Source: a bacterium
GTDB lineage: Bacteria; Bacillota; Clostridia; Lachnospirales; Lachnospiraceae
NCBI GenBank assembly: GCA_030535455.1
Contig: JAUNJY010000034.1
Coordinates: 1 to 46,803 of the forward strand
Direction of reading: 5' to 3'
Length of the DNA stretch: 46,803 bases
Shown here in pieces: positions 1-46,803 of this stretch; the stretch's first letter is position 1, and every line of letters starts with the position of its first letter. The position numbers were made by a program, and so were the translations under genes. The notes beneath the pieces are model-generated. The model saw nothing but the letters and a program-made list of their open reading frames with translations, made no database searches and was not told the origin of the DNA.

Positions 1-53
1 CTCTAAGCAGTGCGCTGGAGTGAATGTAAGATTTCATTTGTCTACAGTCTGAG

Positions 54-80
54 AAGGCATCCTTTTTAGGGATGCCTTTT
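54..80 (+). terminator. Intrinsic terminator of an upstream gene
   Basis: A 9-bp stem (AAGGCATCC paired with GGATGCCTT), a 7-base loop and a short T run end a transcript that enters the window from the left. No coding sequence is visible in the first 174 bases. A 16-base sequence directly before the stem (38-53) recurs before another terminator at 8559. Confidence 0.75.
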
Positions 81-174
81 ACTGTACCTGTCGCCAAGCA
101 AAGCCAATAGAAAAAGTACATTTTTTATATAACTTAAAATAGACTATAGTAAGAAATGTTAAAGTGGAAGAGTC

Positions 175-771
175 ATGACAAGGCAAACCTGTTTGAAAAG
201 ATATATGAGGGCAGCAGTAATTTTACTGATCTTCATTATCATAGCCAATCATATTTATAAATGGACCCGGTTTTACTACTATAAGCCCTTATACATACCT
301 TTTGGAGAACGTTTGAATTCTGAGAACGTAGTTCTGGTAGTGGGAGAGACTCATACGGTTCGTTTGATCAATATCAATAAACGAGTCAGCTATAGCACCA
401 GCGATTTCCGGGTGGCATTAGTACTTTTTACAGGAAAAGTATACGCAAGAAAAGTCGGAACAGCAGTAATAAATGTTTCTTTTGAAGATAAGCAGGCAAA
501 GTGTTATATTCGCGTAATTGACATAAATCATAGGAAGAAGGAAATTACAGTTGGAGAGAAGGAAAAGCTCAGAATAAAGGGTGCAAATGAAACGGTGAAA
601 TGGAAGAGCGAGAATAAGAAGGTGGTTTCTGTCAATAGAGAAGGAATTATAAAAGGAGAAGGCATTGGTGTGGCAGTGGTGGTTGGCGAAGTCCATGGAA
701 AGATGCTTAGATGCCAGGTTTCTGTGAAAGAGCAATCCAAAGAGTCCTCTAATTTAAAAAATGAAACATAA
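175..771 (+). CDS. Membrane-anchored protein with two bacterial Ig-like (Big_2-type) repeats
   Basis: A protein of 198 residues with a basic N-terminus and one hydrophobic segment at about residues 12-27, so it is probably anchored in the membrane with the rest outside. Two repeats of about 65 residues follow (about 50-115 and 120-187). Each has the Big_2 pattern: an opening 'VGE' strand, a 'W/Y-x-S-x-N/D' stretch, and a closing 'G-x-V-x-x-x-x-x-G-x-A/V-x-V' motif. Such folds act in surface adhesion or wall binding, but no specific role can be assigned. It lies upstream of a D,D-carboxypeptidase, so a cell-wall role is possible; this is context only. The family assignment is by eye and the repeats are divergent. 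Confidence 0.6.
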   Translation: MTRQTCLKRYMRAAVILLIFIIIANHIYKWTRFYYYKPLYIPFGERLNSENVVLVVGETHTVRLININKRVSYSTSDFRVALVLFTGKVYARKVGTAVINVSFEDKQAKCYIRVIDINHRKKEITVGEKEKLRIKGANETVKWKSENKKVVSVNREGIIKGEGIGVAVVVGEVHGKMLRCQVSVKEQSKESSNLKNET

Positions 772-836
772 ACAAGTCATATTTTTATAACCACGCTATT
801 AGAATAGTAGTAATACAAGAACTATTTGGGGTATAT

Positions 837-2213
837 ATGAAAAAAATATGGGCAGTAATCGTTAGCTTGGTAATCTGTTTCTCACTATTATGTTCGGACA
901 CAGTATATGCTACCGGATTATCACTTTTAACAGAGGATACAAAGGAAAGTAACAGCGAAGATGAAGATGAGAAAGATACTGCTACCAATGAGAGTAAGGA
1001 AAGTTCAGCAGCAGTAACTAATATTAAGTACACTGAGGACGTTGAGACACAGGATACATTGGCTGCCATTAAGAAGTCCTCAAAGTTAAGTGAAAAACAG
1101 GATAGTGAGTCAAACGATAGTTTAGGGCTTACTTCGAAATCTGTTGTCTTGATGGAAGCATCCACTGGGGAAATCCTTTACGAGAAAGAGAAGGATCTGC
1201 AGATGGAACCGGCAAGTATTACAAAGATAATGACCATGATCCTTATTTTTGAGGCGTTGGATGAAGGAAAGATTACGTTAAATGATAAGGTTAGTGTTAG
1301 TGAGCATGCAGCAAGTATGGGCGGCAGCCAGGTATACTTAGAGCCAAATGAGACTCAGACGGTTGAAACCATGCTTAAGTGCATCAGCATCGCATCGGCA
1401 AATGATGCTTGCGTAGCTATGAGCGAGTATGTGGCAGGTTCTGAGCAGGAATTTGTTGCCCGTATGAACAAGAAGGCAAAAGAGCTTGGAATGAATAATA
1501 CCAATTTTGAAAATTGCTGTGGTCTGGATAATACGACGACAAATCATGTATCAACAGCATATGATGTAGCATTGATGTCTAGAGAATTGATTTCGAAACA
1601 TCCGGAAGTATCAAAGTATGCAACTACCTGGATGGATACCTTTACCCATGTAACGAAAAAAGGTGAAACAGAGTTTGGTCTTACCAATACCAATAAGCTT
1701 GTGCGTACCTATAACGGCATAACAGGATTAAAGACAGGATCTACATCCAAAGCAAAATTCTGTCTGTCTGCAACGGCTAAACGAAACGGAATGGATCTGA
1801 TTGCAGTTGTGATGTCGGCACCAGAGCCTAAGACCAGGTTTGCAGAAGCAGCATCACTGCTTGACTATGGGTTTGCAAATTGCAGTCTGTATACAGATGA
1901 TCATAAAGACTTGGTATTAGAACCAATCCAGGTCAAAGGCGGAAGTGAAGATTCGGTTACCGGTGTTCCAAAGTCTTCTTTCTCTTATGTTTGTCTAAAT
2001 GGTAAAGAGCCTACGGCAATACAAAAAGAAGTATTGGTTCGCGATGACGTGACAGCTCCTCTGAAAAAGGGCGATGAGATTGGAACAATCATATATCGTT
2101 ATGGTGAAGAGGAAATTGGAAGGGTTCCTATTGTGGCATCTCAGGATGTAAGGGAAGAACGATATCGGGATTGCTTTATCAAAGTCGTGAAACGTTATTT
2201 CTTAATTCATTAA
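837..2213 (+). CDS. D-alanyl-D-alanine carboxypeptidase (DacF/PBP5 family, peptidase S11)
   Basis: This is a secreted serine D,D-carboxypeptidase of 458 residues that trims the terminal D-Ala from peptidoglycan stem peptides. A signal peptide covers about residues 1-26. It is followed by an unusually long acidic, Ser/Glu/Asp-rich linker (about 28-95) before the catalytic domain. All three active-site motifs are present: SxxK at Ser127-Lys130 (ASITK), SxN at Ser187-Asn189 and KTG at 299-301. A beta-rich C-terminal domain and a basic amphipathic tail, expected to lie on the membrane, close the protein. A second family member lies at 35310. Which of the two is sporulation-specific cannot be told from sequence. 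Confidence 0.9.
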   Translation: MKKIWAVIVSLVICFSLLCSDTVYATGLSLLTEDTKESNSEDEDEKDTATNESKESSAAVTNIKYTEDVETQDTLAAIKKSSKLSEKQDSESNDSLGLTSKSVVLMEASTGEILYEKEKDLQMEPASITKIMTMILIFEALDEGKITLNDKVSVSEHAASMGGSQVYLEPNETQTVETMLKCISIASANDACVAMSEYVAGSEQEFVARMNKKAKELGMNNTNFENCCGLDNTTTNHVSTAYDVALMSRELISKHPEVSKYATTWMDTFTHVTKKGETEFGLTNTNKLVRTYNGITGLKTGSTSKAKFCLSATAKRNGMDLIAVVMSAPEPKTRFAEAASLLDYGFANCSLYTDDHKDLVLEPIQVKGGSEDSVTGVPKSSFSYVCLNGKEPTAIQKEVLVRDDVTAPLKKGDEIGTIIYRYGEEEIGRVPIVASQDVREERYRDCFIKVVKRYFLIH

Positions 2214-2228
2214 TATAGCAGAGTAAGA

Positions 2229-2272
2229 AGTGCCTTTGGCATGCCAGTTATGCTTGGTGTGCCAAAGACACT
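2229..2272 (+). terminator. Hairpin after the carboxypeptidase, probable terminator
   Basis: A 13-base arm starting AGTGCCTTTGGCA pairs with TGCCAAAGACACT with one mismatch. The following bases are AT-rich (ttattaattt) but not a clean T run, so terminator function is likely but not certain. Confidence 0.45.
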
Positions 2273-2416
2273 TTATTAATTTTATAGGAAGAGCCTTGGC
2301 AGCAGAAGATGGCGGATTACGGTATGATGTCAAAGCGTAATATTGACTTTATAAGGATTCTTGGCTATTATGGAGGAAATGGATTTAAGTAGTTTTATTA
2401 AAGAAAGGAAAATTTA

Positions 2417-3292
2417 ATGACATTAAAAGTAATAGCAACAATCATTGCAGTATTCATTTTATTTGTATTACTTCTGGTATGTTACTTTTACAATGAGAAT
2501 AGAAAATTTTCAGTACGAGAGTATGTAATTCAAAATGATAAGCTTCCTGCAAGTTTCCGTGGATTAAAATTTGCCTTTATTTCAGATTTACACAGCTGGG
2601 TATACGGTGAGGACAATGAGCCAGTAATCCAGGCAATCGATGAGCAAAATCCAGATTATGTTTTAATTGGTGGAGATATGTTTGTAAAAGGACCGGAGTT
2701 TGACGCAACGGTGGCAATTGACTTTATCATGCAGTTAGTGACTAAATATCCGGTGATTTATTCTTTTGGTAATCATGAACTTCGAGTAAGTGAGCTGGCA
2801 GAAACCAAAGATACTTCATTTGTAGAATATATCAACACGTTAAAGAATATCGGTGTTACATTTCTTGTGGATGATGAGCTTACTCTTCATAGAGAGAATG
2901 ACATAGTCCATATTGTAGGGTTGAATTTAAGTGAGAGATATTATAAAAAGTTTTCAAAAAATAATTTAACGGTAACGGAAATTACAAGACATATTGGAGA
3001 GGCTAAGAAGGAGGACTATACAATATTACTGGCACACAATCCAAGATATTTTGAGGAGTATTCTGATTGGGGAGCGGATCTTGTGCTTAGTGGCCATGTA
3101 CATGGCGGAATTATCGTATTGCCATTCCTTGGAGGAGTGATCTCTACGCAAGGACTTTTATTTCCAAAATATGATTTTGGCCTGTTCAGACATGGACAAG
3201 CAAGTATGATTGTCTCAAGAGGGCTAGGAAATCATACGGTTAAAATTCGTTTTAACAACCGTGCCGAAGTTAGTATGATTACATTAAAATAA
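2417..3292 (+). CDS. Membrane-anchored metallophosphoesterase (YkuE-like)
   Basis: A calcineurin-like phosphoesterase of 291 residues with one N-terminal membrane helix (about 5-26). The metal-binding motifs appear in order: SDLHSW (DxH), GGDMF (GD), GNHE, and GHVHGG. All metal ligands are therefore present. Relatives such as Bacillus YkuE are peripheral membrane metal-dependent phosphoesterases of uncertain substrate, possibly lipid-linked. A start at 2417 is supported by an AAAGGA element nearby. The gene stands alone between the carboxypeptidase and the M50-like protein. Confidence 0.85.
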   Translation: MTLKVIATIIAVFILFVLLLVCYFYNENRKFSVREYVIQNDKLPASFRGLKFAFISDLHSWVYGEDNEPVIQAIDEQNPDYVLIGGDMFVKGPEFDATVAIDFIMQLVTKYPVIYSFGNHELRVSELAETKDTSFVEYINTLKNIGVTFLVDDELTLHRENDIVHIVGLNLSERYYKKFSKNNLTVTEITRHIGEAKKEDYTILLAHNPRYFEEYSDWGADLVLSGHVHGGIIVLPFLGGVISTQGLLFPKYDFGLFRHGQASMIVSRGLGNHTVKIRFNNRAEVSMITLK

Positions 3293-3372
3293 TATAGTTT
3301 TTGCTTGATTAAATGTCTTTCTATTAGTAGAATAAACGTTGTAAGAAAACGAAAACAGTTTAAGGGGAAAAC

Positions 3373-3963
3373 ATGACAGTTTGTATTCAAATTATTGCTG
3401 CTGTATTGGCAATAATTTTAGTTATGATTTTACATGAATTACCTAAGGCCATTGTTGCAAATCTTTTAAAGACGGAGACAGAGAGCTTTGCAAGCATTTT
3501 CCATGTTGCAAGGTATATTGATCCGATTGGCTTGATTTTTTGCATCGCGGCAGGGGCAGGTTTTTCAAAATCATATCGATATAAGATTAATTCAAAGAGA
3601 CAGCCGTTGGTGATCGGCTTGACAGGACTAGCATCACTTCTTGTTACTTTTTTAGTAACTATGATCATTTACAATTGTATGTATCAAGGAGTCGAGATAC
3701 AGGAGATCTTGCAGTCCGGATATGGTGAACTGCAATTTGCCTATTGGTTTATTGCATTTATCTTACTAAATAGTTTAGGAATGTTCTTTGTGAACCTTAT
3801 GCCGATTGCGGCATTTGACATGGGCATGATTGTTGCAGGAATTTCACTTCCACACTATATTGCCATGATTCGCAGGGATACAGAAATGAAAATCGTTTTA
3901 TTTATCGTGTTATGCCTTCAGGCAATTCCAATCACAGTAATTCGAATCGTTAATTTAATATAA
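3373..3963 (+). CDS. M50-like (site-2-protease-type) membrane protein with a broken zinc motif
   Basis: A 196-residue protein with about five or six membrane segments. It resembles small M50 metalloprotease homologues found beside scpA in Firmicutes. The first motif reads HELPK at residues 21-25, so the second His of HExxH is Lys. The later motif NLMPIAAFD (141-149) keeps the Asp of the usual NxxPxxxxDG but lacks the Gly. Loss of one of the two motif-1 zinc ligands suggests it is not an active protease. It sits 24 bp before scpA, probably in one operon. Confidence 0.65.
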   Translation: MTVCIQIIAAVLAIILVMILHELPKAIVANLLKTETESFASIFHVARYIDPIGLIFCIAAGAGFSKSYRYKINSKRQPLVIGLTGLASLLVTFLVTMIIYNCMYQGVEIQEILQSGYGELQFAYWFIAFILLNSLGMFFVNLMPIAAFDMGMIVAGISLPHYIAMIRRDTEMKIVLFIVLCLQAIPITVIRIVNLI

Positions 3964-3987
3964 AGAAATAGAAAGTATGGTGCGTAT

Positions 3988-4779
3988 ATGGGAATTCCAG
4001 TTAAGCTGGAGGTATTCGAGGGTCCACTTGACTTACTACTGCATCTAATTGAAAAGAATAAAGTTAATATTTATGATATTCCAATCGTAATGATTACCGA
4101 GCAATATATGGAGTATATCAATGCGATGGAAACGAAAAATCTTGATATAATGAGTGAATTCTTAGTAATGGCTGCGACTTTATTAAAGATCAAGTCCAAA
4201 ATGCTATTACCAAAGGATGAAGTAGAAGAGGAAGAAGAAGAGGATCCAAGACAGGAATTAGTGGAACGCTTGCTTGAGTATAAAATGTACAAATATATCT
4301 CATTTGAACTTAAGGACAAGCAGATGGATGCGTCCCGTATCCTATTTAAGCCTCCCACAATTCCGGAAGAGATTAAAGATTTTAAAGAGGAAGTAAAGAT
4401 TGAGGATTTACTATCTGGGTTATCTTTGGCGAAGCTTCATTCAATCTTTGAGTCCGTATTAAAACGTCAGGTTGACAAGATTGACCCGATCCGTAGTAAA
4501 TATGGCGATATCAAGAAAGAGGAAGTCAGCCTTACGGATCGAATGATCTTTATTGAAGAGTATGCAATGCTTCACAAGACATTTTTATTCCGTAAGCTGT
4601 TAGAAGCAAGTATGTCAAAGATCCAGGTAATTATTACATTTCTTGGTGTACTTGAGCTTATGAAGGTTGGTAAATTAAAAATAGAACAAGAACATATTTT
4701 TGATGATATTTTTATTACTTATGTAAACAACCCGAAAAAAGAGCAGGAAGCCCGAGAAAATGATATTGTTTATGAATAG
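3988..4779 (+). CDS. scpA: Segregation and condensation protein A
   Basis: This is the 263-residue kleisin subunit of the bacterial SMC-ScpAB complex, which bridges the SMC head domains and organises chromosomes. The N-terminal motif FEGPLDLLLHLIEKNK at about residues 9-24 is characteristic of ScpA. An acidic run (EEEEEEDP) precedes the middle helical region, and the C-terminal winged-helix part holds the usual 'VTFLGVLELMK' type motif (here ITFLGVLELMKVGK). The stop at 4779 lies 12 bases before scpB, the standard arrangement. Confidence 0.96.
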   Translation: MGIPVKLEVFEGPLDLLLHLIEKNKVNIYDIPIVMITEQYMEYINAMETKNLDIMSEFLVMAATLLKIKSKMLLPKDEVEEEEEEDPRQELVERLLEYKMYKYISFELKDKQMDASRILFKPPTIPEEIKDFKEEVKIEDLLSGLSLAKLHSIFESVLKRQVDKIDPIRSKYGDIKKEEVSLTDRMIFIEEYAMLHKTFLFRKLLEASMSKIQVIITFLGVLELMKVGKLKIEQEHIFDDIFITYVNNPKKEQEARENDIVYE

Positions 4780-4791
4780 GAGATTGTCATT

Positions 4792-5361
4792 GTGGAAATA
4801 GCAAAAATGAAAGCAACGATTGAAGCAATTCTTTTTACCTTAGGGGAATCAGTGGAGCTTGATCGTATTGCCAGTACGCTTGGGCATGATGAAGCTACGA
4901 CAAAAAGAGTGTTAGATACCATGATGGATGAATATAAAGTAGAAGAGCGTGGAATTCAGATTATTGAGATCGATGGTTCTTATCAAATGTGCACCAAGGA
5001 GGAAATGTATGATGCATTACTCCATATCACGCATATTCCTAAGAAGCACGTTCTTACCGATGTACAGTTAGAGACGCTTTCCATTATTGCGTACAAGCAG
5101 CCGATTACAAGAGTTGAGATTGAGGCAATCCGTGGTGTAAAATGTGACCATGCGATTAACAAGCTGATCGAGTATAATCTTGTTACCGAAGCAGGCCGTC
5201 TGGATGCACCAGGTAAGCCGATCTTATTTGGTACGACGGATGAGTTCCTTCGTAGTTTTGGAATTACGTCATTAGAAGACCTTCCGGTCATGGATTCTGA
5301 TAAATTAGAAGACTTTAAGCTGGAAGCGGAAGAAGAAGTTCAATTACAGCTTGATTTATAG
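4792..5361 (+). CDS. scpB: Segregation and condensation protein B
   Basis: ScpB is a winged-helix dimer that binds the ScpA kleisin and is needed for SMC-dependent chromosome segregation. This copy has 189 residues and includes the family motif LETLSIIAYKQPITRVEIEA (about 98-117). The start is a GTG at 4792, chosen because AGGAG lies 9 bases upstream. An ATG five codons later is an alternative. It is probably co-transcribed with scpA and ends just before a strong terminator. Confidence 0.95.
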   Translation: MEIAKMKATIEAILFTLGESVELDRIASTLGHDEATTKRVLDTMMDEYKVEERGIQIIEIDGSYQMCTKEEMYDALLHITHIPKKHVLTDVQLETLSIIAYKQPITRVEIEAIRGVKCDHAINKLIEYNLVTEAGRLDAPGKPILFGTTDEFLRSFGITSLEDLPVMDSDKLEDFKLEAEEEVQLQLDL

Positions 5362-5363
5362 GG

Positions 5364-5407
5364 AACAGCATTTCAGTGCCTAAGCGCATTGGAATGCTGT
5401 TTTTTTA
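5364..5407 (+). terminator. Intrinsic terminator of scpAB
   Basis: The arms ACAGCATT and AATGCTGT form the base of a long hairpin that continues with CAGTGC/GCGCATTG. Seven T residues follow, making a typical Rho-independent terminator. Confidence 0.85.
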
Positions 5408-5452
5408 GTCTAAAGGAAAGTGTTCTCCCAGTCCTTCCCTATAGAGTAAAAA

Positions 5453-5521
5453 GGCTTTCGAAAAACAAAAAGCCAGATTACACACTCACCCGAGGGGAAG
5501 ATGTCGCTTATGCGACCGGGT
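5453..5521. other. Structured intergenic segment, possible small RNA
   Basis: In this 450-base gene-free stretch (5362-5811) two neighbouring hairpins stand out. One is GGCTTT/AAAGCC (5453-5458 with 5469-5474). The other is a compound stem with GTCGC/GCGAC around a TTAT loop (5503-5516) and an outer ACCCG/CGGGT (5488-5492 with 5517-5521), separated by a 10-base one-sided bulge. The segment is more GC-rich than its flanks and lies upstream of the ABC-F promoter. I do not recognise it as a known riboswitch. Confidence 0.25.
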
Positions 5522-5548
5522 TCGGCGCAAACAAAAATAATTTTGGCC

Positions 5549-5577
5549 TTGTATGAAATGCATAGGTATGGTATGAT
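5549..5577 (+). promoter_or_regulatory. Sigma-A-type promoter for the ABC-F leader
   Basis: TTGTAT (5549-5554) and TATGAT (5572-5577) are separated by exactly 17 bases, about 33 bases upstream of the leader-peptide start. The -10 box is close to consensus and the -35 is weaker. Confidence 0.5.
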
Positions 5578-5610
5578 TTACCATATTGAGAATGAAAGGA
5601 GGAACTAACA

Positions 5611-5688
5611 ATGAGTATTATGAATAAAAGTAATGAGATAACGTGTTTAGAATATAGTTGGTTGCCTTCTTGTGGTATGAGTAGATAA
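5611..5688 (+). CDS. 25-residue leader peptide upstream of the ABC-F gene
   Basis: This short reading frame begins at an ATG 8 bases after a near-perfect ribosome binding site (AAAGGAGG, 5595-5602). It encodes a 25-residue peptide with Trp and two Cys (ending LPSCGMSR). It sits between the promoter and an intrinsic terminator, and the large ABC-F gene follows. Short upstream ORFs like this regulate several ABC-F antibiotic-resistance genes: a drug-stalled ribosome on the leader prevents formation of the terminator. The strong binding site for so short a frame, and the position, support a regulatory rather than structural role. The sensed drug is unknown. Confidence 0.6.
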   Translation: MSIMNKSNEITCLEYSWLPSCGMSR

Positions 5689-5709
5689 AAAAGATATTTA
5701 TTATAAATC

Positions 5710-5746
5710 TAGGTCATAGTAGGTATTTCTGCTATGGCCTTTTTTA
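5710..5746 (+). terminator. Leader terminator/attenuator before the ABC-F gene
   Basis: AGGTCATAGTAG pairs over 12 bp (two G-U pairs) with CTGCTATGGCCT around a GTATTT loop, followed by six T residues. It lies between the leader peptide and the ABC-F start, so it must be read through for expression. This is the expected layout of a transcription attenuator. I could not identify a convincing anti-terminator by eye. Confidence 0.7.
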
Positions 5747-5811
5747 GTGAATAGGAAGAGCGCTTTTCGACTAGGTTCGTATGGGAAAAGTTAAAATAGA
5801 GGTGAAGAAAG

Positions 5812-7767
5812 ATGAGATATCAGATTAGGCATGCAATTGTAAGATATGCTGCTGATTTAATACTAGAGGATGTAAATTTTGAAATACATGATTCTGAGAA
5901 GATTGCTGTAATTGGGCGTAATGGATGCGGAAAGACGACACTTTTAAAGCTGATTTCCGGTGAAATAGAGATGAGCAATATTGACAGTGATGAGGAATGT
6001 GGAATTACGACATCCGGAACACAGAGAGTTGGCTATCTAAAGCAGATTAGTTTTGAAGACAGTGAGATTACGGTAGAACAGGAAATACTGAAAGTGTTTG
6101 CACCAGTGTTTGAATGTGAAAAGAGGATGGGAGAATTAAACGAGTTATTAAAAGAAAAGTCAACATCACAGATATTAAATGAATATGCCAGTCTTCAAGC
6201 AAAGATGGAAGCCCTAGGCGGGTATTCGTATCGTCAGGATATGGAGACAATATTTCAAAAGTTTGGCTTTGCATTATCGGATTTAGAAAGACCGATTGGA
6301 ACATTATCTGGAGGACAACAGACAAAGATTGCGTTTGTCAAGTTGCTGCTTAGCCAGCCGGATATCATGCTGTTAGATGAACCAACAAACCATTTGGATA
6401 CAGCAACCATTGAATGGCTAGAGGGATATCTGAAGAATTATCAGAAAGCGGTAGTCATTGTATCCCATGATCGAATGTTCTTGGAACATGTCATTGATGT
6501 GACTTATGAAATTGAATATCATCATATTAAACGTTATGTGGGTAATTACACTGCTTTTCTGCATCAGAAAGAAGAAGCAATAAAGAAGCAGGAAAAGGAC
6601 TATGAAGCGCAACAGGCGGAAATTAAACGTCTTACTGATTGGATTGAGAAGTGGAAGAATACGCCGACAAAAGTCGCAGCAACAAGGTCTAAGCGTAAAG
6701 TAATTGAACATATGGTTATGGTGGAGAAACCTAGAAGATTTGATACAAAAGCATTTCAGGGACAGTTTGTACCAAAGACCACCAGCTATACTGAGGTATT
6801 GCTGGTAAAGGATTTGCAGATTGGATATGATTTTGTACTTAGTAAAGTCTCATTTCAGCTAAATCGTGGAGAACGGCTTGCGGTTATTGGTGATAATGGA
6901 AAAGGAAAGTCAACGTTATTAAAGACCCTTGTAGGAAAGATTAATAAGCTTGGTGGCTCATATTCTTTTGGTAGCAGGGTTGAATGGGAGTATTTTGATC
7001 AGCAGGCAGCGGTTGCAGAAAGCGCGAATCCAAAGAAGACCGTACTGGATGATTTCTGGGAGGTATACCCTACATTAAAAGAGGTTGAAGTTCGAAATGC
7101 ACTGGGAAACTTTTTATTTACTCAAGATGAGGTGTTCAAGGAATTAGGACAGCTTTCCGGAGGGGAAAAGGTACGTCTCGCGTTATGTAAATTATTTAAA
7201 CGTCAGCCAAATCTTCTGATTTTGGATGAACCAACGAACCATATGGATCTTGTGGGAAAGGAAGCCTTAGAGAAGATACTTAAGTCATATACAGGCACTG
7301 TCCTGTTTGTTTCGCATGACCGATATTTTATCCGTGAAATTGCAACTGAAATCTTAAGCTTTGAGCAAAACCAGGTAACGTATTATAAGATGGGTTACGA
7401 TGAATATATGGAGAAGAGAGGAAATGCAAAGGATACAAAAGATACAATGGTGACCGAAAACAAGGCGGGAAAGAAAGAACCAACCTTATCGGATATCTTT
7501 GATAAAAAGACGTATTATAATCCGGGAAAGGTATTGTCCAGATTAAGACAGCAATTAGAAAAGTATGAGAAGATGCTTGCTGAAAGTGAGGAACGTCTGT
7601 CAGAACTGCAAATTGAACAGATGAATCCGAAATATGCCACAGACTATCAAAAGCTTACAAAACTGGAGAATATGATTGCCGAAGAGGAAAGAAAGCAAGA
7701 GAGTCTGTTAGAGCGCATACTGGAGACAGAGTGTGAATTAGATCATATGCAAGCCGTACAGAACTAA
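5812..7767 (+). CDS. ABC-F family ribosome-associated ATPase
   Basis: A soluble protein of 651 residues with two fused ABC ATPase domains and no membrane segments, which defines the ABC-F family. NBD1 has Walker A GRNGCGKTT (about 35-43), signature LSGGQQ (about 165) and Walker B LLDEPTNHLD. NBD2 has Walker A GDNGKGKST (about 359), signature LSGGEK (about 448) and ILDEPTNHMD. A charged helical linker (about 240-310) joins them, the element that contacts tRNA in the ribosomal E site. A C-terminal coiled coil (about 565-645) extends it, as in YdiF/Uup types. Family members either rescue stalled ribosomes or protect them from peptidyl-transferase-centre antibiotics. The leader peptide and attenuator argue for an inducible, drug-responsive role, but the class cannot be fixed from sequence alone. 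Confidence 0.85.
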   Translation: MRYQIRHAIVRYAADLILEDVNFEIHDSEKIAVIGRNGCGKTTLLKLISGEIEMSNIDSDEECGITTSGTQRVGYLKQISFEDSEITVEQEILKVFAPVFECEKRMGELNELLKEKSTSQILNEYASLQAKMEALGGYSYRQDMETIFQKFGFALSDLERPIGTLSGGQQTKIAFVKLLLSQPDIMLLDEPTNHLDTATIEWLEGYLKNYQKAVVIVSHDRMFLEHVIDVTYEIEYHHIKRYVGNYTAFLHQKEEAIKKQEKDYEAQQAEIKRLTDWIEKWKNTPTKVAATRSKRKVIEHMVMVEKPRRFDTKAFQGQFVPKTTSYTEVLLVKDLQIGYDFVLSKVSFQLNRGERLAVIGDNGKGKSTLLKTLVGKINKLGGSYSFGSRVEWEYFDQQAAVAESANPKKTVLDDFWEVYPTLKEVEVRNALGNFLFTQDEVFKELGQLSGGEKVRLALCKLFKRQPNLLILDEPTNHMDLVGKEALEKILKSYTGTVLFVSHDRYFIREIATEILSFEQNQVTYYKMGYDEYMEKRGNAKDTKDTMVTENKAGKKEPTLSDIFDKKTYYNPGKVLSRLRQQLEKYEKMLAESEERLSELQIEQMNPKYATDYQKLTKLENMIAEEERKQESLLERILETECELDHMQAVQN

Positions 7768-7837
7768 AATAAACAGGATTTGGAAAATGTGAAATAGTAT
7801 CAAATATATACTTAAAATGTAAAATGTGATAGAATGG

Positions 7838-7866
7838 TTGTGGTTTTAATAGAATCATATTATAGT
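7838..7866 (+). promoter_or_regulatory. Candidate promoter at the left end of the BMC locus
   Basis: TTGTGG (7838-7843) and TATAGT (7861-7866) are spaced by 17 bases, 24 bases before the pduL start. No other good sigma-A candidate was seen in this intergenic stretch. Confidence 0.4.
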
Positions 7867-7889
7867 TAGAAAAAATGGAGTTTACTAGT

Positions 7890-8480
7890 ATGCAGAAGGA
7901 ATTATTATCACAACCTAAAATACCAATTGGAATATCCAATAAGCATGTTCATATTTCAAAGGAACATTTAGAAATACTATTTGGAGAAGGATATGAGCTG
8001 ACAAAAAAGGTTGACCTAGTACAGCCAGGACAGTTTGCAAGCAATGAGACAATTACAATTCGTGGTCCAAAAAGAGAATTTGAAAATGTTCGTATTTTAG
8101 GACCTGTACGTGGAGAAAGCCAAGTAGAGATCTCTCTTACAGACAGCTTTCACTTGGGGGTAAAGGCTCCGATTAAAGAATCAGGAGATCTTGAAGTTAC
8201 ACCAGGATTAGAGTTAATTGGCCCTAAGGGAACGGTAAAATTGGAAAAGGGAACGATTGTTGCACTTCGTCATATCCATATGACACCAAAACAGGCGGAT
8301 GAGTTTGGAGTAAAGGATAAAGAGATTGTACAAGTAGAAACATTTGGGGAACGTAAAGTAATTCTTGGCGATGTACTTGTGCGTGTTTCAGAACAGTATG
8401 AATTAGAGATGCATGTGGATACAGATGAAGCAAATGCATGTGCACTTAAGAATAAAGACTATGTAGTGTTACACAAATAA
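7890..8480 (+). CDS. pduL: Phosphate acyltransferase PduL, copy 1, without encapsulation helix
   Basis: PduL exchanges CoA for phosphate on propionyl-CoA or acetyl-CoA, giving an acyl phosphate for ATP synthesis and freeing CoA. This copy has 196 residues from the ATG at 7890, which has GGAG 9 bases upstream; the in-frame ATG at 7875 overlaps that site and is less likely. The conserved zinc-binding pieces are visible: NKHVHIS near the N-terminus and RHIHMT in the middle, with QPGQFAS and LGPVR motifs between. Only about ten residues precede the catalytic core, so the amphipathic helix that targets PduL into microcompartments is absent. It is strongly similar to the second copy at 24166 over the core. 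It may work in the cytosol. It ends before a strong terminator. Confidence 0.92.
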   Translation: MQKELLSQPKIPIGISNKHVHISKEHLEILFGEGYELTKKVDLVQPGQFASNETITIRGPKREFENVRILGPVRGESQVEISLTDSFHLGVKAPIKESGDLEVTPGLELIGPKGTVKLEKGTIVALRHIHMTPKQADEFGVKDKEIVQVETFGERKVILGDVLVRVSEQYELEMHVDTDEANACALKNKDYVVLHK

Positions 8481-8568
8481 GGGCGGAAAGGGAGAGTAAT
8501 CGTCTTTTCTTATTTTTTAGGTAAAGTCGGAAAGTCTTTCATAAAGTTAAGAGTTCAATTGTCTACAG

Positions 8569-8607
8569 TCTGAGCAGAGAGTAATCATCTCTGCTCAGAT
8601 TTTTTTT
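8569..8607 (+). terminator. Intrinsic terminator after pduL copy 1
   Basis: A perfect 12-bp stem (TCTGAGCAGAGA with TCTCTGCTCAGA), a 7-base loop and eight T residues form a textbook terminator. It separates the first pduL from the rest of the BMC genes. The 16-base sequence at 8559-8574 overlaps its 5' arm and matches 38-53. Confidence 0.9.
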
Positions 8608-8820
8608 GAATGTATAGGAGGTTTCTCGGCGCGGGCAAAGTGTGAATAGTAACGTTTATGTTGGTATGAAATTTGCAAAATGAAGTCTGAATCGTCTCTG
8701 TTCATTAATTTTTCTGTATGATAATCTACAAGAAACAAGAGCGTCGTAGAAAGGAGGAGAAGAGGGAGTCTTGTAGCTTTAAGAAAAATAAGGAATATAG
8801 AAAAGGAGAGGTAGACTGGT
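8608..8820 (+). promoter_or_regulatory. Leader region of the MIP channel gene
   Basis: The gene-free stretch 8481-8820 holds the terminator above and then this leader. TATGAT lies at about 8717, but no good -35 partner is seen. CTACAAGA (8726-8733) can pair with TCTTGTAG (8769-8776) around an AGGAGG sequence that is not followed by a long frame. The leader may fold, but it matches no riboswitch I know. Confidence 0.25.
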
Positions 8821-9531
8821 ATGTTAGTTTTTATTGCCGAATTAATTGGAACATTCTTACTCATTTTAATTGGAGAGGCTGTAGTTGCCAATGTATGCCT
8901 GAATAAGTCGGGCATGAAAGGCGCTGGCTCAATTCAAATCACCCTTGCATGGGGCTTCGCAGTAATGATTCCAGCATTTATCTTTGGTGTTGCATCAGGA
9001 GCACACTTTAATCCAGCACTAACCATTGCACTTGCTGCAGATGGAACGATTAAATGGTCAATTGTTCCACAGTACTTAGCTGGACAATTCTTAGGAGCAT
9101 TTTTAGGAGCAGCATTAGTAGCTCTTATGTTTAACGATCAATTTAAAGCAACAGATGATCAGGCAACCAAATTAGGAGTATTTTGTACATCACCATCTGT
9201 ACCAAATACGCTTTTGAACTTACTAAGTGAAATAGTAGAAACATTTATCCTTGTATTTGCAATTAAAGGAATTGGTAATGTTACATCAATTGCTCCTGGA
9301 GTTGATAAATTCATGGTATTTGGAATTATCGTTTCCATCGGTATGTCCTTTGGTGGATTAACCGGATATGCAATCAATCCAGCCAGAGATTTTGCGCCAA
9401 GACTTGCCCATCAGCTTCTTCCTATCCCAGGAAAGGGAGAGTCAAACTGGGGATATGCTTGGATTCCTGTTGTCGGACCTGTAATCGGAGCATTGTTAGC
9501 TGTTGGACTTTTTGCAATTATTCCTTGGTAG
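8821..9531 (+). CDS. MIP-family channel, glycerol facilitator type
   Basis: A 236-residue integral membrane protein with six helices and both half-helix motifs of aquaporins: HFNPALTIA in the first half and NPARDFAPR in the second. The Asp after the second NPAR is typical of aquaglyceroporins such as GlpF rather than water-only channels. It should let small polyols such as glycerol or 1,2-propanediol cross the membrane passively. It lies inside the BMC locus, between pduL and the shell genes, so import of the diol substrate is the natural inference. A ribosome binding site (GGAGAGG) precedes the start. The gene ends before a long bidirectional hairpin. Confidence 0.88.
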   Translation: MLVFIAELIGTFLLILIGEAVVANVCLNKSGMKGAGSIQITLAWGFAVMIPAFIFGVASGAHFNPALTIALAADGTIKWSIVPQYLAGQFLGAFLGAALVALMFNDQFKATDDQATKLGVFCTSPSVPNTLLNLLSEIVETFILVFAIKGIGNVTSIAPGVDKFMVFGIIVSIGMSFGGLTGYAINPARDFAPRLAHQLLPIPGKGESNWGYAWIPVVGPVIGALLAVGLFAIIPW

Positions 9532-9564
9532 TTATGACGGAATACGGAATTCTTAGTACATATA

Positions 9565-9609
9565 AAAATAGGCGATTGAACTGAATGACTTGTTCAATCG
9601 CCTATTTTT
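9565..9609. terminator. Bidirectional terminator between the channel and glcG-like genes
   Basis: A 17-bp perfect stem (9565-9581 with 9592-9608) has A residues on one side and T residues on the other, so it can end transcripts from both convergent genes. Confidence 0.85.
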
Positions 9610-9640
9610 GCCTAGAAACACTTCATATTTTCAGACGTTA

Positions 9641-10120
9641 TTATTCTTGTCTTAAAAAAAAGCTTACCATATGTTTTGCAATTAATGTATCTTGTTCTAC
9701 CGTTCCGCCACTGACACCGACAGCGCCAATATACATGTTGTTACGATACAATGGAATACCACCACCAAAGAAACAGAACTTCCCTGGGCAGGTATCCTGT
9801 AGCCCGTATAAGGATTGTCCAGGCTGAATGACGTTAGCCAGTTCTTCCGTTGATTTTTGCAAGGACAGGGCAGTATATGCTTTTGCTTTGGATATCTCAA
9901 TGCTTGCCAATAGTGCCTGATCCATCCTATGCTGTGCAATCAGGTTTCCACCACCATCTATTATGGTAAGGACGACAGGGACATTGATCGAAGCTGCATA
10001 TTTCTCTCCTTCTTCTAAAAGTAAAAGTGCTTTATGTAGAGAGAAGTTATTTAAGAGAAGCTGCTTATTTAGGTCTGAAAGAATTTGTTTTGATAGTTGA
10101 TCCACGGTCATATTAGACAT
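9641..10120 (-). CDS. GlcG/HbpS-type (PduO C-terminal-like) protein
   Basis: A 159-residue protein of the GlcG/HbpS/PduO-C family (DUF336 type). Family features seen are VPVVLTIIDGGGNLIAQHRMD, an 'ISKAKAYTAL' helix, and a C-terminal GGGIPLY...GAVGVSGGT motif. Members bind haem or small ligands and often sit in diol and glycolate operons; the exact role in microcompartments is not settled. It is the only gene of the BMC locus on the minus strand. AGGAGG lies 6 bases before the start. The N-terminus (about residues 4-22) could form an amphipathic helix, so encapsulation is possible but not shown. Confidence 0.82.
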   Translation of the reverse strand: MSNMTVDQLSKQILSDLNKQLLLNNFSLHKALLLLEEGEKYAASINVPVVLTIIDGGGNLIAQHRMDQALLASIEISKAKAYTALSLQKSTEELANVIQPGQSLYGLQDTCPGKFCFFGGGIPLYRNNMYIGAVGVSGGTVEQDTLIAKHMVSFFLRQE

Positions 10121-10310
10121 GCGTTACCTCCTTTCTCATAAAAAAGATATTTCTAACACAATAGTACGTGTAACAATGAAAAAAGAAAAGAGAAGTACTT
10201 AAATTTACCTAAGATTGGTGAAGAATTTTCCTAGGGAAAGAATTGGCCTTGTGATAGGCTTACTAGTAGTGAAGAAGATTATGAGAAACAAGAGGAAGGA
10301 AGGGAATAGT
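10121..10310. promoter_or_regulatory. Divergent control region between the glcG-like and shell genes
   Basis: This 190-base region must carry both divergent promoters. An imperfect dyad (AATTTTCC at 10224-10231 and GGAAAGAATT at 10235-10244) and a short ACAC/GTGT dyad near 10158 are the only operator-like elements seen. No confident -35/-10 pair was found. Confidence 0.25.
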
Positions 10311-10664
10311 ATGGCGGAATTAACAAGGATTATTGAAGAGTCCGTTCCTGGAAAACAGATTACAATGGCTCATATCATTGCCAGCCCAAACCCAATTATT
10401 TATAAGAAGCTGGGATTAGACCCCAAAGTAGATTATGAGAAGGCAGCAATTGGGATACTTACGCTAACCCCTTATGAGACATCAATTATTGCAGCAGATA
10501 TTGCATTAAAGCGTGCAGCAATTGAAATTGGTTTCATTGACCGGTTTAGTGGGACATTAATTATAACAGGAAGAATATCCGATGTTACTGTAGCATTTGA
10601 GGCATTTATAAATTACGCAAAACGTGAGATGGGATTTAATGTTTGCAAGATTACAAAGGCATAA
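10311..10664 (+). CDS. BMC shell hexamer, circularly permuted EutS/PduU type
   Basis: A shell protein of 117 residues starting at the ATG at 10311, preceded by GGAAGG. The N-terminal part (ITMAHIIASPNPIIYKKLGL) is the hallmark of the permuted EutS/PduU class, whose first segment forms a small beta barrel over the hexamer pore. The body AIGILTLTPYETSIIAADIALKRA is the BMC fold in permuted order. Such subunits occupy a minor share of the facet and may close or gate the pore. The gene is followed at once by eutP, the usual EutS-EutP (PduU-PduV) pairing. Confidence 0.93.
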   Translation: MAELTRIIEESVPGKQITMAHIIASPNPIIYKKLGLDPKVDYEKAAIGILTLTPYETSIIAADIALKRAAIEIGFIDRFSGTLIITGRISDVTVAFEAFINYAKREMGFNVCKITKA

Positions 10665-10678
10665 GGCAGGTGATGACA

Positions 10679-11113
10679 GTGAAAAAGATAATATTTGTTG
10701 GAAGGACAGGAGCTGGTAAGACAACCCTTACTCAAGCAATCAAGGGAACTCAGATCCATTATCATAAGACACAGTATATCAATCATTATGATGTAATCAT
10801 TGATACGCCGGGAGAGTATTGTGAGAATAAGAAACTTGGAAGAGCGTTGATACTGTATTCCTATGAAGCAGATGTAATTGGCCTATTAATGAGCTCCCTT
10901 GAAGAATATTCTCTTTATAGCCCTAATATCGCATCCCTGGCTACTAGAGAGGTAATTGGAATCGTGACACAGATTGATAAAGAGAATGCTAGGCCAGATT
11001 TAGCTAAGTTATGGTTAGAGCTGACAGGATGTAAGAAAATTTTCTTTATAAGCGCGATTACTGGAGAGGGAATTGAGGAACTTTTGGACTACTTGCAAGA
11101 GGATGACACTTAA
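10679..11113 (+). CDS. eutP: EutP/PduV-type small GTPase
   Basis: A P-loop NTPase of 144 residues related to EutP and PduV, which attach to or position microcompartments. Walker A is GRTGAGKTT at the N-terminus, DTPGEY is the switch II/G3 motif, and TQIDKENA fits the base-recognition (G4) region. The GTG at 10679 is preferred because AGGTGAT precedes it; the ATG two codons upstream is an alternative. It follows the EutS-type gene by about 15 bases and is surely co-transcribed with it. Confidence 0.9.
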   Translation: MKKIIFVGRTGAGKTTLTQAIKGTQIHYHKTQYINHYDVIIDTPGEYCENKKLGRALILYSYEADVIGLLMSSLEEYSLYSPNIASLATREVIGIVTQIDKENARPDLAKLWLELTGCKKIFFISAITGEGIEELLDYLQEDDT

Positions 11114-11130
11114 ATTGAAAGGAGTATGTA

Positions 11131-11712
11131 ATGAAGCGAATATTAATGATTGTTGGAGACTTTACTGAAGATTATGAGGTAATGGTTCCTTTTCAGGCAC
11201 TTGAGATGCTAGAAATTCAGGTGGATGTGGTCTGCCCGGGAAAGAAAAAGGGAGATACCATACTTACAGCAATTCACGATTTTGAAGGATATCAGACATA
11301 TACGGAAAAAGTGGGACATCATTTTACTTTGACTGCATCTTATGAATACCTTGATCTAAGTGAGTATGATGGCCTATATCTGACTGGCGGACGTGCCCCA
11401 GAGTATCTGAGAAGGGAAAAGCGCGTATTGGATATTACCAAGTATTTTATGGAACTCAATTTACCAGTGGCAGCCATTTGTCATGGAATACAGATCCTGA
11501 CAGCAGCAGGCGTGATAGAAGGCAGGACACTGACTGCTTATGATGCAGTCGGACCTGAAGTTACGTGTGCAGGTGGAAATTATAAGAGAGTCGAAGCCTG
11601 TGACGTAGTGGTAGATGATAATCTGGTAACATCTCCGGCCTGGCCAGGACATTCTAACTTGCTTCGTGCATTTATCAAGCTGCTGGGAGTTACTATAATT
11701 GAAGTTTCGTAA
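11131..11712 (+). CDS. DJ-1/PfpI-family protein
   Basis: A 193-residue member of the DJ-1/PfpI class-I amidotransferase-like superfamily. The nucleophile elbow AICHG holds the conserved Cys, and an early acidic residue (FTEDYEV) matches the family Glu. Relatives include intracellular proteases, chaperones and enzymes that detoxify glyoxals or repair glycated proteins. Inside a locus that makes reactive aldehydes, handling of aldehyde damage is a reasonable guess but not shown. It has its own AAAGGAG site 18 bases after eutP and is likely in that operon. Confidence 0.82.
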   Translation: MKRILMIVGDFTEDYEVMVPFQALEMLEIQVDVVCPGKKKGDTILTAIHDFEGYQTYTEKVGHHFTLTASYEYLDLSEYDGLYLTGGRAPEYLRREKRVLDITKYFMELNLPVAAICHGIQILTAAGVIEGRTLTAYDAVGPEVTCAGGNYKRVEACDVVVDDNLVTSPAWPGHSNLLRAFIKLLGVTIIEVS

Positions 11713-11777
11713 CAAGAGTTTTCGTTTTTACAATAATTTAGTCTGAATAGTGTAAGGAAAATAGAATTAAGGTTTCG

Positions 11778-11783
11778 TATAAT
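11778..11783 (+). promoter_or_regulatory. Candidate GRE promoter with perfect -10 and no -35
   Basis: A consensus TATAAT stands 80 bases before the GRE start. At 17 bases upstream there is only GGAAAA, far from TTGACA. A perfect -10 with a poor -35 is what activator-dependent promoters look like, and the locus encodes an AraC-type response regulator. Confidence 0.35.
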
Positions 11784-11862
11784 GGAGTCATTCAAACAGG
11801 ACCAAAGAGTATGCGATTTTATGTATACAGTTCCTTAAGTGTGAAGAATAGGAGGATTAGAA

Positions 11863-14451
11863 ATGATAGCAAAAGGTTTTAGTGAACCAACTGACAGGGT
11901 GAAACGTTTAAAAGATGTCATTGTAAATGCAGTCCCAGAAGTTGAGGCTGAGAGAGCCGTATTAGTAACCGAGGCTTATAAGGAAACTGAAGGCCAGCCA
12001 AATGTAATGAGAAGAGCAAAAGTAGCAGAGAAAGTATTTAGTGAGCTTCCTGTAACGATCCGTGAAGATGAATTAATTGTAGGTTCTCTTACAAAGCATC
12101 CTCGTTCATGCCAGATTGCACCAGAGTATTCTTGCGATTGGGTTGAGGCAGAATTCGATACGATGGAAACAAGAATGGCTGATCCATTCAAAATTCCAAA
12201 GGATGTTGCAAAACAACTTCATGAAGCTTTCTTATACTGGCCAGGAAAGACTGTCAGTGATCTAGCATCTTCTTATATGTCAGAAGAGACAAAAGACTGC
12301 CAGGCAAATGGTGTATTTACAGTTGGAAACTATTTTTATGGTGGTGTTGGCCATGTTTGCGTTGACTACGGCAAAATTCTTGAAAAAGGATTTTTAGGAG
12401 TTATTGAAGAAACAGTTGCTGCTATGGAAAAGATGGATCGTACGGATCCAAGTTACATAAAGAAACAACAATTCTATAATGCAGTAATCATTACGTATAC
12501 GGCTGCTATTAAATTTGCACATCGTTATGCAGATAAAGCAAGAGAAATGGCTGCAGTAGAGAGTAATCCTACTAGAAAGTCTGAATTATTACAGATTGCA
12601 GCAAACTGTGATCATGTACCAGAACGTGGTGCTAGAAACTTCTATGAAGCTTGTCAGTCCTTCTGGTTCATTCAATTAATGTTACAAATCGAGTCCTCAG
12701 GACATTCCATCTCTCCAGGACGTTTTGATCAATATATGTACCCATACTTAAAAGCAGACACTTCTGTTGACAAAGAGTTTGCTCAAGAATTAATTGACTG
12801 TATCTGGGTAAAATTAAACGATTTAAATAAGACACGTGATGCTATCTCCGATCAGGCATTTGCAGGATATGCATTATTCCAAAATCTTGGTGTTGGCGGC
12901 CAATTAGAAGATGGACGTGATGCAACCAACGAAGTCTCCTATATGTGTATGCAGGCATGTGCACATGTTAAATTACCAGCACCATCGTTCTCCATCCGTG
13001 TTCATGAGAATACTCCAGACGAGTTTTTATACCGTGCATGTGAGCTTGCAAGACTTGGTCTTGGTGTTCCAGCTATGTATAACGATGAAGTTATTATTCC
13101 TGCACTTACAAACCGTGGAGTTACCTTAGAGGACGCTCGTAACTACTGTATTATCGGCTGTGTAGAGCCACAATGCCCTCATAAGACAGAAGGATGGCAT
13201 GATGCTGCATTCTTTAACGTTGCAAAAGTAATGGAAATTACATTAAACAACGGCCGCGTTGGTGAGAAACAATTAGGACCTGTAACTGGTGAAATGACAG
13301 AGTGGAAGACAAGCGAAGACTTCTTTACTGCATTTACAAAACAAATGGAATACTTTGTATACCATCTTGCAGAAGCAGACAATGCAGTTGACCTTGCCCA
13401 TATGGAAAGAGATCAGCTTCCATTCTTATCTGCACTTGTTGATGATTGTATTGGAAGAGGAAAGACAGTGGAAGAAGGCGGTGCCATTTATAACTTCACA
13501 GGTCCTCAAGCATTCGGTGTTGTTGATGTTGGTGACTCTGCTTATGCAATGGAAAAACATGTGTTTGAGAAGAATGAAGTTTCTATTCAAGAATTAAAAC
13601 AAGCATTAGACAATAACTTTGGTTACCCAGTAAATAGTTCTACCAGCGCTGAAAAAGAATATGACGCAGCTAGGAGAAATGGAACTGCTCCAAAAGCTGA
13701 TGATGCAATGATGGAACAAAGAATTTACGAGACAGTTAAGAGAATCTTAAGCAGCAATGGTTCTATTGACCTTCAGGCACTTCAAACGAAAGTTACCGAT
13801 GAATGTGCAGCAACATCTGATGATTGTGCTGATAAATTCACCAAAGTAAAACGTTTGATGGAAAAGACAGAGTGGTATGGAAATGATATCGATTCTGTAG
13901 ATTATGTATCTGCAAGAGTTGCACGTATTTACAGTGCTGAAGTTGAGAAATATAGAAATCCTCGTGGAGGACAATTCCAGGCAGGATGCTATCCAGTATC
14001 TGCAAACGTATTATTTGGTAAGGATGTTGCTGCACTTCCAGATGGACGTCTTGCAAAGACTCCATTGGCAGATGGTGTTTCTCCAAGAGCAGGTAAAGAT
14101 ACAACAGGACCTACGGCAGCAACTAACTCTGTTGCAAAATTAGATCATCATTATTTCTCAAATGGTACGTTATACAATCAAAAATTCCTTCCATCTGCAG
14201 TTGCAGGAGATGAGGGATTACAAAACTTTGCATCCGTTGTTCGAAGCTACTTCGACCACAAAGGAATGCATGTACAGTTTAATGTTATTGATCGTGAAAC
14301 TTTACTTAATGCGCAAAAGCATCCAGAACAATACAAAGACTTAGTAGTTCGTGTAGCTGGATATAGTGCTCATTTTGTATCTCTTGCAAAAGAAGTACAA
14401 GATAACATCATTGAAAGAACAGAACATAGCTTTGGCCATAAGAGCTGTTAG
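11863..14451 (+). CDS. Glycyl radical diol dehydratase (B12-independent glycerol/1,2-propanediol dehydratase)
   Basis: The catalytic core enzyme of the microcompartment, 862 residues. It should dehydrate 1,2-propanediol to propionaldehyde, or glycerol to 3-hydroxypropionaldehyde, by radical chemistry. The thiyl-radical Cys433 and Glu435 lie in IGCVEPQ, and the glycyl radical is Gly833 in RVAGYS. His164, Ser282 and Asp447 match, even in numbering, the substrate-binding residues of Clostridium butyricum glycerol dehydratase. Choline lyase CutC instead has Thr and Tyr at the positions of His446 and Phe450, so choline is unlikely. About 70 extra residues (about 587-668) are inserted before the C-terminal part. 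The N-terminus starts directly in the catalytic domain, without a targeting helix. AGGAGG precedes the ATG. Propanediol versus glycerol cannot be decided from sequence. Confidence 0.93.
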   Translation: MIAKGFSEPTDRVKRLKDVIVNAVPEVEAERAVLVTEAYKETEGQPNVMRRAKVAEKVFSELPVTIREDELIVGSLTKHPRSCQIAPEYSCDWVEAEFDTMETRMADPFKIPKDVAKQLHEAFLYWPGKTVSDLASSYMSEETKDCQANGVFTVGNYFYGGVGHVCVDYGKILEKGFLGVIEETVAAMEKMDRTDPSYIKKQQFYNAVIITYTAAIKFAHRYADKAREMAAVESNPTRKSELLQIAANCDHVPERGARNFYEACQSFWFIQLMLQIESSGHSISPGRFDQYMYPYLKADTSVDKEFAQELIDCIWVKLNDLNKTRDAISDQAFAGYALFQNLGVGGQLEDGRDATNEVSYMCMQACAHVKLPAPSFSIRVHENTPDEFLYRACELARLGLGVPAMYNDEVIIPALTNRGVTLEDARNYCIIGCVEPQCPHKTEGWHDAAFFNVAKVMEITLNNGRVGEKQLGPVTGEMTEWKTSEDFFTAFTKQMEYFVYHLAEADNAVDLAHMERDQLPFLSALVDDCIGRGKTVEEGGAIYNFTGPQAFGVVDVGDSAYAMEKHVFEKNEVSIQELKQALDNNFGYPVNSSTSAEKEYDAARRNGTAPKADDAMMEQRIYETVKRILSSNGSIDLQALQTKVTDECAATSDDCADKFTKVKRLMEKTEWYGNDIDSVDYVSARVARIYSAEVEKYRNPRGGQFQAGCYPVSANVLFGKDVAALPDGRLAKTPLADGVSPRAGKDTTGPTAATNSVAKLDHHYFSNGTLYNQKFLPSAVAGDEGLQNFASVVRSYFDHKGMHVQFNVIDRETLLNAQKHPEQYKDLVVRVAGYSAHFVSLAKEVQDNIIERTEHSFGHKSC

Positions 14452-14472
14452 CTAGAACTAGGAGTGAAGAGG

Positions 14473-15390
14473 ATGGATCAAATTAATTATTCGTTAGAAG
14501 GACTTGTTTTTGATATACAAAGATTTTCTATCCATGATGGTCCAGGAGTTCGGACGATAGTTTTTCTAAAAGGATGCCCCCTTTCTTGTAAATGGTGCAG
14601 TAACCCGGAATCGCAGCGGATTAATCCAGTTGTGATGTATAACGAATCGGAATGCATTCATTGTGGGACTTGCATTAATGTGTGCAAGCAGGGGGCGATT
14701 CATCCCTCTAATAAAGGATTGATTGACCGAGACCGCTGTATCGGGTGTGGAGAATGTGCCAATGCATGTCCTACAGGGGCATTGGTTCTAAAAGGCAGGA
14801 AGATGTCGGTAGAGCAGGTCATTATGGAACTAAAAAAAGATGCAACCAATTATCGAAGATCAAAAGGAGGCATTACCATTTCTGGTGGAGAACCTTTGGT
14901 ACAGCATGAATTCTGTAAGGAAATCCTAAAGGCATCCAAAGCACAGGGATGGCATACAGCGATTGAGACAACGGCTTGTGCATCTAAGGAAGTATTAGAG
15001 GATGTAATTCCTCATGTGGATCTGGCTTTGATGGATATCAAGCATATGGACCCAGCAGTTCATAAGCTACATACCGGCATTACCAATGAATTAATCTTAG
15101 CAGGAACCAAGGTGGTATCAAACATGACTAAAACCATTGTCAGAGTACCTGTAATTCCTAATTTTAATAGTAGGAAAGAAGATATCTTAAGCATTGCAAG
15201 TTATGCAGCCAGCTTACACAACGTGGAGACGCTGCACTTGCTGCCTTATCATTCCTATGGGGAAAACAAGTATGGACTCTTGGGCAGGGAGTATGCTTTG
15301 AAGGACACAAAGACCTTATCTGAAGAGCAAATCGATGCATTAAAGGAAATAGTAGAAAGCCAAGGACTTAGATGTGTCATTGGCGGTTAA
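14473..15390 (+). CDS. Glycyl radical enzyme activase (radical SAM)
   Basis: This radical-SAM enzyme abstracts a hydrogen from the conserved Gly of the adjacent dehydratase to install the radical. It has 305 residues from the ATG at 14473, chosen because AGGAG lies 9 bases upstream; the GTG at 14464 is too close to that site. The radical-SAM cluster motif CPLSCKWC gives Cys35, Cys39 and Cys42. Two ferredoxin-type 4Fe-4S motifs follow (Cys61-64-67-71 and Cys89-92-95-99), as in glycerol dehydratase activase. A GGEP motif for AdoMet binding is at about residue 139. It follows the GRE by 21 bases. Confidence 0.95.
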   Translation: MDQINYSLEGLVFDIQRFSIHDGPGVRTIVFLKGCPLSCKWCSNPESQRINPVVMYNESECIHCGTCINVCKQGAIHPSNKGLIDRDRCIGCGECANACPTGALVLKGRKMSVEQVIMELKKDATNYRRSKGGITISGGEPLVQHEFCKEILKASKAQGWHTAIETTACASKEVLEDVIPHVDLALMDIKHMDPAVHKLHTGITNELILAGTKVVSNMTKTIVRVPVIPNFNSRKEDILSIASYAASLHNVETLHLLPYHSYGENKYGLLGREYALKDTKTLSEEQIDALKEIVESQGLRCVIGG

Positions 15391-15409
15391 ATGAAATGGA
15401 GGAAAAACG

Positions 15410-16213
15410 ATGGATCAGCAGTTAATCGAAAGAGTGATGAAGCAGGTATCTGATGAATTGGGAATTAAAGATACAAAAGCAAGTGCAAGCGCTTCATCTA
15501 CTACCGCTTCAACAGAAACAGATAACGTAGGTTTGACCGAATATGTAGGGACAGCAATTGGGGATACCATTGGTTTGGTTATCGCAAGCGTAGACCCTAT
15601 GTTAGTAGAGACTATGAAATTAGGGAAGTTTCGTTCCATTGGCATTATTGGTGGAAGAACAGGAGCAGGCCCACAGATCATGGCAGTTGATGAGGCTGTA
15701 AAAGCTACGAATACAGAAGTAATTACTGTAGAACTGCCAAGAGATACAAAAGGTGGCGCTGGACACGGAAGTTTGATCTATATTGGTGCAGAAGATGTGT
15801 CAGATGCAAGAAGAGCTGTTGAAATTGCTTTAAGCGTGCTTCCAAAATATTTTGGTGATGTTTATGGTAATGATGCAGGTCATCTGGAATTCCAATATAC
15901 TGCAAGAGCAAGCTATTGTCTTGAAAAAGCAATGGGTGCAACCCTTGGAAAAGCATGGGGTATGACTTGTGCCGGACCAGCAGCAATCGGAGCCGTACTT
16001 GCAGATACTGCAGTAAAGGCAGCAAATGTAGAAGTAATAGGATATTCTTCTCCAGGTAATGGCGGAACCAGCTATTCTAACGAGGTTATCTTAACATTTA
16101 CAGGAGATTCCGGAGCTGTAAGACAAGCAGTTCGTGCAGCAATTGATGTTGGTAAGAAGTTACTTGGTGCTCTTGGTGATGAACCAAAGTCAACCACGAC
16201 TCCTTATATTTAA
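15410..16213 (+). CDS. pduB: BMC-T trimeric shell protein, PduB type
   Basis: A tandem-domain shell protein of 267 residues that forms pseudohexameric trimers. The two BMC domains cover about residues 42-150 and 155-260, with pore-region motifs IGGRTGAGPQI and the second-domain SSPGNGGTSYSNEV typical of PduB. The first 20 residues (MDQQLIERVMKQVSDELG) form a predicted amphipathic helix, joined by an Ala/Ser/Thr linker. In the Salmonella system the PduB N-terminus ties the enzyme core to the shell, so the same job is likely here. GGAGG precedes the start. Confidence 0.93.
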   Translation: MDQQLIERVMKQVSDELGIKDTKASASASSTTASTETDNVGLTEYVGTAIGDTIGLVIASVDPMLVETMKLGKFRSIGIIGGRTGAGPQIMAVDEAVKATNTEVITVELPRDTKGGAGHGSLIYIGAEDVSDARRAVEIALSVLPKYFGDVYGNDAGHLEFQYTARASYCLEKAMGATLGKAWGMTCAGPAAIGAVLADTAVKAANVEVIGYSSPGNGGTSYSNEVILTFTGDSGAVRQAVRAAIDVGKKLLGALGDEPKSTTTPYI

Positions 16214-16302
16214 GATTAAGTTAGCTACAAGGATTAGCAAATACAATAAATTTGGCAGAGTTATATAAATGAGCCAAAACAAATGAAAGGAATGGGTGTA
16301 AT

Positions 16303-16584
16303 ATGAATTCAGAAGCATTAGGAATGGTTGAAACAAGAGGGTTAGTTGGAGCTATTGAGGCAGCAGATGCCATGGTGAAATCAGCAAATGTAGCATTAAT
16401 CGGATATGAAAAAATCGGTTCTGGATTAGTTACGGTTATGGTACGTGGCGATGTAGGAGCTGTAAAGGCTGCAACAGATGCAGGCGCAGCTGCAGCAAGA
16501 GCAGTTGGAGAAGTAGTTTCTATCCATGTTATTCCACGTCCACATATGGATACAGAAAAAATTCTTCCAAAATCATTAGATTAA
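16303..16584 (+). CDS. BMC-H hexameric shell protein, PduA/PduJ type
   Basis: A canonical single-domain shell protein of 93 residues: [20 protein letters not shown] at the start, the pore loop region around '[13 protein letters not shown]', and the helix [14 protein letters not shown]. It should be the main facet protein. It lacks any extension, in contrast to the second hexamer at 17205. An 89-base gap separates it from pduB, with no clear promoter. Confidence 0.95.
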
Positions 16585-16603
16585 TTAAATACTTCTAAAA
16601 AGT

Positions 16604-16637
16604 GAGGCTGTTACCTTGACCTGAGGGTGACAGCCTC
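16604..16637 (+). other. Hairpin inside the BMC operon
   Basis: GAGGCTGTTACC and GGGTGACAGCCTC form a 12-bp stem with one G-U pair and a 9-base loop. No T run follows, so it is not a standard terminator. It may cap or stabilise the upstream mRNA and set the ratio of the main shell hexamer to later genes. Confidence 0.5.
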
Positions 16638-16660
16638 TAGTAAAAGTAGAGGTGAAACTT

Positions 16661-17200
16661 TTGGAAGCCAGTAAAGAAGAGTTAAGCAGGTTTATTGCAA
16701 AGATAATAGAGCTTTATGATCAGGAGAAGGAAAAAGAAAAGCAACGTATCCCTATGTATATCCTTTTTTCAGGAGAATGGGATGAACGGTATGCTTCTTT
16801 TTTTCAGCAGATAAAAGAGAGCTCATCCTATCAGCTAATTGGAATTCTTTCTAGGGAGCAGGCAGAAAAGGAAAAAATTCTGAAAGTAGCCATGAAAGAG
16901 TGCGAGAAAATCGTAATGAGAGAGGAAGCATTAGAGCGTAGGCTTTACAGTCAGACCACTGTTTTTCCTGTGCTTCACAGAGATATTTTAGCGAAGGCAG
17001 CCTTATGTATCCCAGACACATTTGAAGTGATATGGATGCAAAAGGCAATGGAGAGTGGCGGTAAGCTGGTTGTCATGGCAAATGGGCTAGATCCATTTAC
17101 AGGAAAGGAGCCAAGCGCTTATAGGGAGAGGGTTTTATCTTACATAAAGACGTTATTAGAATTTGACATAGAGATAAAGGTGGATGGTGAAGAGAGGTGA
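16661..17200 (+). CDS. BMC-associated flavoprotein-like protein
   Basis: A 179-residue protein read from the TTG at 16661, which has AGAGG 8 bases upstream; a GTG at 16652 overlaps that site. It begins with a helix (about 2-28, 'EELSRFIAKIIELYDQ') similar in pattern to encapsulation peptides. An alpha/beta body follows, with IPMYILFSGEWDE as a first strand and loop and 'LHRDILAKAALCIPD' then 'AMESGGKLVVMANGLDP' near the end. That order recalls flavoprotein-domain proteins of the phosphopantothenoylcysteine decarboxylase type found in other BMC loci. The match is weak, no flavin-binding residue can be named with confidence, and it could be another BMC accessory protein. Its stop is 4 bases before the next start. 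Confidence 0.55.
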   Translation: MEASKEELSRFIAKIIELYDQEKEKEKQRIPMYILFSGEWDERYASFFQQIKESSSYQLIGILSREQAEKEKILKVAMKECEKIVMREEALERRLYSQTTVFPVLHRDILAKAALCIPDTFEVIWMQKAMESGGKLVVMANGLDPFTGKEPSAYRERVLSYIKTLLEFDIEIKVDGEER

Positions 17201-17204
17201 CATT

Positions 17205-17753
17205 ATGAAAGATGCACTAGGACTGGTGGAAATCCGTGGAATGTCTACAGCAATTCAGGTTGCAGATACTATGGTAAAGACCGCTAATGTGCGTATTGTT
17301 GATATGGAAAATACTAGAGGTTTGGGATATATGACCATAAAGGTGGCTGGTGATGTTGGTGCGGTAACTGCAGCAGTGGAAGCAGGAAAGAAGACCGGCA
17401 TGCTGTATGACAAGTTTATAGCAGCCAAAGTAATACCAAGACCTGCAGAGGGAATGGCAGCTGTCTTTTGTAAGGAAGAAGAGCCAAAGCCAAAAAAGCA
17501 AAGGACCATAGAAAAGCCTAAGACGGTGGAAAAGCCTAAGAAGGAAAGTAAGACGCCTAGAAAACGGGAAAAGGAAGTAAGCAAGAAATTAAAGACTGAG
17601 AGTAACCCAAGTAAGGAAGCAGAATTAAAAATAGAACAAAAAATGGAACCGAAATTGGAGGAGCCTCAAAAAACAGAGGTAATCAAAGAAACAGAAGTAC
17701 CACAAGTAAACAATGGTGAACAGGAAACAGACCATCAGGACAATAAGGAGTGA
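17205..17753 (+). CDS. BMC-H shell protein with a long charged C-terminal tail
   Basis: Residues 1-88 are a standard BMC-H hexamer subunit (LGLVEIRGMSTAIQVADTMV, then GDVGAVTAAVEAG and KVIPRP). From about residue 90 to 182 the protein continues as a low-complexity tail rich in Lys, Glu, Pro and Thr, with repeated 'EKPK' and 'KPKK' patterns; it turns more acidic at the end. The first part is basic, the last part acidic. Other hexamers with extensions, such as PduK, carry a small domain instead, so this is different. The tail may bind cargo, scaffold other shell parts or anchor the particle. GAGAGGTGA precedes the ATG at 17205. Confidence 0.92.
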   Translation: MKDALGLVEIRGMSTAIQVADTMVKTANVRIVDMENTRGLGYMTIKVAGDVGAVTAAVEAGKKTGMLYDKFIAAKVIPRPAEGMAAVFCKEEEPKPKKQRTIEKPKTVEKPKKESKTPRKREKEVSKKLKTESNPSKEAELKIEQKMEPKLEEPQKTEVIKETEVPQVNNGEQETDHQDNKE

Positions 17754-17760
17754 GTAGACC

Positions 17761-18024
17761 ATGATCTTAGCTAAAGTAGTAGGAAATGTTGTTGCAACAA
17801 GAAAAGACGACACCTTGGTAGGATATAAGCTTATGGTTATTAAGCGAATTGATGCCAAAGGAGAATTTATTGATCTTGAAGAGGTGGCTGCAGATTATGT
17901 TGGCTCAGGTATTGGCGATGTGGTACTGGTAGGAACAGGTTCTTCAGTACGTGTAGAAGATAATAGGCGCAGAGTGGCAATTGATATGGCAATCATAGGA
18001 ATTGTAGATACCGTTGATGTGTAG
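17761..18024 (+). CDS. pduN: BMC-P pentameric vertex protein, EutN/PduN/CcmL type
   Basis: A protein of 87 residues that caps the vertices of the icosahedral shell as a pentamer. It has the family start (MILAKVVGNVVATRKDD), the LVGYKLMVIK strand and the VGSGIGDVVLVGTGSS motif. AAGGAG precedes it and it follows the tailed hexamer after 7 bases. It is the only pentamer gene in the locus. Confidence 0.96.
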   Translation: MILAKVVGNVVATRKDDTLVGYKLMVIKRIDAKGEFIDLEEVAADYVGSGIGDVVLVGTGSSVRVEDNRRRVAIDMAIIGIVDTVDV

Positions 18025-18050
18025 GCAAATGGAAAGGAAGTAGAATTGAC

Positions 18051-19364
18051 ATGAGAATAGGAGTATTTCCTACTGTGAATGATGCGGTTCTGGCTGCACG
18101 TAAAGCATATGAACGTTATATGGAACTGGGGATTAATGAGCGTCAGCAGATCGTTGATGCAATTAAACAAAGGTTAGAGTCAGAGGTAGAAATCATTGCA
18201 AGAATGACAGTAGAAGAAACAGGCATGGGCTGTGTGGAGGATAAGATAAGAAAGCTAAGATTAGCGATTGAAAAGACACCGGGAGTAGAGGACTTGGTTA
18301 CGGAAGTGAAAACTGGAGATCATGGAATGACTTTATTTGAACTTTCATCCTATGGAGTGGTTTGTGCCATTCATCCATGTACCAATCCTTGCGCTACGTT
18401 AATCAACAATACGATTGGAATGTTAGCAGCAGGAAATGCCGTAATACATTGTCCAAATCCTAGAGCAGTAAAAGTATCAGTCTATGTGACTGAATTGATC
18501 AGCAATGTGATTGTAAATGTATGTGGTATTGATAATTTGGTGGTAACGCTGAATGAAAGCTTAATGATGCTGACAGATGAAGTAATGCATCATCCGGATG
18601 TAGATATGATAGTTGTAACAGGCGGCAATGGAGTATTATATGAAGCAATGAAGAGTGGTAAAAAGGTGATAGGTGCAGGACCAGCCAATCCTGTAGCAAT
18701 TGTAGATGAGACTGCAGATATGGAAAAAGCTGCATTTGACATCGTACAAGGAGCATCCTTTGACCATAACATAATGTGCACTTCAGAAAAAAGCATTGTA
18801 ATTGTAAGCGAGGCAGCAGAAAACTTTATTAGAGAGTTAAGACGCAACCAAGTATATTTTGTAAATGAGGAAGATGAGAGACAGAGACTTTCTCAGCTTG
18901 CGGTAACCAGTGATCGCCGGATTAATCGAAAGTTAGAAGGAAAATCTGCTAATGAGATTTTAAAGCAGGCAGGAATATCCTGTGATAGAGAAATTAAACT
19001 TATTGTTGTAGAGACCGCCAAACATCATCCATTTGCAACGATTGAGCTATTGATGCCAATTGTTCCTCTTATAAAGGTGATGGATTTTGAGGAAGCATTA
19101 GAAACAGCCAAAGAAATTGAGCAGAACTACCATCATACGGCAATGATACATTCACAATGTATTGATCGTCTGAATGAGGCAGCAAAGAAAATGCAGACAG
19201 CTGTTTTTGTAAAGAATGGATCTTCCTTGGCAGGATTGGGATTTTTAGGAGAAGGACCAACCAGCTTTACTATTGCTACTGCAACGGGAGAAGGTACAAC
19301 ATCGGCCAGACACTTTACAAGGAGAAGACGATGTACTCTGACAAGTGGGTTCTCCATCCGTTGA
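18051..19364 (+). CDS. CoA-acylating aldehyde dehydrogenase, copy 1, short and Cys-rich
   Basis: A PduP/EutE-family aldehyde dehydrogenase of 437 residues, expected to oxidise propionaldehyde (or a similar aldehyde) with NAD and CoA. The catalytic Cys243 is in SFDHNIMC. The segment HPCTNPC (108-114), near the cofactor site, carries extra Cys where copy 2 has TPTTNPT. The cofactor-binding stretch IGAGPANPVAIVDETAD is kept. The protein starts straight in the catalytic domain and lacks the 20-residue targeting helix and linker seen in copy 2 (25641). It may be an unencapsulated form, a partner in mixed oligomers, or a specialised enzyme. Spacing to the pentamer gene is 26 bases, so it is in the same operon. 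Confidence 0.9.
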   Translation: MRIGVFPTVNDAVLAARKAYERYMELGINERQQIVDAIKQRLESEVEIIARMTVEETGMGCVEDKIRKLRLAIEKTPGVEDLVTEVKTGDHGMTLFELSSYGVVCAIHPCTNPCATLINNTIGMLAAGNAVIHCPNPRAVKVSVYVTELISNVIVNVCGIDNLVVTLNESLMMLTDEVMHHPDVDMIVVTGGNGVLYEAMKSGKKVIGAGPANPVAIVDETADMEKAAFDIVQGASFDHNIMCTSEKSIVIVSEAAENFIRELRRNQVYFVNEEDERQRLSQLAVTSDRRINRKLEGKSANEILKQAGISCDREIKLIVVETAKHHPFATIELLMPIVPLIKVMDFEEALETAKEIEQNYHHTAMIHSQCIDRLNEAAKKMQTAVFVKNGSSLAGLGFLGEGPTSFTIATATGEGTTSARHFTRRRRCTLTSGFSIR

Positions 19365-19379
19365 CAAAAGGAGTAAGAT

Positions 19380-20489
19380 ATGGAAAAGATTATTAATAAG
19401 GCTACAATTTATTCTGGAGTCGATTCCTTAGACCGACTAAATCAAATAGAAAATAAAAGGGTCTGGTTAATTTGTGACCAGTTCCTTGTCCAAAATGGAA
19501 GTATAAAGCAGATTGAAGAACGATTACAAGAAAAAAACCAAGTGGAGGTCTTCAAAGACGTAGTTCCTGATCCCCCAATTGAAGTAATTGCAAAAGGTAT
19601 CGTTCTGGCAGCAAAGATTAAGCCGGAAGTGATGATTGCCTATGGTGGCGGATCATCCATAGATACGGCAAAAAGCATTTTATATTTTTCAAAGATTGCA
19701 CATATCTTTAAAAAGGTACAATTTATTGCAATACCAACCACCAGTGGTACCGGTTCTGAAGTGACTGCAACAACTGTAATTACGGATCAGCAAGTAAAAC
19801 ATCCAGTGACGGATGAGCAACTGGTTCCAGACGAAGTAATTCTTTGTCCTTCCCTTACCGTATCTGTTCCACCTAGTGTTACGGCAAATACAGGTATGGA
19901 TGTACTGACTCATGCAATTGAGGCTTATGTATCAGTGAATGCAAGTACGTATTCAGATGCCTTAGCAGAAAAAGCTTGTGAGCTGGTATTTGACTCGTTA
20001 TTTACATGTTATAAGGAAGGAAATAACCTTGAAGCAAGAAGCAGAATGCAGCAAGCATCTAATCTGGCAGGAAGCGCATTTAATATGGCAGGATTAGGGA
20101 TGAACCATGCAATTGCACATCAAATTGGAGGTAAGTTTCATATTCCACATGGACTAGCCAATTCCTTGCTGTTAACCAAAGTGATTGAAAAGAATTGTAT
20201 GGATTGCAAGGCTAAAAGCCGTTATGCCAACCTTTCCAGAAAATTAGGTTTTGCAAAGAAAGAGGATTGTGATAGCAAGGCGGTTACCTCTTTAGTCAAA
20301 CAGATTACCAACTTGCAAATCCAGATGGATATGCCGATGAAATTAAGCGAATGTAAGGTGAAGCAAGAGGATTTAGTTGCAATTATAGTAATAATGTCTA
20401 AAGATGCTTTGCAAGATGCATGCAGATTGACAGCACCATCCATATATAATAATGACGAAATTGTGAAAATTTTGTTAAGTATATACTAA
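19380..20489 (+). CDS. Iron-dependent alcohol dehydrogenase, PduQ-like
   Basis: A group III (iron-type) alcohol dehydrogenase of 369 residues. It should reduce part of the aldehyde to the alcohol (1-propanol or 1,3-propanediol) and so regenerate NAD for the aldehyde dehydrogenase. The NAD site GGGSSIDTAK and the PTTSGTGSEVT motif are clear. The metal ligands come from DVLTHAIEAY, NHAIAHQIGG and HIPHG, all present. It has an AAGGAG site and follows aldehyde dehydrogenase copy 1 after 15 bases. Confidence 0.93.
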   Translation: MEKIINKATIYSGVDSLDRLNQIENKRVWLICDQFLVQNGSIKQIEERLQEKNQVEVFKDVVPDPPIEVIAKGIVLAAKIKPEVMIAYGGGSSIDTAKSILYFSKIAHIFKKVQFIAIPTTSGTGSEVTATTVITDQQVKHPVTDEQLVPDEVILCPSLTVSVPPSVTANTGMDVLTHAIEAYVSVNASTYSDALAEKACELVFDSLFTCYKEGNNLEARSRMQQASNLAGSAFNMAGLGMNHAIAHQIGGKFHIPHGLANSLLLTKVIEKNCMDCKAKSRYANLSRKLGFAKKEDCDSKAVTSLVKQITNLQIQMDMPMKLSECKVKQEDLVAIIVIMSKDALQDACRLTAPSIYNNDEIVKILLSIY

Positions 20490-20543
20490 AAAAACCATCT
20501 GTGATAGAATAATGATATAAAGTATTTTCAAATGGAGGTACTC

Positions 20544-21881
20544 ATGGATTATATCTATCAAAGAAACAGTCAGGATGAAGACGGATCGAACGAGCATAAA
20601 AATGATGAAATCAGTCAATTCGATATTATTCATTTGTTTGGTAAAAAAACCTTGGAGGAAATCCAAGAAAGAATTTCAAAGGCAACAGGGTTAGCATTTA
20701 TTACGGTTGATTACAAAGGGGAGCCCATAACAAAGGACACATCATTTACAGACTTTTGCCTGGCTATACGTGCAGATCAGAAGACAATTGGATGCTGTAA
20801 GGCATCAGATGCATTTGGTGGCATACAAGCTGCAGTCTCACAAAAGCCAAGTATCTATTTTTGTCCATGTGGCTTACTAGAGGTAGCAATTCCTATTGTT
20901 GTAAAAGGACATTATCTGGGAGGATTTATTGGAGGCCAGATACGTTGTAATGATGCTCCAAAAGAAGTTGCAAAGCTGAGAAATGTGCTTGGCCAGAAAT
21001 TTAGCTTGCCAAAAGAACTAAGGGAAAGCAAGTTATATGATCAAATACAGGAGTTATCCTATCAAAAGTTTGTGGACATAGCCAATTTAATTTCATTAAT
21101 TATTAATCAGCTAAGTGAGAAAGAGCTTTCAAAAAAGATTCAAAAAGAAAACTTGCAGAAGGAAATAGAAATAATCAATGCATCTAATCAAAACCTGCTC
21201 TTAGAAAATAAATTAAAGAGTGCAGAAATCGCGGAGTTAACGGAACAGTTAAATCCTTATTTCTTAGTGAATACACTGACTTCTATCTCGAATCTTGCGA
21301 CCATTGAAGATGCCACAAGAACCAATGAGATGCTTGTCATGTTTGCAGATTACATAAAAGAAAATCTTACAGCCAGAAAAAAATTCCGACCTATATCGGA
21401 AGAACTTAAAAGTGTGGAGTGGTATTTGAAAATGCAAAAGATTCGTTATGGGGATCGGCTGAACTTTTCAATTCAAATTCCTGAAAAAATGGGAATGCAG
21501 AAAATACCATCACATATTCTTTTGTCTTTTGTGGAGTATGCAATCTTTTACGGGATTGCCATGAAGACAGAGCCTGGCACGGTAACGATTGAAGGAAATT
21601 ATAAGGACGATGACATTGTCTTTGTTGTAAAGGATGATGGACCAGGTATGAGCCAATCAGAGCTGGAACAGCATTTTTCCAACTACAAGGGTGGATTTGA
21701 AGGCGATAGCATTATGCTTGGTGTATCTAATGCTAGGCAGAGAATGGTTACTCTGTATGGTAAGAAATATGATGTTTCTATGGAAAGTATTGCGAAAAAG
21801 GGGAGAGTCATTACCATAAGTTATCCAAAATATTTTGAAGAAAGGATAGAAGTAAATGTATCAAATATTAATCGTGGATGA
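20544..21881 (+). CDS. PocR-domain sensor protein with a degenerate histidine kinase module
   Basis: A 445-residue protein from the ATG at 20544, whose site GGAGG overlaps an upstream ATG at 20532. Residues about 25-190 form a PocR ligand-sensing domain rich in Cys (FC72, CC84-85, C107, C109); PocR senses 1,2-propanediol in Salmonella. A short coiled coil leads to a LytS-type kinase module. There the usual QxNPHFLFN motif reads QLNPYFLVN, so the phospho-acceptor His is Tyr239. The N-box VENA reads VEYA (Tyr332). The G1 motif DDGPGM remains. It overlaps the response regulator by 26 bases. It probably senses the diol or its metabolites, but may not phosphorylate itself. Confidence 0.88.
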   Translation: MDYIYQRNSQDEDGSNEHKNDEISQFDIIHLFGKKTLEEIQERISKATGLAFITVDYKGEPITKDTSFTDFCLAIRADQKTIGCCKASDAFGGIQAAVSQKPSIYFCPCGLLEVAIPIVVKGHYLGGFIGGQIRCNDAPKEVAKLRNVLGQKFSLPKELRESKLYDQIQELSYQKFVDIANLISLIINQLSEKELSKKIQKENLQKEIEIINASNQNLLLENKLKSAEIAELTEQLNPYFLVNTLTSISNLATIEDATRTNEMLVMFADYIKENLTARKKFRPISEELKSVEWYLKMQKIRYGDRLNFSIQIPEKMGMQKIPSHILLSFVEYAIFYGIAMKTEPGTVTIEGNYKDDDIVFVVKDDGPGMSQSELEQHFSNYKGGFEGDSIMLGVSNARQRMVTLYGKKYDVSMESIAKKGRVITISYPKYFEERIEVNVSNINRG

Positions 21882-22878
21882 TGATGTATTGATGAGACAG
21901 GCGCTTCGGGTAATGATTGAGAAAATAGACGGTTTTTCAGTAGCAGCAGAAGCAGAGACTGGAGAGGAAGCAATTTATCTTTGTAAGATGAATAAAATTG
22001 ATCTTATATTTATGGATATCATGATGCCTGGAATTTCTGGTATCGAAGCAAGCAAGACGATAAAAGAATGGGATTCTTCCATTGTCATATACTTGTTATC
22101 CGCCTATTCAAATTTTTATTTGGCGAAGCAGGCATTAAAGTCTAATGTTAAGGAATACATATCGAAACCAATTTCATTTAGCATGTTATCGGGGCTTTTG
22201 GCGAACTTTAAAACGGAGCAGGAAGGCTCTGCAAGATATCAGTTAAATGTATTGATGGAAATTATCAAAGAAAAAGAGTTTAAGCGTGTTTATTATGATC
22301 TTGGCACGATTGTGGATGAGATTTACAATCATGCAAATGACGAACCAGAAAAAGTATACGAGATTTTTACCTATCTTGGGCAAAGCTTGTTAAATAGCAG
22401 TCATTTTCTTGATGGGGAGAGTAAAAAGATTGAAGAGTTATTTGCATTGAATGAAGCATTGATACTAGAACGCAAAGTAACCGAACTATGGCTGTTTCGC
22501 GTTATGAATTATATATTCCAGCAAAATAGTATACGGCGTTACCCTTTATTAGAAGCGGCATTTGCTTATATCGAAGATAACATCAAGAAGGACATTGGTT
22601 TAAATCAGATTATTGAGAATTGCTCCATAAGCCAAGGGTATCTTAGCAGGATTTTCAAAAGCCAGTTTCATACAAGTGTAATGGATTATATTCATATTCG
22701 AAAATTAAATCTGGCAAAAGGGTATTTTTTCTTTACTGATGAAAGTATTGCAGAGATCGCATTTAAACTGGGATATAACGAAAGCAGTTATTTTAGCAAG
22801 GTATTTAAAAAGTATGAAAAAATGACAGTAAATCAATATAAAAGTACAATATATAATCGCAGCTTGGATCAGCAATAG
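21856..22878 (+). CDS. Response regulator, receiver plus AraC-type DNA-binding domain
   Basis: A 340-residue regulator. The receiver domain is intact: acidic pocket Asp8-Asp10, phosphorylation site Asp54 in FMDIMMP, and Lys in SKPIS. A middle helical region (about 125-230) links to a C-terminal AraC-type helix-turn-helix pair (about 235-335), including 'GYLSRIFKSQF' and 'IAEIAFKLGYNESSYFSKVFKKY'. It should activate the BMC operon promoters. Its start overlaps the sensor gene, so the two are co-translated. Because the partner lacks its His, phosphorylation may come from elsewhere or not be needed. Confidence 0.93.
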   Translation: MYQILIVDDDVLMRQALRVMIEKIDGFSVAAEAETGEEAIYLCKMNKIDLIFMDIMMPGISGIEASKTIKEWDSSIVIYLLSAYSNFYLAKQALKSNVKEYISKPISFSMLSGLLANFKTEQEGSARYQLNVLMEIIKEKEFKRVYYDLGTIVDEIYNHANDEPEKVYEIFTYLGQSLLNSSHFLDGESKKIEELFALNEALILERKVTELWLFRVMNYIFQQNSIRRYPLLEAAFAYIEDNIKKDIGLNQIIENCSISQGYLSRIFKSQFHTSVMDYIHIRKLNLAKGYFFFTDESIAEIAFKLGYNESSYFSKVFKKYEKMTVNQYKSTIYNRSLDQQ

Positions 22879-22885
22879 CAAAAGT

Positions 22886-22902
22886 TTCCTTGAGACAAGG
22901 AA
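22886..22902 (+). other. Tight hairpin before metK
   Basis: TTCCTTG pairs with CAAGGAA around a three-base loop, between the response regulator and metK. No T run follows. It could be an mRNA processing or pausing element. Confidence 0.3.
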
Positions 22903-22942
22903 GTAGAAGGTTGTATATCCCATAAAAAGGGCAGGTGATAGC

Positions 22943-24130
22943 ATGAAAGAATATTTGGTGACTTCAGAATCAGTGGCAGCAGGCCATCCGGACAAGCTTT
23001 GTGATCAAATTTCAGATGGTATTTTAGATGCTTATCTTCGGATTGATCAGAATGCACATGTTGCAATCGAGACCATGGCATCTAAAAATACCATTATGAT
23101 TGCAGGAGAAGTCATGGCAAAAGGAAATGTGGATGTGACTGAAGTTGCTAGAAAGATTATAAAGGATATTGGCTATACATCAAAAGAGTGTGGCCTAGAT
23201 TATCATAACTGCATTATTTTGACCAATATCAACACCCAATCTCCAGATATTTTAAGAGGGGTCAGCAAAAAAGAGGACGGAGAAGAGGTAATTGGCGGTG
23301 GTGACCAAGGAATTATGTACGGATATGCGGTCGATGAGACTGCAAACTATATGCCTTATACATGTGAATTGGCACATCGTCTGGTGATGCGTTTGGACCA
23401 AGTAAGAAAAGATGGAACAGTTGGCTTCCTGCTTCCCGATGGGAAGGCTCAGGTTACCATGCGATATAATAAAAAAGATAGGCCAATCCAGATCGAAAGT
23501 GTTGTACTTTCTGCCCAGCATAAAGCCGATGTTTCGGAAGATGTGGTTAGAAAGACATTGTTAAAGGAAGTAATCCTTCCTGTAATATCAGGAAAGTATC
23601 TAAGGGAAGATACGAAAATACATATTAATCCAACCGGACGTTTTGTTGTAGGCGGTCCTGAGGGAGATACCGGTCTTACCGGAAGGAAGATCATAGTGGA
23701 TACTTATGGTGGAGTAGGAAAACATGGCGGTGGTGCATTTTCAGGGAAAGATGCAACTAAAGTTGACCGTTGTGCGGCGTATATGGCAAGGTATGTTGCA
23801 AAGAATATTGTAGCTGCAAAGCTGGCAAGCAGATGTGAAGTTTCACTGGCTTATGTAATAGGTGGAATTGAGCCGGAAGCAATTACAATCAATACCTTTG
23901 GAACAGAACGAATTAATACTGAAATTATTGAGTCTATTGTAAGAGAGATGTTTTCTTTTTCTGTTGCAAATATTATACGAGGACTTGAGTTACGTAGACC
24001 ACAGTTTTTAAAGACAGCTGCATATGGACATTTTGGCAGAGAGAATGAAGGGTTTCGATGGGAAGATACCGATATGGCGGAACGCTTGAGAGATCTTACA
24101 GCCAGAAAGGTCTATGAAAGCTTATGGTAA
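22943..24130 (+). CDS. metK: S-adenosylmethionine synthetase inside the BMC locus
   Basis: This enzyme makes AdoMet from ATP and methionine. It is full length (395 residues) with GHPDKLCDQISD, the GGDQGIMYGYA loop, GGPEGDTGLTGRKI and GGGAFSGKDATKVDR, all expected for an active enzyme. A local copy is explained by the activase at 14473, which consumes AdoMet to charge the glycyl radical enzyme. No encapsulation helix is visible, so it may supply AdoMet from the cytosol. The start has GGCAGGTGAT in front. Whether the genome has another, housekeeping metK cannot be seen here. Confidence 0.95.
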   Translation: MKEYLVTSESVAAGHPDKLCDQISDGILDAYLRIDQNAHVAIETMASKNTIMIAGEVMAKGNVDVTEVARKIIKDIGYTSKECGLDYHNCIILTNINTQSPDILRGVSKKEDGEEVIGGGDQGIMYGYAVDETANYMPYTCELAHRLVMRLDQVRKDGTVGFLLPDGKAQVTMRYNKKDRPIQIESVVLSAQHKADVSEDVVRKTLLKEVILPVISGKYLREDTKIHINPTGRFVVGGPEGDTGLTGRKIIVDTYGGVGKHGGGAFSGKDATKVDRCAAYMARYVAKNIVAAKLASRCEVSLAYVIGGIEPEAITINTFGTERINTEIIESIVREMFSFSVANIIRGLELRRPQFLKTAAYGHFGRENEGFRWEDTDMAERLRDLTARKVYESLW

Positions 24131-24165
24131 TACATCAGAACGTTTGGGAAATGGAGTTGGATAGG

Positions 24166-24801
24166 ATGGAAAATGAGCAGTTAGTACAGCTGATTGTTAA
24201 GAATGTGATGACTCGTTTAAATGAAATGGATAATCATAAAATTCCAATTGGAGTTTCAAACCGTCATGTACATTTATCACAAGAAGATTTGGAAGTACTG
24301 TTTGGCAAAGGCTATCAGCTTACAAAAAAAGCTGATTTAGCGCAGCCAGGTCAGTTTGCTTCCAATGAAACAGTTACAGTGCGCGGCCCTAAAGGCGAAT
24401 TTAAAAATGTAAGGATCCTTGGACCATTACGTAAGAAAAGTCAGGTTGAGATTTCTCTTACAGATAGCTTTCGTCTTGGGGTAAAGGCACCGATTAAAGA
24501 GTCTGGTGACCTTGCTGGGACACCTGGTTTGTCGTTAATTGGACCAGTTGGAACGATTGATCTTCCACAGGGAACAATCGTTGCCTTACGTCATATTCAT
24601 ATGACACCAGCACAGGCACAGGCATTTGGTGTAAAAGACAAGGATATTGTTGAAGTAGAGACATTCGGTGATAGAAAAGGAATATTAGGCAATGTGCTGG
24701 TTCGTGTTTCAGATCAGTTTGCCTTGGAGATGCACGTTGATATTGATGAAGCAAATGCTTGCTTTTTAAAGAATAAGGATTATGTGATCCTACATAAATA
24801 G
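24166..24801 (+). CDS. pduL: Phosphate acyltransferase PduL, copy 2, with encapsulation helix
   Basis: A second PduL, 211 residues from the ATG at 24166; GGAG lies 9 bases upstream. Earlier in-frame ATGs at 24124 and 24151 are less well placed. Residues 1-21 (MENEQLVQLIVKNVMTRLNEM) form an amphipathic helix of the encapsulation-peptide kind, then the catalytic core begins at IPIGVSNRHVHLS. Zinc motifs NRHVHLS and RHIHMT are present. The core closely resembles copy 1 at 7890, so the pair is a duplication with different targeting. This copy should recycle CoA inside the compartment. Confidence 0.95.
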   Translation: MENEQLVQLIVKNVMTRLNEMDNHKIPIGVSNRHVHLSQEDLEVLFGKGYQLTKKADLAQPGQFASNETVTVRGPKGEFKNVRILGPLRKKSQVEISLTDSFRLGVKAPIKESGDLAGTPGLSLIGPVGTIDLPQGTIVALRHIHMTPAQAQAFGVKDKDIVEVETFGDRKGILGNVLVRVSDQFALEMHVDIDEANACFLKNKDYVILHK

Positions 24802-24815
24802 TGGAGTGACAAGAT

Positions 24816-25637
24816 ATGATTATTGAAAAAGAAGTATTAAGTGAATTTGCCGAATTAGTTGAGGATAAGAAAATAAATGAGCATAAAGGTCAGTTAAAGA
24901 CAGGGGTAGACTTGGGAACTGCAAATGTAGTAGTGGCCGTAGTGGATGAGGATAACCATCCGATTGCTGGCGCTATGTATCCTTCTACAGTAGTGCGAGA
25001 CGGGATCGTTGTAGATTACGTGGGAGCTATACGAATTGTAAAGCATTTAAAGTCCCAAGTAGAACAGGCAATAGGTGAGGAACTTACTACTGCTTCATGT
25101 GCCATTCCACCTGGAATTATTGCTGGAAATATAAAATGTATCGCCAATGTGGTGGAAGGTGCCGGATTTGACGTAATTAATGTACTTGATGAGCCAACGG
25201 CAGCGTCTACTGTATTGGAAATTACAGATGGAGCTGTAGTCGATGTTGGTGGCGGGACAACTGGAATCAGCATCATTAAAAATGGTGAGGTAATTTATAC
25301 GGCAGATGAGCCAACAGGGGGAACCCATATGACATTGGTAATAGCAGGTTATTATGGGATTTCTATGGAAGAGGCAGAGGAGAAGAAGAAGGATACCGTC
25401 AGAGAGAAAGAAATCTTTCCAATTGTAAAGCCAGTTGTTCAGAAGATGGCATCAATTGTAAAACGGTTTCTGGAAGGGTATGATGTACCGGCGATTTATT
25501 TGGTAGGAGGTGCCTGTAGCTTCTCAGAATTTGCGGAAGTGTTTGAAAAAGAACTTGGAATTCAGACAATAAAGGCAAATAAACCGTTGTTGGTGACACC
25601 ACTTGGTATTGCAATGAATTGTGTAATGGAGGGATAA
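24816..25637 (+). CDS. eutJ: EutJ-type actin-like ATPase
   Basis: A 273-residue member of the Hsp70/actin/MreB-like ATPase superfamily found in BMC loci. The phosphate loops read GVDLGTANVVV and VVDVGGGTTGISI, and the adenosine-side motif is VGGACSF. EutJ is thought to be a chaperone for microcompartment enzymes or assembly, but its function is unproven. It is packed 14 bases after pduL copy 2 and 3 bases before aldehyde dehydrogenase copy 2. Confidence 0.93.
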   Translation: MIIEKEVLSEFAELVEDKKINEHKGQLKTGVDLGTANVVVAVVDEDNHPIAGAMYPSTVVRDGIVVDYVGAIRIVKHLKSQVEQAIGEELTTASCAIPPGIIAGNIKCIANVVEGAGFDVINVLDEPTAASTVLEITDGAVVDVGGGTTGISIIKNGEVIYTADEPTGGTHMTLVIAGYYGISMEEAEEKKKDTVREKEIFPIVKPVVQKMASIVKRFLEGYDVPAIYLVGGACSFSEFAEVFEKELGIQTIKANKPLLVTPLGIAMNCVMEG

Positions 25638-25640
25638 GAA

Positions 25641-27062
25641 ATGGAGATAGATGAAAGTGTGATTGAGCGTCTGGTTCGTCAGGCTGTGAAAGAGGTTGCC
25701 TGTGACAATAAGATAGACTGTGAGCCCGTAAAAAAAGTAGAGAAGAATTACGGAATATATAAGACAATGGAGGAGGCAGTGGAGGCTTCCGCCGTTGCAC
25801 AGAAAAAGTTATTATTTTCCACGATGGCACAACGCCAGGCTTATGTGGATGTAATTCGTAAGACGGTACTTAAGAAAGAGAATATGGAAATGATTTCGCT
25901 ATTGTCTGTGGAAGAAACGGGCATCGGCAAATATGAACACAAGATTATCAAGAATACGCTGGCTGCCAATAAGACACCAGGAACAGAAGACTTAGTGACT
26001 GAGGCAAAGACTGGAGATCATGGACTTACCGTAATCGAATATTGTCCATTTGGTGTTATTGGTGCAATTACACCAACAACCAATCCAACAGAGACAATTA
26101 TCAATAATTCAATATCCATGATTGCTGGGGGAAATACGGTTGTATTTAGTCCTCATCCTAGAGCAACAAAGGTTTCGCATCTTTTAGTATCCTTACTGAA
26201 TAAGGCATTGGAGGAGGCTGGTGCTCCATCAGATTTGATCACTACGGTAGAAGCGCCATCCATTGAAAATACCAATATCTTAATGGAACATCCTAAGGTT
26301 CGTATGATTGTTGCTACCGGCGGTCCTTCCATTGTTAAGAAAGTTATGTCGACAGGAAAGAAAGCAATTGGTGCGGGAGCTGGAAATCCTCCAGTCGTAG
26401 TGGATGAGACAGCCGATGTTGAAAAGGCAGCAAAGGATATTATCGATGGCTGTAGCTTTGATAATAATGTGCCTTGCATTGCTGAGAAAGAAGTATTTGC
26501 AGTGGATCAGATTTGCGATTACTTAATCCATTGCATGAAGCAAAATGGTGCTTATGAGATGAAGGATCCTGAAATGATTGCCAAATTGGATGCGTTGGTG
26601 TCCAATGAAAAAGGAAAGCCAAAGGTTTCTTTTGTTGGAAAAAGTGCTCAGTACATATTAGGCCAGTTAGGAATTAACGTAGATGACAGCATTCGAGTAA
26701 TTATTATGGAAGTAAACAAGGACCATCATTTAGTTGTTGAAGAAATGATGATGCCAATCCTTCCAATCGTTCGTACGGAGGATGTAGACCAAGCAATAGA
26801 GTATGCTTATGTAGCAGAGCATGGAAACCGTCATACGGCAATGATGCATTCTAGAAATGTGGAGAAATTAAGCAAGATGGCAAAATTGCTGGAAACTACA
26901 ATCTTTGTAAAGAATGCTCCTTCCTATGCAGGCATTGGTGCTGGCGGAGAAGGGCACACTACCTTTACCATTGCTGGACCTACAGGAGAAGGATTAACGT
27001 CTGCAAGATCATTTTGCAGAAAGAGAAAGTGCGTTATGGCAGATGCACTTCATATCAGATAG
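25641..27062 (+). CDS. pduP: CoA-acylating propionaldehyde dehydrogenase, copy 2, encapsulated form
   Basis: A 473-residue PduP/EutE enzyme that turns the aldehyde into acyl-CoA with NAD. The first 20 residues (MEIDESVIERLVRQAVKEVA) are an amphipathic encapsulation helix, followed by a linker before the catalytic domain at about residue 40. Catalytic Cys279 lies in CSFDNNVPCIAEKE, the family consensus. Cofactor motif IGAGAGNPPVVVDETAD is intact. This is the standard version of the pair; copy 1 (18051) lacks the helix. It is the last gene of the locus and is followed by a terminator. Confidence 0.95.
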   Translation: MEIDESVIERLVRQAVKEVACDNKIDCEPVKKVEKNYGIYKTMEEAVEASAVAQKKLLFSTMAQRQAYVDVIRKTVLKKENMEMISLLSVEETGIGKYEHKIIKNTLAANKTPGTEDLVTEAKTGDHGLTVIEYCPFGVIGAITPTTNPTETIINNSISMIAGGNTVVFSPHPRATKVSHLLVSLLNKALEEAGAPSDLITTVEAPSIENTNILMEHPKVRMIVATGGPSIVKKVMSTGKKAIGAGAGNPPVVVDETADVEKAAKDIIDGCSFDNNVPCIAEKEVFAVDQICDYLIHCMKQNGAYEMKDPEMIAKLDALVSNEKGKPKVSFVGKSAQYILGQLGINVDDSIRVIIMEVNKDHHLVVEEMMMPILPIVRTEDVDQAIEYAYVAEHGNRHTAMMHSRNVEKLSKMAKLLETTIFVKNAPSYAGIGAGGEGHTTFTIAGPTGEGLTSARSFCRKRKCVMADALHIR

Positions 27063-27077
27063 ATAAGAATGAAGTAA

Positions 27078-27125
27078 AAAGGAGCAATCACATGATACGG
27101 TTAGTCCGTTCGTGTGGTTGCTCTT
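27078..27125. terminator. Bidirectional terminator closing the BMC locus
   Basis: A long imperfect stem (GAGCAATCACA with TGTGGTTGCTC, one G-U pair, plus an inner ACGG/CCGT) is flanked by A residues on the left and T residues on the right. It can stop the BMC operon and the convergent antiporter gene. Confidence 0.85.
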
Positions 27126-27130
27126 TTGTT

Positions 27131-28177
27131 TTATATAATAAAGAATGAAGCAGCAATGATTAGGTACACTGCAAGCAGCTGTACTCCTTCTAGCCAGTTC
27201 GACTCGGCATCTTGAGAGACATTGTTGGCTATTAGCACGGAGGCAATCAATGCAATTAGTTCAAATTCATTAAATATAATGCTCATCGGCGTAAAGAAGA
27301 GGCTGATAAAGAGTAGAACAGGTGCTACAAACAGGATGACCTGTAAGCTGGAACCTAATGCGATTTCCAAAGCTACGTCCATCTTGTCCTTTCTAGCCAT
27401 AACGATGGCAGTACTGTGCTCTGCAGCATTTCCGATAATCGGAATTAATATGATACCTACAAAGAATTCACTCCAACCAAGGCTTTCCGTGATGGCTTCA
27501 ATACCGCCCACCAGAAACTCACTTTCAATGGCAATCAATATCGTTGCACCTACTAAGACTGCAATTGCCTTCTTTAGGGACCATTTTGCAGTTCCTTCTT
27601 CAGAGTGGTTGGCTACGGCATAAAGTTCCTTATGTGTACTGAAGGAAAAAAACAGGCTTAAGGCATAGATAAGGATCAAGACAATAGCCACAAAGATACT
27701 CAATCCTTCATAGCGGGTATTTAATAAGTCAGGGTCAACCGTATGGGTAAACAGGGCAGGAATGCATAGACCAAGGACGGCAAACAGCAGCATGCTAGAG
27801 GTCACTTGGGCTACTTTTTCATTGAATTTCTGAGTCTTGTATTTTAGTCCGCCGGCTAGCATGCTGGCACCTACCACTAGGAGGACATTTCCGATGACGG
27901 CACCGGCGATGGAGGATTTCACGACTTCAAACAGCCCTTCTTTTAGAGCAAAGAAGGAAATGATGAGTTCGGTAGCATTGCCAAATGTTCCATTTAGAAA
28001 ACCGCCTATTTTGGGGCCGGAGTAGAAGGAGATTTCCTCGGTGCCCTCCCCCATAAGTCCGGCAAGCGGGATAATGGACAGGCACGACAGGATAAACATG
28101 ATAGTACCAGAAGCCCCCATAAATTTAGCAATAAAACTTATCGGGATAAAGATTAGCAAATATTTTAGAAATTTCAT
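27131..28177 (-). CDS. Ca2+/H+ antiporter (CaCA family, CAX type)
   Basis: A membrane protein of 348 residues from the ATG at 28177, which has GGGAGG upstream; the longer frame to 28192 would include that site. It has about eleven membrane helices in two halves. The two alpha repeats are recognisable: GGFLNGTFGNATELIISFFAL in the first half and GNAAEHSTAIVMARKDKMD in the second, each with the metal-binding Asn/Glu. It exports calcium in exchange for protons. It converges on the BMC locus and is probably unrelated to it. Confidence 0.9.
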   Translation of the reverse strand: MKFLKYLLIFIPISFIAKFMGASGTIMFILSCLSIIPLAGLMGEGTEEISFYSGPKIGGFLNGTFGNATELIISFFALKEGLFEVVKSSIAGAVIGNVLLVVGASMLAGGLKYKTQKFNEKVAQVTSSMLLFAVLGLCIPALFTHTVDPDLLNTRYEGLSIFVAIVLILIYALSLFFSFSTHKELYAVANHSEEGTAKWSLKKAIAVLVGATILIAIESEFLVGGIEAITESLGWSEFFVGIILIPIIGNAAEHSTAIVMARKDKMDVALEIALGSSLQVILFVAPVLLFISLFFTPMSIIFNEFELIALIASVLIANNVSQDAESNWLEGVQLLAVYLIIAASFFII

Positions 28178-28375
28178 GAAAATACCTCCCATTAGAATAA
28201 TCTAGCAGTTAGGTTATCCAGTACGGATAAAAAATATAATTCTGGTAAGGAGCAGTATGGGGATTTGACAGAATAGTTTTACAGGAATATAATTACATGT
28301 TGTGCTTTACATAACATAAGAATGCTATTGACAGCAGCTTATAAAGGGAAAAAGACCGAAATAGGAGGAAACGCT

Positions 28376-29038
28376 GTGAGAAAAAAAGAAGTTATAACAC
28401 GTTATTTGATTTTTTTAATTGGTCTATTTATCAATTCATTTGGGGTAAGCTTTATTACTAAGGCTAGCCTTGGTACATCCCCGATCTCTAGTATACCGTA
28501 TACACTGAGTATTGGATTTAAGCCAACGCTTGGAATGTTCACATTATATATGAGCATTATTCTGATTATTATCCAATTTATTTTACTGAGAAAGAAATTT
28601 CCAAAAGAATATTTATTGCAAATACCGGTCTCCATTGCATTTTCTTGGTTTATCGATTTAACAATGGAGTTACTTGCAGCTATGAAACCGGATACCTACA
28701 TATTACAAATGATTTCTCTTCTTACTGGATGCCTGATTCTAGGTGTGGGAGTCTATATGGAAATGGTAGCAGATGTTGTCATGCTTCCAGGCGAGTCTTT
28801 TGTAAAGGCCGTTTGTGTCACCTTCCATACGGATTTTGGCAGGACGAAAGTCGTATTTGATTCCTCTATGACCATTATTGCAGCAGTTATTGGCTATACC
28901 ATGTTTCAGGAACTAAAGGGGGTACGCGAGGGAACTGTAATTGCAGCATTGTTAGTGGGAATGGTTGCTAGATTCTTAGCGAGAAAGCTTTCATTTGTGG
29001 AAGCATTCATATTAAATACAGCAAATGAAGCAAATTAG
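28376..29038 (+). CDS. YczE/YitT-like integral membrane protein
   Basis: A 220-residue protein with about five membrane segments, resembling the YczE/YyaS group: 'LFINSFGVSFITKASLGTSPISSIPYTLS' near the N-terminus is typical. The transport substrate or function is unknown. The GTG at 28376 is taken as the start because AGGAGG lies 7 bases upstream; the longer frame to 28322 has no such support. It stands alone between the antiporter and the germination operon. Confidence 0.7.
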   Translation: MRKKEVITRYLIFLIGLFINSFGVSFITKASLGTSPISSIPYTLSIGFKPTLGMFTLYMSIILIIIQFILLRKKFPKEYLLQIPVSIAFSWFIDLTMELLAAMKPDTYILQMISLLTGCLILGVGVYMEMVADVVMLPGESFVKAVCVTFHTDFGRTKVVFDSSMTIIAAVIGYTMFQELKGVREGTVIAALLVGMVARFLARKLSFVEAFILNTANEAN

Positions 29039-29067
29039 CAGATAACGAGTCGGATTCTAAAATTGAG

Positions 29068-29097
29068 CTAATAGAATACTTCCTTTTGGACATACTA
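29068..29097 (+). promoter_or_regulatory. Candidate forespore (sigma-G type) promoter of the germination operon
   Basis: CATACTA (29091-29097) matches the sigma-G -10 pattern. A TAATA-containing -35 candidate (29068-29073) lies 17 bases upstream. Germinant receptor operons are known sigma-G targets in Bacillus. The -35 is imperfect. Confidence 0.4.
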
Positions 29098-29135
29098 TAA
29101 AAGATAATGACAGTATGGAAAAAAGGTGATGAAAA

Positions 29136-30683
29136 ATGCAAAAGCTTTACAATGATTTAGGTCAAATCACTGCTAAGATTGATAAGAGTCTGGAAAACAA
29201 CATCAAGATTGTTGACGAATTGTTTAAGGACTGTGGTGACGTTGTTAAGAGAAGATTTACCATCGGCGGTCAAAATACCGTCGACATTTATTTTGTGTAC
29301 ATTGACAACATGATAAATAAGGAACTTCTGGAGGAAGACACCCTTCGTTACTTAATGTACAAGATGGATGATCTGCCAAAAGAGAACAAGTTTGAGTATG
29401 TGAAGGACAAAGGTCTCCGCTCTGCAGATAAGGCTGAAATAACAGATATGCAGCAGGCGGTAGATAAGGTGACTTCTGGTGATACAGCAATTTTCGTGGA
29501 TGGTTTTGATAAGGCACTTAGTATTTCTATCCGTGGAATGGCTAACCGTGGGGTTCCTACTACAACCAATGAGGTCACGGTTCGAGGGTCCAATGAAAGC
29601 TTTAGTGAGGGCTTGTTTATTAACCGTGTCTTACTCAGAAAAAGGATCAAAGATCCTAGAATGAAAATGGTACAGCTAAAAGTTGGTACAAGGACTAAGA
29701 CGGATGTAGCTATCGTGTACATCGATGACATTGTGAAACCTGAAATTGTAGAAGATATTAAGAACAGGCTGAGTGACTTTGTGGTGGATGGTATCTTTGA
29801 CAGTGGCATGTTAGAACAGCTGACTGAGAGAAACCATTACTCCCCATTTCCAGAATTTCAGTATACAGAGCGGCCTGACAAGGCAGCAAGTGCATTGACA
29901 GAAGGAAGAGTTTGTCTGATCGTTGACAACTCGCCTATGGTCTTGTTGTTACCAACTACGCTAAATGCCTTTTATCAGGCATCGGATGATTATTATAGTC
30001 GTTGGGAAGTTGCAACTTTTGCAAGGATACTTCGTTATGTGGCATCATTTATTGCAGTTGCACTGCCAGGACTTTATATTACCATTGTAAACTACCAGGC
30101 AGAGCTGGTATCCTCCAGTCTGGCACTTAGTTTTGCGTCTGCCAGGGAAGGGGTCCCCTTCTCCATCCTTTTGGAAGTCATCATTATGGAGATTGCCTTT
30201 GAACTATTGTTAGAGGCGGGCATAAGGCTTCCGGGGCCAATGGGAAATACAATTGGTATTGTAGGCGGACTGATTATTGGTGATGCAGCAGTCAATGCCA
30301 ACCTTGCAAGCCCTATGGTAGTCATCGTAGTGGCTTTAACGGCAATTACTGCGTTTACCATTCCAAATGAAGCATTTTCTGCAGCATTTCGTTTGATCCG
30401 TTATATGATTATTTTCTTGTCAGCAGCGTTGGGGTTATATGGATTTATCCTAGGAATCGTATTGCTGTTTATTCATCTGTGCAGCCTTACAAGCTTTGGA
30501 ACGCCATATCTGAAACCATTTGTTGCAGGTTCGATTGATGGACATGAAGAGTATAAAGACTCGATTATCAAGGAACCGATTAACAAGCTTAAGTTACGGC
30601 CATCCTTTGCAAAACAGGGTGAGCGCAGACGCCTTCTTATGGAGCAAGAAAAAAATAAAAAAAATAATAATCAAGGACGATGA
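29136..30683 (+). CDS. gerA: Spore germinant receptor subunit A
   Basis: A 515-residue GerA-family protein of the spore inner membrane. It has the large N-terminal hydrophilic domain (about 1-280, with VDIYFVYIDNM and TDVAIVYIDDI subdomain motifs), then four to six membrane helices containing PLGLYI-type motif ALPGLYITIVNYQ and the family signature EIAFELLLEAGIRLPGPMGNTIGIVGGLIIGDAAV. With B and C subunits it detects germinants. The C-terminus is Lys/Asn-rich. The next gene overlaps or directly follows the stop. Confidence 0.94.
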   Translation: MQKLYNDLGQITAKIDKSLENNIKIVDELFKDCGDVVKRRFTIGGQNTVDIYFVYIDNMINKELLEEDTLRYLMYKMDDLPKENKFEYVKDKGLRSADKAEITDMQQAVDKVTSGDTAIFVDGFDKALSISIRGMANRGVPTTTNEVTVRGSNESFSEGLFINRVLLRKRIKDPRMKMVQLKVGTRTKTDVAIVYIDDIVKPEIVEDIKNRLSDFVVDGIFDSGMLEQLTERNHYSPFPEFQYTERPDKAASALTEGRVCLIVDNSPMVLLLPTTLNAFYQASDDYYSRWEVATFARILRYVASFIAVALPGLYITIVNYQAELVSSSLALSFASAREGVPFSILLEVIIMEIAFELLLEAGIRLPGPMGNTIGIVGGLIIGDAAVNANLASPMVVIVVALTAITAFTIPNEAFSAAFRLIRYMIIFLSAALGLYGFILGIVLLFIHLCSLTSFGTPYLKPFVAGSIDGHEEYKDSIIKEPINKLKLRPSFAKQGERRRLLMEQEKNKKNNNQGR

Positions 30684-30685
30684 CT

Positions 30686-32965
30686 ATGTATTCAGAAAAC
30701 CACAAAATCACATTACGTCAGCTAAAGCGATTACTGGTCTTTGATTTATTTGGTGTAATCAGTCTGGTTGTGCCATATATCATTACAACGAATACCGGAT
30801 ACGACGGCATTCCTGCCCTTATTGGAGGCGCTGTCTTAGTAATCGTATATTTACTCATTCTTCTTTTCTTTATGAAAAACATTAAGGGAAGCTATTTGGA
30901 GTTTTCCACGAAGACAATCGGAAGCATACTCACATTTGTAGTATGCATACTATACATGGTGAAATTTTTCGCCTCAATCGTAATGGTCACAAGAATCTTT
31001 ACAGAGGTGATCCGTTCAACCTTGCTTGAAGGATATACCACATTGGCAATCGTATTCCCGATGCTGATTGCAGCAGGATATCTGGGTATCAAAGGAGCAG
31101 AGGTTCGGGCTAGATTTTCAGAAGTACTTTATTTTATTGTGCTTGTCCCTATTTTCTTGTTACTTTTGTTAGGACTAAAAGATGTGGACCTGGCCAATCT
31201 GACCCCTTTGTTTACGGCAAATCCATTGAATTCGGTATTTGGAGGATTTAGTTACTTCTTAATCTTTAATGCCTTAGAGTTACTGCTTTTTATCAAACAT
31301 TACATTGCACCAGACCATAAGAAACGTTCCATTTATAGTTCGATCTTTTCTTATAGCATACAAGGTCTGGCAATTGTGTTTGTATTTTCCCTTTTATACT
31401 ATGTCCTGACAGTAGGAATGGTGGGGGACAATGCGGCAGCTTCAAAGATCTGGTCAAGTGTTATGATCCTGCAACTGATTAAAATCCCTTGGACACTGTT
31501 AAATCGACAGGACTCCTTAATGCTTGGATTATGGCTGATCAGCATTTTTAGTATCTTAAGTGCATTTTTGTATTACCTATGTACAATGATGAAAAAGATG
31601 TTCCGTATTAACAATAAAATGTATATTATGCCACTCCTGGTTGTTGCAGCGGCAATTGCAAGTGCAATTCCAATGGATGTGGAGCAGTACTATGAATACT
31701 ATATGCGCTATATTACTTGGATCGGACTGCCACAAAGCTTTATCATTCCAATCATTATAATCTTAGTCGATCGAATTCGAGGAACAGTAAAACAAGACCC
31801 TGCTTCGGGTAAACAGGAAAGAGGTAAAAATGGAAAAGGAAAGGTAGTTAAGGCAGCAAAGAAGCTGTCCATATTTGGAGCGTTATTTCTAATGCTTGGA
31901 TGTCTGACGTCCTGCAGCAAGACGGTAGAAATTCAGGACCGTGAATTTGTGCAGGCACTGGGCGTGGACTATGTAAATAATGAACTGACCGCCTATTATA
32001 TTCTGCCTGACTTGGCAGCCGTTTCGGACCAAGGCTCTACTGACAGCGAAAAGCTGCTTCGAACATTTAGCGGAACTGATTTTTATTCCATTGAGGAGCA
32101 GTATAAGCTTTCGGCTCCAAAAAAACTGGATTACAGCCATTTGAAAGCAATTATCGTGGGAAAAGGTCTGATTGAAAATGCAACTGCATATAAGCAGTTT
32201 ATCAACTATATTGAGAGTAATTATGAAATCGCCAAAAACACCTATGTATTCTTAGTAGAGAGTGATGTAAAAGAAATTGTAGATTTTAATGAGAATGTGG
32301 AGAATGGCATTGGTGATTATTTAGACCGTCTGTATAAGAATAATCTGGTTGCCAGTGAAAAAGAAGAGATTTCATTAGGAAATCTGATTAATGAAAAGAA
32401 TAATTCGGATGAGGCAGTGCAAATTCCTCTTCTTTCAATTCAAGATAAGACATTGGTCATTGATGGTGCCGGATTGGTAGAAGATTCCCATCTTCGTGAC
32501 GTGGTTCAAGGCGATAACGTAGTTACCATGGACTTGCTAAGCGGTTATGGGGAAAACAGCCGTGTATTTATTCATAATGGCTCTAAATATGATGCTTTTG
32601 TCATACGTCTAAATGAACTTCATGATAATAGGACGATCACAATTCAAAATGGAAAGCCAATGTATAATTATTATCTTCAGGCTACCGGTACGGTGGAGAA
32701 GGGAATGGAAGAGTATAATTCCATATCCACCAAGGAGAAGCAGAAGATGTATGATGAGCTAAAGCAAATGGTCGACCAGCAGTTAAAAGATAAGATGATC
32801 GCCCAGCTAACAGACATTGTGACAACGAAAGAAATCGATTATTTAAATATTTTTAGATTATCCAGGTATAAAAATGCCGAACTTTACAAATTCTACAAAG
32901 ACAACCAGTTAGGCTTTATAAAAGCCCTCCAATTTAATGTTCATGTGGATATAAGGTTTTACTAG
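30686..32965 (+). CDS. Fused spore germinant receptor GerB-GerC protein
   Basis: A single frame of 759 residues in which two normally separate subunits are joined. Residues about 1-375 are a GerB-type ten-helix spore permease of the amino acid-polyamine-organocation family. A Lys/Gly-rich linker follows, then a hydrophobic segment with a lipobox (LTSC, Cys410) and a GerC domain (about 410-759: 'DREFVQALGVDYV', 'HLKAIIVGKGLIE'). No usable in-frame start lies between the parts, so it is a real fusion and not two genes. If the internal Cys is lipidated after cleavage, the product would split; otherwise the hydrophobic segment is one more membrane helix. ATG 30686 has AAGGA 8 bases before it; ATG 30680 overlaps the gerA stop and is the alternative. 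Confidence 0.92.
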   Translation: MYSENHKITLRQLKRLLVFDLFGVISLVVPYIITTNTGYDGIPALIGGAVLVIVYLLILLFFMKNIKGSYLEFSTKTIGSILTFVVCILYMVKFFASIVMVTRIFTEVIRSTLLEGYTTLAIVFPMLIAAGYLGIKGAEVRARFSEVLYFIVLVPIFLLLLLGLKDVDLANLTPLFTANPLNSVFGGFSYFLIFNALELLLFIKHYIAPDHKKRSIYSSIFSYSIQGLAIVFVFSLLYYVLTVGMVGDNAAASKIWSSVMILQLIKIPWTLLNRQDSLMLGLWLISIFSILSAFLYYLCTMMKKMFRINNKMYIMPLLVVAAAIASAIPMDVEQYYEYYMRYITWIGLPQSFIIPIIIILVDRIRGTVKQDPASGKQERGKNGKGKVVKAAKKLSIFGALFLMLGCLTSCSKTVEIQDREFVQALGVDYVNNELTAYYILPDLAAVSDQGSTDSEKLLRTFSGTDFYSIEEQYKLSAPKKLDYSHLKAIIVGKGLIENATAYKQFINYIESNYEIAKNTYVFLVESDVKEIVDFNENVENGIGDYLDRLYKNNLVASEKEEISLGNLINEKNNSDEAVQIPLLSIQDKTLVIDGAGLVEDSHLRDVVQGDNVVTMDLLSGYGENSRVFIHNGSKYDAFVIRLNELHDNRTITIQNGKPMYNYYLQATGTVEKGMEEYNSISTKEKQKMYDELKQMVDQQLKDKMIAQLTDIVTTKEIDYLNIFRLSRYKNAELYKFYKDNQLGFIKALQFNVHVDIRFY

Positions 32966-32998
32966 TCGAAAGACATAACCAGCGGGAACTTTATGTCA

Positions 32999-33038
32999 CA
33001 AATAGGCAATCACATTAGAAAAAGTGATTGCCTATTTG
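32999..33038 (+). terminator. Hairpin after the germination operon
   Basis: A perfect 15-bp stem (CAAATAGGCAATCAC with GTGATTGCCTATTTG) and a 10-base loop form a stable structure. The downstream sequence is only modestly T-rich. Confidence 0.65.
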
Positions 33039-33148
33039 CATTTCAAGACATCAATCAGTATAATTACCCTAAAGTTAGTAAAAGATTTTAGAAAACTTTA
33101 TCAAAACTTTATATAAGTAAGTTAGACTTAACTCGAGGTGGTAACAAA

Positions 33149-33814
33149 ATGAAACGAATTTTAGTTGTGGAAGATGAAACTTCCATTCAGAAAATAGTAT
33201 TTACCTGTTTGACGGAAGCAGGATATGAAGTATGCGTAGCAGGAGATGGAAGAGAAGCACTAAACCAGTTTAACAATTCCGTATTTGACCTGATCTTACT
33301 TGATATCATGTTGCCCTACATAAATGGGTATGAAGTATGTAAAAAGATTAGAGAAAGTTCCAATGTTCCAATCATTATGCTGACGGCATTGGATGATGAG
33401 AATAATCAGATCAAAGGATTTAGCATGGATATTGATGATTACATTACAAAACCATTTTCCATGTCGGTGGTAGTAAAGCGTGTAGAAGCTGTACTTAGAC
33501 GTGCAAGTAATTCAGATGAGACAAACTTAGTCAAATATAAAAACATAGCCATTGATTTAAATGGTCGTGTAATCTATCGGGATGGAAAAGAGGTTACTTT
33601 GACCACAAAGGAATTTGAAATTGTCAGCCTGCTTGTAAAAAATCAAGGCCGTGTCTTCACAAGGGACAACTTGTTAGATTCCATCTGGGGCATTGATTAC
33701 TATGGGGATGAACGACTGATTAATACCCATATACGTAATATCAGACGAAAACTTGGAGATGACATTATTTCAACTGTACGAGGGGTGGGATACCGCGTTG
33801 ATAAAGAGAATTAA
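33149..33814 (+). CDS. OmpR/PhoB-family response regulator (VanR-like)
   Basis: A 221-residue regulator. The receiver has Glu/Asp pocket residues in VVEDE, the phospho-acceptor in LLDIMLP, and Lys in TKPFS. The C-terminal winged helix (about 128-220) ends 'RLINTHIRNIRRKLGDDIISTVRGVGYRV', typical of the family. GAGGTGG precedes the ATG. It is coupled to the kinase that begins inside its last codons and probably controls cell envelope genes, such as the D,D-carboxypeptidase downstream. Confidence 0.94.
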   Translation: MKRILVVEDETSIQKIVFTCLTEAGYEVCVAGDGREALNQFNNSVFDLILLDIMLPYINGYEVCKKIRESSNVPIIMLTALDDENNQIKGFSMDIDDYITKPFSMSVVVKRVEAVLRRASNSDETNLVKYKNIAIDLNGRVIYRDGKEVTLTTKEFEIVSLLVKNQGRVFTRDNLLDSIWGIDYYGDERLINTHIRNIRRKLGDDIISTVRGVGYRVDKEN

Positions 33815-35237
33815 AAGCAACCTAAACGTTAAGGTGTTTTGGTATATCTTCTTTCTGCTATGCTTTACGTCAGTAATTATCTATGGCATTGTATTATTTT
33901 CATTGCCAGATAGTTATAAGACAACCATGGAGACGGAAATTCATCAGGATATTGATACAATCAAGACGCAGATTGATGGTGACAGCTTTGAGCAGGCAAA
34001 ACAGGTACTTTACGACTATGCGTATAAGAATGGATATGAGATTGCATTGATCGATGGCTTTAGTCAAATATTATACTATAGTTATTCTGAAAATACGACT
34101 CAGAGTGCAACTTATGATGACGAAAACCTGTTAGTCAGCATTGTAAATGAAGGAAGTGCAGTGGTGTATACCAATATTACCCTTTCTGATGTTAGTACGA
34201 CATGCACCCTCTATATTTATGGATATGGAGAAACCATCAACAGCATCTCCCATATCTTATTTGGATTTATTCCTTTAATCCTTACAATTATCTTGCTATT
34301 GTCTATGACAGGTGCTTTTTTTGCAGCCAGAGTCATTACTCATCCTATCAAGAAGCTTTCTAATATGTCAGAACGTATGGCTTCTATGGAGACTAATGTC
34401 AGCTGTAACTTAAACCGTACCGATGAACTTGGGGTGCTTGGAAGCAATTTGGATTCCATGTACGGAAGACTGATGTTTACCCTGTATGAGCTATCTTCAA
34501 GAAGCCAGCAGTTAGAATATGAAATTAATAAGGAAAAGATTGCAGAGAAAAAGAGAAAAGATTTCTTTGCAGCAGTTTCTCATGAACTAAAGACTCCGAT
34601 AACCATTCTAAAAGGCGAGATAGAGGGCATGATCCATCAGATTGGAGAATATAGCGACCGGGAGTATTACCTTGCCCATACGCTGCAGATTACCAATGAA
34701 ATCGAGACATTGGTGAAAGAAATCTTGTTAATCAGCAAGATGTCGTCTGACTCGGTACAGGTGGAGTTTGTTCGAACCAATCTAACAGACCTTGTGTATG
34801 ATGTCTACGAGACCTATATTACATTGGCAAATAACAACGATATTGATATTATCTGCGACATTGAAGATGACATTTATAAAGATGTGGATGAGACAGCGTT
34901 CCGTAAAGTGGTTTCCAACTTGATTTCCAATGCAGTCAAGTATTCTCCTGAAAAAGCGAATGTAATCATTGAGATGACGGAGGAGACCTTGCGAGTGGAA
35001 AACAGTGGCGTCCATATTGAGGAGGATGTCATAGAAAATATATTTGAGCCATTCTATCGAGGGGACAAATCTAGAAACCGTGCTACCGGCGGGACTGGCC
35101 TTGGCCTTTATATCGTAAAGACCATCCTTGACTTGCATGGATTTTATTATTCAATCAATAACACAGAAAACGGAGTTGTATTTACCATTCGTTTTTCAGA
35201 CAGAATGTCGGAGGGAACAGGAAAATCGATAGAATAA
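33798..35237 (+). CDS. Membrane sensor histidine kinase (VanS-like)
   Basis: A kinase of 479 residues read from a TTG at 33798, which overlaps the regulator gene by 17 bases and has a G-rich site (GAGGGGTGGG) upstream. Two membrane helices (about 13-35 and 152-180) enclose an extracellular sensor domain of about 115 residues. A HAMP linker follows, then HisKA with the intact phospho-acceptor His in FFAAVSHELKTPI, an N-box (NLISNAVKYS), and ATP motifs 'FEPFYRG' and 'GGTGLGLYIVK'. Unlike the BMC sensor, it is complete. Confidence 0.92.
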   Translation: MIKRIKSNLNVKVFWYIFFLLCFTSVIIYGIVLFSLPDSYKTTMETEIHQDIDTIKTQIDGDSFEQAKQVLYDYAYKNGYEIALIDGFSQILYYSYSENTTQSATYDDENLLVSIVNEGSAVVYTNITLSDVSTTCTLYIYGYGETINSISHILFGFIPLILTIILLLSMTGAFFAARVITHPIKKLSNMSERMASMETNVSCNLNRTDELGVLGSNLDSMYGRLMFTLYELSSRSQQLEYEINKEKIAEKKRKDFFAAVSHELKTPITILKGEIEGMIHQIGEYSDREYYLAHTLQITNEIETLVKEILLISKMSSDSVQVEFVRTNLTDLVYDVYETYITLANNNDIDIICDIEDDIYKDVDETAFRKVVSNLISNAVKYSPEKANVIIEMTEETLRVENSGVHIEEDVIENIFEPFYRGDKSRNRATGGTGLGLYIVKTILDLHGFYYSINNTENGVVFTIRFSDRMSEGTGKSIE

Positions 35238-35309
35238 ATCCTGTCTTCTTTAATAGAATTAAAGTAAGAACAGCTATCTTGTATAGTAGATAACTTGATG
35301 GAGCAGACC

Positions 35310-36572
35310 GTGAAGGACAAGAAAAATAGAACACTGATAATTACTCTTGCAGTAATTGCTATTTTTTTATTTGGATATTTTCAATATAATACATTTCTTA
35401 GCAAGCTTGGCCAAAACAAGGAAAGTGTGGGAAAGACCAACAGCAGCTATAATGCTTTAGTAAATCTGGAGCGATCTAAAGTAGAAAAGGCAGAAGACCA
35501 AGCGGATTTCAAATTGGCAGCAAAAGGTGCCGTACTATTGGATGCAAAAAGCAACCATGTGCTATACAGCAAGAATGGAAATGAAGAGCTTCCAATGGCA
35601 AGTACGACAAAGATTATGACCTGCATCGTGGCACTTGAGTATGGAAACTTAGATGATGTGGTTACCTTTTCCAAACGTGCAGCCTCCATGCCGGATGTGC
35701 AGTTAAATGCAAAGACGGGTGCCAAGTTTAAGCTGGGTGACCTTTTATATAGCCTGATGCTGGAATCTCATAATGATACGGCAGTAGCCATTGCAGAACA
35801 TGTTGGCGGAAGCGTGGAAGGTTTTGCAAAGATGATGAACAAGAAGGTAAAAGAGCTGGGGCTTAGCCATACCAATTTTGTTACGCCAAATGGGCTGGAT
35901 GCAGTAGAGCATTATACCACAGCGAAAGAGCTTGCAATTATTGCTAGTTATGCAATAAAGAATGAAAAGTTTGTTGAGATTACCAATACGCCAAATTGGT
36001 CATTTAAAGAGGAAAGCAGTAAATCTACGTACAATGTGCAGAATAAAAATCGGTTTCTTTCTTTAATGCCAGGTGCCATGGGGGTAAAGACTGGATTTAC
36101 AAATAATGCAGGCTATTGTTTTGTAGGAGCGCTTAAAAGAGATGATAAGACGTTAATTAGCGTAGTCCTTGGTTCCGGATGGCCTCCACATAAGACGTAT
36201 AAATGGCGAGATACCCAATACCTTATGAATTATGGATTGGACCATTTTGGATATCGCAATGTCTCTGAAAATCTGCAGCCTCTATATGATGTGCGTGTAA
36301 TAAATGGCAAGCAGGATGCCATTAAGCTGGAGATGGATGACAGTACCAAAGATGTACTTCTTAGAAATAGCGATGAAGTGGATATCATGTATAATATTCC
36401 AGATCAGTTAGAAGCTCCAGTCAAAAAAGGAGACCAGATAGGTACGGTAACCTATTATATTAATGGAGAAAAATATAAGGATGTGCCGGTTACATCAAAG
36501 AATACAGTGGCGAAAAAGGATTATCGTTTCTGCCTTGATAAGATTATCGATCTGTTCTTAAGTGCGTGGTAA
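35310..36572 (+). CDS. D-alanyl-D-alanine carboxypeptidase, second copy (peptidase S11)
   Basis: A penicillin-binding D,D-carboxypeptidase of 420 residues from the GTG at 35310, preceded by GGAG at 6 bases; upstream TTG/ATG at 35295/35298 are weaker. One N-terminal membrane helix (about 6-24) exports it. Active-site motifs: SxxK at Ser98-Lys101 (ASTTK), SHN at 153-155, KTG at 260-262. The C-terminal domain has the usual 'VKKGDQIGTVTYYINGE' repeat. Placement after the VanRS-like pair suggests a shared envelope-stress regulon, as with vanY-type genes, though this one is S11, not VanY. Confidence 0.92.
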   Translation: MKDKKNRTLIITLAVIAIFLFGYFQYNTFLSKLGQNKESVGKTNSSYNALVNLERSKVEKAEDQADFKLAAKGAVLLDAKSNHVLYSKNGNEELPMASTTKIMTCIVALEYGNLDDVVTFSKRAASMPDVQLNAKTGAKFKLGDLLYSLMLESHNDTAVAIAEHVGGSVEGFAKMMNKKVKELGLSHTNFVTPNGLDAVEHYTTAKELAIIASYAIKNEKFVEITNTPNWSFKEESSKSTYNVQNKNRFLSLMPGAMGVKTGFTNNAGYCFVGALKRDDKTLISVVLGSGWPPHKTYKWRDTQYLMNYGLDHFGYRNVSENLQPLYDVRVINGKQDAIKLEMDDSTKDVLLRNSDEVDIMYNIPDQLEAPVKKGDQIGTVTYYINGEKYKDVPVTSKNTVAKKDYRFCLDKIIDLFLSAW

Positions 36573-36589
36573 ATAAATAAAGAATTAGG

Positions 36590-36646
36590 AGAGTTTTCTG
36601 GAAACTTTAGATGTGGTTGAAGTTGTCAGAAGGCTCTCTTTTTTGA
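36590..36646 (+). terminator. Terminator after the second carboxypeptidase
   Basis: GAGAG...TTTTCTG pairs with CAGAAGG...CTCTC, interrupted by a larger loop, and six T residues follow. Confidence 0.6.
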
Positions 36647-36743
36647 TTTCCTAATAATGACAGTAACTTAACACTATCGACCAAAAAGATGCCTAAAAAA
36701 ATATATATTGTTGTAGAATTCGATAAAATAAAACTTCTAGTAC

Positions 36744-36772
36744 TTGAAAATAATGGAAAAAAGAGTTAAAAT
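36744..36772 (+). promoter_or_regulatory. Sigma-A promoter of the sodium-pump operon
   Basis: TTGAAA (36744-36749) and TAAAAT (36767-36772) are spaced by exactly 17 bases, 56 bases before the first start. This is the best sigma-A promoter seen in the window. Confidence 0.6.
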
Positions 36773-36828
36773 AAAGTCGGCAGAAATTGGTTTTACATTT
36801 TCAATAATATATATATGGAGGGCTAAAT

Positions 36829-38226
36829 ATGAGCAGTACAGACACAAGTATGGCAAGAGAGCGCATTCTCTCCTTGTTAGATACGAACAGTTTTGTTGAA
36901 GTTGGTGCGATGATTACAAAACGCAGCACAGACTTTAATCTACTTGAAAAAGAAGTACCTGCTGACGGTGTTATCACTGGATATGGATTGATTGATAACA
37001 AACCAGTGTATGTTTATAGTCAAGACTCATCTTCACTTAATGGTACAATTGGCGAAATGCATGCCAAGAAGATTGCTAGTATTTATGACTTGGCACTTAA
37101 GGTGGGAGCACCTGTGGTTGGGTTGATTGACTGTGCAGGGATTAGGCTTCAAGAGGCAACAGATGCATTAGCTGGTTTTGGTGATCTTTATTTAAAGCAG
37201 ACATTAGCTTCTGGCGTTATTCCTCAGATCACAGCTGTTTTTGGAAACTGTGGCGGCGGAGTTGCCGTATCAAGCGCATTAAGCGACTTTACAGTAATGG
37301 AGCAAAAGAATGCTAAGTTATTTGTAAACTCACCAAATGCAATCGAACACAATTACATAGCAAAATGCGATACTTCAAGTGCAGCATTCCAAGCGGAAGC
37401 AGGAGTGGTTGACATGGTAGCCGCAGATGAGCAAGAAGTACTTAAAAAGGTAAGAGAATTAGTAAGTGTATTGCCTACAAACAATGAAGACGATGCATTT
37501 ATCGAGACAACAGATGATTTAAACAGAGAGGTTTCCGTTTCTGCTGATGTAAAAGAAACACTCAAAGATATTTCTGATCAAAACCAATTTGTAGAAATCA
37601 AAGAAACATTTGCAAAAGATATGGTAACAGGCTTCCTTAAATTAAATGGAATGACCATTGGTGCTGTAGCAAATAGCGAAGCAGAATTATCTACAGACGG
37701 ATGCAAGAAAGCGTCTGATTTTGTGAATTTCTGTGATGCCTTCAATATTCCTGTCGTTACATTGACTGATGTAGCTGGATACAAGGCAACGAAAGAAGAA
37801 GAAAAGACAATTGCATCTGCAGCAGCAAAATTAACCTATGCATTTGCAAACGCTACTGTTCCTAAAATCAACGTAATCGTTGGAAAGGCATACGGAAGCG
37901 CGTACATAACAATGAATTCAAAACACATCGGTGCAGATTTGGTATTTGCTTACCCAGACTCCAAAGTCGGTATGATGGACTCAAGCAATGCTGTACAAAT
38001 CATGTATTCAGATGAAATTGAAAAAGCAGCAGATAAGAAGGCATTTATAAGTGACAAGGCAGCTGAATATGAAGCTATTCAGAGCAGCCCTGTATCTGCA
38101 GCAAAACGTGGCTATATTGATAATATCATTGAGCCAGAATCAACAAGAAAACAACTTGTGTATGCATTTGAAATGTTATTTACAAAGAGAGAGAGTCGTC
38201 CTAGCAAAAAGCACGGCACTATTTAA
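36829..38226 (+). CDS. Acyl-CoA carboxyltransferase alpha subunit (methylmalonyl-CoA decarboxylase/12S type)
   Basis: A crotonase-fold carboxyltransferase of 465 residues with two homologous halves. The first half has ADGVITGYG and the oxyanion-hole GNCGGGVAVSSAL; the second has GKAYGSAYITMNSK and 'DLVFAYPDSKVGMM'. It moves carboxyl groups between an acyl-CoA (methylmalonyl-CoA or malonyl-CoA) and carrier-bound biotin. It is somewhat shorter than typical 12S or MmdA subunits of about 510 residues and the CoA-binding part is divergent. It heads an operon with biotin carrier, OadG, OadB and an OadA-type gene. GGAGGG precedes the start. Substrate is not certain. Confidence 0.85.
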   Translation: MSSTDTSMARERILSLLDTNSFVEVGAMITKRSTDFNLLEKEVPADGVITGYGLIDNKPVYVYSQDSSSLNGTIGEMHAKKIASIYDLALKVGAPVVGLIDCAGIRLQEATDALAGFGDLYLKQTLASGVIPQITAVFGNCGGGVAVSSALSDFTVMEQKNAKLFVNSPNAIEHNYIAKCDTSSAAFQAEAGVVDMVAADEQEVLKKVRELVSVLPTNNEDDAFIETTDDLNREVSVSADVKETLKDISDQNQFVEIKETFAKDMVTGFLKLNGMTIGAVANSEAELSTDGCKKASDFVNFCDAFNIPVVTLTDVAGYKATKEEEKTIASAAAKLTYAFANATVPKINVIVGKAYGSAYITMNSKHIGADLVFAYPDSKVGMMDSSNAVQIMYSDEIEKAADKKAFISDKAAEYEAIQSSPVSAAKRGYIDNIIEPESTRKQLVYAFEMLFTKRESRPSKKHGTI

Positions 38227-38241
38227 TGAGGTGATGCTGAT

Positions 38242-39000
38242 ATGAAAAAAATATATTTAGCAGTATGTATGGCATTATGCATGATCGCATTAACCGCATG
38301 TGGAAATAGCAAAAAGTCAAGTTCAACTACTACTTTTAATGAAGATACCATTAAGTCTACGTTTGAGACTACAATCAGCAGCCTGGCATCTCAGGATCTG
38401 TCTATTATTGAAGATGAGAAGACATATGACAATTATGTATCTCAAAGTACCGAAGAATTGGCACAGTCCATCCTCGGTTTATACAATACGACAAAAGACT
38501 TAGGTGCATATCAGTCTTGTGGTGATAAGACAGTCTCTTATGCCGATGGCAATGCAATCGTAGAAAGTAAGGTCAAATACGAGAAAGACGACGTAGTCAT
38601 TCGTATGACATTTGCATCCGATGATGAAATCACTTCTTTTTCCAGCGATGTTTACAGAACATTTAGTCAAAAGATGGTCAAAGCATTGTTAAATACCGTA
38701 ATGGGAATGGGTACCGTATTTGTCGTATTAATCTTTATTTCATTAATCATTGGCTTGCTTGGATATGTTCCTAGATTAGTAGGAGGTAAGAAGCAGCCAG
38801 AAACCACACAAGTGGAGAGCACTGTAGTTTCAGCTCCTATCGAAGAGGAAGTAGTAGAAGACGAAGAACTTGTAGAAGATGCAGAACTTGTTGCAGTCAT
38901 TACTGCAGCAATTATGGCAAGCTTAGGTGATGAAGCACCAGAAGATGGCTTAGTTGTTAGATCTATTCACAGAGTTAATCGTAAATGGAAAAATGCATAG
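38242..39000 (+). CDS. Sodium-pump decarboxylase gamma subunit fused to a lipoprotein domain
   Basis: A 252-residue protein. It starts with a lipoprotein signal (lipobox LTAC, Cys20). An exported domain of about 120 residues follows, resembling small DUF3887-like folds. At about 152-176 there is a single membrane helix and, after it, the OadG-type cytoplasmic tail: an acidic stretch and 'AVITAAIMASLGDE...RSIHRVNR', typical of OadG/MmdD. The gamma subunit links the carboxyltransferase to the membrane pump. The extra lipoprotein-like part would lie outside the membrane, doubly anchored. GAGGTGAT precedes the start 16 bases after the previous gene. Confidence 0.85.
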   Translation: MKKIYLAVCMALCMIALTACGNSKKSSSTTTFNEDTIKSTFETTISSLASQDLSIIEDEKTYDNYVSQSTEELAQSILGLYNTTKDLGAYQSCGDKTVSYADGNAIVESKVKYEKDDVVIRMTFASDDEITSFSSDVYRTFSQKMVKALLNTVMGMGTVFVVLIFISLIIGLLGYVPRLVGGKKQPETTQVESTVVSAPIEEEVVEDEELVEDAELVAVITAAIMASLGDEAPEDGLVVRSIHRVNRKWKNA

Positions 39001-39034
39001 TTGTTATTAATTGATTACAAGGAGGATATTACTC

Positions 39035-39403
39035 ATGAAAAACTATACAATCACAGTAAATGGTAACGTTTATAACGTTACAGTAGAAGAAGGAACAACC
39101 GAAGGCGTTGTTCAGGCAAGCGTGCCAGTTGCAAGTGCACCTAAACAAGCACCTGTGAAAAAAGTGCAAGCTCCAGCAGGCGGTGCAGGCAAAGTAAAAG
39201 TAACTGCTCCAATGCCAGGTAAAATTCTAAATGTAAAAGCAACTGCAGGTCAAGCAGTGAAAAAAGGCGATGTGCTCTTAATTCTTGAAGCCATGAAAAT
39301 GGAAAATGAAGTTGTTGCTCCACAAGATGGAACAATTGCTAGCATAAATGTTGCAACAGGAGATTCCGTAGAAGCAGGAGATGTGTTAGCTACTTTAAAC
39401 TAG
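39035..39403 (+). CDS. Biotin carboxyl carrier protein of the decarboxylase
   Basis: A 122-residue biotin carrier. The C-terminal biotinyl domain holds EAMKMEN with the Lys that receives biotin, and the APMPGKI motif before it. An Ala/Pro-rich flexible linker (about 25-50) joins a short N-terminal domain. It shuttles CO2 from the carboxyltransferases to the beta-subunit pump. The start at 39035 has AAGGAGG 8 bases upstream; the longer frame from 39011 lacks support. Confidence 0.95.
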   Translation: MKNYTITVNGNVYNVTVEEGTTEGVVQASVPVASAPKQAPVKKVQAPAGGAGKVKVTAPMPGKILNVKATAGQAVKKGDVLLILEAMKMENEVVAPQDGTIASINVATGDSVEAGDVLATLN

Positions 39404-39424
39404 TAACTAAGGAGGATGAACTAA

Positions 39425-40549
39425 ATGGATTACGTAGTATCTACGCTAAGTAATTTAGTAAAGCAGACTTGTTTTATGAACTTGTCATGGGGAAATCTTT
39501 TAATGATTTTCGTAGCGCTTTTCTTTTTATACTTAGCAGTGAAGAAAGAATATGAGCCACTCCTTTTAGTACCAATTTCATTTGGTATGTTATTAGTAAA
39601 CATGTATCCACCGATTATGGAGGATGGAGGATTATTACACTACTTCTATCTATTAGATGAATGGAGTATCTTACCTTCCTTAATCTTTATGGGTGTCGGC
39701 GCGATGACAGATTTCGGTCCACTTATTGCAAACCCTAAAAGCTTTTTATTAGGTGCCGCAGCACAGTTTGGTATCTTTGCTGCCTACTTAATTGCAATCT
39801 TAATGGGATTTGGTGATAAAGCGGCAGCCGCAATCTCAATTATCGGTGGTGCTGACGGTCCTACTTCAATTTTCCTTGCTGGAAAACTTGGACAGACAGA
39901 ATACATGGGACCAATCGCAGTAGCTGCATATTCCTATATGTCATTAGTACCAATCATTCAACCACCAATCATGAAATTATTTACAACAAAAGAAGAGCGT
40001 GAAATCAAGATGGAACAATTACGTCCAGTATCTAAATTAGAGAGAATCTTATTCCCTGTAATCGTTACCATCGTAGTTGTTGCAATTCTTCCATCTACAG
40101 CTCCACTTGTTGGTATGTTAATGCTTGGTAACTTATTTAAAGAATCTGGCGTTGTTAAACAGTTAACTCATACTGCTTCCAATGCTTTAATGTATATCGT
40201 AGTTATCTTACTTGGTACTTCCGTAGGTGCAACAACCAGTGCAGAAGCATTCTTAAAACTTACTACATTAAAAATCGTAGCATTAGGCTTAATTGCATTC
40301 TGTATCGGTACCGCAGCTGGTGTATTATTTGGTAAGTTAATGTGTAAAGTAACTCATGGCAAAGTAAATCCATTAATCGGTTCTGCTGGTGTATCTGCAG
40401 TTCCTATGGCAGCCAGAGTTTCTCAAAAGGTTGGTTCTGAAGCAGATCCAACAAACTTCTTATTAATGCATGCGATGGGACCTAACGTTGCCGGTGTAAT
40501 TGGTACAGCAGTAGCAGCTGGTGTATTTATGGCAATCTTCAATGTATAA
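39425..40549 (+). CDS. oadB: Sodium-translocating decarboxylase beta subunit
   Basis: An integral membrane protein of 374 residues with about nine helices. It decarboxylates carboxybiotin and exports Na+. The signature [18 protein letters not shown] with the essential Asp is present, and the '[19 protein letters not shown]' and '[12 protein letters not shown]' motifs match OadB/MmdB/GcdB. It is shared among oxaloacetate, methylmalonyl-CoA and glutaconyl-CoA pumps, so it does not fix the substrate. AAGGAGG precedes the start. Confidence 0.95.
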
Positions 40550-40588
40550 TAACAAAATTCGAGTACTTATTATTTAGGAGGTAAAACA

Positions 40589-42001
40589 ATGGCAGAGCAA
40601 GGCAAAAAACCTATTAAAATTACGGAAACTGTTCTTCGTGATGCTCACCAGTCTTTAATTGCTACTCGTATGACAACCGAACAAATGCTTCCAATCGTAG
40701 ATAAGATGGACAAAGTCGGCTATCATGCAGTGGAATGCTGGGGCGGTGCAACATTCGATGCTTCCCTTCGTTTCTTAAAAGAAGATCCTTGGGAAAGACT
40801 TAGAAAGTTAAGAGCAGGATTTAAAAATACAAAGCTTCAAATGTTATTCAGAGGTCAGAATATCTTAGGATACAATCACTATGCAGATGATGTAGTTGAA
40901 TATTTTGTTCAGAAATCTCTTGCAAATGGTATTGATATCATTCGTATCTTTGACTGTTTAAATGATGTTCGCAACCTTGAAACTGCAGTAAATGCAGCAA
41001 ATAAGGAAAATGGACATGCGCAGGTTGCATTAAGCTATACCTTAGGGGATGCTTATACCATGAATTACTGGAGAGACATGGCGAAGAAAATTGAAAGCAT
41101 GGGTGCAAAATCCTTATGTATCAAAGATATGGCCGGCCTTCTTACTCCATATAAAGCAACCGAGTTAGTAACTACCTTAAAGAAGGCAGTTAAAATTCCA
41201 ATCGATTTACATACACACTATACTTCCGGTGTTGCTTCCATGACTTACATGAAAGCTGTAGAAGCCGGCTGCGATATTATTGATACCGCAATGAGCCCAT
41301 TTGCAATGGGAACAAGCCAGCCTGCAACCGAAGTATTGGTAGAAACTTTCCGTGGAACAAAATATGACTGCGGTTATGATCAAAAGCTGTTAGCTGAAAT
41401 TGCAGAATACTTCCGTCCAATCAGAGAAGACTGCTTAAAGAGCGGCTTAATGAATACCAAGGTTCTTGGCGTTAACATTAAGACATTAATGTACCAAGTA
41501 CCTGGTGGTATGTTAAGTAACTTAGTATCTCAGTTAAATGACATGCATGCAGAAGATAAATTCGAGCAGGTATTAGAAGAAGTTCCAAGAGTTCGTAAGG
41601 ACTTTGGTGAACCACCTCTAGTTACTCCATCTTCCCAGATCGTAGGTACGCAGGCAGTATTAAATGTCGTTACCGGCGAGCGTTACAAGATGGTAACCAA
41701 AGAGTCTAAGAAATTATTATCCGGTGAATTTGGCCAGACAGTAAAACCTTTCAACAAAGAGGTTCAAAAGAAGTGTATTGGCGATGCAAAACCAATCACT
41801 TGCCGTCCAGCTGATTTGATCGAGCCACAGCTTGCTAAGATTGAAGAAGAAATGAAACAGTGGAAACAACAGGATGAAGACGTATTGTCATATGCTTTAT
41901 TCCCACAAGTTGCGACTGAATTCTTTAAATATAGACAAGCACAGCAGACAAAAGTGGATCAGTCTATTGCGGATACAGAAAACAAGGCTTATCCAGTATA
42001 G
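40589..42001 (+). CDS. Oxaloacetate decarboxylase alpha / transcarboxylase 5S-type carboxyltransferase
   Basis: A TIM-barrel carboxyltransferase of 470 residues lacking a biotin domain. The N-terminal TETVLRDAHQSLIATRMTTE motif is the family signature. Metal-site and catalytic pieces are visible in 'IKDMAGLL' and 'DLHTHYTSG'. The C-terminal domain (about 300-470) is the conserved carboxylase part. It exchanges carboxyl groups between oxaloacetate/pyruvate and biotin. It is the last gene of the operon and uses the separate carrier at 39035. AGGAGG precedes it and a strong terminator follows. Confidence 0.93.
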   Translation: MAEQGKKPIKITETVLRDAHQSLIATRMTTEQMLPIVDKMDKVGYHAVECWGGATFDASLRFLKEDPWERLRKLRAGFKNTKLQMLFRGQNILGYNHYADDVVEYFVQKSLANGIDIIRIFDCLNDVRNLETAVNAANKENGHAQVALSYTLGDAYTMNYWRDMAKKIESMGAKSLCIKDMAGLLTPYKATELVTTLKKAVKIPIDLHTHYTSGVASMTYMKAVEAGCDIIDTAMSPFAMGTSQPATEVLVETFRGTKYDCGYDQKLLAEIAEYFRPIREDCLKSGLMNTKVLGVNIKTLMYQVPGGMLSNLVSQLNDMHAEDKFEQVLEEVPRVRKDFGEPPLVTPSSQIVGTQAVLNVVTGERYKMVTKESKKLLSGEFGQTVKPFNKEVQKKCIGDAKPITCRPADLIEPQLAKIEEEMKQWKQQDEDVLSYALFPQVATEFFKYRQAQQTKVDQSIADTENKAYPV

Positions 42002-42032
42002 GGCTGTCTAGGGCAGGAATAGAAGTTAAATG

Positions 42033-42075
42033 AAAAGAGTAGGCGTGATAGTAAGAGGATCATGCCTACTCTTTT
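42033..42075 (+). terminator. Terminator of the sodium-pump operon
   Basis: A 17-base stem (42033-42049 with 42059-42075, one G-U pair) with a 9-base loop ends in TTTTTG; the A run on the left makes it potentially bidirectional. Confidence 0.9.
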
Positions 42076-42226
42076 TGTGTGAAACCATGAGTTTATTACG
42101 ATATTGTAGGTAAAATTACTTCTTGAGGCTCATAGAATTGAAAAAGCAGCCATTGAAGTTATAAACTATCTTGAAATATATACAAATTATTGAATTCATA
42201 CAGGGAATGGAGTAAGTTATTAACAT

Positions 42227-42514
42227 ATGGATTTTAGTATTGCAAGTATCACGTTCATTTTGGGAATATTAGCTACTCCAAAAAAGAAGGTGAGAAAAAT
42301 GAGCATTGACCAAATGGAAAGCTGCTATTACACGGCGATTGCAGTGGCAATTACCATGGTATTCGGAGATCTGTTAATGCTATTTATGTATTATCAAAGT
42401 AAAAGTGGGCACATGGAGATATATCCGGTAGTCTGGGATCTCGCCTGGGTATTTACGATTGCCTTAGTTATATCGATCGTTATTATTATTAAGTTTAAGA
42501 AGAAGATAAAATAG
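42227..42514 (+). CDS. Small membrane protein of unknown function
   Basis: A 95-residue protein, not recognised. Two clear membrane segments lie at about residues 35-55 and 70-90, with a basic C-terminus (KFKKKIK). The first 24 residues are also hydrophobic. An internal ATG at 42299 has a better ribosome binding site (AAGAAGGTGA) and would give a 71-residue protein with just the two helices; this shorter form may be the true one. Confidence 0.5.
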   Translation: MDFSIASITFILGILATPKKKVRKMSIDQMESCYYTAIAVAITMVFGDLLMLFMYYQSKSGHMEIYPVVWDLAWVFTIALVISIVIIIKFKKKIK

Positions 42515-42838
42515 GTATTTAATGAAAATGGAAGTCGCTTGGCATGAGTATCAAACTACTAAATAGATGTTTATAGATGGAAGTTGTAAATGTCTGCAGG
42601 ATAAGAGAGTGTAGTTTGGGATTGGATACGGGGAACCGTATCACAAATAAGTTGAGAGCGCGTTAAGGCGCTCTTTTCTTATTTGTGAGTGAAGAGGGAA
42701 GAGTGAATAGTGAAGAGTTAAAAGGATGAAAAGTAGTGAAAAGATAAAGGACAGTAGAGAGTGTGTGAGATTTTGGCTTGGCAGCAAAATCTTAGTGAAA
42801 TATAATGAATATAGTTAGAAAAATAGGGGGGAAGACTG
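42515..42838. other. Gene-free stretch with a GNRA-looped palindrome and a long hairpin
   Basis: These 324 bases contain no reading frame I can support. They hold the palindrome GATACGGGGAACCGTATC (42625-42642) and, touching it, a long terminator-like hairpin with arms CACAAATAAG and CTTATTTGTG (42642-42687) and inner GAGAGCGC/GCGCTCTT. The rest is purine-rich with no clear promoter. Confidence 0.6.
42625..42642. repeat. 18-base palindromic hairpin, copy 1
   Basis: GATACGG and CCGTATC close a GGAA tetraloop of the GNRA class. An identical 18-base copy is at 44165-44182. The two flank the S23-type and HEPN genes. Confidence 0.8.
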
Positions 42839-43186
42839 TTGGAAAGTGTGTTGGCTAAAAAGTCATTGGAGTTTTCGGTGGAGCTGGTAGAGTTCTATAA
42901 ATGGTTATATTATGAGAAGAAAGAACTTGTGATGTCAAAACAGGTACTTCGGAGTGGAACAAGTATTGGGGCGAATGTACATGAAGCGAATTATGGGATT
43001 AGCAAGGCTGACTTTATTGCTAAGATGCAGATTGCGTTGAAGGAATGTGCAGAGACTGAGTACTGGTTTGAAGTTTTGAAGAGAACTGGGTATATGGGAG
43101 ATGAGTACATAAGATTAATAGAACAAAATGAAGAATTAAAAAAGATGTTGATTTCTACATTGAAAACCAGCAAGAGGATAGGTTAA
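42839..43186 (+). CDS. Four-helix-bundle protein, S23 / 23S rRNA intervening-sequence type
   Basis: A 115-residue helical protein starting at a TTG (42839) 8 bases after AGGGGG. It has the family pattern: 'SLEFSVELVEFYKWL' in helix 1, 'QVLRSGTSIGANVHEANYG' in the middle, 'FIAKMQIALKECAETEYWFEVL' in helix 3. This is the S23 family, first found in rRNA intervening sequences but also common as free genes, often beside repeats or diversity-generating elements; its function is uncertain, possibly RNA binding. It lies 34 bases before the HEPN gene. Confidence 0.88.
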   Translation: MESVLAKKSLEFSVELVEFYKWLYYEKKELVMSKQVLRSGTSIGANVHEANYGISKADFIAKMQIALKECAETEYWFEVLKRTGYMGDEYIRLIEQNEELKKMLISTLKTSKRIG

Positions 43187-43220
43187 CCCTGAGGAAACAG
43201 TGAAAATGGGGAGGATTAAT

Positions 43221-44144
43221 ATGCATAAAGTCACTATATGTACAGTTCTTTTCGGAGTTGATGAGTCAGTTTTAAATATTGAATTAGGGAATGGATTTTT
43301 ATTAAAAAAGATGTCACTTATTCCAAGTAAAGACCATTTAAATGAGATATTTTCTACAGATGCAATGGCACTAAGAAGAGAATATGAAGAAGCAAGAGTT
43401 GATAATGAGTTAAATGTTATTTGTGTTTATAAATATTATTCGATAGATTTAGATATGACGGAGCTCGAGGAGTATCATACTAAAGTTTGTATGGAGACTC
43501 TTGAATATCTTGATAATAAGATAAGAATAATTCGTTTATATAGTGAAGGAGCAATTCGCTTTAAGCGATTATCAGTTATTATTAATTCAGATAAGTTATA
43601 TATGGGGGAGACAGAGGTCAAATGTAAGCAAGAAAGTATTATCCCTATTAGCGAGGCAATGGGAACAAGAGAGATAAGCAAGATTTATGTAAAAGATAAT
43701 GAGTTAGAATATCTAAATAACGGTTTAAAAGCGATGGTGTTACCATTTAATGATATAGTAATCAATAATACACATAGGTACTATGATTTATCATATCATG
43801 TAGAAAAAAACGTATCACTTAGTTTACTAATAACATGTTTGGAGTTACTTTTTTTGAATAGTGAGAATGCAAAAAAGGAGAGAGCATCAAAACGTTGCAC
43901 AGTATTTTTATACAAAAACCAAGAAGAGCGAGTGATATGCTATAATAAGCTAAAAGTTTTATATAAAAAAAGATGTGATTTTGTTCATGATGGTGATGAT
44001 TCGAAAATACAGGATAATGATATCCTAATTTTAAGAGATTATATAAGAAAATGTATAATTAAATATTGGGAGAATAGGTATGCTAAAATAGATGTGATTA
44101 AAAAACTGCAAGATGAAATAAGAAGATTAGATTATTGGGAATAA
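43221..44144 (+). CDS. HEPN-domain protein (Apea-like)
   Basis: A 307-residue protein read from the ATG at 43221, which has GGGGAGG 6 bases upstream. The N-terminal 190 residues are unassigned. The C-terminal part (about 192-285) is helical and holds R-x4-H as RCDFVH (Arg251, His256), after a helix SLSLLITCLELLFLNSE; this is the layout of Apea-like HEPN domains. Many HEPN proteins with this motif are RNases in defence or toxin systems. Pairing with an S23-type protein and flanking hairpins suggest a small accessory module. No antitoxin-like nucleotidyltransferase is adjacent. Confidence 0.7.
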   Translation: MHKVTICTVLFGVDESVLNIELGNGFLLKKMSLIPSKDHLNEIFSTDAMALRREYEEARVDNELNVICVYKYYSIDLDMTELEEYHTKVCMETLEYLDNKIRIIRLYSEGAIRFKRLSVIINSDKLYMGETEVKCKQESIIPISEAMGTREISKIYVKDNELEYLNNGLKAMVLPFNDIVINNTHRYYDLSYHVEKNVSLSLLITCLELLFLNSENAKKERASKRCTVFLYKNQEERVICYNKLKVLYKKRCDFVHDGDDSKIQDNDILILRDYIRKCIIKYWENRYAKIDVIKKLQDEIRRLDYWE

Positions 44145-44162
44145 ATAAACTCTCATTTAGAT

Positions 44163-44184
44163 ATGATACGGGGAACCGTATCAT
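44163..44184. repeat. Palindromic hairpin, copy 2, after the HEPN gene
   Basis: The same 18-base core as at 42625, extended by two base pairs (ATGATACGG/CCGTATCAT) around the GGAA loop. An outer inverted repeat ATTTAGAT/ATCTAAAT (44155-44162 and 44209-44216) encloses it. It may end the HEPN transcript. Confidence 0.75.
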
Positions 44185-44216
44185 AAGTAGGGGCGTACCT
44201 TTAGAATGATCTAAAT

Positions 44217-45006
44217 AAATAAGAATATTACATGGTTTATAGAAAAGTACTTAAACATTATATAAACAATGTAATATTTTTTAAATAGACTAGTTTAGTA
44301 CAATATTGAAAATTAATACATAGCCCATAAGGGAAAATCCTATATTGATGCTACGTATGATATATACTATAGAAAAAAGGAAAAGGCAGAAGTATTATAT
44401 AGTTAATAAAATATTATTTTGGGTAAAGGTTCATTAGTAACTATAGGAAGGGTGATTCAAAAGCAGTAGCAGTACAAAGATTAAGAAGAGGGCAATATGT
44501 TTTCCTATCATGTTGGCAGGCATGCAAGTAGTGTTTACTGCTTTTATTTAGCTTAATAGGTATGAGAGAAGTGGGTTTGGCAAGGATATGCCAGGTAATC
44601 ACTTTACGTGAAAACAGGTCTATTATAATACATAGGTGATACCATTTGCGTTTTTACTTTTTGGTATATAAAATCGATTGACCATTACACAGAAATATCA
44701 CGTTCACCTTTATAACGATGTGATTTCACATGGTGTTCCTAGAACAAAATTTAATGTAACAAATAAAATCAATATATTTAGTGAAAACGATTATTATAAC
44801 TATAAATATATTCGCTTAATTAAGAAAAAATGTTATAAATGTGAAAAATTAAATTTTTGGTATAGCTAATTAAATAATGACCTTTATGATAACAAAAGAA
44901 TCAAATAAAGCGATTATGCGTGAAAATTAGTATTAATAAAATCTGTATTGAAGTATTATACACAATATGGTAATATTATATCCACAAACTAGAAAGGAGA
45001 ATCGCT
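44217..45006. other. AT-rich gene-free stretch, possible decayed coding remnants
   Basis: About 790 very AT-rich bases without a supportable gene. At 44317-44406 one frame reads IAHKGKSYIDATYDIYYRK and onward to a stop, with no start. Near 44460-44550 another frame encodes a short membrane-helix-like stretch (KRAICFPIMLAGMQVVFTAFI broken by a stop). A 63-codon TTG-initiated frame at 44678-44869 lacks a binding site. AAAAGCAGTA and TACTGCTTTT form a 10-bp dyad about 67 bases apart. Decay of former genes is the simplest reading. Confidence 0.4.
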
Positions 45007-45558
45007 ATTAATATTAAAAGAAGGAAAAAGAGTTTAGTTGTTTTAGCTGTGATTTTTATGTTAGTGCTGGCTGTCATACTGTTACTTGGGATGAATCAGG
45101 TACGAGGAAAAGGTATTGCATTCACTAATATTAGCGAAATAAGAGCAACTAAACAATTAATTCAAAATTATGTTTCTGAAAGATTCGAAGATTCATTTGA
45201 TAAGTTTGATATTAAAAAGAACTACAATAATCTTATAGAAGCTGATTTAAGTAGTAATTTATCGTATGATGATTATTATAGGCAGTGTTATGATGAGTTC
45301 GTTAGTTCTAAAAGAAAAATGAATGAATTAGGACTCATTCTTAATGATTATTCATTTCAAAGTATAAGTGAAAATGAACAATCTAACTATGTTATAGTAT
45401 ATAATTTGGAAATTGTAGATAACAATACTTTGTATAAAGATATATCTGCAGAGTTTGTTGGTAGTCATGGTAAATTTGTTCTTATGAGTTTAGAATGCAA
45501 TAATTCCACGGAAGAAAAACTTTTAGATACACTAAATGGCTTACTATTTAATTACTAG
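45007..45558 (+). CDS. Exported or membrane-anchored protein of unknown function
   Basis: Not recognised. The frame continues upstream of its first GTG (45049) through a basic stretch (NIKRRKKS) into one membrane helix, as a signal anchor should. The only start with a good ribosome binding site (AAAGGAG, 6 bases) is an ATT at 45007, a very rare start codon; it gives 183 residues. With the GTG the protein has 169 residues and lacks the basic N-terminus. The exterior part (about 35-183) is charged and rich in Asn, Tyr and Ser. It is followed 16 bases later by another exported protein, likely in one operon. Confidence 0.55.
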   Translation: MNIKRRKKSLVVLAVIFMLVLAVILLLGMNQVRGKGIAFTNISEIRATKQLIQNYVSERFEDSFDKFDIKKNYNNLIEADLSSNLSYDDYYRQCYDEFVSSKRKMNELGLILNDYSFQSISENEQSNYVIVYNLEIVDNNTLYKDISAEFVGSHGKFVLMSLECNNSTEEKLLDTLNGLLFNY

Positions 45559-45574
45559 AGTAAAGGAAAAAATG

Positions 45575-46803
45575 ATGAAGAACATTATAAAGAAAATTAT
45601 ATTACTTACACTGTGTGCTACCATTTTAGTTTCACAAGGATATTCGGTGTCAGCACAGGCAAGTCAAAAAGAACAGAAAATGAAGACTAGAATCAGTGAA
45701 GTAGAAGGTATAAATCTAGATAAAGAATACCAGATAGAATCCAATAAGAAAGTGGTATTAAGTAATCTAATAGTATCACATGAAAATGGAAGGTTTGAGC
45801 TACAATTTAAAGATGACAGTGAGAAAGATGAATGTGGTTATAATGGGAAAATGCGTCTTATTACATATCCTGTAGAGAGTGCATTTAGCGATAGTCAAGA
45901 AATAGTTGGAGTATTGGAAGATCAAGAAAAAACTGAAGGGTATGAATTGATTTGTTTTAGAATTGAGAATAATGCAGATTCCATTACTTTAATGGAAGAA
46001 AATTTGGAATTAGAAGGCCATTTAGTTCTAAATGTTGCAATAAAGAATTTACAAAATCAGAAAACAATATATTTTCAAGAAGCTATTGATGATTTCTCAT
46101 ATACAACACTAATTACAGATGCAAATAAAAATAAGGATGAATTAGCATCTTATGATGAAAAAGATTTAGATGAAATACATGACGAATATTTATTCTTTGA
46201 TAATATTGAGGGTGACAGTGTTCAAACAGAATCTAAAACTTTGTTAGTAGAGAGTGAAGACTGCCAGGATATGAAAAGTTATGATTTGTCTATAAAAAAT
46301 GAGAAGGAAGAGTTTAAGAACTATATAGAGGCATTAGACGATTATAAAGACGCGGAAAGTTCAAAATCAAGAAACCTTTTAGGAAGTATCCCAGACAGAG
46401 TATTTAAAACAGGATATAAGTTGGATACATGGTTCCATTCATCTATTGGAGATTTACAATATTCGCATGTTGGACATAAGTACGCCGGAACAGATAATAG
46501 ATTAACATATATTGTAGTTTTAGATTGGACGAAAATTACAAATTATAAAAATCAATCATTTGAATCTCAGTTAGAAATTATACATAATAAAGCAGTATTG
46601 TATAATGTATATAATAATAAGTTAGGCATATTTTCTAAGCGTCCGTTGAATGTTAATAATTTGAGTACATATGCTCATTGTAATACAACAACAGGATGTT
46701 TTAATAAACGAACACAATACGCACAAATTAATGAGAGTACTAGTAAAAAAATAGCTAAGTGTATAATAGAATGGGTGCCATATGCAAGTACTGCATATTC
46801 AAA
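45575..46803 (+). CDS. Secreted protein of unknown function, 3' end outside the window
   Basis: A frame open from the ATG at 45575 to the window edge, at least 409 residues. AAAGG lies 8 bases upstream. Residues 1-29 are a signal peptide (basic start, LLTLCATILVSQGYSVSA, cleavage near Ala-Gln). A Glu/Asp/Lys-rich domain follows to about 260, then from about 270 a region with more Tyr, His and Cys (HVGHKYAGTDNRLTYIVVLDW; CNTTTGC). No family is recognised. AT-rich codon use like the previous gene. ATG 45572 is an alternative start. Confidence 0.75.
   Translation, partial: MKNIIKKIILLTLCATILVSQGYSVSAQASQKEQKMKTRISEVEGINLDKEYQIESNKKVVLSNLIVSHENGRFELQFKDDSEKDECGYNGKMRLITYPVESAFSDSQEIVGVLEDQEKTEGYELICFRIENNADSITLMEENLELEGHLVLNVAIKNLQNQKTIYFQEAIDDFSYTTLITDANKNKDELASYDEKDLDEIHDEYLFFDNIEGDSVQTESKTLLVESEDCQDMKSYDLSIKNEKEEFKNYIEALDDYKDAESSKSRNLLGSIPDRVFKTGYKLDTWFHSSIGDLQYSHVGHKYAGTDNRLTYIVVLDWTKITNYKNQSFESQLEIIHNKAVLYNVYNNKLGIFSKRPLNVNNLSTYAHCNTTTGCFNKRTQYAQINESTSKKIAKCIIEWVPYASTAYS

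Follow-up and report, generated by a model that had tools for sequence, protein, structure and literature searches.

A nearly full copy of the GRM3 glycyl radical enzyme microcompartment locus in a Lachnospiraceae genome

Which type of microcompartment (BMC) is encoded by the shell and glycyl radical enzyme (GRE) genes found together on one contig of a Lachnospiraceae bacterium? The window analyzed is this whole stretch of 46,803 nucleotides. A preliminary description had presented the locus as a complete glycyl-radical diol-dehydratase microcompartment with an unusual mix of parts. Pfam and NCBIfam scans recovered every part that it listed, namely two PduL, a MIP channel, a GlcG-like protein, EutS-type, PduB, PduA-type, tailed BMC-H, and PduN-type shell proteins, EutP, PfpI, the GRE and its activase, two aldehyde dehydrogenases (AldDHs), an alcohol dehydrogenase, MetK, and EutJ, all within positions 7875–27062 (Table 1). 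Family scans of the locus placed the GRE and its cognate activase next to BMC-H, BMC-T, and BMC-P genes, and the five stretches with BMC domains in the assembly all lie within this locus. A two-component pair (20532–22878) and a flavoprotein-fold gene (16652–17200) had been left unmentioned.

Table 1. Features of the microcompartment locus, with positions in the window.
Feature	Position	Strand	Evidence
PduL1, phosphate propanoyltransferase without targeting peptide	7875..8480	+	PF06130 271 bits
Intrinsic-terminator-like hairpin between PduL1 and remaining genes	8567..8601	+	14-pair stem then T run
MIP channel	8821..9531	+	PF00230; TIGR00861 over cut-off
HbpS/GlcG-like DUF336 protein (PduO C-domain type)	9641..10120	-	PF03928 118.5 bits
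EutS/PduU-type BMC-H shell protein	10311..10664	+	PF00936; NF012012 99.6 bits, below cut-off 123; listed ORF start 10215
EutP/PduV-type GTPase	10673..11113	+	PF10662 174.9 bits; TIGR02528 over cut-off; listed ORF start 10643
PfpI/DJ-1 family protein	11131..11712	+	TIGR01382 over cut-off
GRE, predicted 1,2-propanediol dehydratase	11863..14451	+	TIGR01774 817 bits; PDB 9rco 1293 bits; tree; insertion
GRE activating enzyme, radical SAM with Fer4 domains	14464..15390	+	TIGR02494 369 bits; Radical_SAM, Fer4
PduB-type BMC-T, amphipathic N-terminal helix	15410..16213	+	TIGR04501 over cut-off; hydrophobic moment
PduA/EutM-type BMC-H	16303..16584	+	PF00936 103.7 bits; NF012018 130.4 vs. cut-off 133
ORF182, N-terminal helix and HFCD/UbiX-like flavoprotein fold	16652..17200	+	model pLDDT 89.7; Foldseek, VIA-align; family comparison
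BMC-H with long charged C-terminal tail	17205..17753	+	PF00936 85.6 bits; relatives' tails; listed ORF start 17184
PduN/EutN-type BMC-P (vertex)	17761..18024	+	PF03319 89.6 bits
AldDH1, acylating-type, without N-terminal extension, catalytic Cys present	18051..19364	+	NF011927 597 bits; Cys column, N-terminal lengths
Iron alcohol dehydrogenase (propanol dehydrogenase position)	19380..20489	+	PF00465, PF25137
PocR-domain histidine kinase (predicted diol sensor)	20532..21881	+	PF10114, PF06580, PF02518
AraC-type response regulator	21856..22878	+	PF00072, PF12833
MetK, S-adenosylmethionine synthetase	22943..24130	+	TIGR01034 538 bits
PduL2, phosphate propanoyltransferase with N-terminal extension	24166..24801	+	PF06130 273 bits; listed ORF start 24124
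EutJ-family protein	24816..25637	+	TIGR02529 over cut-off
AldDH2, predicted propionaldehyde dehydrogenase, amphipathic N-terminal helix	25641..27062	+	PF00171; best PDB match 5jfl 646 bits; hydrophobic moment 0.77

The apparently odd mix is the normal GRM3 set of GRE, activase, shell, AldDH, PduL, iron alcohol dehydrogenase (Fe-ADH), MetK, EutJ, EutP, peptidase-like protein, DUF336, and PocR-type kinase with AraC-type regulator. The ancillary genes given for GRM3 (PMC4207490) are MetK, EutJ, a peptidase, a flavoprotein, DUF336, a two-component pair, and acetate kinase; scans and structure comparison found all but the last here, and the PfpI/DJ-1 protein is likely the "peptidase." The DUF336 gene has the same orientation in two other genomes (G265 and G119), and a second copy of MetK is located elsewhere in the genome. 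Moreover, 19 genes (9641–27062), paired by annotation and order, follow the arrangement described for CIBE_4884–4904 of Clostridium beijerinckii DSM 6423 (PMC6384099): PduO-like, EutS-position BMC-H, PduV, amidotransferase-like, GRE, activase, PduB, BMC-H, CIBE_4896, BMC-H, BMC-P, AldDH, ADH, kinase, regulator, MetK, PduL, EutJ, and AldDH. The mix is therefore not unusual, even in having two AldDHs. In strain HUN142, 16 of the 19 genes were paired in order by sequence. Relative to the cluster as described, the window lacks a further BMC-H (CIBE_4887), a membrane protein (CIBE_4888), and PduS (CIBE_4883), and adds the MIP channel and an extra PduL at its left edge.

The locus is a real, nearly full copy of an already described microcompartment type. 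Calling it complete was slightly generous, since it contains no acid kinase, although acetate kinase is in the published GRM3 list; none is given for the C. beijerinckii locus either (PMC6384099). Of the proteins bearing on the subtype (GRM3 or GRM3b), family scans of the locus recognized neither PduS nor PduT, and scans with no GrpU model among them did not recognize GrpU, leaving the electron route to the activase without a candidate in the locus. The assembly is a fragmented one, with 126 contigs, 93.6% completeness, and 7.7% contamination. Matches to PF02286 (PduCDE diol dehydratase) are absent from this genome and likewise from the control genomes.

The class of the GRE agrees with the diol-dehydratase type proposed earlier, as opposed to a choline or isethionate type. 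Its scores were 1293 bits for PDB 9rco, 1015 for the glycerol dehydratase of C. butyricum (1r8w), and 943 for the Roseburia inulinivorans enzyme RiDD (5i2a, GRM5), compared with 528 for the best choline lyase and 398 for the isethionate lyase 7kq3. A choline TMA-lyase (GRM1/GRM2) was rejected because the score with the CutC model TIGR04394, 537.7 bits, fell below the cut-off of 1050; this exclusion is score-based, as the tree included no CutC. The preliminary description had proposed a GRE phylogeny and a comparison with known GRM types as checks. The latter matched GRM3 in parts and gene order. In the former (110 sequences), the window GRE was placed among 80 related GREs, separate from RiDD and 25 GREs of the same bacterial family (SH-aLRT 100). 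These 80 are termed GRM3-type from the gene content seen here, not from a published list, and long branches were flagged by the tree software, such that the placement of glycerol dehydratase relative to both groups is unsure. Within the stretches compared, shell genes were found beside the related GREs in 69 of the 79 named loci and in the other 10 there were none, so a GRE of this group alone is no proof of a compartment. The tree neighbor of 9rco, from Raoultella planticola (L107), has a locus with PduA, PduB, PduN, and PduL.

The most likely substrate is 1,2-propanediol, whose breakdown would rely on a radical enzyme sensitive to oxygen in place of vitamin B12. Residues H164, S282, C433, E435, and D447 do match glycerol dehydratase, as had been noted; however, they are identical in all 110 GREs compared, including E. 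coli PflD, and do not identify the substrate. Among the residues tested, none separates 1,2-propanediol from glycerol dehydratases. It is very unlikely that the enzyme is mainly a glycerol dehydratase, producing 3-hydroxypropionaldehyde and 1,3-propanediol or 3-hydroxypropionate in the shell, even though the C. butyricum enzyme is its second-best solved relative and has all of the named active-site residues in common with it. Glycerol could likewise cross by way of the MIP channel. However, these residues are not discriminating, and the interval between F586 and Y672 comprises 85 residues in the window GRE and 64 in RiDD, but 11 counted in the C. butyricum enzyme (15 if four unaligned residues are added), which has been described as not BMC-associated (PMC5311937). 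Furthermore, GRM3 enzymes of Rhodopseudomonas palustris formed propionyl-CoA from 1,2-propanediol and no CoA product from glycerol in vitro (PMC5311937), and the collinear C. beijerinckii cluster is rhamnose-induced and among the highest expressed on this sugar (PMC6384099). Induction by 1,2-propanediol was reported for the GRM3 of C. ljungdahlii (PMC12016505).

The insertion (approximately residues 590–658) is a predicted encapsulation peptide, and internal GRE insertions have been described for GRM3–5 (PMC6325248; PMC5311937). The GRE can be aligned to glycerol dehydratase from residue 1 onward, with no N-terminal targeting extension; the lack of such an extension and an internal insertion of about 60 aa are the marks of a GRM3 enzyme. 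In the solved chain of 9rco, which lacks the insertion, 17 residues were counted in this interval (21 with four unaligned ones), compared with at least 45 in its neighbor L107; this chain may be a shortened construct. R. palustris BisB18 resembles the window in having a GRE with an internal insertion, an activase, and an acylating AldDH (PMC5311937), and no solved structures are closer to AldDH2 than its AldDH entries (5JFL, 5JFM, and 5JFN); this GRM3 is from a proteobacterium, and the comparison with it covered the parts. Both AldDH1 and AldDH2 are closest to solved acylating aldehyde dehydrogenases.

RiDD has the same predicted reaction as the window GRE, and GRM5 loci bear an aldolase and a lactaldehyde reductase (PMC6325248). 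Loss of the aldolase from a GRM5-type fucose/rhamnose compartment could be considered given that the 25 next-scoring GREs from this bacterial family fall together with RiDD, and that in one locus (L050) EutS, EutP, and GlcG genes also adjoin a GRE and an aldolase. This origin is nevertheless extremely improbable: the window GRE lies outside the RiDD group (support 100), parts and gene order match GRM3, the activase has Fer4 domains, an insert reported as missing from GRM5 activases (PMC6325248), and in 77 of the 79 relatives, too, none of this genome's three aldolases gave a match in the stretches compared. The GRM5 marker genes were not found in the locus. As previously stated, class II aldolase (PF00596) is absent from the window, and the three matches in the genome are all on other contigs. 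Locus scans found no zinc-type lactaldehyde reductase as in GRM5, and the Fe-ADH scored 244 bits with the Fe-type model (cut-off 523), compared with 631 bits for a lactaldehyde reductase elsewhere in the genome. With the latter, rhaB-rhaA-rhaD, and fucI plus an aldolase, the genome has genes that would enable the cell to make its own 1,2-propanediol. The earlier choice between a diol from outside and one from elsewhere in the genome is thus largely settled by the rhamnose genes, partial fucose pathway, and lactaldehyde reductase.

Taken together, the locus very probably encodes a GRM3 compartment for B12-independent 1,2-propanediol fermentation, with diol-sensing control, an encapsulated GRE, and diol supplied from within the cell or from outside. 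The diol would derive from L-rhamnose, and perhaps L-fucose, via the isomerase, kinase, aldolase, and lactaldehyde reductase of this genome, or be taken up from outside. The PocR-domain kinase would sense it and the AraC-type partner would turn the genes on. The activase would place the radical on Gly833, the predicted glycyl radical residue, possibly using SAM from the in-locus MetK. Held by its insertion within a PduA/PduB/EutS/PduN-type shell, the GRE would dehydrate 1,2-propanediol to propionaldehyde, which AldDH2 and PduL2 would convert to propionyl-CoA and propionyl-phosphate. Fe-ADH would make propanol and regenerate NAD, and ATP would be made by an acid kinase located elsewhere in the genome. 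In this scheme, the identity and order of the genes, the grouping of the GRE, its insertion, and the upstream sugar genes were observed directly, and the substrate, induction, and encapsulation are inferred from them.

PduL1 is an extra copy, probably with its own transcription unit. It is identical to PduL2 at 153 of 201 amino acids and lacks the N-terminal extension of the latter; none of the 79 relative loci has two PduL in the stretch compared. The hairpin downstream is strong (-22.9 kcal/mol, z -5.7). However, 7700–12000 contains two terminator-like sites compared with 2.5 expected from shuffles, and the site count alone is no evidence for a terminator. Compatible with the GRM3 reading, it is possible, albeit somewhat doubtful, that PduL1 is a duplicate that left the compartment to act as a cytosolic phosphotransacetylase. 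The missing extension, hairpin, and faster evolution (end branch 0.6 vs. 0.12, with PduL2 of the same window as the nearest sequence) point in this direction, as does the lack of a Pta over the cut-off in this assembly, whereas PF01515 is matched above its cut-off in 278 of the 299 genomes of the family. Yet this lack is not unique (21 of 299), support for joining the two PduL as sisters is not strong (86/64), and a single PF01515 match (4e-123; Pta and Ptb not told apart) occurs in G265, a congeneric genome on one contig. Moreover, contig C40 ends within the acetate kinase gene; pta and ackA are typically neighbors, such that pta may sit in the gap.

ORF182 occupies the position of CIBE_4896, described as of unknown function (PMC6384099), and its family is present in 60 of 79 related loci. 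Its predicted model has an HFCD/UbiX-like flavoprotein fold. Flavoproteins of this type carry a conserved Asn in a PASANT-type motif. This Asn is replaced by Asp111 in ORF182 and present in 2 of 30 members of set A2, and in the proteobacterial set A3 Asn118 hardly varies. The PduM model PF15953 did not match ORF182 at E values up to 1, matched five of 30 A2 members weakly (best 0.01), and matched 19 of 28 A3 members (best 8.6e-6); the proteobacterial relatives also align to a Klebsiella PduM. Unlike PduM of the B12-dependent PDU compartment, ORF182 itself has no PduM-like C-terminal domain. PduM has an N-terminal targeting sequence, and its functions and mechanisms are said to require more study (PMC12108088). 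For the proposal that ORF182/CIBE_4896 and PduM belong to a single family of core-to-shell assembly factors derived from an FMN-binding UbiX/HFCD flavoprotein, with a targeting helix and with the catalytic Asn lost in Firmicutes, we consider the balance to be even.

This locus is a further example of an organelle type already described, in a genome that has, in addition, the rhamnose genes and part of a fucose pathway that would feed the compartment. A PduL that lacks the targeting extension and is followed by a strong hairpin may illustrate the escape of a compartment enzyme to the cytosol. The ORF182 family is worth keeping in view for its presence in most related loci, its fold, and the resemblance of its proteobacterial members to PduM. 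If the proposed relationship is true, this family would be a general assembly linker of diol compartments, given its use in GRM3 loci across phyla, and its proteobacterial form might have retained flavin binding and supply the activase with electrons.

A run of metabolosome genes surrounds the gene for a glycyl radical enzyme (GRE) in the window, as identified by Pfam and NCBIfam scans. The scans and the grouping of the GRE indicate that this locus is a real, nearly complete copy of an already described type, GRM3, which agrees with the preliminary description of a glycyl-radical diol-dehydratase microcompartment. The parts listed there were also confirmed by the scans; the two-component pair and ORF182 are additions. 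The label "complete" holds only nearly, as the acetate kinase of the published GRM3 set is absent from the locus. The rest of the GRM3 ancillary set is present here, provided that the flavoprotein corresponds to ORF182 and the peptidase to the PfpI-like protein. A second microcompartment in the genome was dropped from consideration, as all five BMC stretches found in the assembly fall in this locus.

Table. Gene order of the microcompartment locus and its neighbors, with window coordinates
Feature	Coordinates	Strand
Left neighbors: peptidase S11, ScpA, ScpB, ABC-F-like ATPase		
Metabolosome gene run	7875–27062	
PduL1	7875–8480	
Hairpin 3' of PduL1	8567–8601	
MIP channel		
DUF336/GlcG-like		minus
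EutS-type BMC-H		
EutP GTPase		
PfpI-like		
GRE		
Activase		
PduB		
PduA-type BMC-H		
ORF182	16652–17200	
Tailed BMC-H	17205–17753	
PduN-type BMC-P		
AldDH1 (aldehyde dehydrogenase)		
Fe-ADH		
PocR-domain histidine kinase		
AraC-type response regulator		
MetK	22943–24130	
PduL2	24166–24801	
EutJ		
AldDH2		
Right neighbors: Na/Ca exchanger, DUF6198 protein		
Right neighbors: GerA-type spore germination genes	29136–32965	

The mix of parts had been considered unusual. This view was not upheld, as the parts are the normal GRM3 set and have the same order in Clostridium beijerinckii. According to PMC6384099, the cluster CIBE_4884-4904 of strain DSM 6423 has 19 genes of the window locus with order kept, including both AldDHs, but differs in having two additional genes inside and PduS beside it; this cluster is strongly induced on L-rhamnose. 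In strain HUN142, 16 of the 19 genes were matched by sequence, in order, within the stretch examined. Shell and ancillary genes of this set also recur among the loci with the GREs nearest to that of the window (80 of 235 relatives kept, representing 79 distinct named loci from Bacillota, Pseudomonadota, Synergistota, and Myxococcota). The stretches extend no further than 10 kb from the GRE, which makes all counts lower bounds; within them, shell genes were found in 69 of the 79 loci, MetK in at least 61, DUF336 in at least 47, the PfpI-like gene in at least 40, and EutJ in at least 33. The kinase (46/79) and regulator (47/79) counts from these limited stretches include generic relatives, since matches for these two genes, ADH, and MIP reach down to 21–35% identity. 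The conserved order in C. beijerinckii and this recurrence argue for a normal gene mix. Six Eubacterium/Lachnospiraceae loci (L111, L114, L116, L117, L118, and L120) have GREs of the window's group with the internal insertion present, and shell genes were not found within the stretches examined.

A GRE match with an E-value of 1e-100 or better occurs in 86 of 299 Lachnospiraceae genomes. Five GREs, including that of the window, are at least 75% identical to the window GRE, and the next group is at about 51–56%. The window gene order is kept from MIP through AldDH2 in a genome of the same genus (G265), and from the GRE onward in G103 and G293, in which some left-hand genes are missing. In G119, MetK is shifted forward, and ADH, the kinase, and the regulator are at the end. 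The flank proteins (ScpA, ScpB, ABC-F, exchanger, DUF6198, and GerA) have no match within 30 kb in any of these four relatives, and the genes to the left of the G265 locus differ from those in the window. These patterns indicate that either the locus moved or its surroundings were rearranged. The second GerA-type gene in the right flank combines permease and GerAC parts within a single 761-residue ORF.

A 110-sequence tree places the window GRE among 80 related GREs, separated (SH-aLRT 100) from 25 other family GREs that group with the Roseburia inulinivorans diol dehydratase (RiDD; GRM5). A GRM5 identity was rejected based on this grouping and the locus comparison. Two loci were examined from the 25 in the RiDD group: L050 carries the GRM5 aldolase and shell genes, and L049 has neither within 20 kb. 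Among solved structures, the window GRE scores highest against 9rco (1293 bits); next come the glycerol dehydratase of C. butyricum (1015 bits) and RiDD (943 bits). Choline and isethionate were dropped as substrates because scores are far lower for the top-scoring choline lyase (528 bits) and the isethionate lyase 7kq3 (398 bits). The placement of glycerol dehydratase is unsure because the tree tool warned of long branches meeting at the base. The 9rco chain places with Raoultella planticola, in which the locus carries PduA, PduB, PduN, and PduL; the literature search found no publication on 9RCO, so its origin is taken from the tree alone.

Between F586 and Y672, the window GRE has 85 residues, compared with 64 in RiDD and 11 in glycerol dehydratase (15 with four unaligned). 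An internal GRE insertion is described as an intramolecular encapsulation peptide in PMC6325248 and PMC5311937; judged by sequence, the 85-residue stretch is this insertion. The 9rco chain lacks it (17 residues, or 21 with the unaligned four) and its R. planticola tree neighbor has at least 45, and the chain may be a shortened construct. The residues previously matched to glycerol dehydratase (H164, S282, C433, E435, and D447) are indeed present but undiagnostic: together with G833, they are identical in 110/110 sequences, including E. coli PflD, and thus mark a GRE of the superfamily rather than a substrate. As the R. palustris GRM3 system produced propionyl-CoA from 1,2-propanediol and nothing detectable from glycerol (PMC5311937), 1,2-propanediol is by analogy the favored substrate.

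In the window, AldDH1 has the catalytic Cys, as do 25 of 28 relatives in the alignment, and an inactive second AldDH of the kind known from GRM1 was therefore rejected. The other three (L055–L057), which belong to the closest lineage beyond the window's own genus, have His at this position. The locus MetK as sole SAM synthetase was likewise rejected; a second copy is on contig C3 (45541–46704), and the locus copy is more divergent by model score (538 bits, compared with 604 for the C3 copy). For targeting helices, the hydrophobic moment was compared with 2000 shuffles. The share scoring as high supports AldDH2 (0.3%), PduB (0%) and the GRE insertion (2.9%). ORF182 falls at the margin (5.8%), and PduL2 is not supported (33–48%), although its relatives and position suggest a targeting helix. 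The test is weak because MetK, no cargo candidate, scored 1.1%.

ORF182 is predicted to have a UbiX/HFCD flavoprotein fold, and its family is found in at least 60 of the 79 loci. Proteobacterial members resemble PduM, and the window form has no PduM-like C-terminal domain. ORF182 matches were found in 30 loci, of which one (L063) is absent from the family set (A2); the proteobacterial set (A3) left out L104, L087, and L089. Papers found in the openly available literature that mention both PduM and a flavoprotein concern Salmonella and E. coli expression, and the PduM link may already be published. The adjacent BMC-H has a long C-terminal tail rich in lysine and glutamate. By eye, many relatives have an acidic part followed by a lysine-rich end, and the window tail is basic first with an acidic end.

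PduL2 is inside the operon. PduL1 is 76% identical to it (153/201), has no N-terminal extension, and evolves faster. The hairpin 3' of PduL1 (14 pairs followed by a T run; -22.9 kcal/mol, z -5.7) folds better than all 200 shuffles, and the count of terminator-like sites in this region is not above shuffles. Two PduL genes were found in none of the 79 relatives (stretches examined), and G265 has no PduL at the PduL1 position. PduL1 is interpreted as a duplicated copy that may have escaped the compartment, and may be a cytosolic phosphotransacetylase. Nothing over the Pta cut-off was found in the assembly, in which the single sub-threshold PF01515 match reads, by sequence, as PlsX; PF01515 matches over the cut-off are present in 278 of 299 family genomes, including a strong one in G265. 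PduL1 may replace Pta. Alternatively, the lack of pta may reflect a gap in the assembly, as the acetate kinase gene is cut at a contig end. Absences are weak evidence here because the assembly has 126 contigs and 93.6% completeness.

Another diol-type GRE in the genome was dropped from consideration, as PF02901 has one further match there, which TIGR01255 (1169 bits; cut-off 994) identifies as a pyruvate formate-lyase. The earlier expectation that the diol would come from outside or from elsewhere in the genome fits genes present elsewhere in the assembly. Rhamnulokinase, L-rhamnose isomerase, and rhamnulose-1-phosphate aldolase are adjacent in one stretch (L048), with the kinase and aldolase each over the cut-off for one of two models. 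In another (L046), L-fucose isomerase adjoins a class II aldolase that is over no specific model. A lactaldehyde reductase is over its model cut-off. Taken together, the rhamnose genes and this reductase indicate that the cell could make its own 1,2-propanediol, at least when rhamnose is the source.
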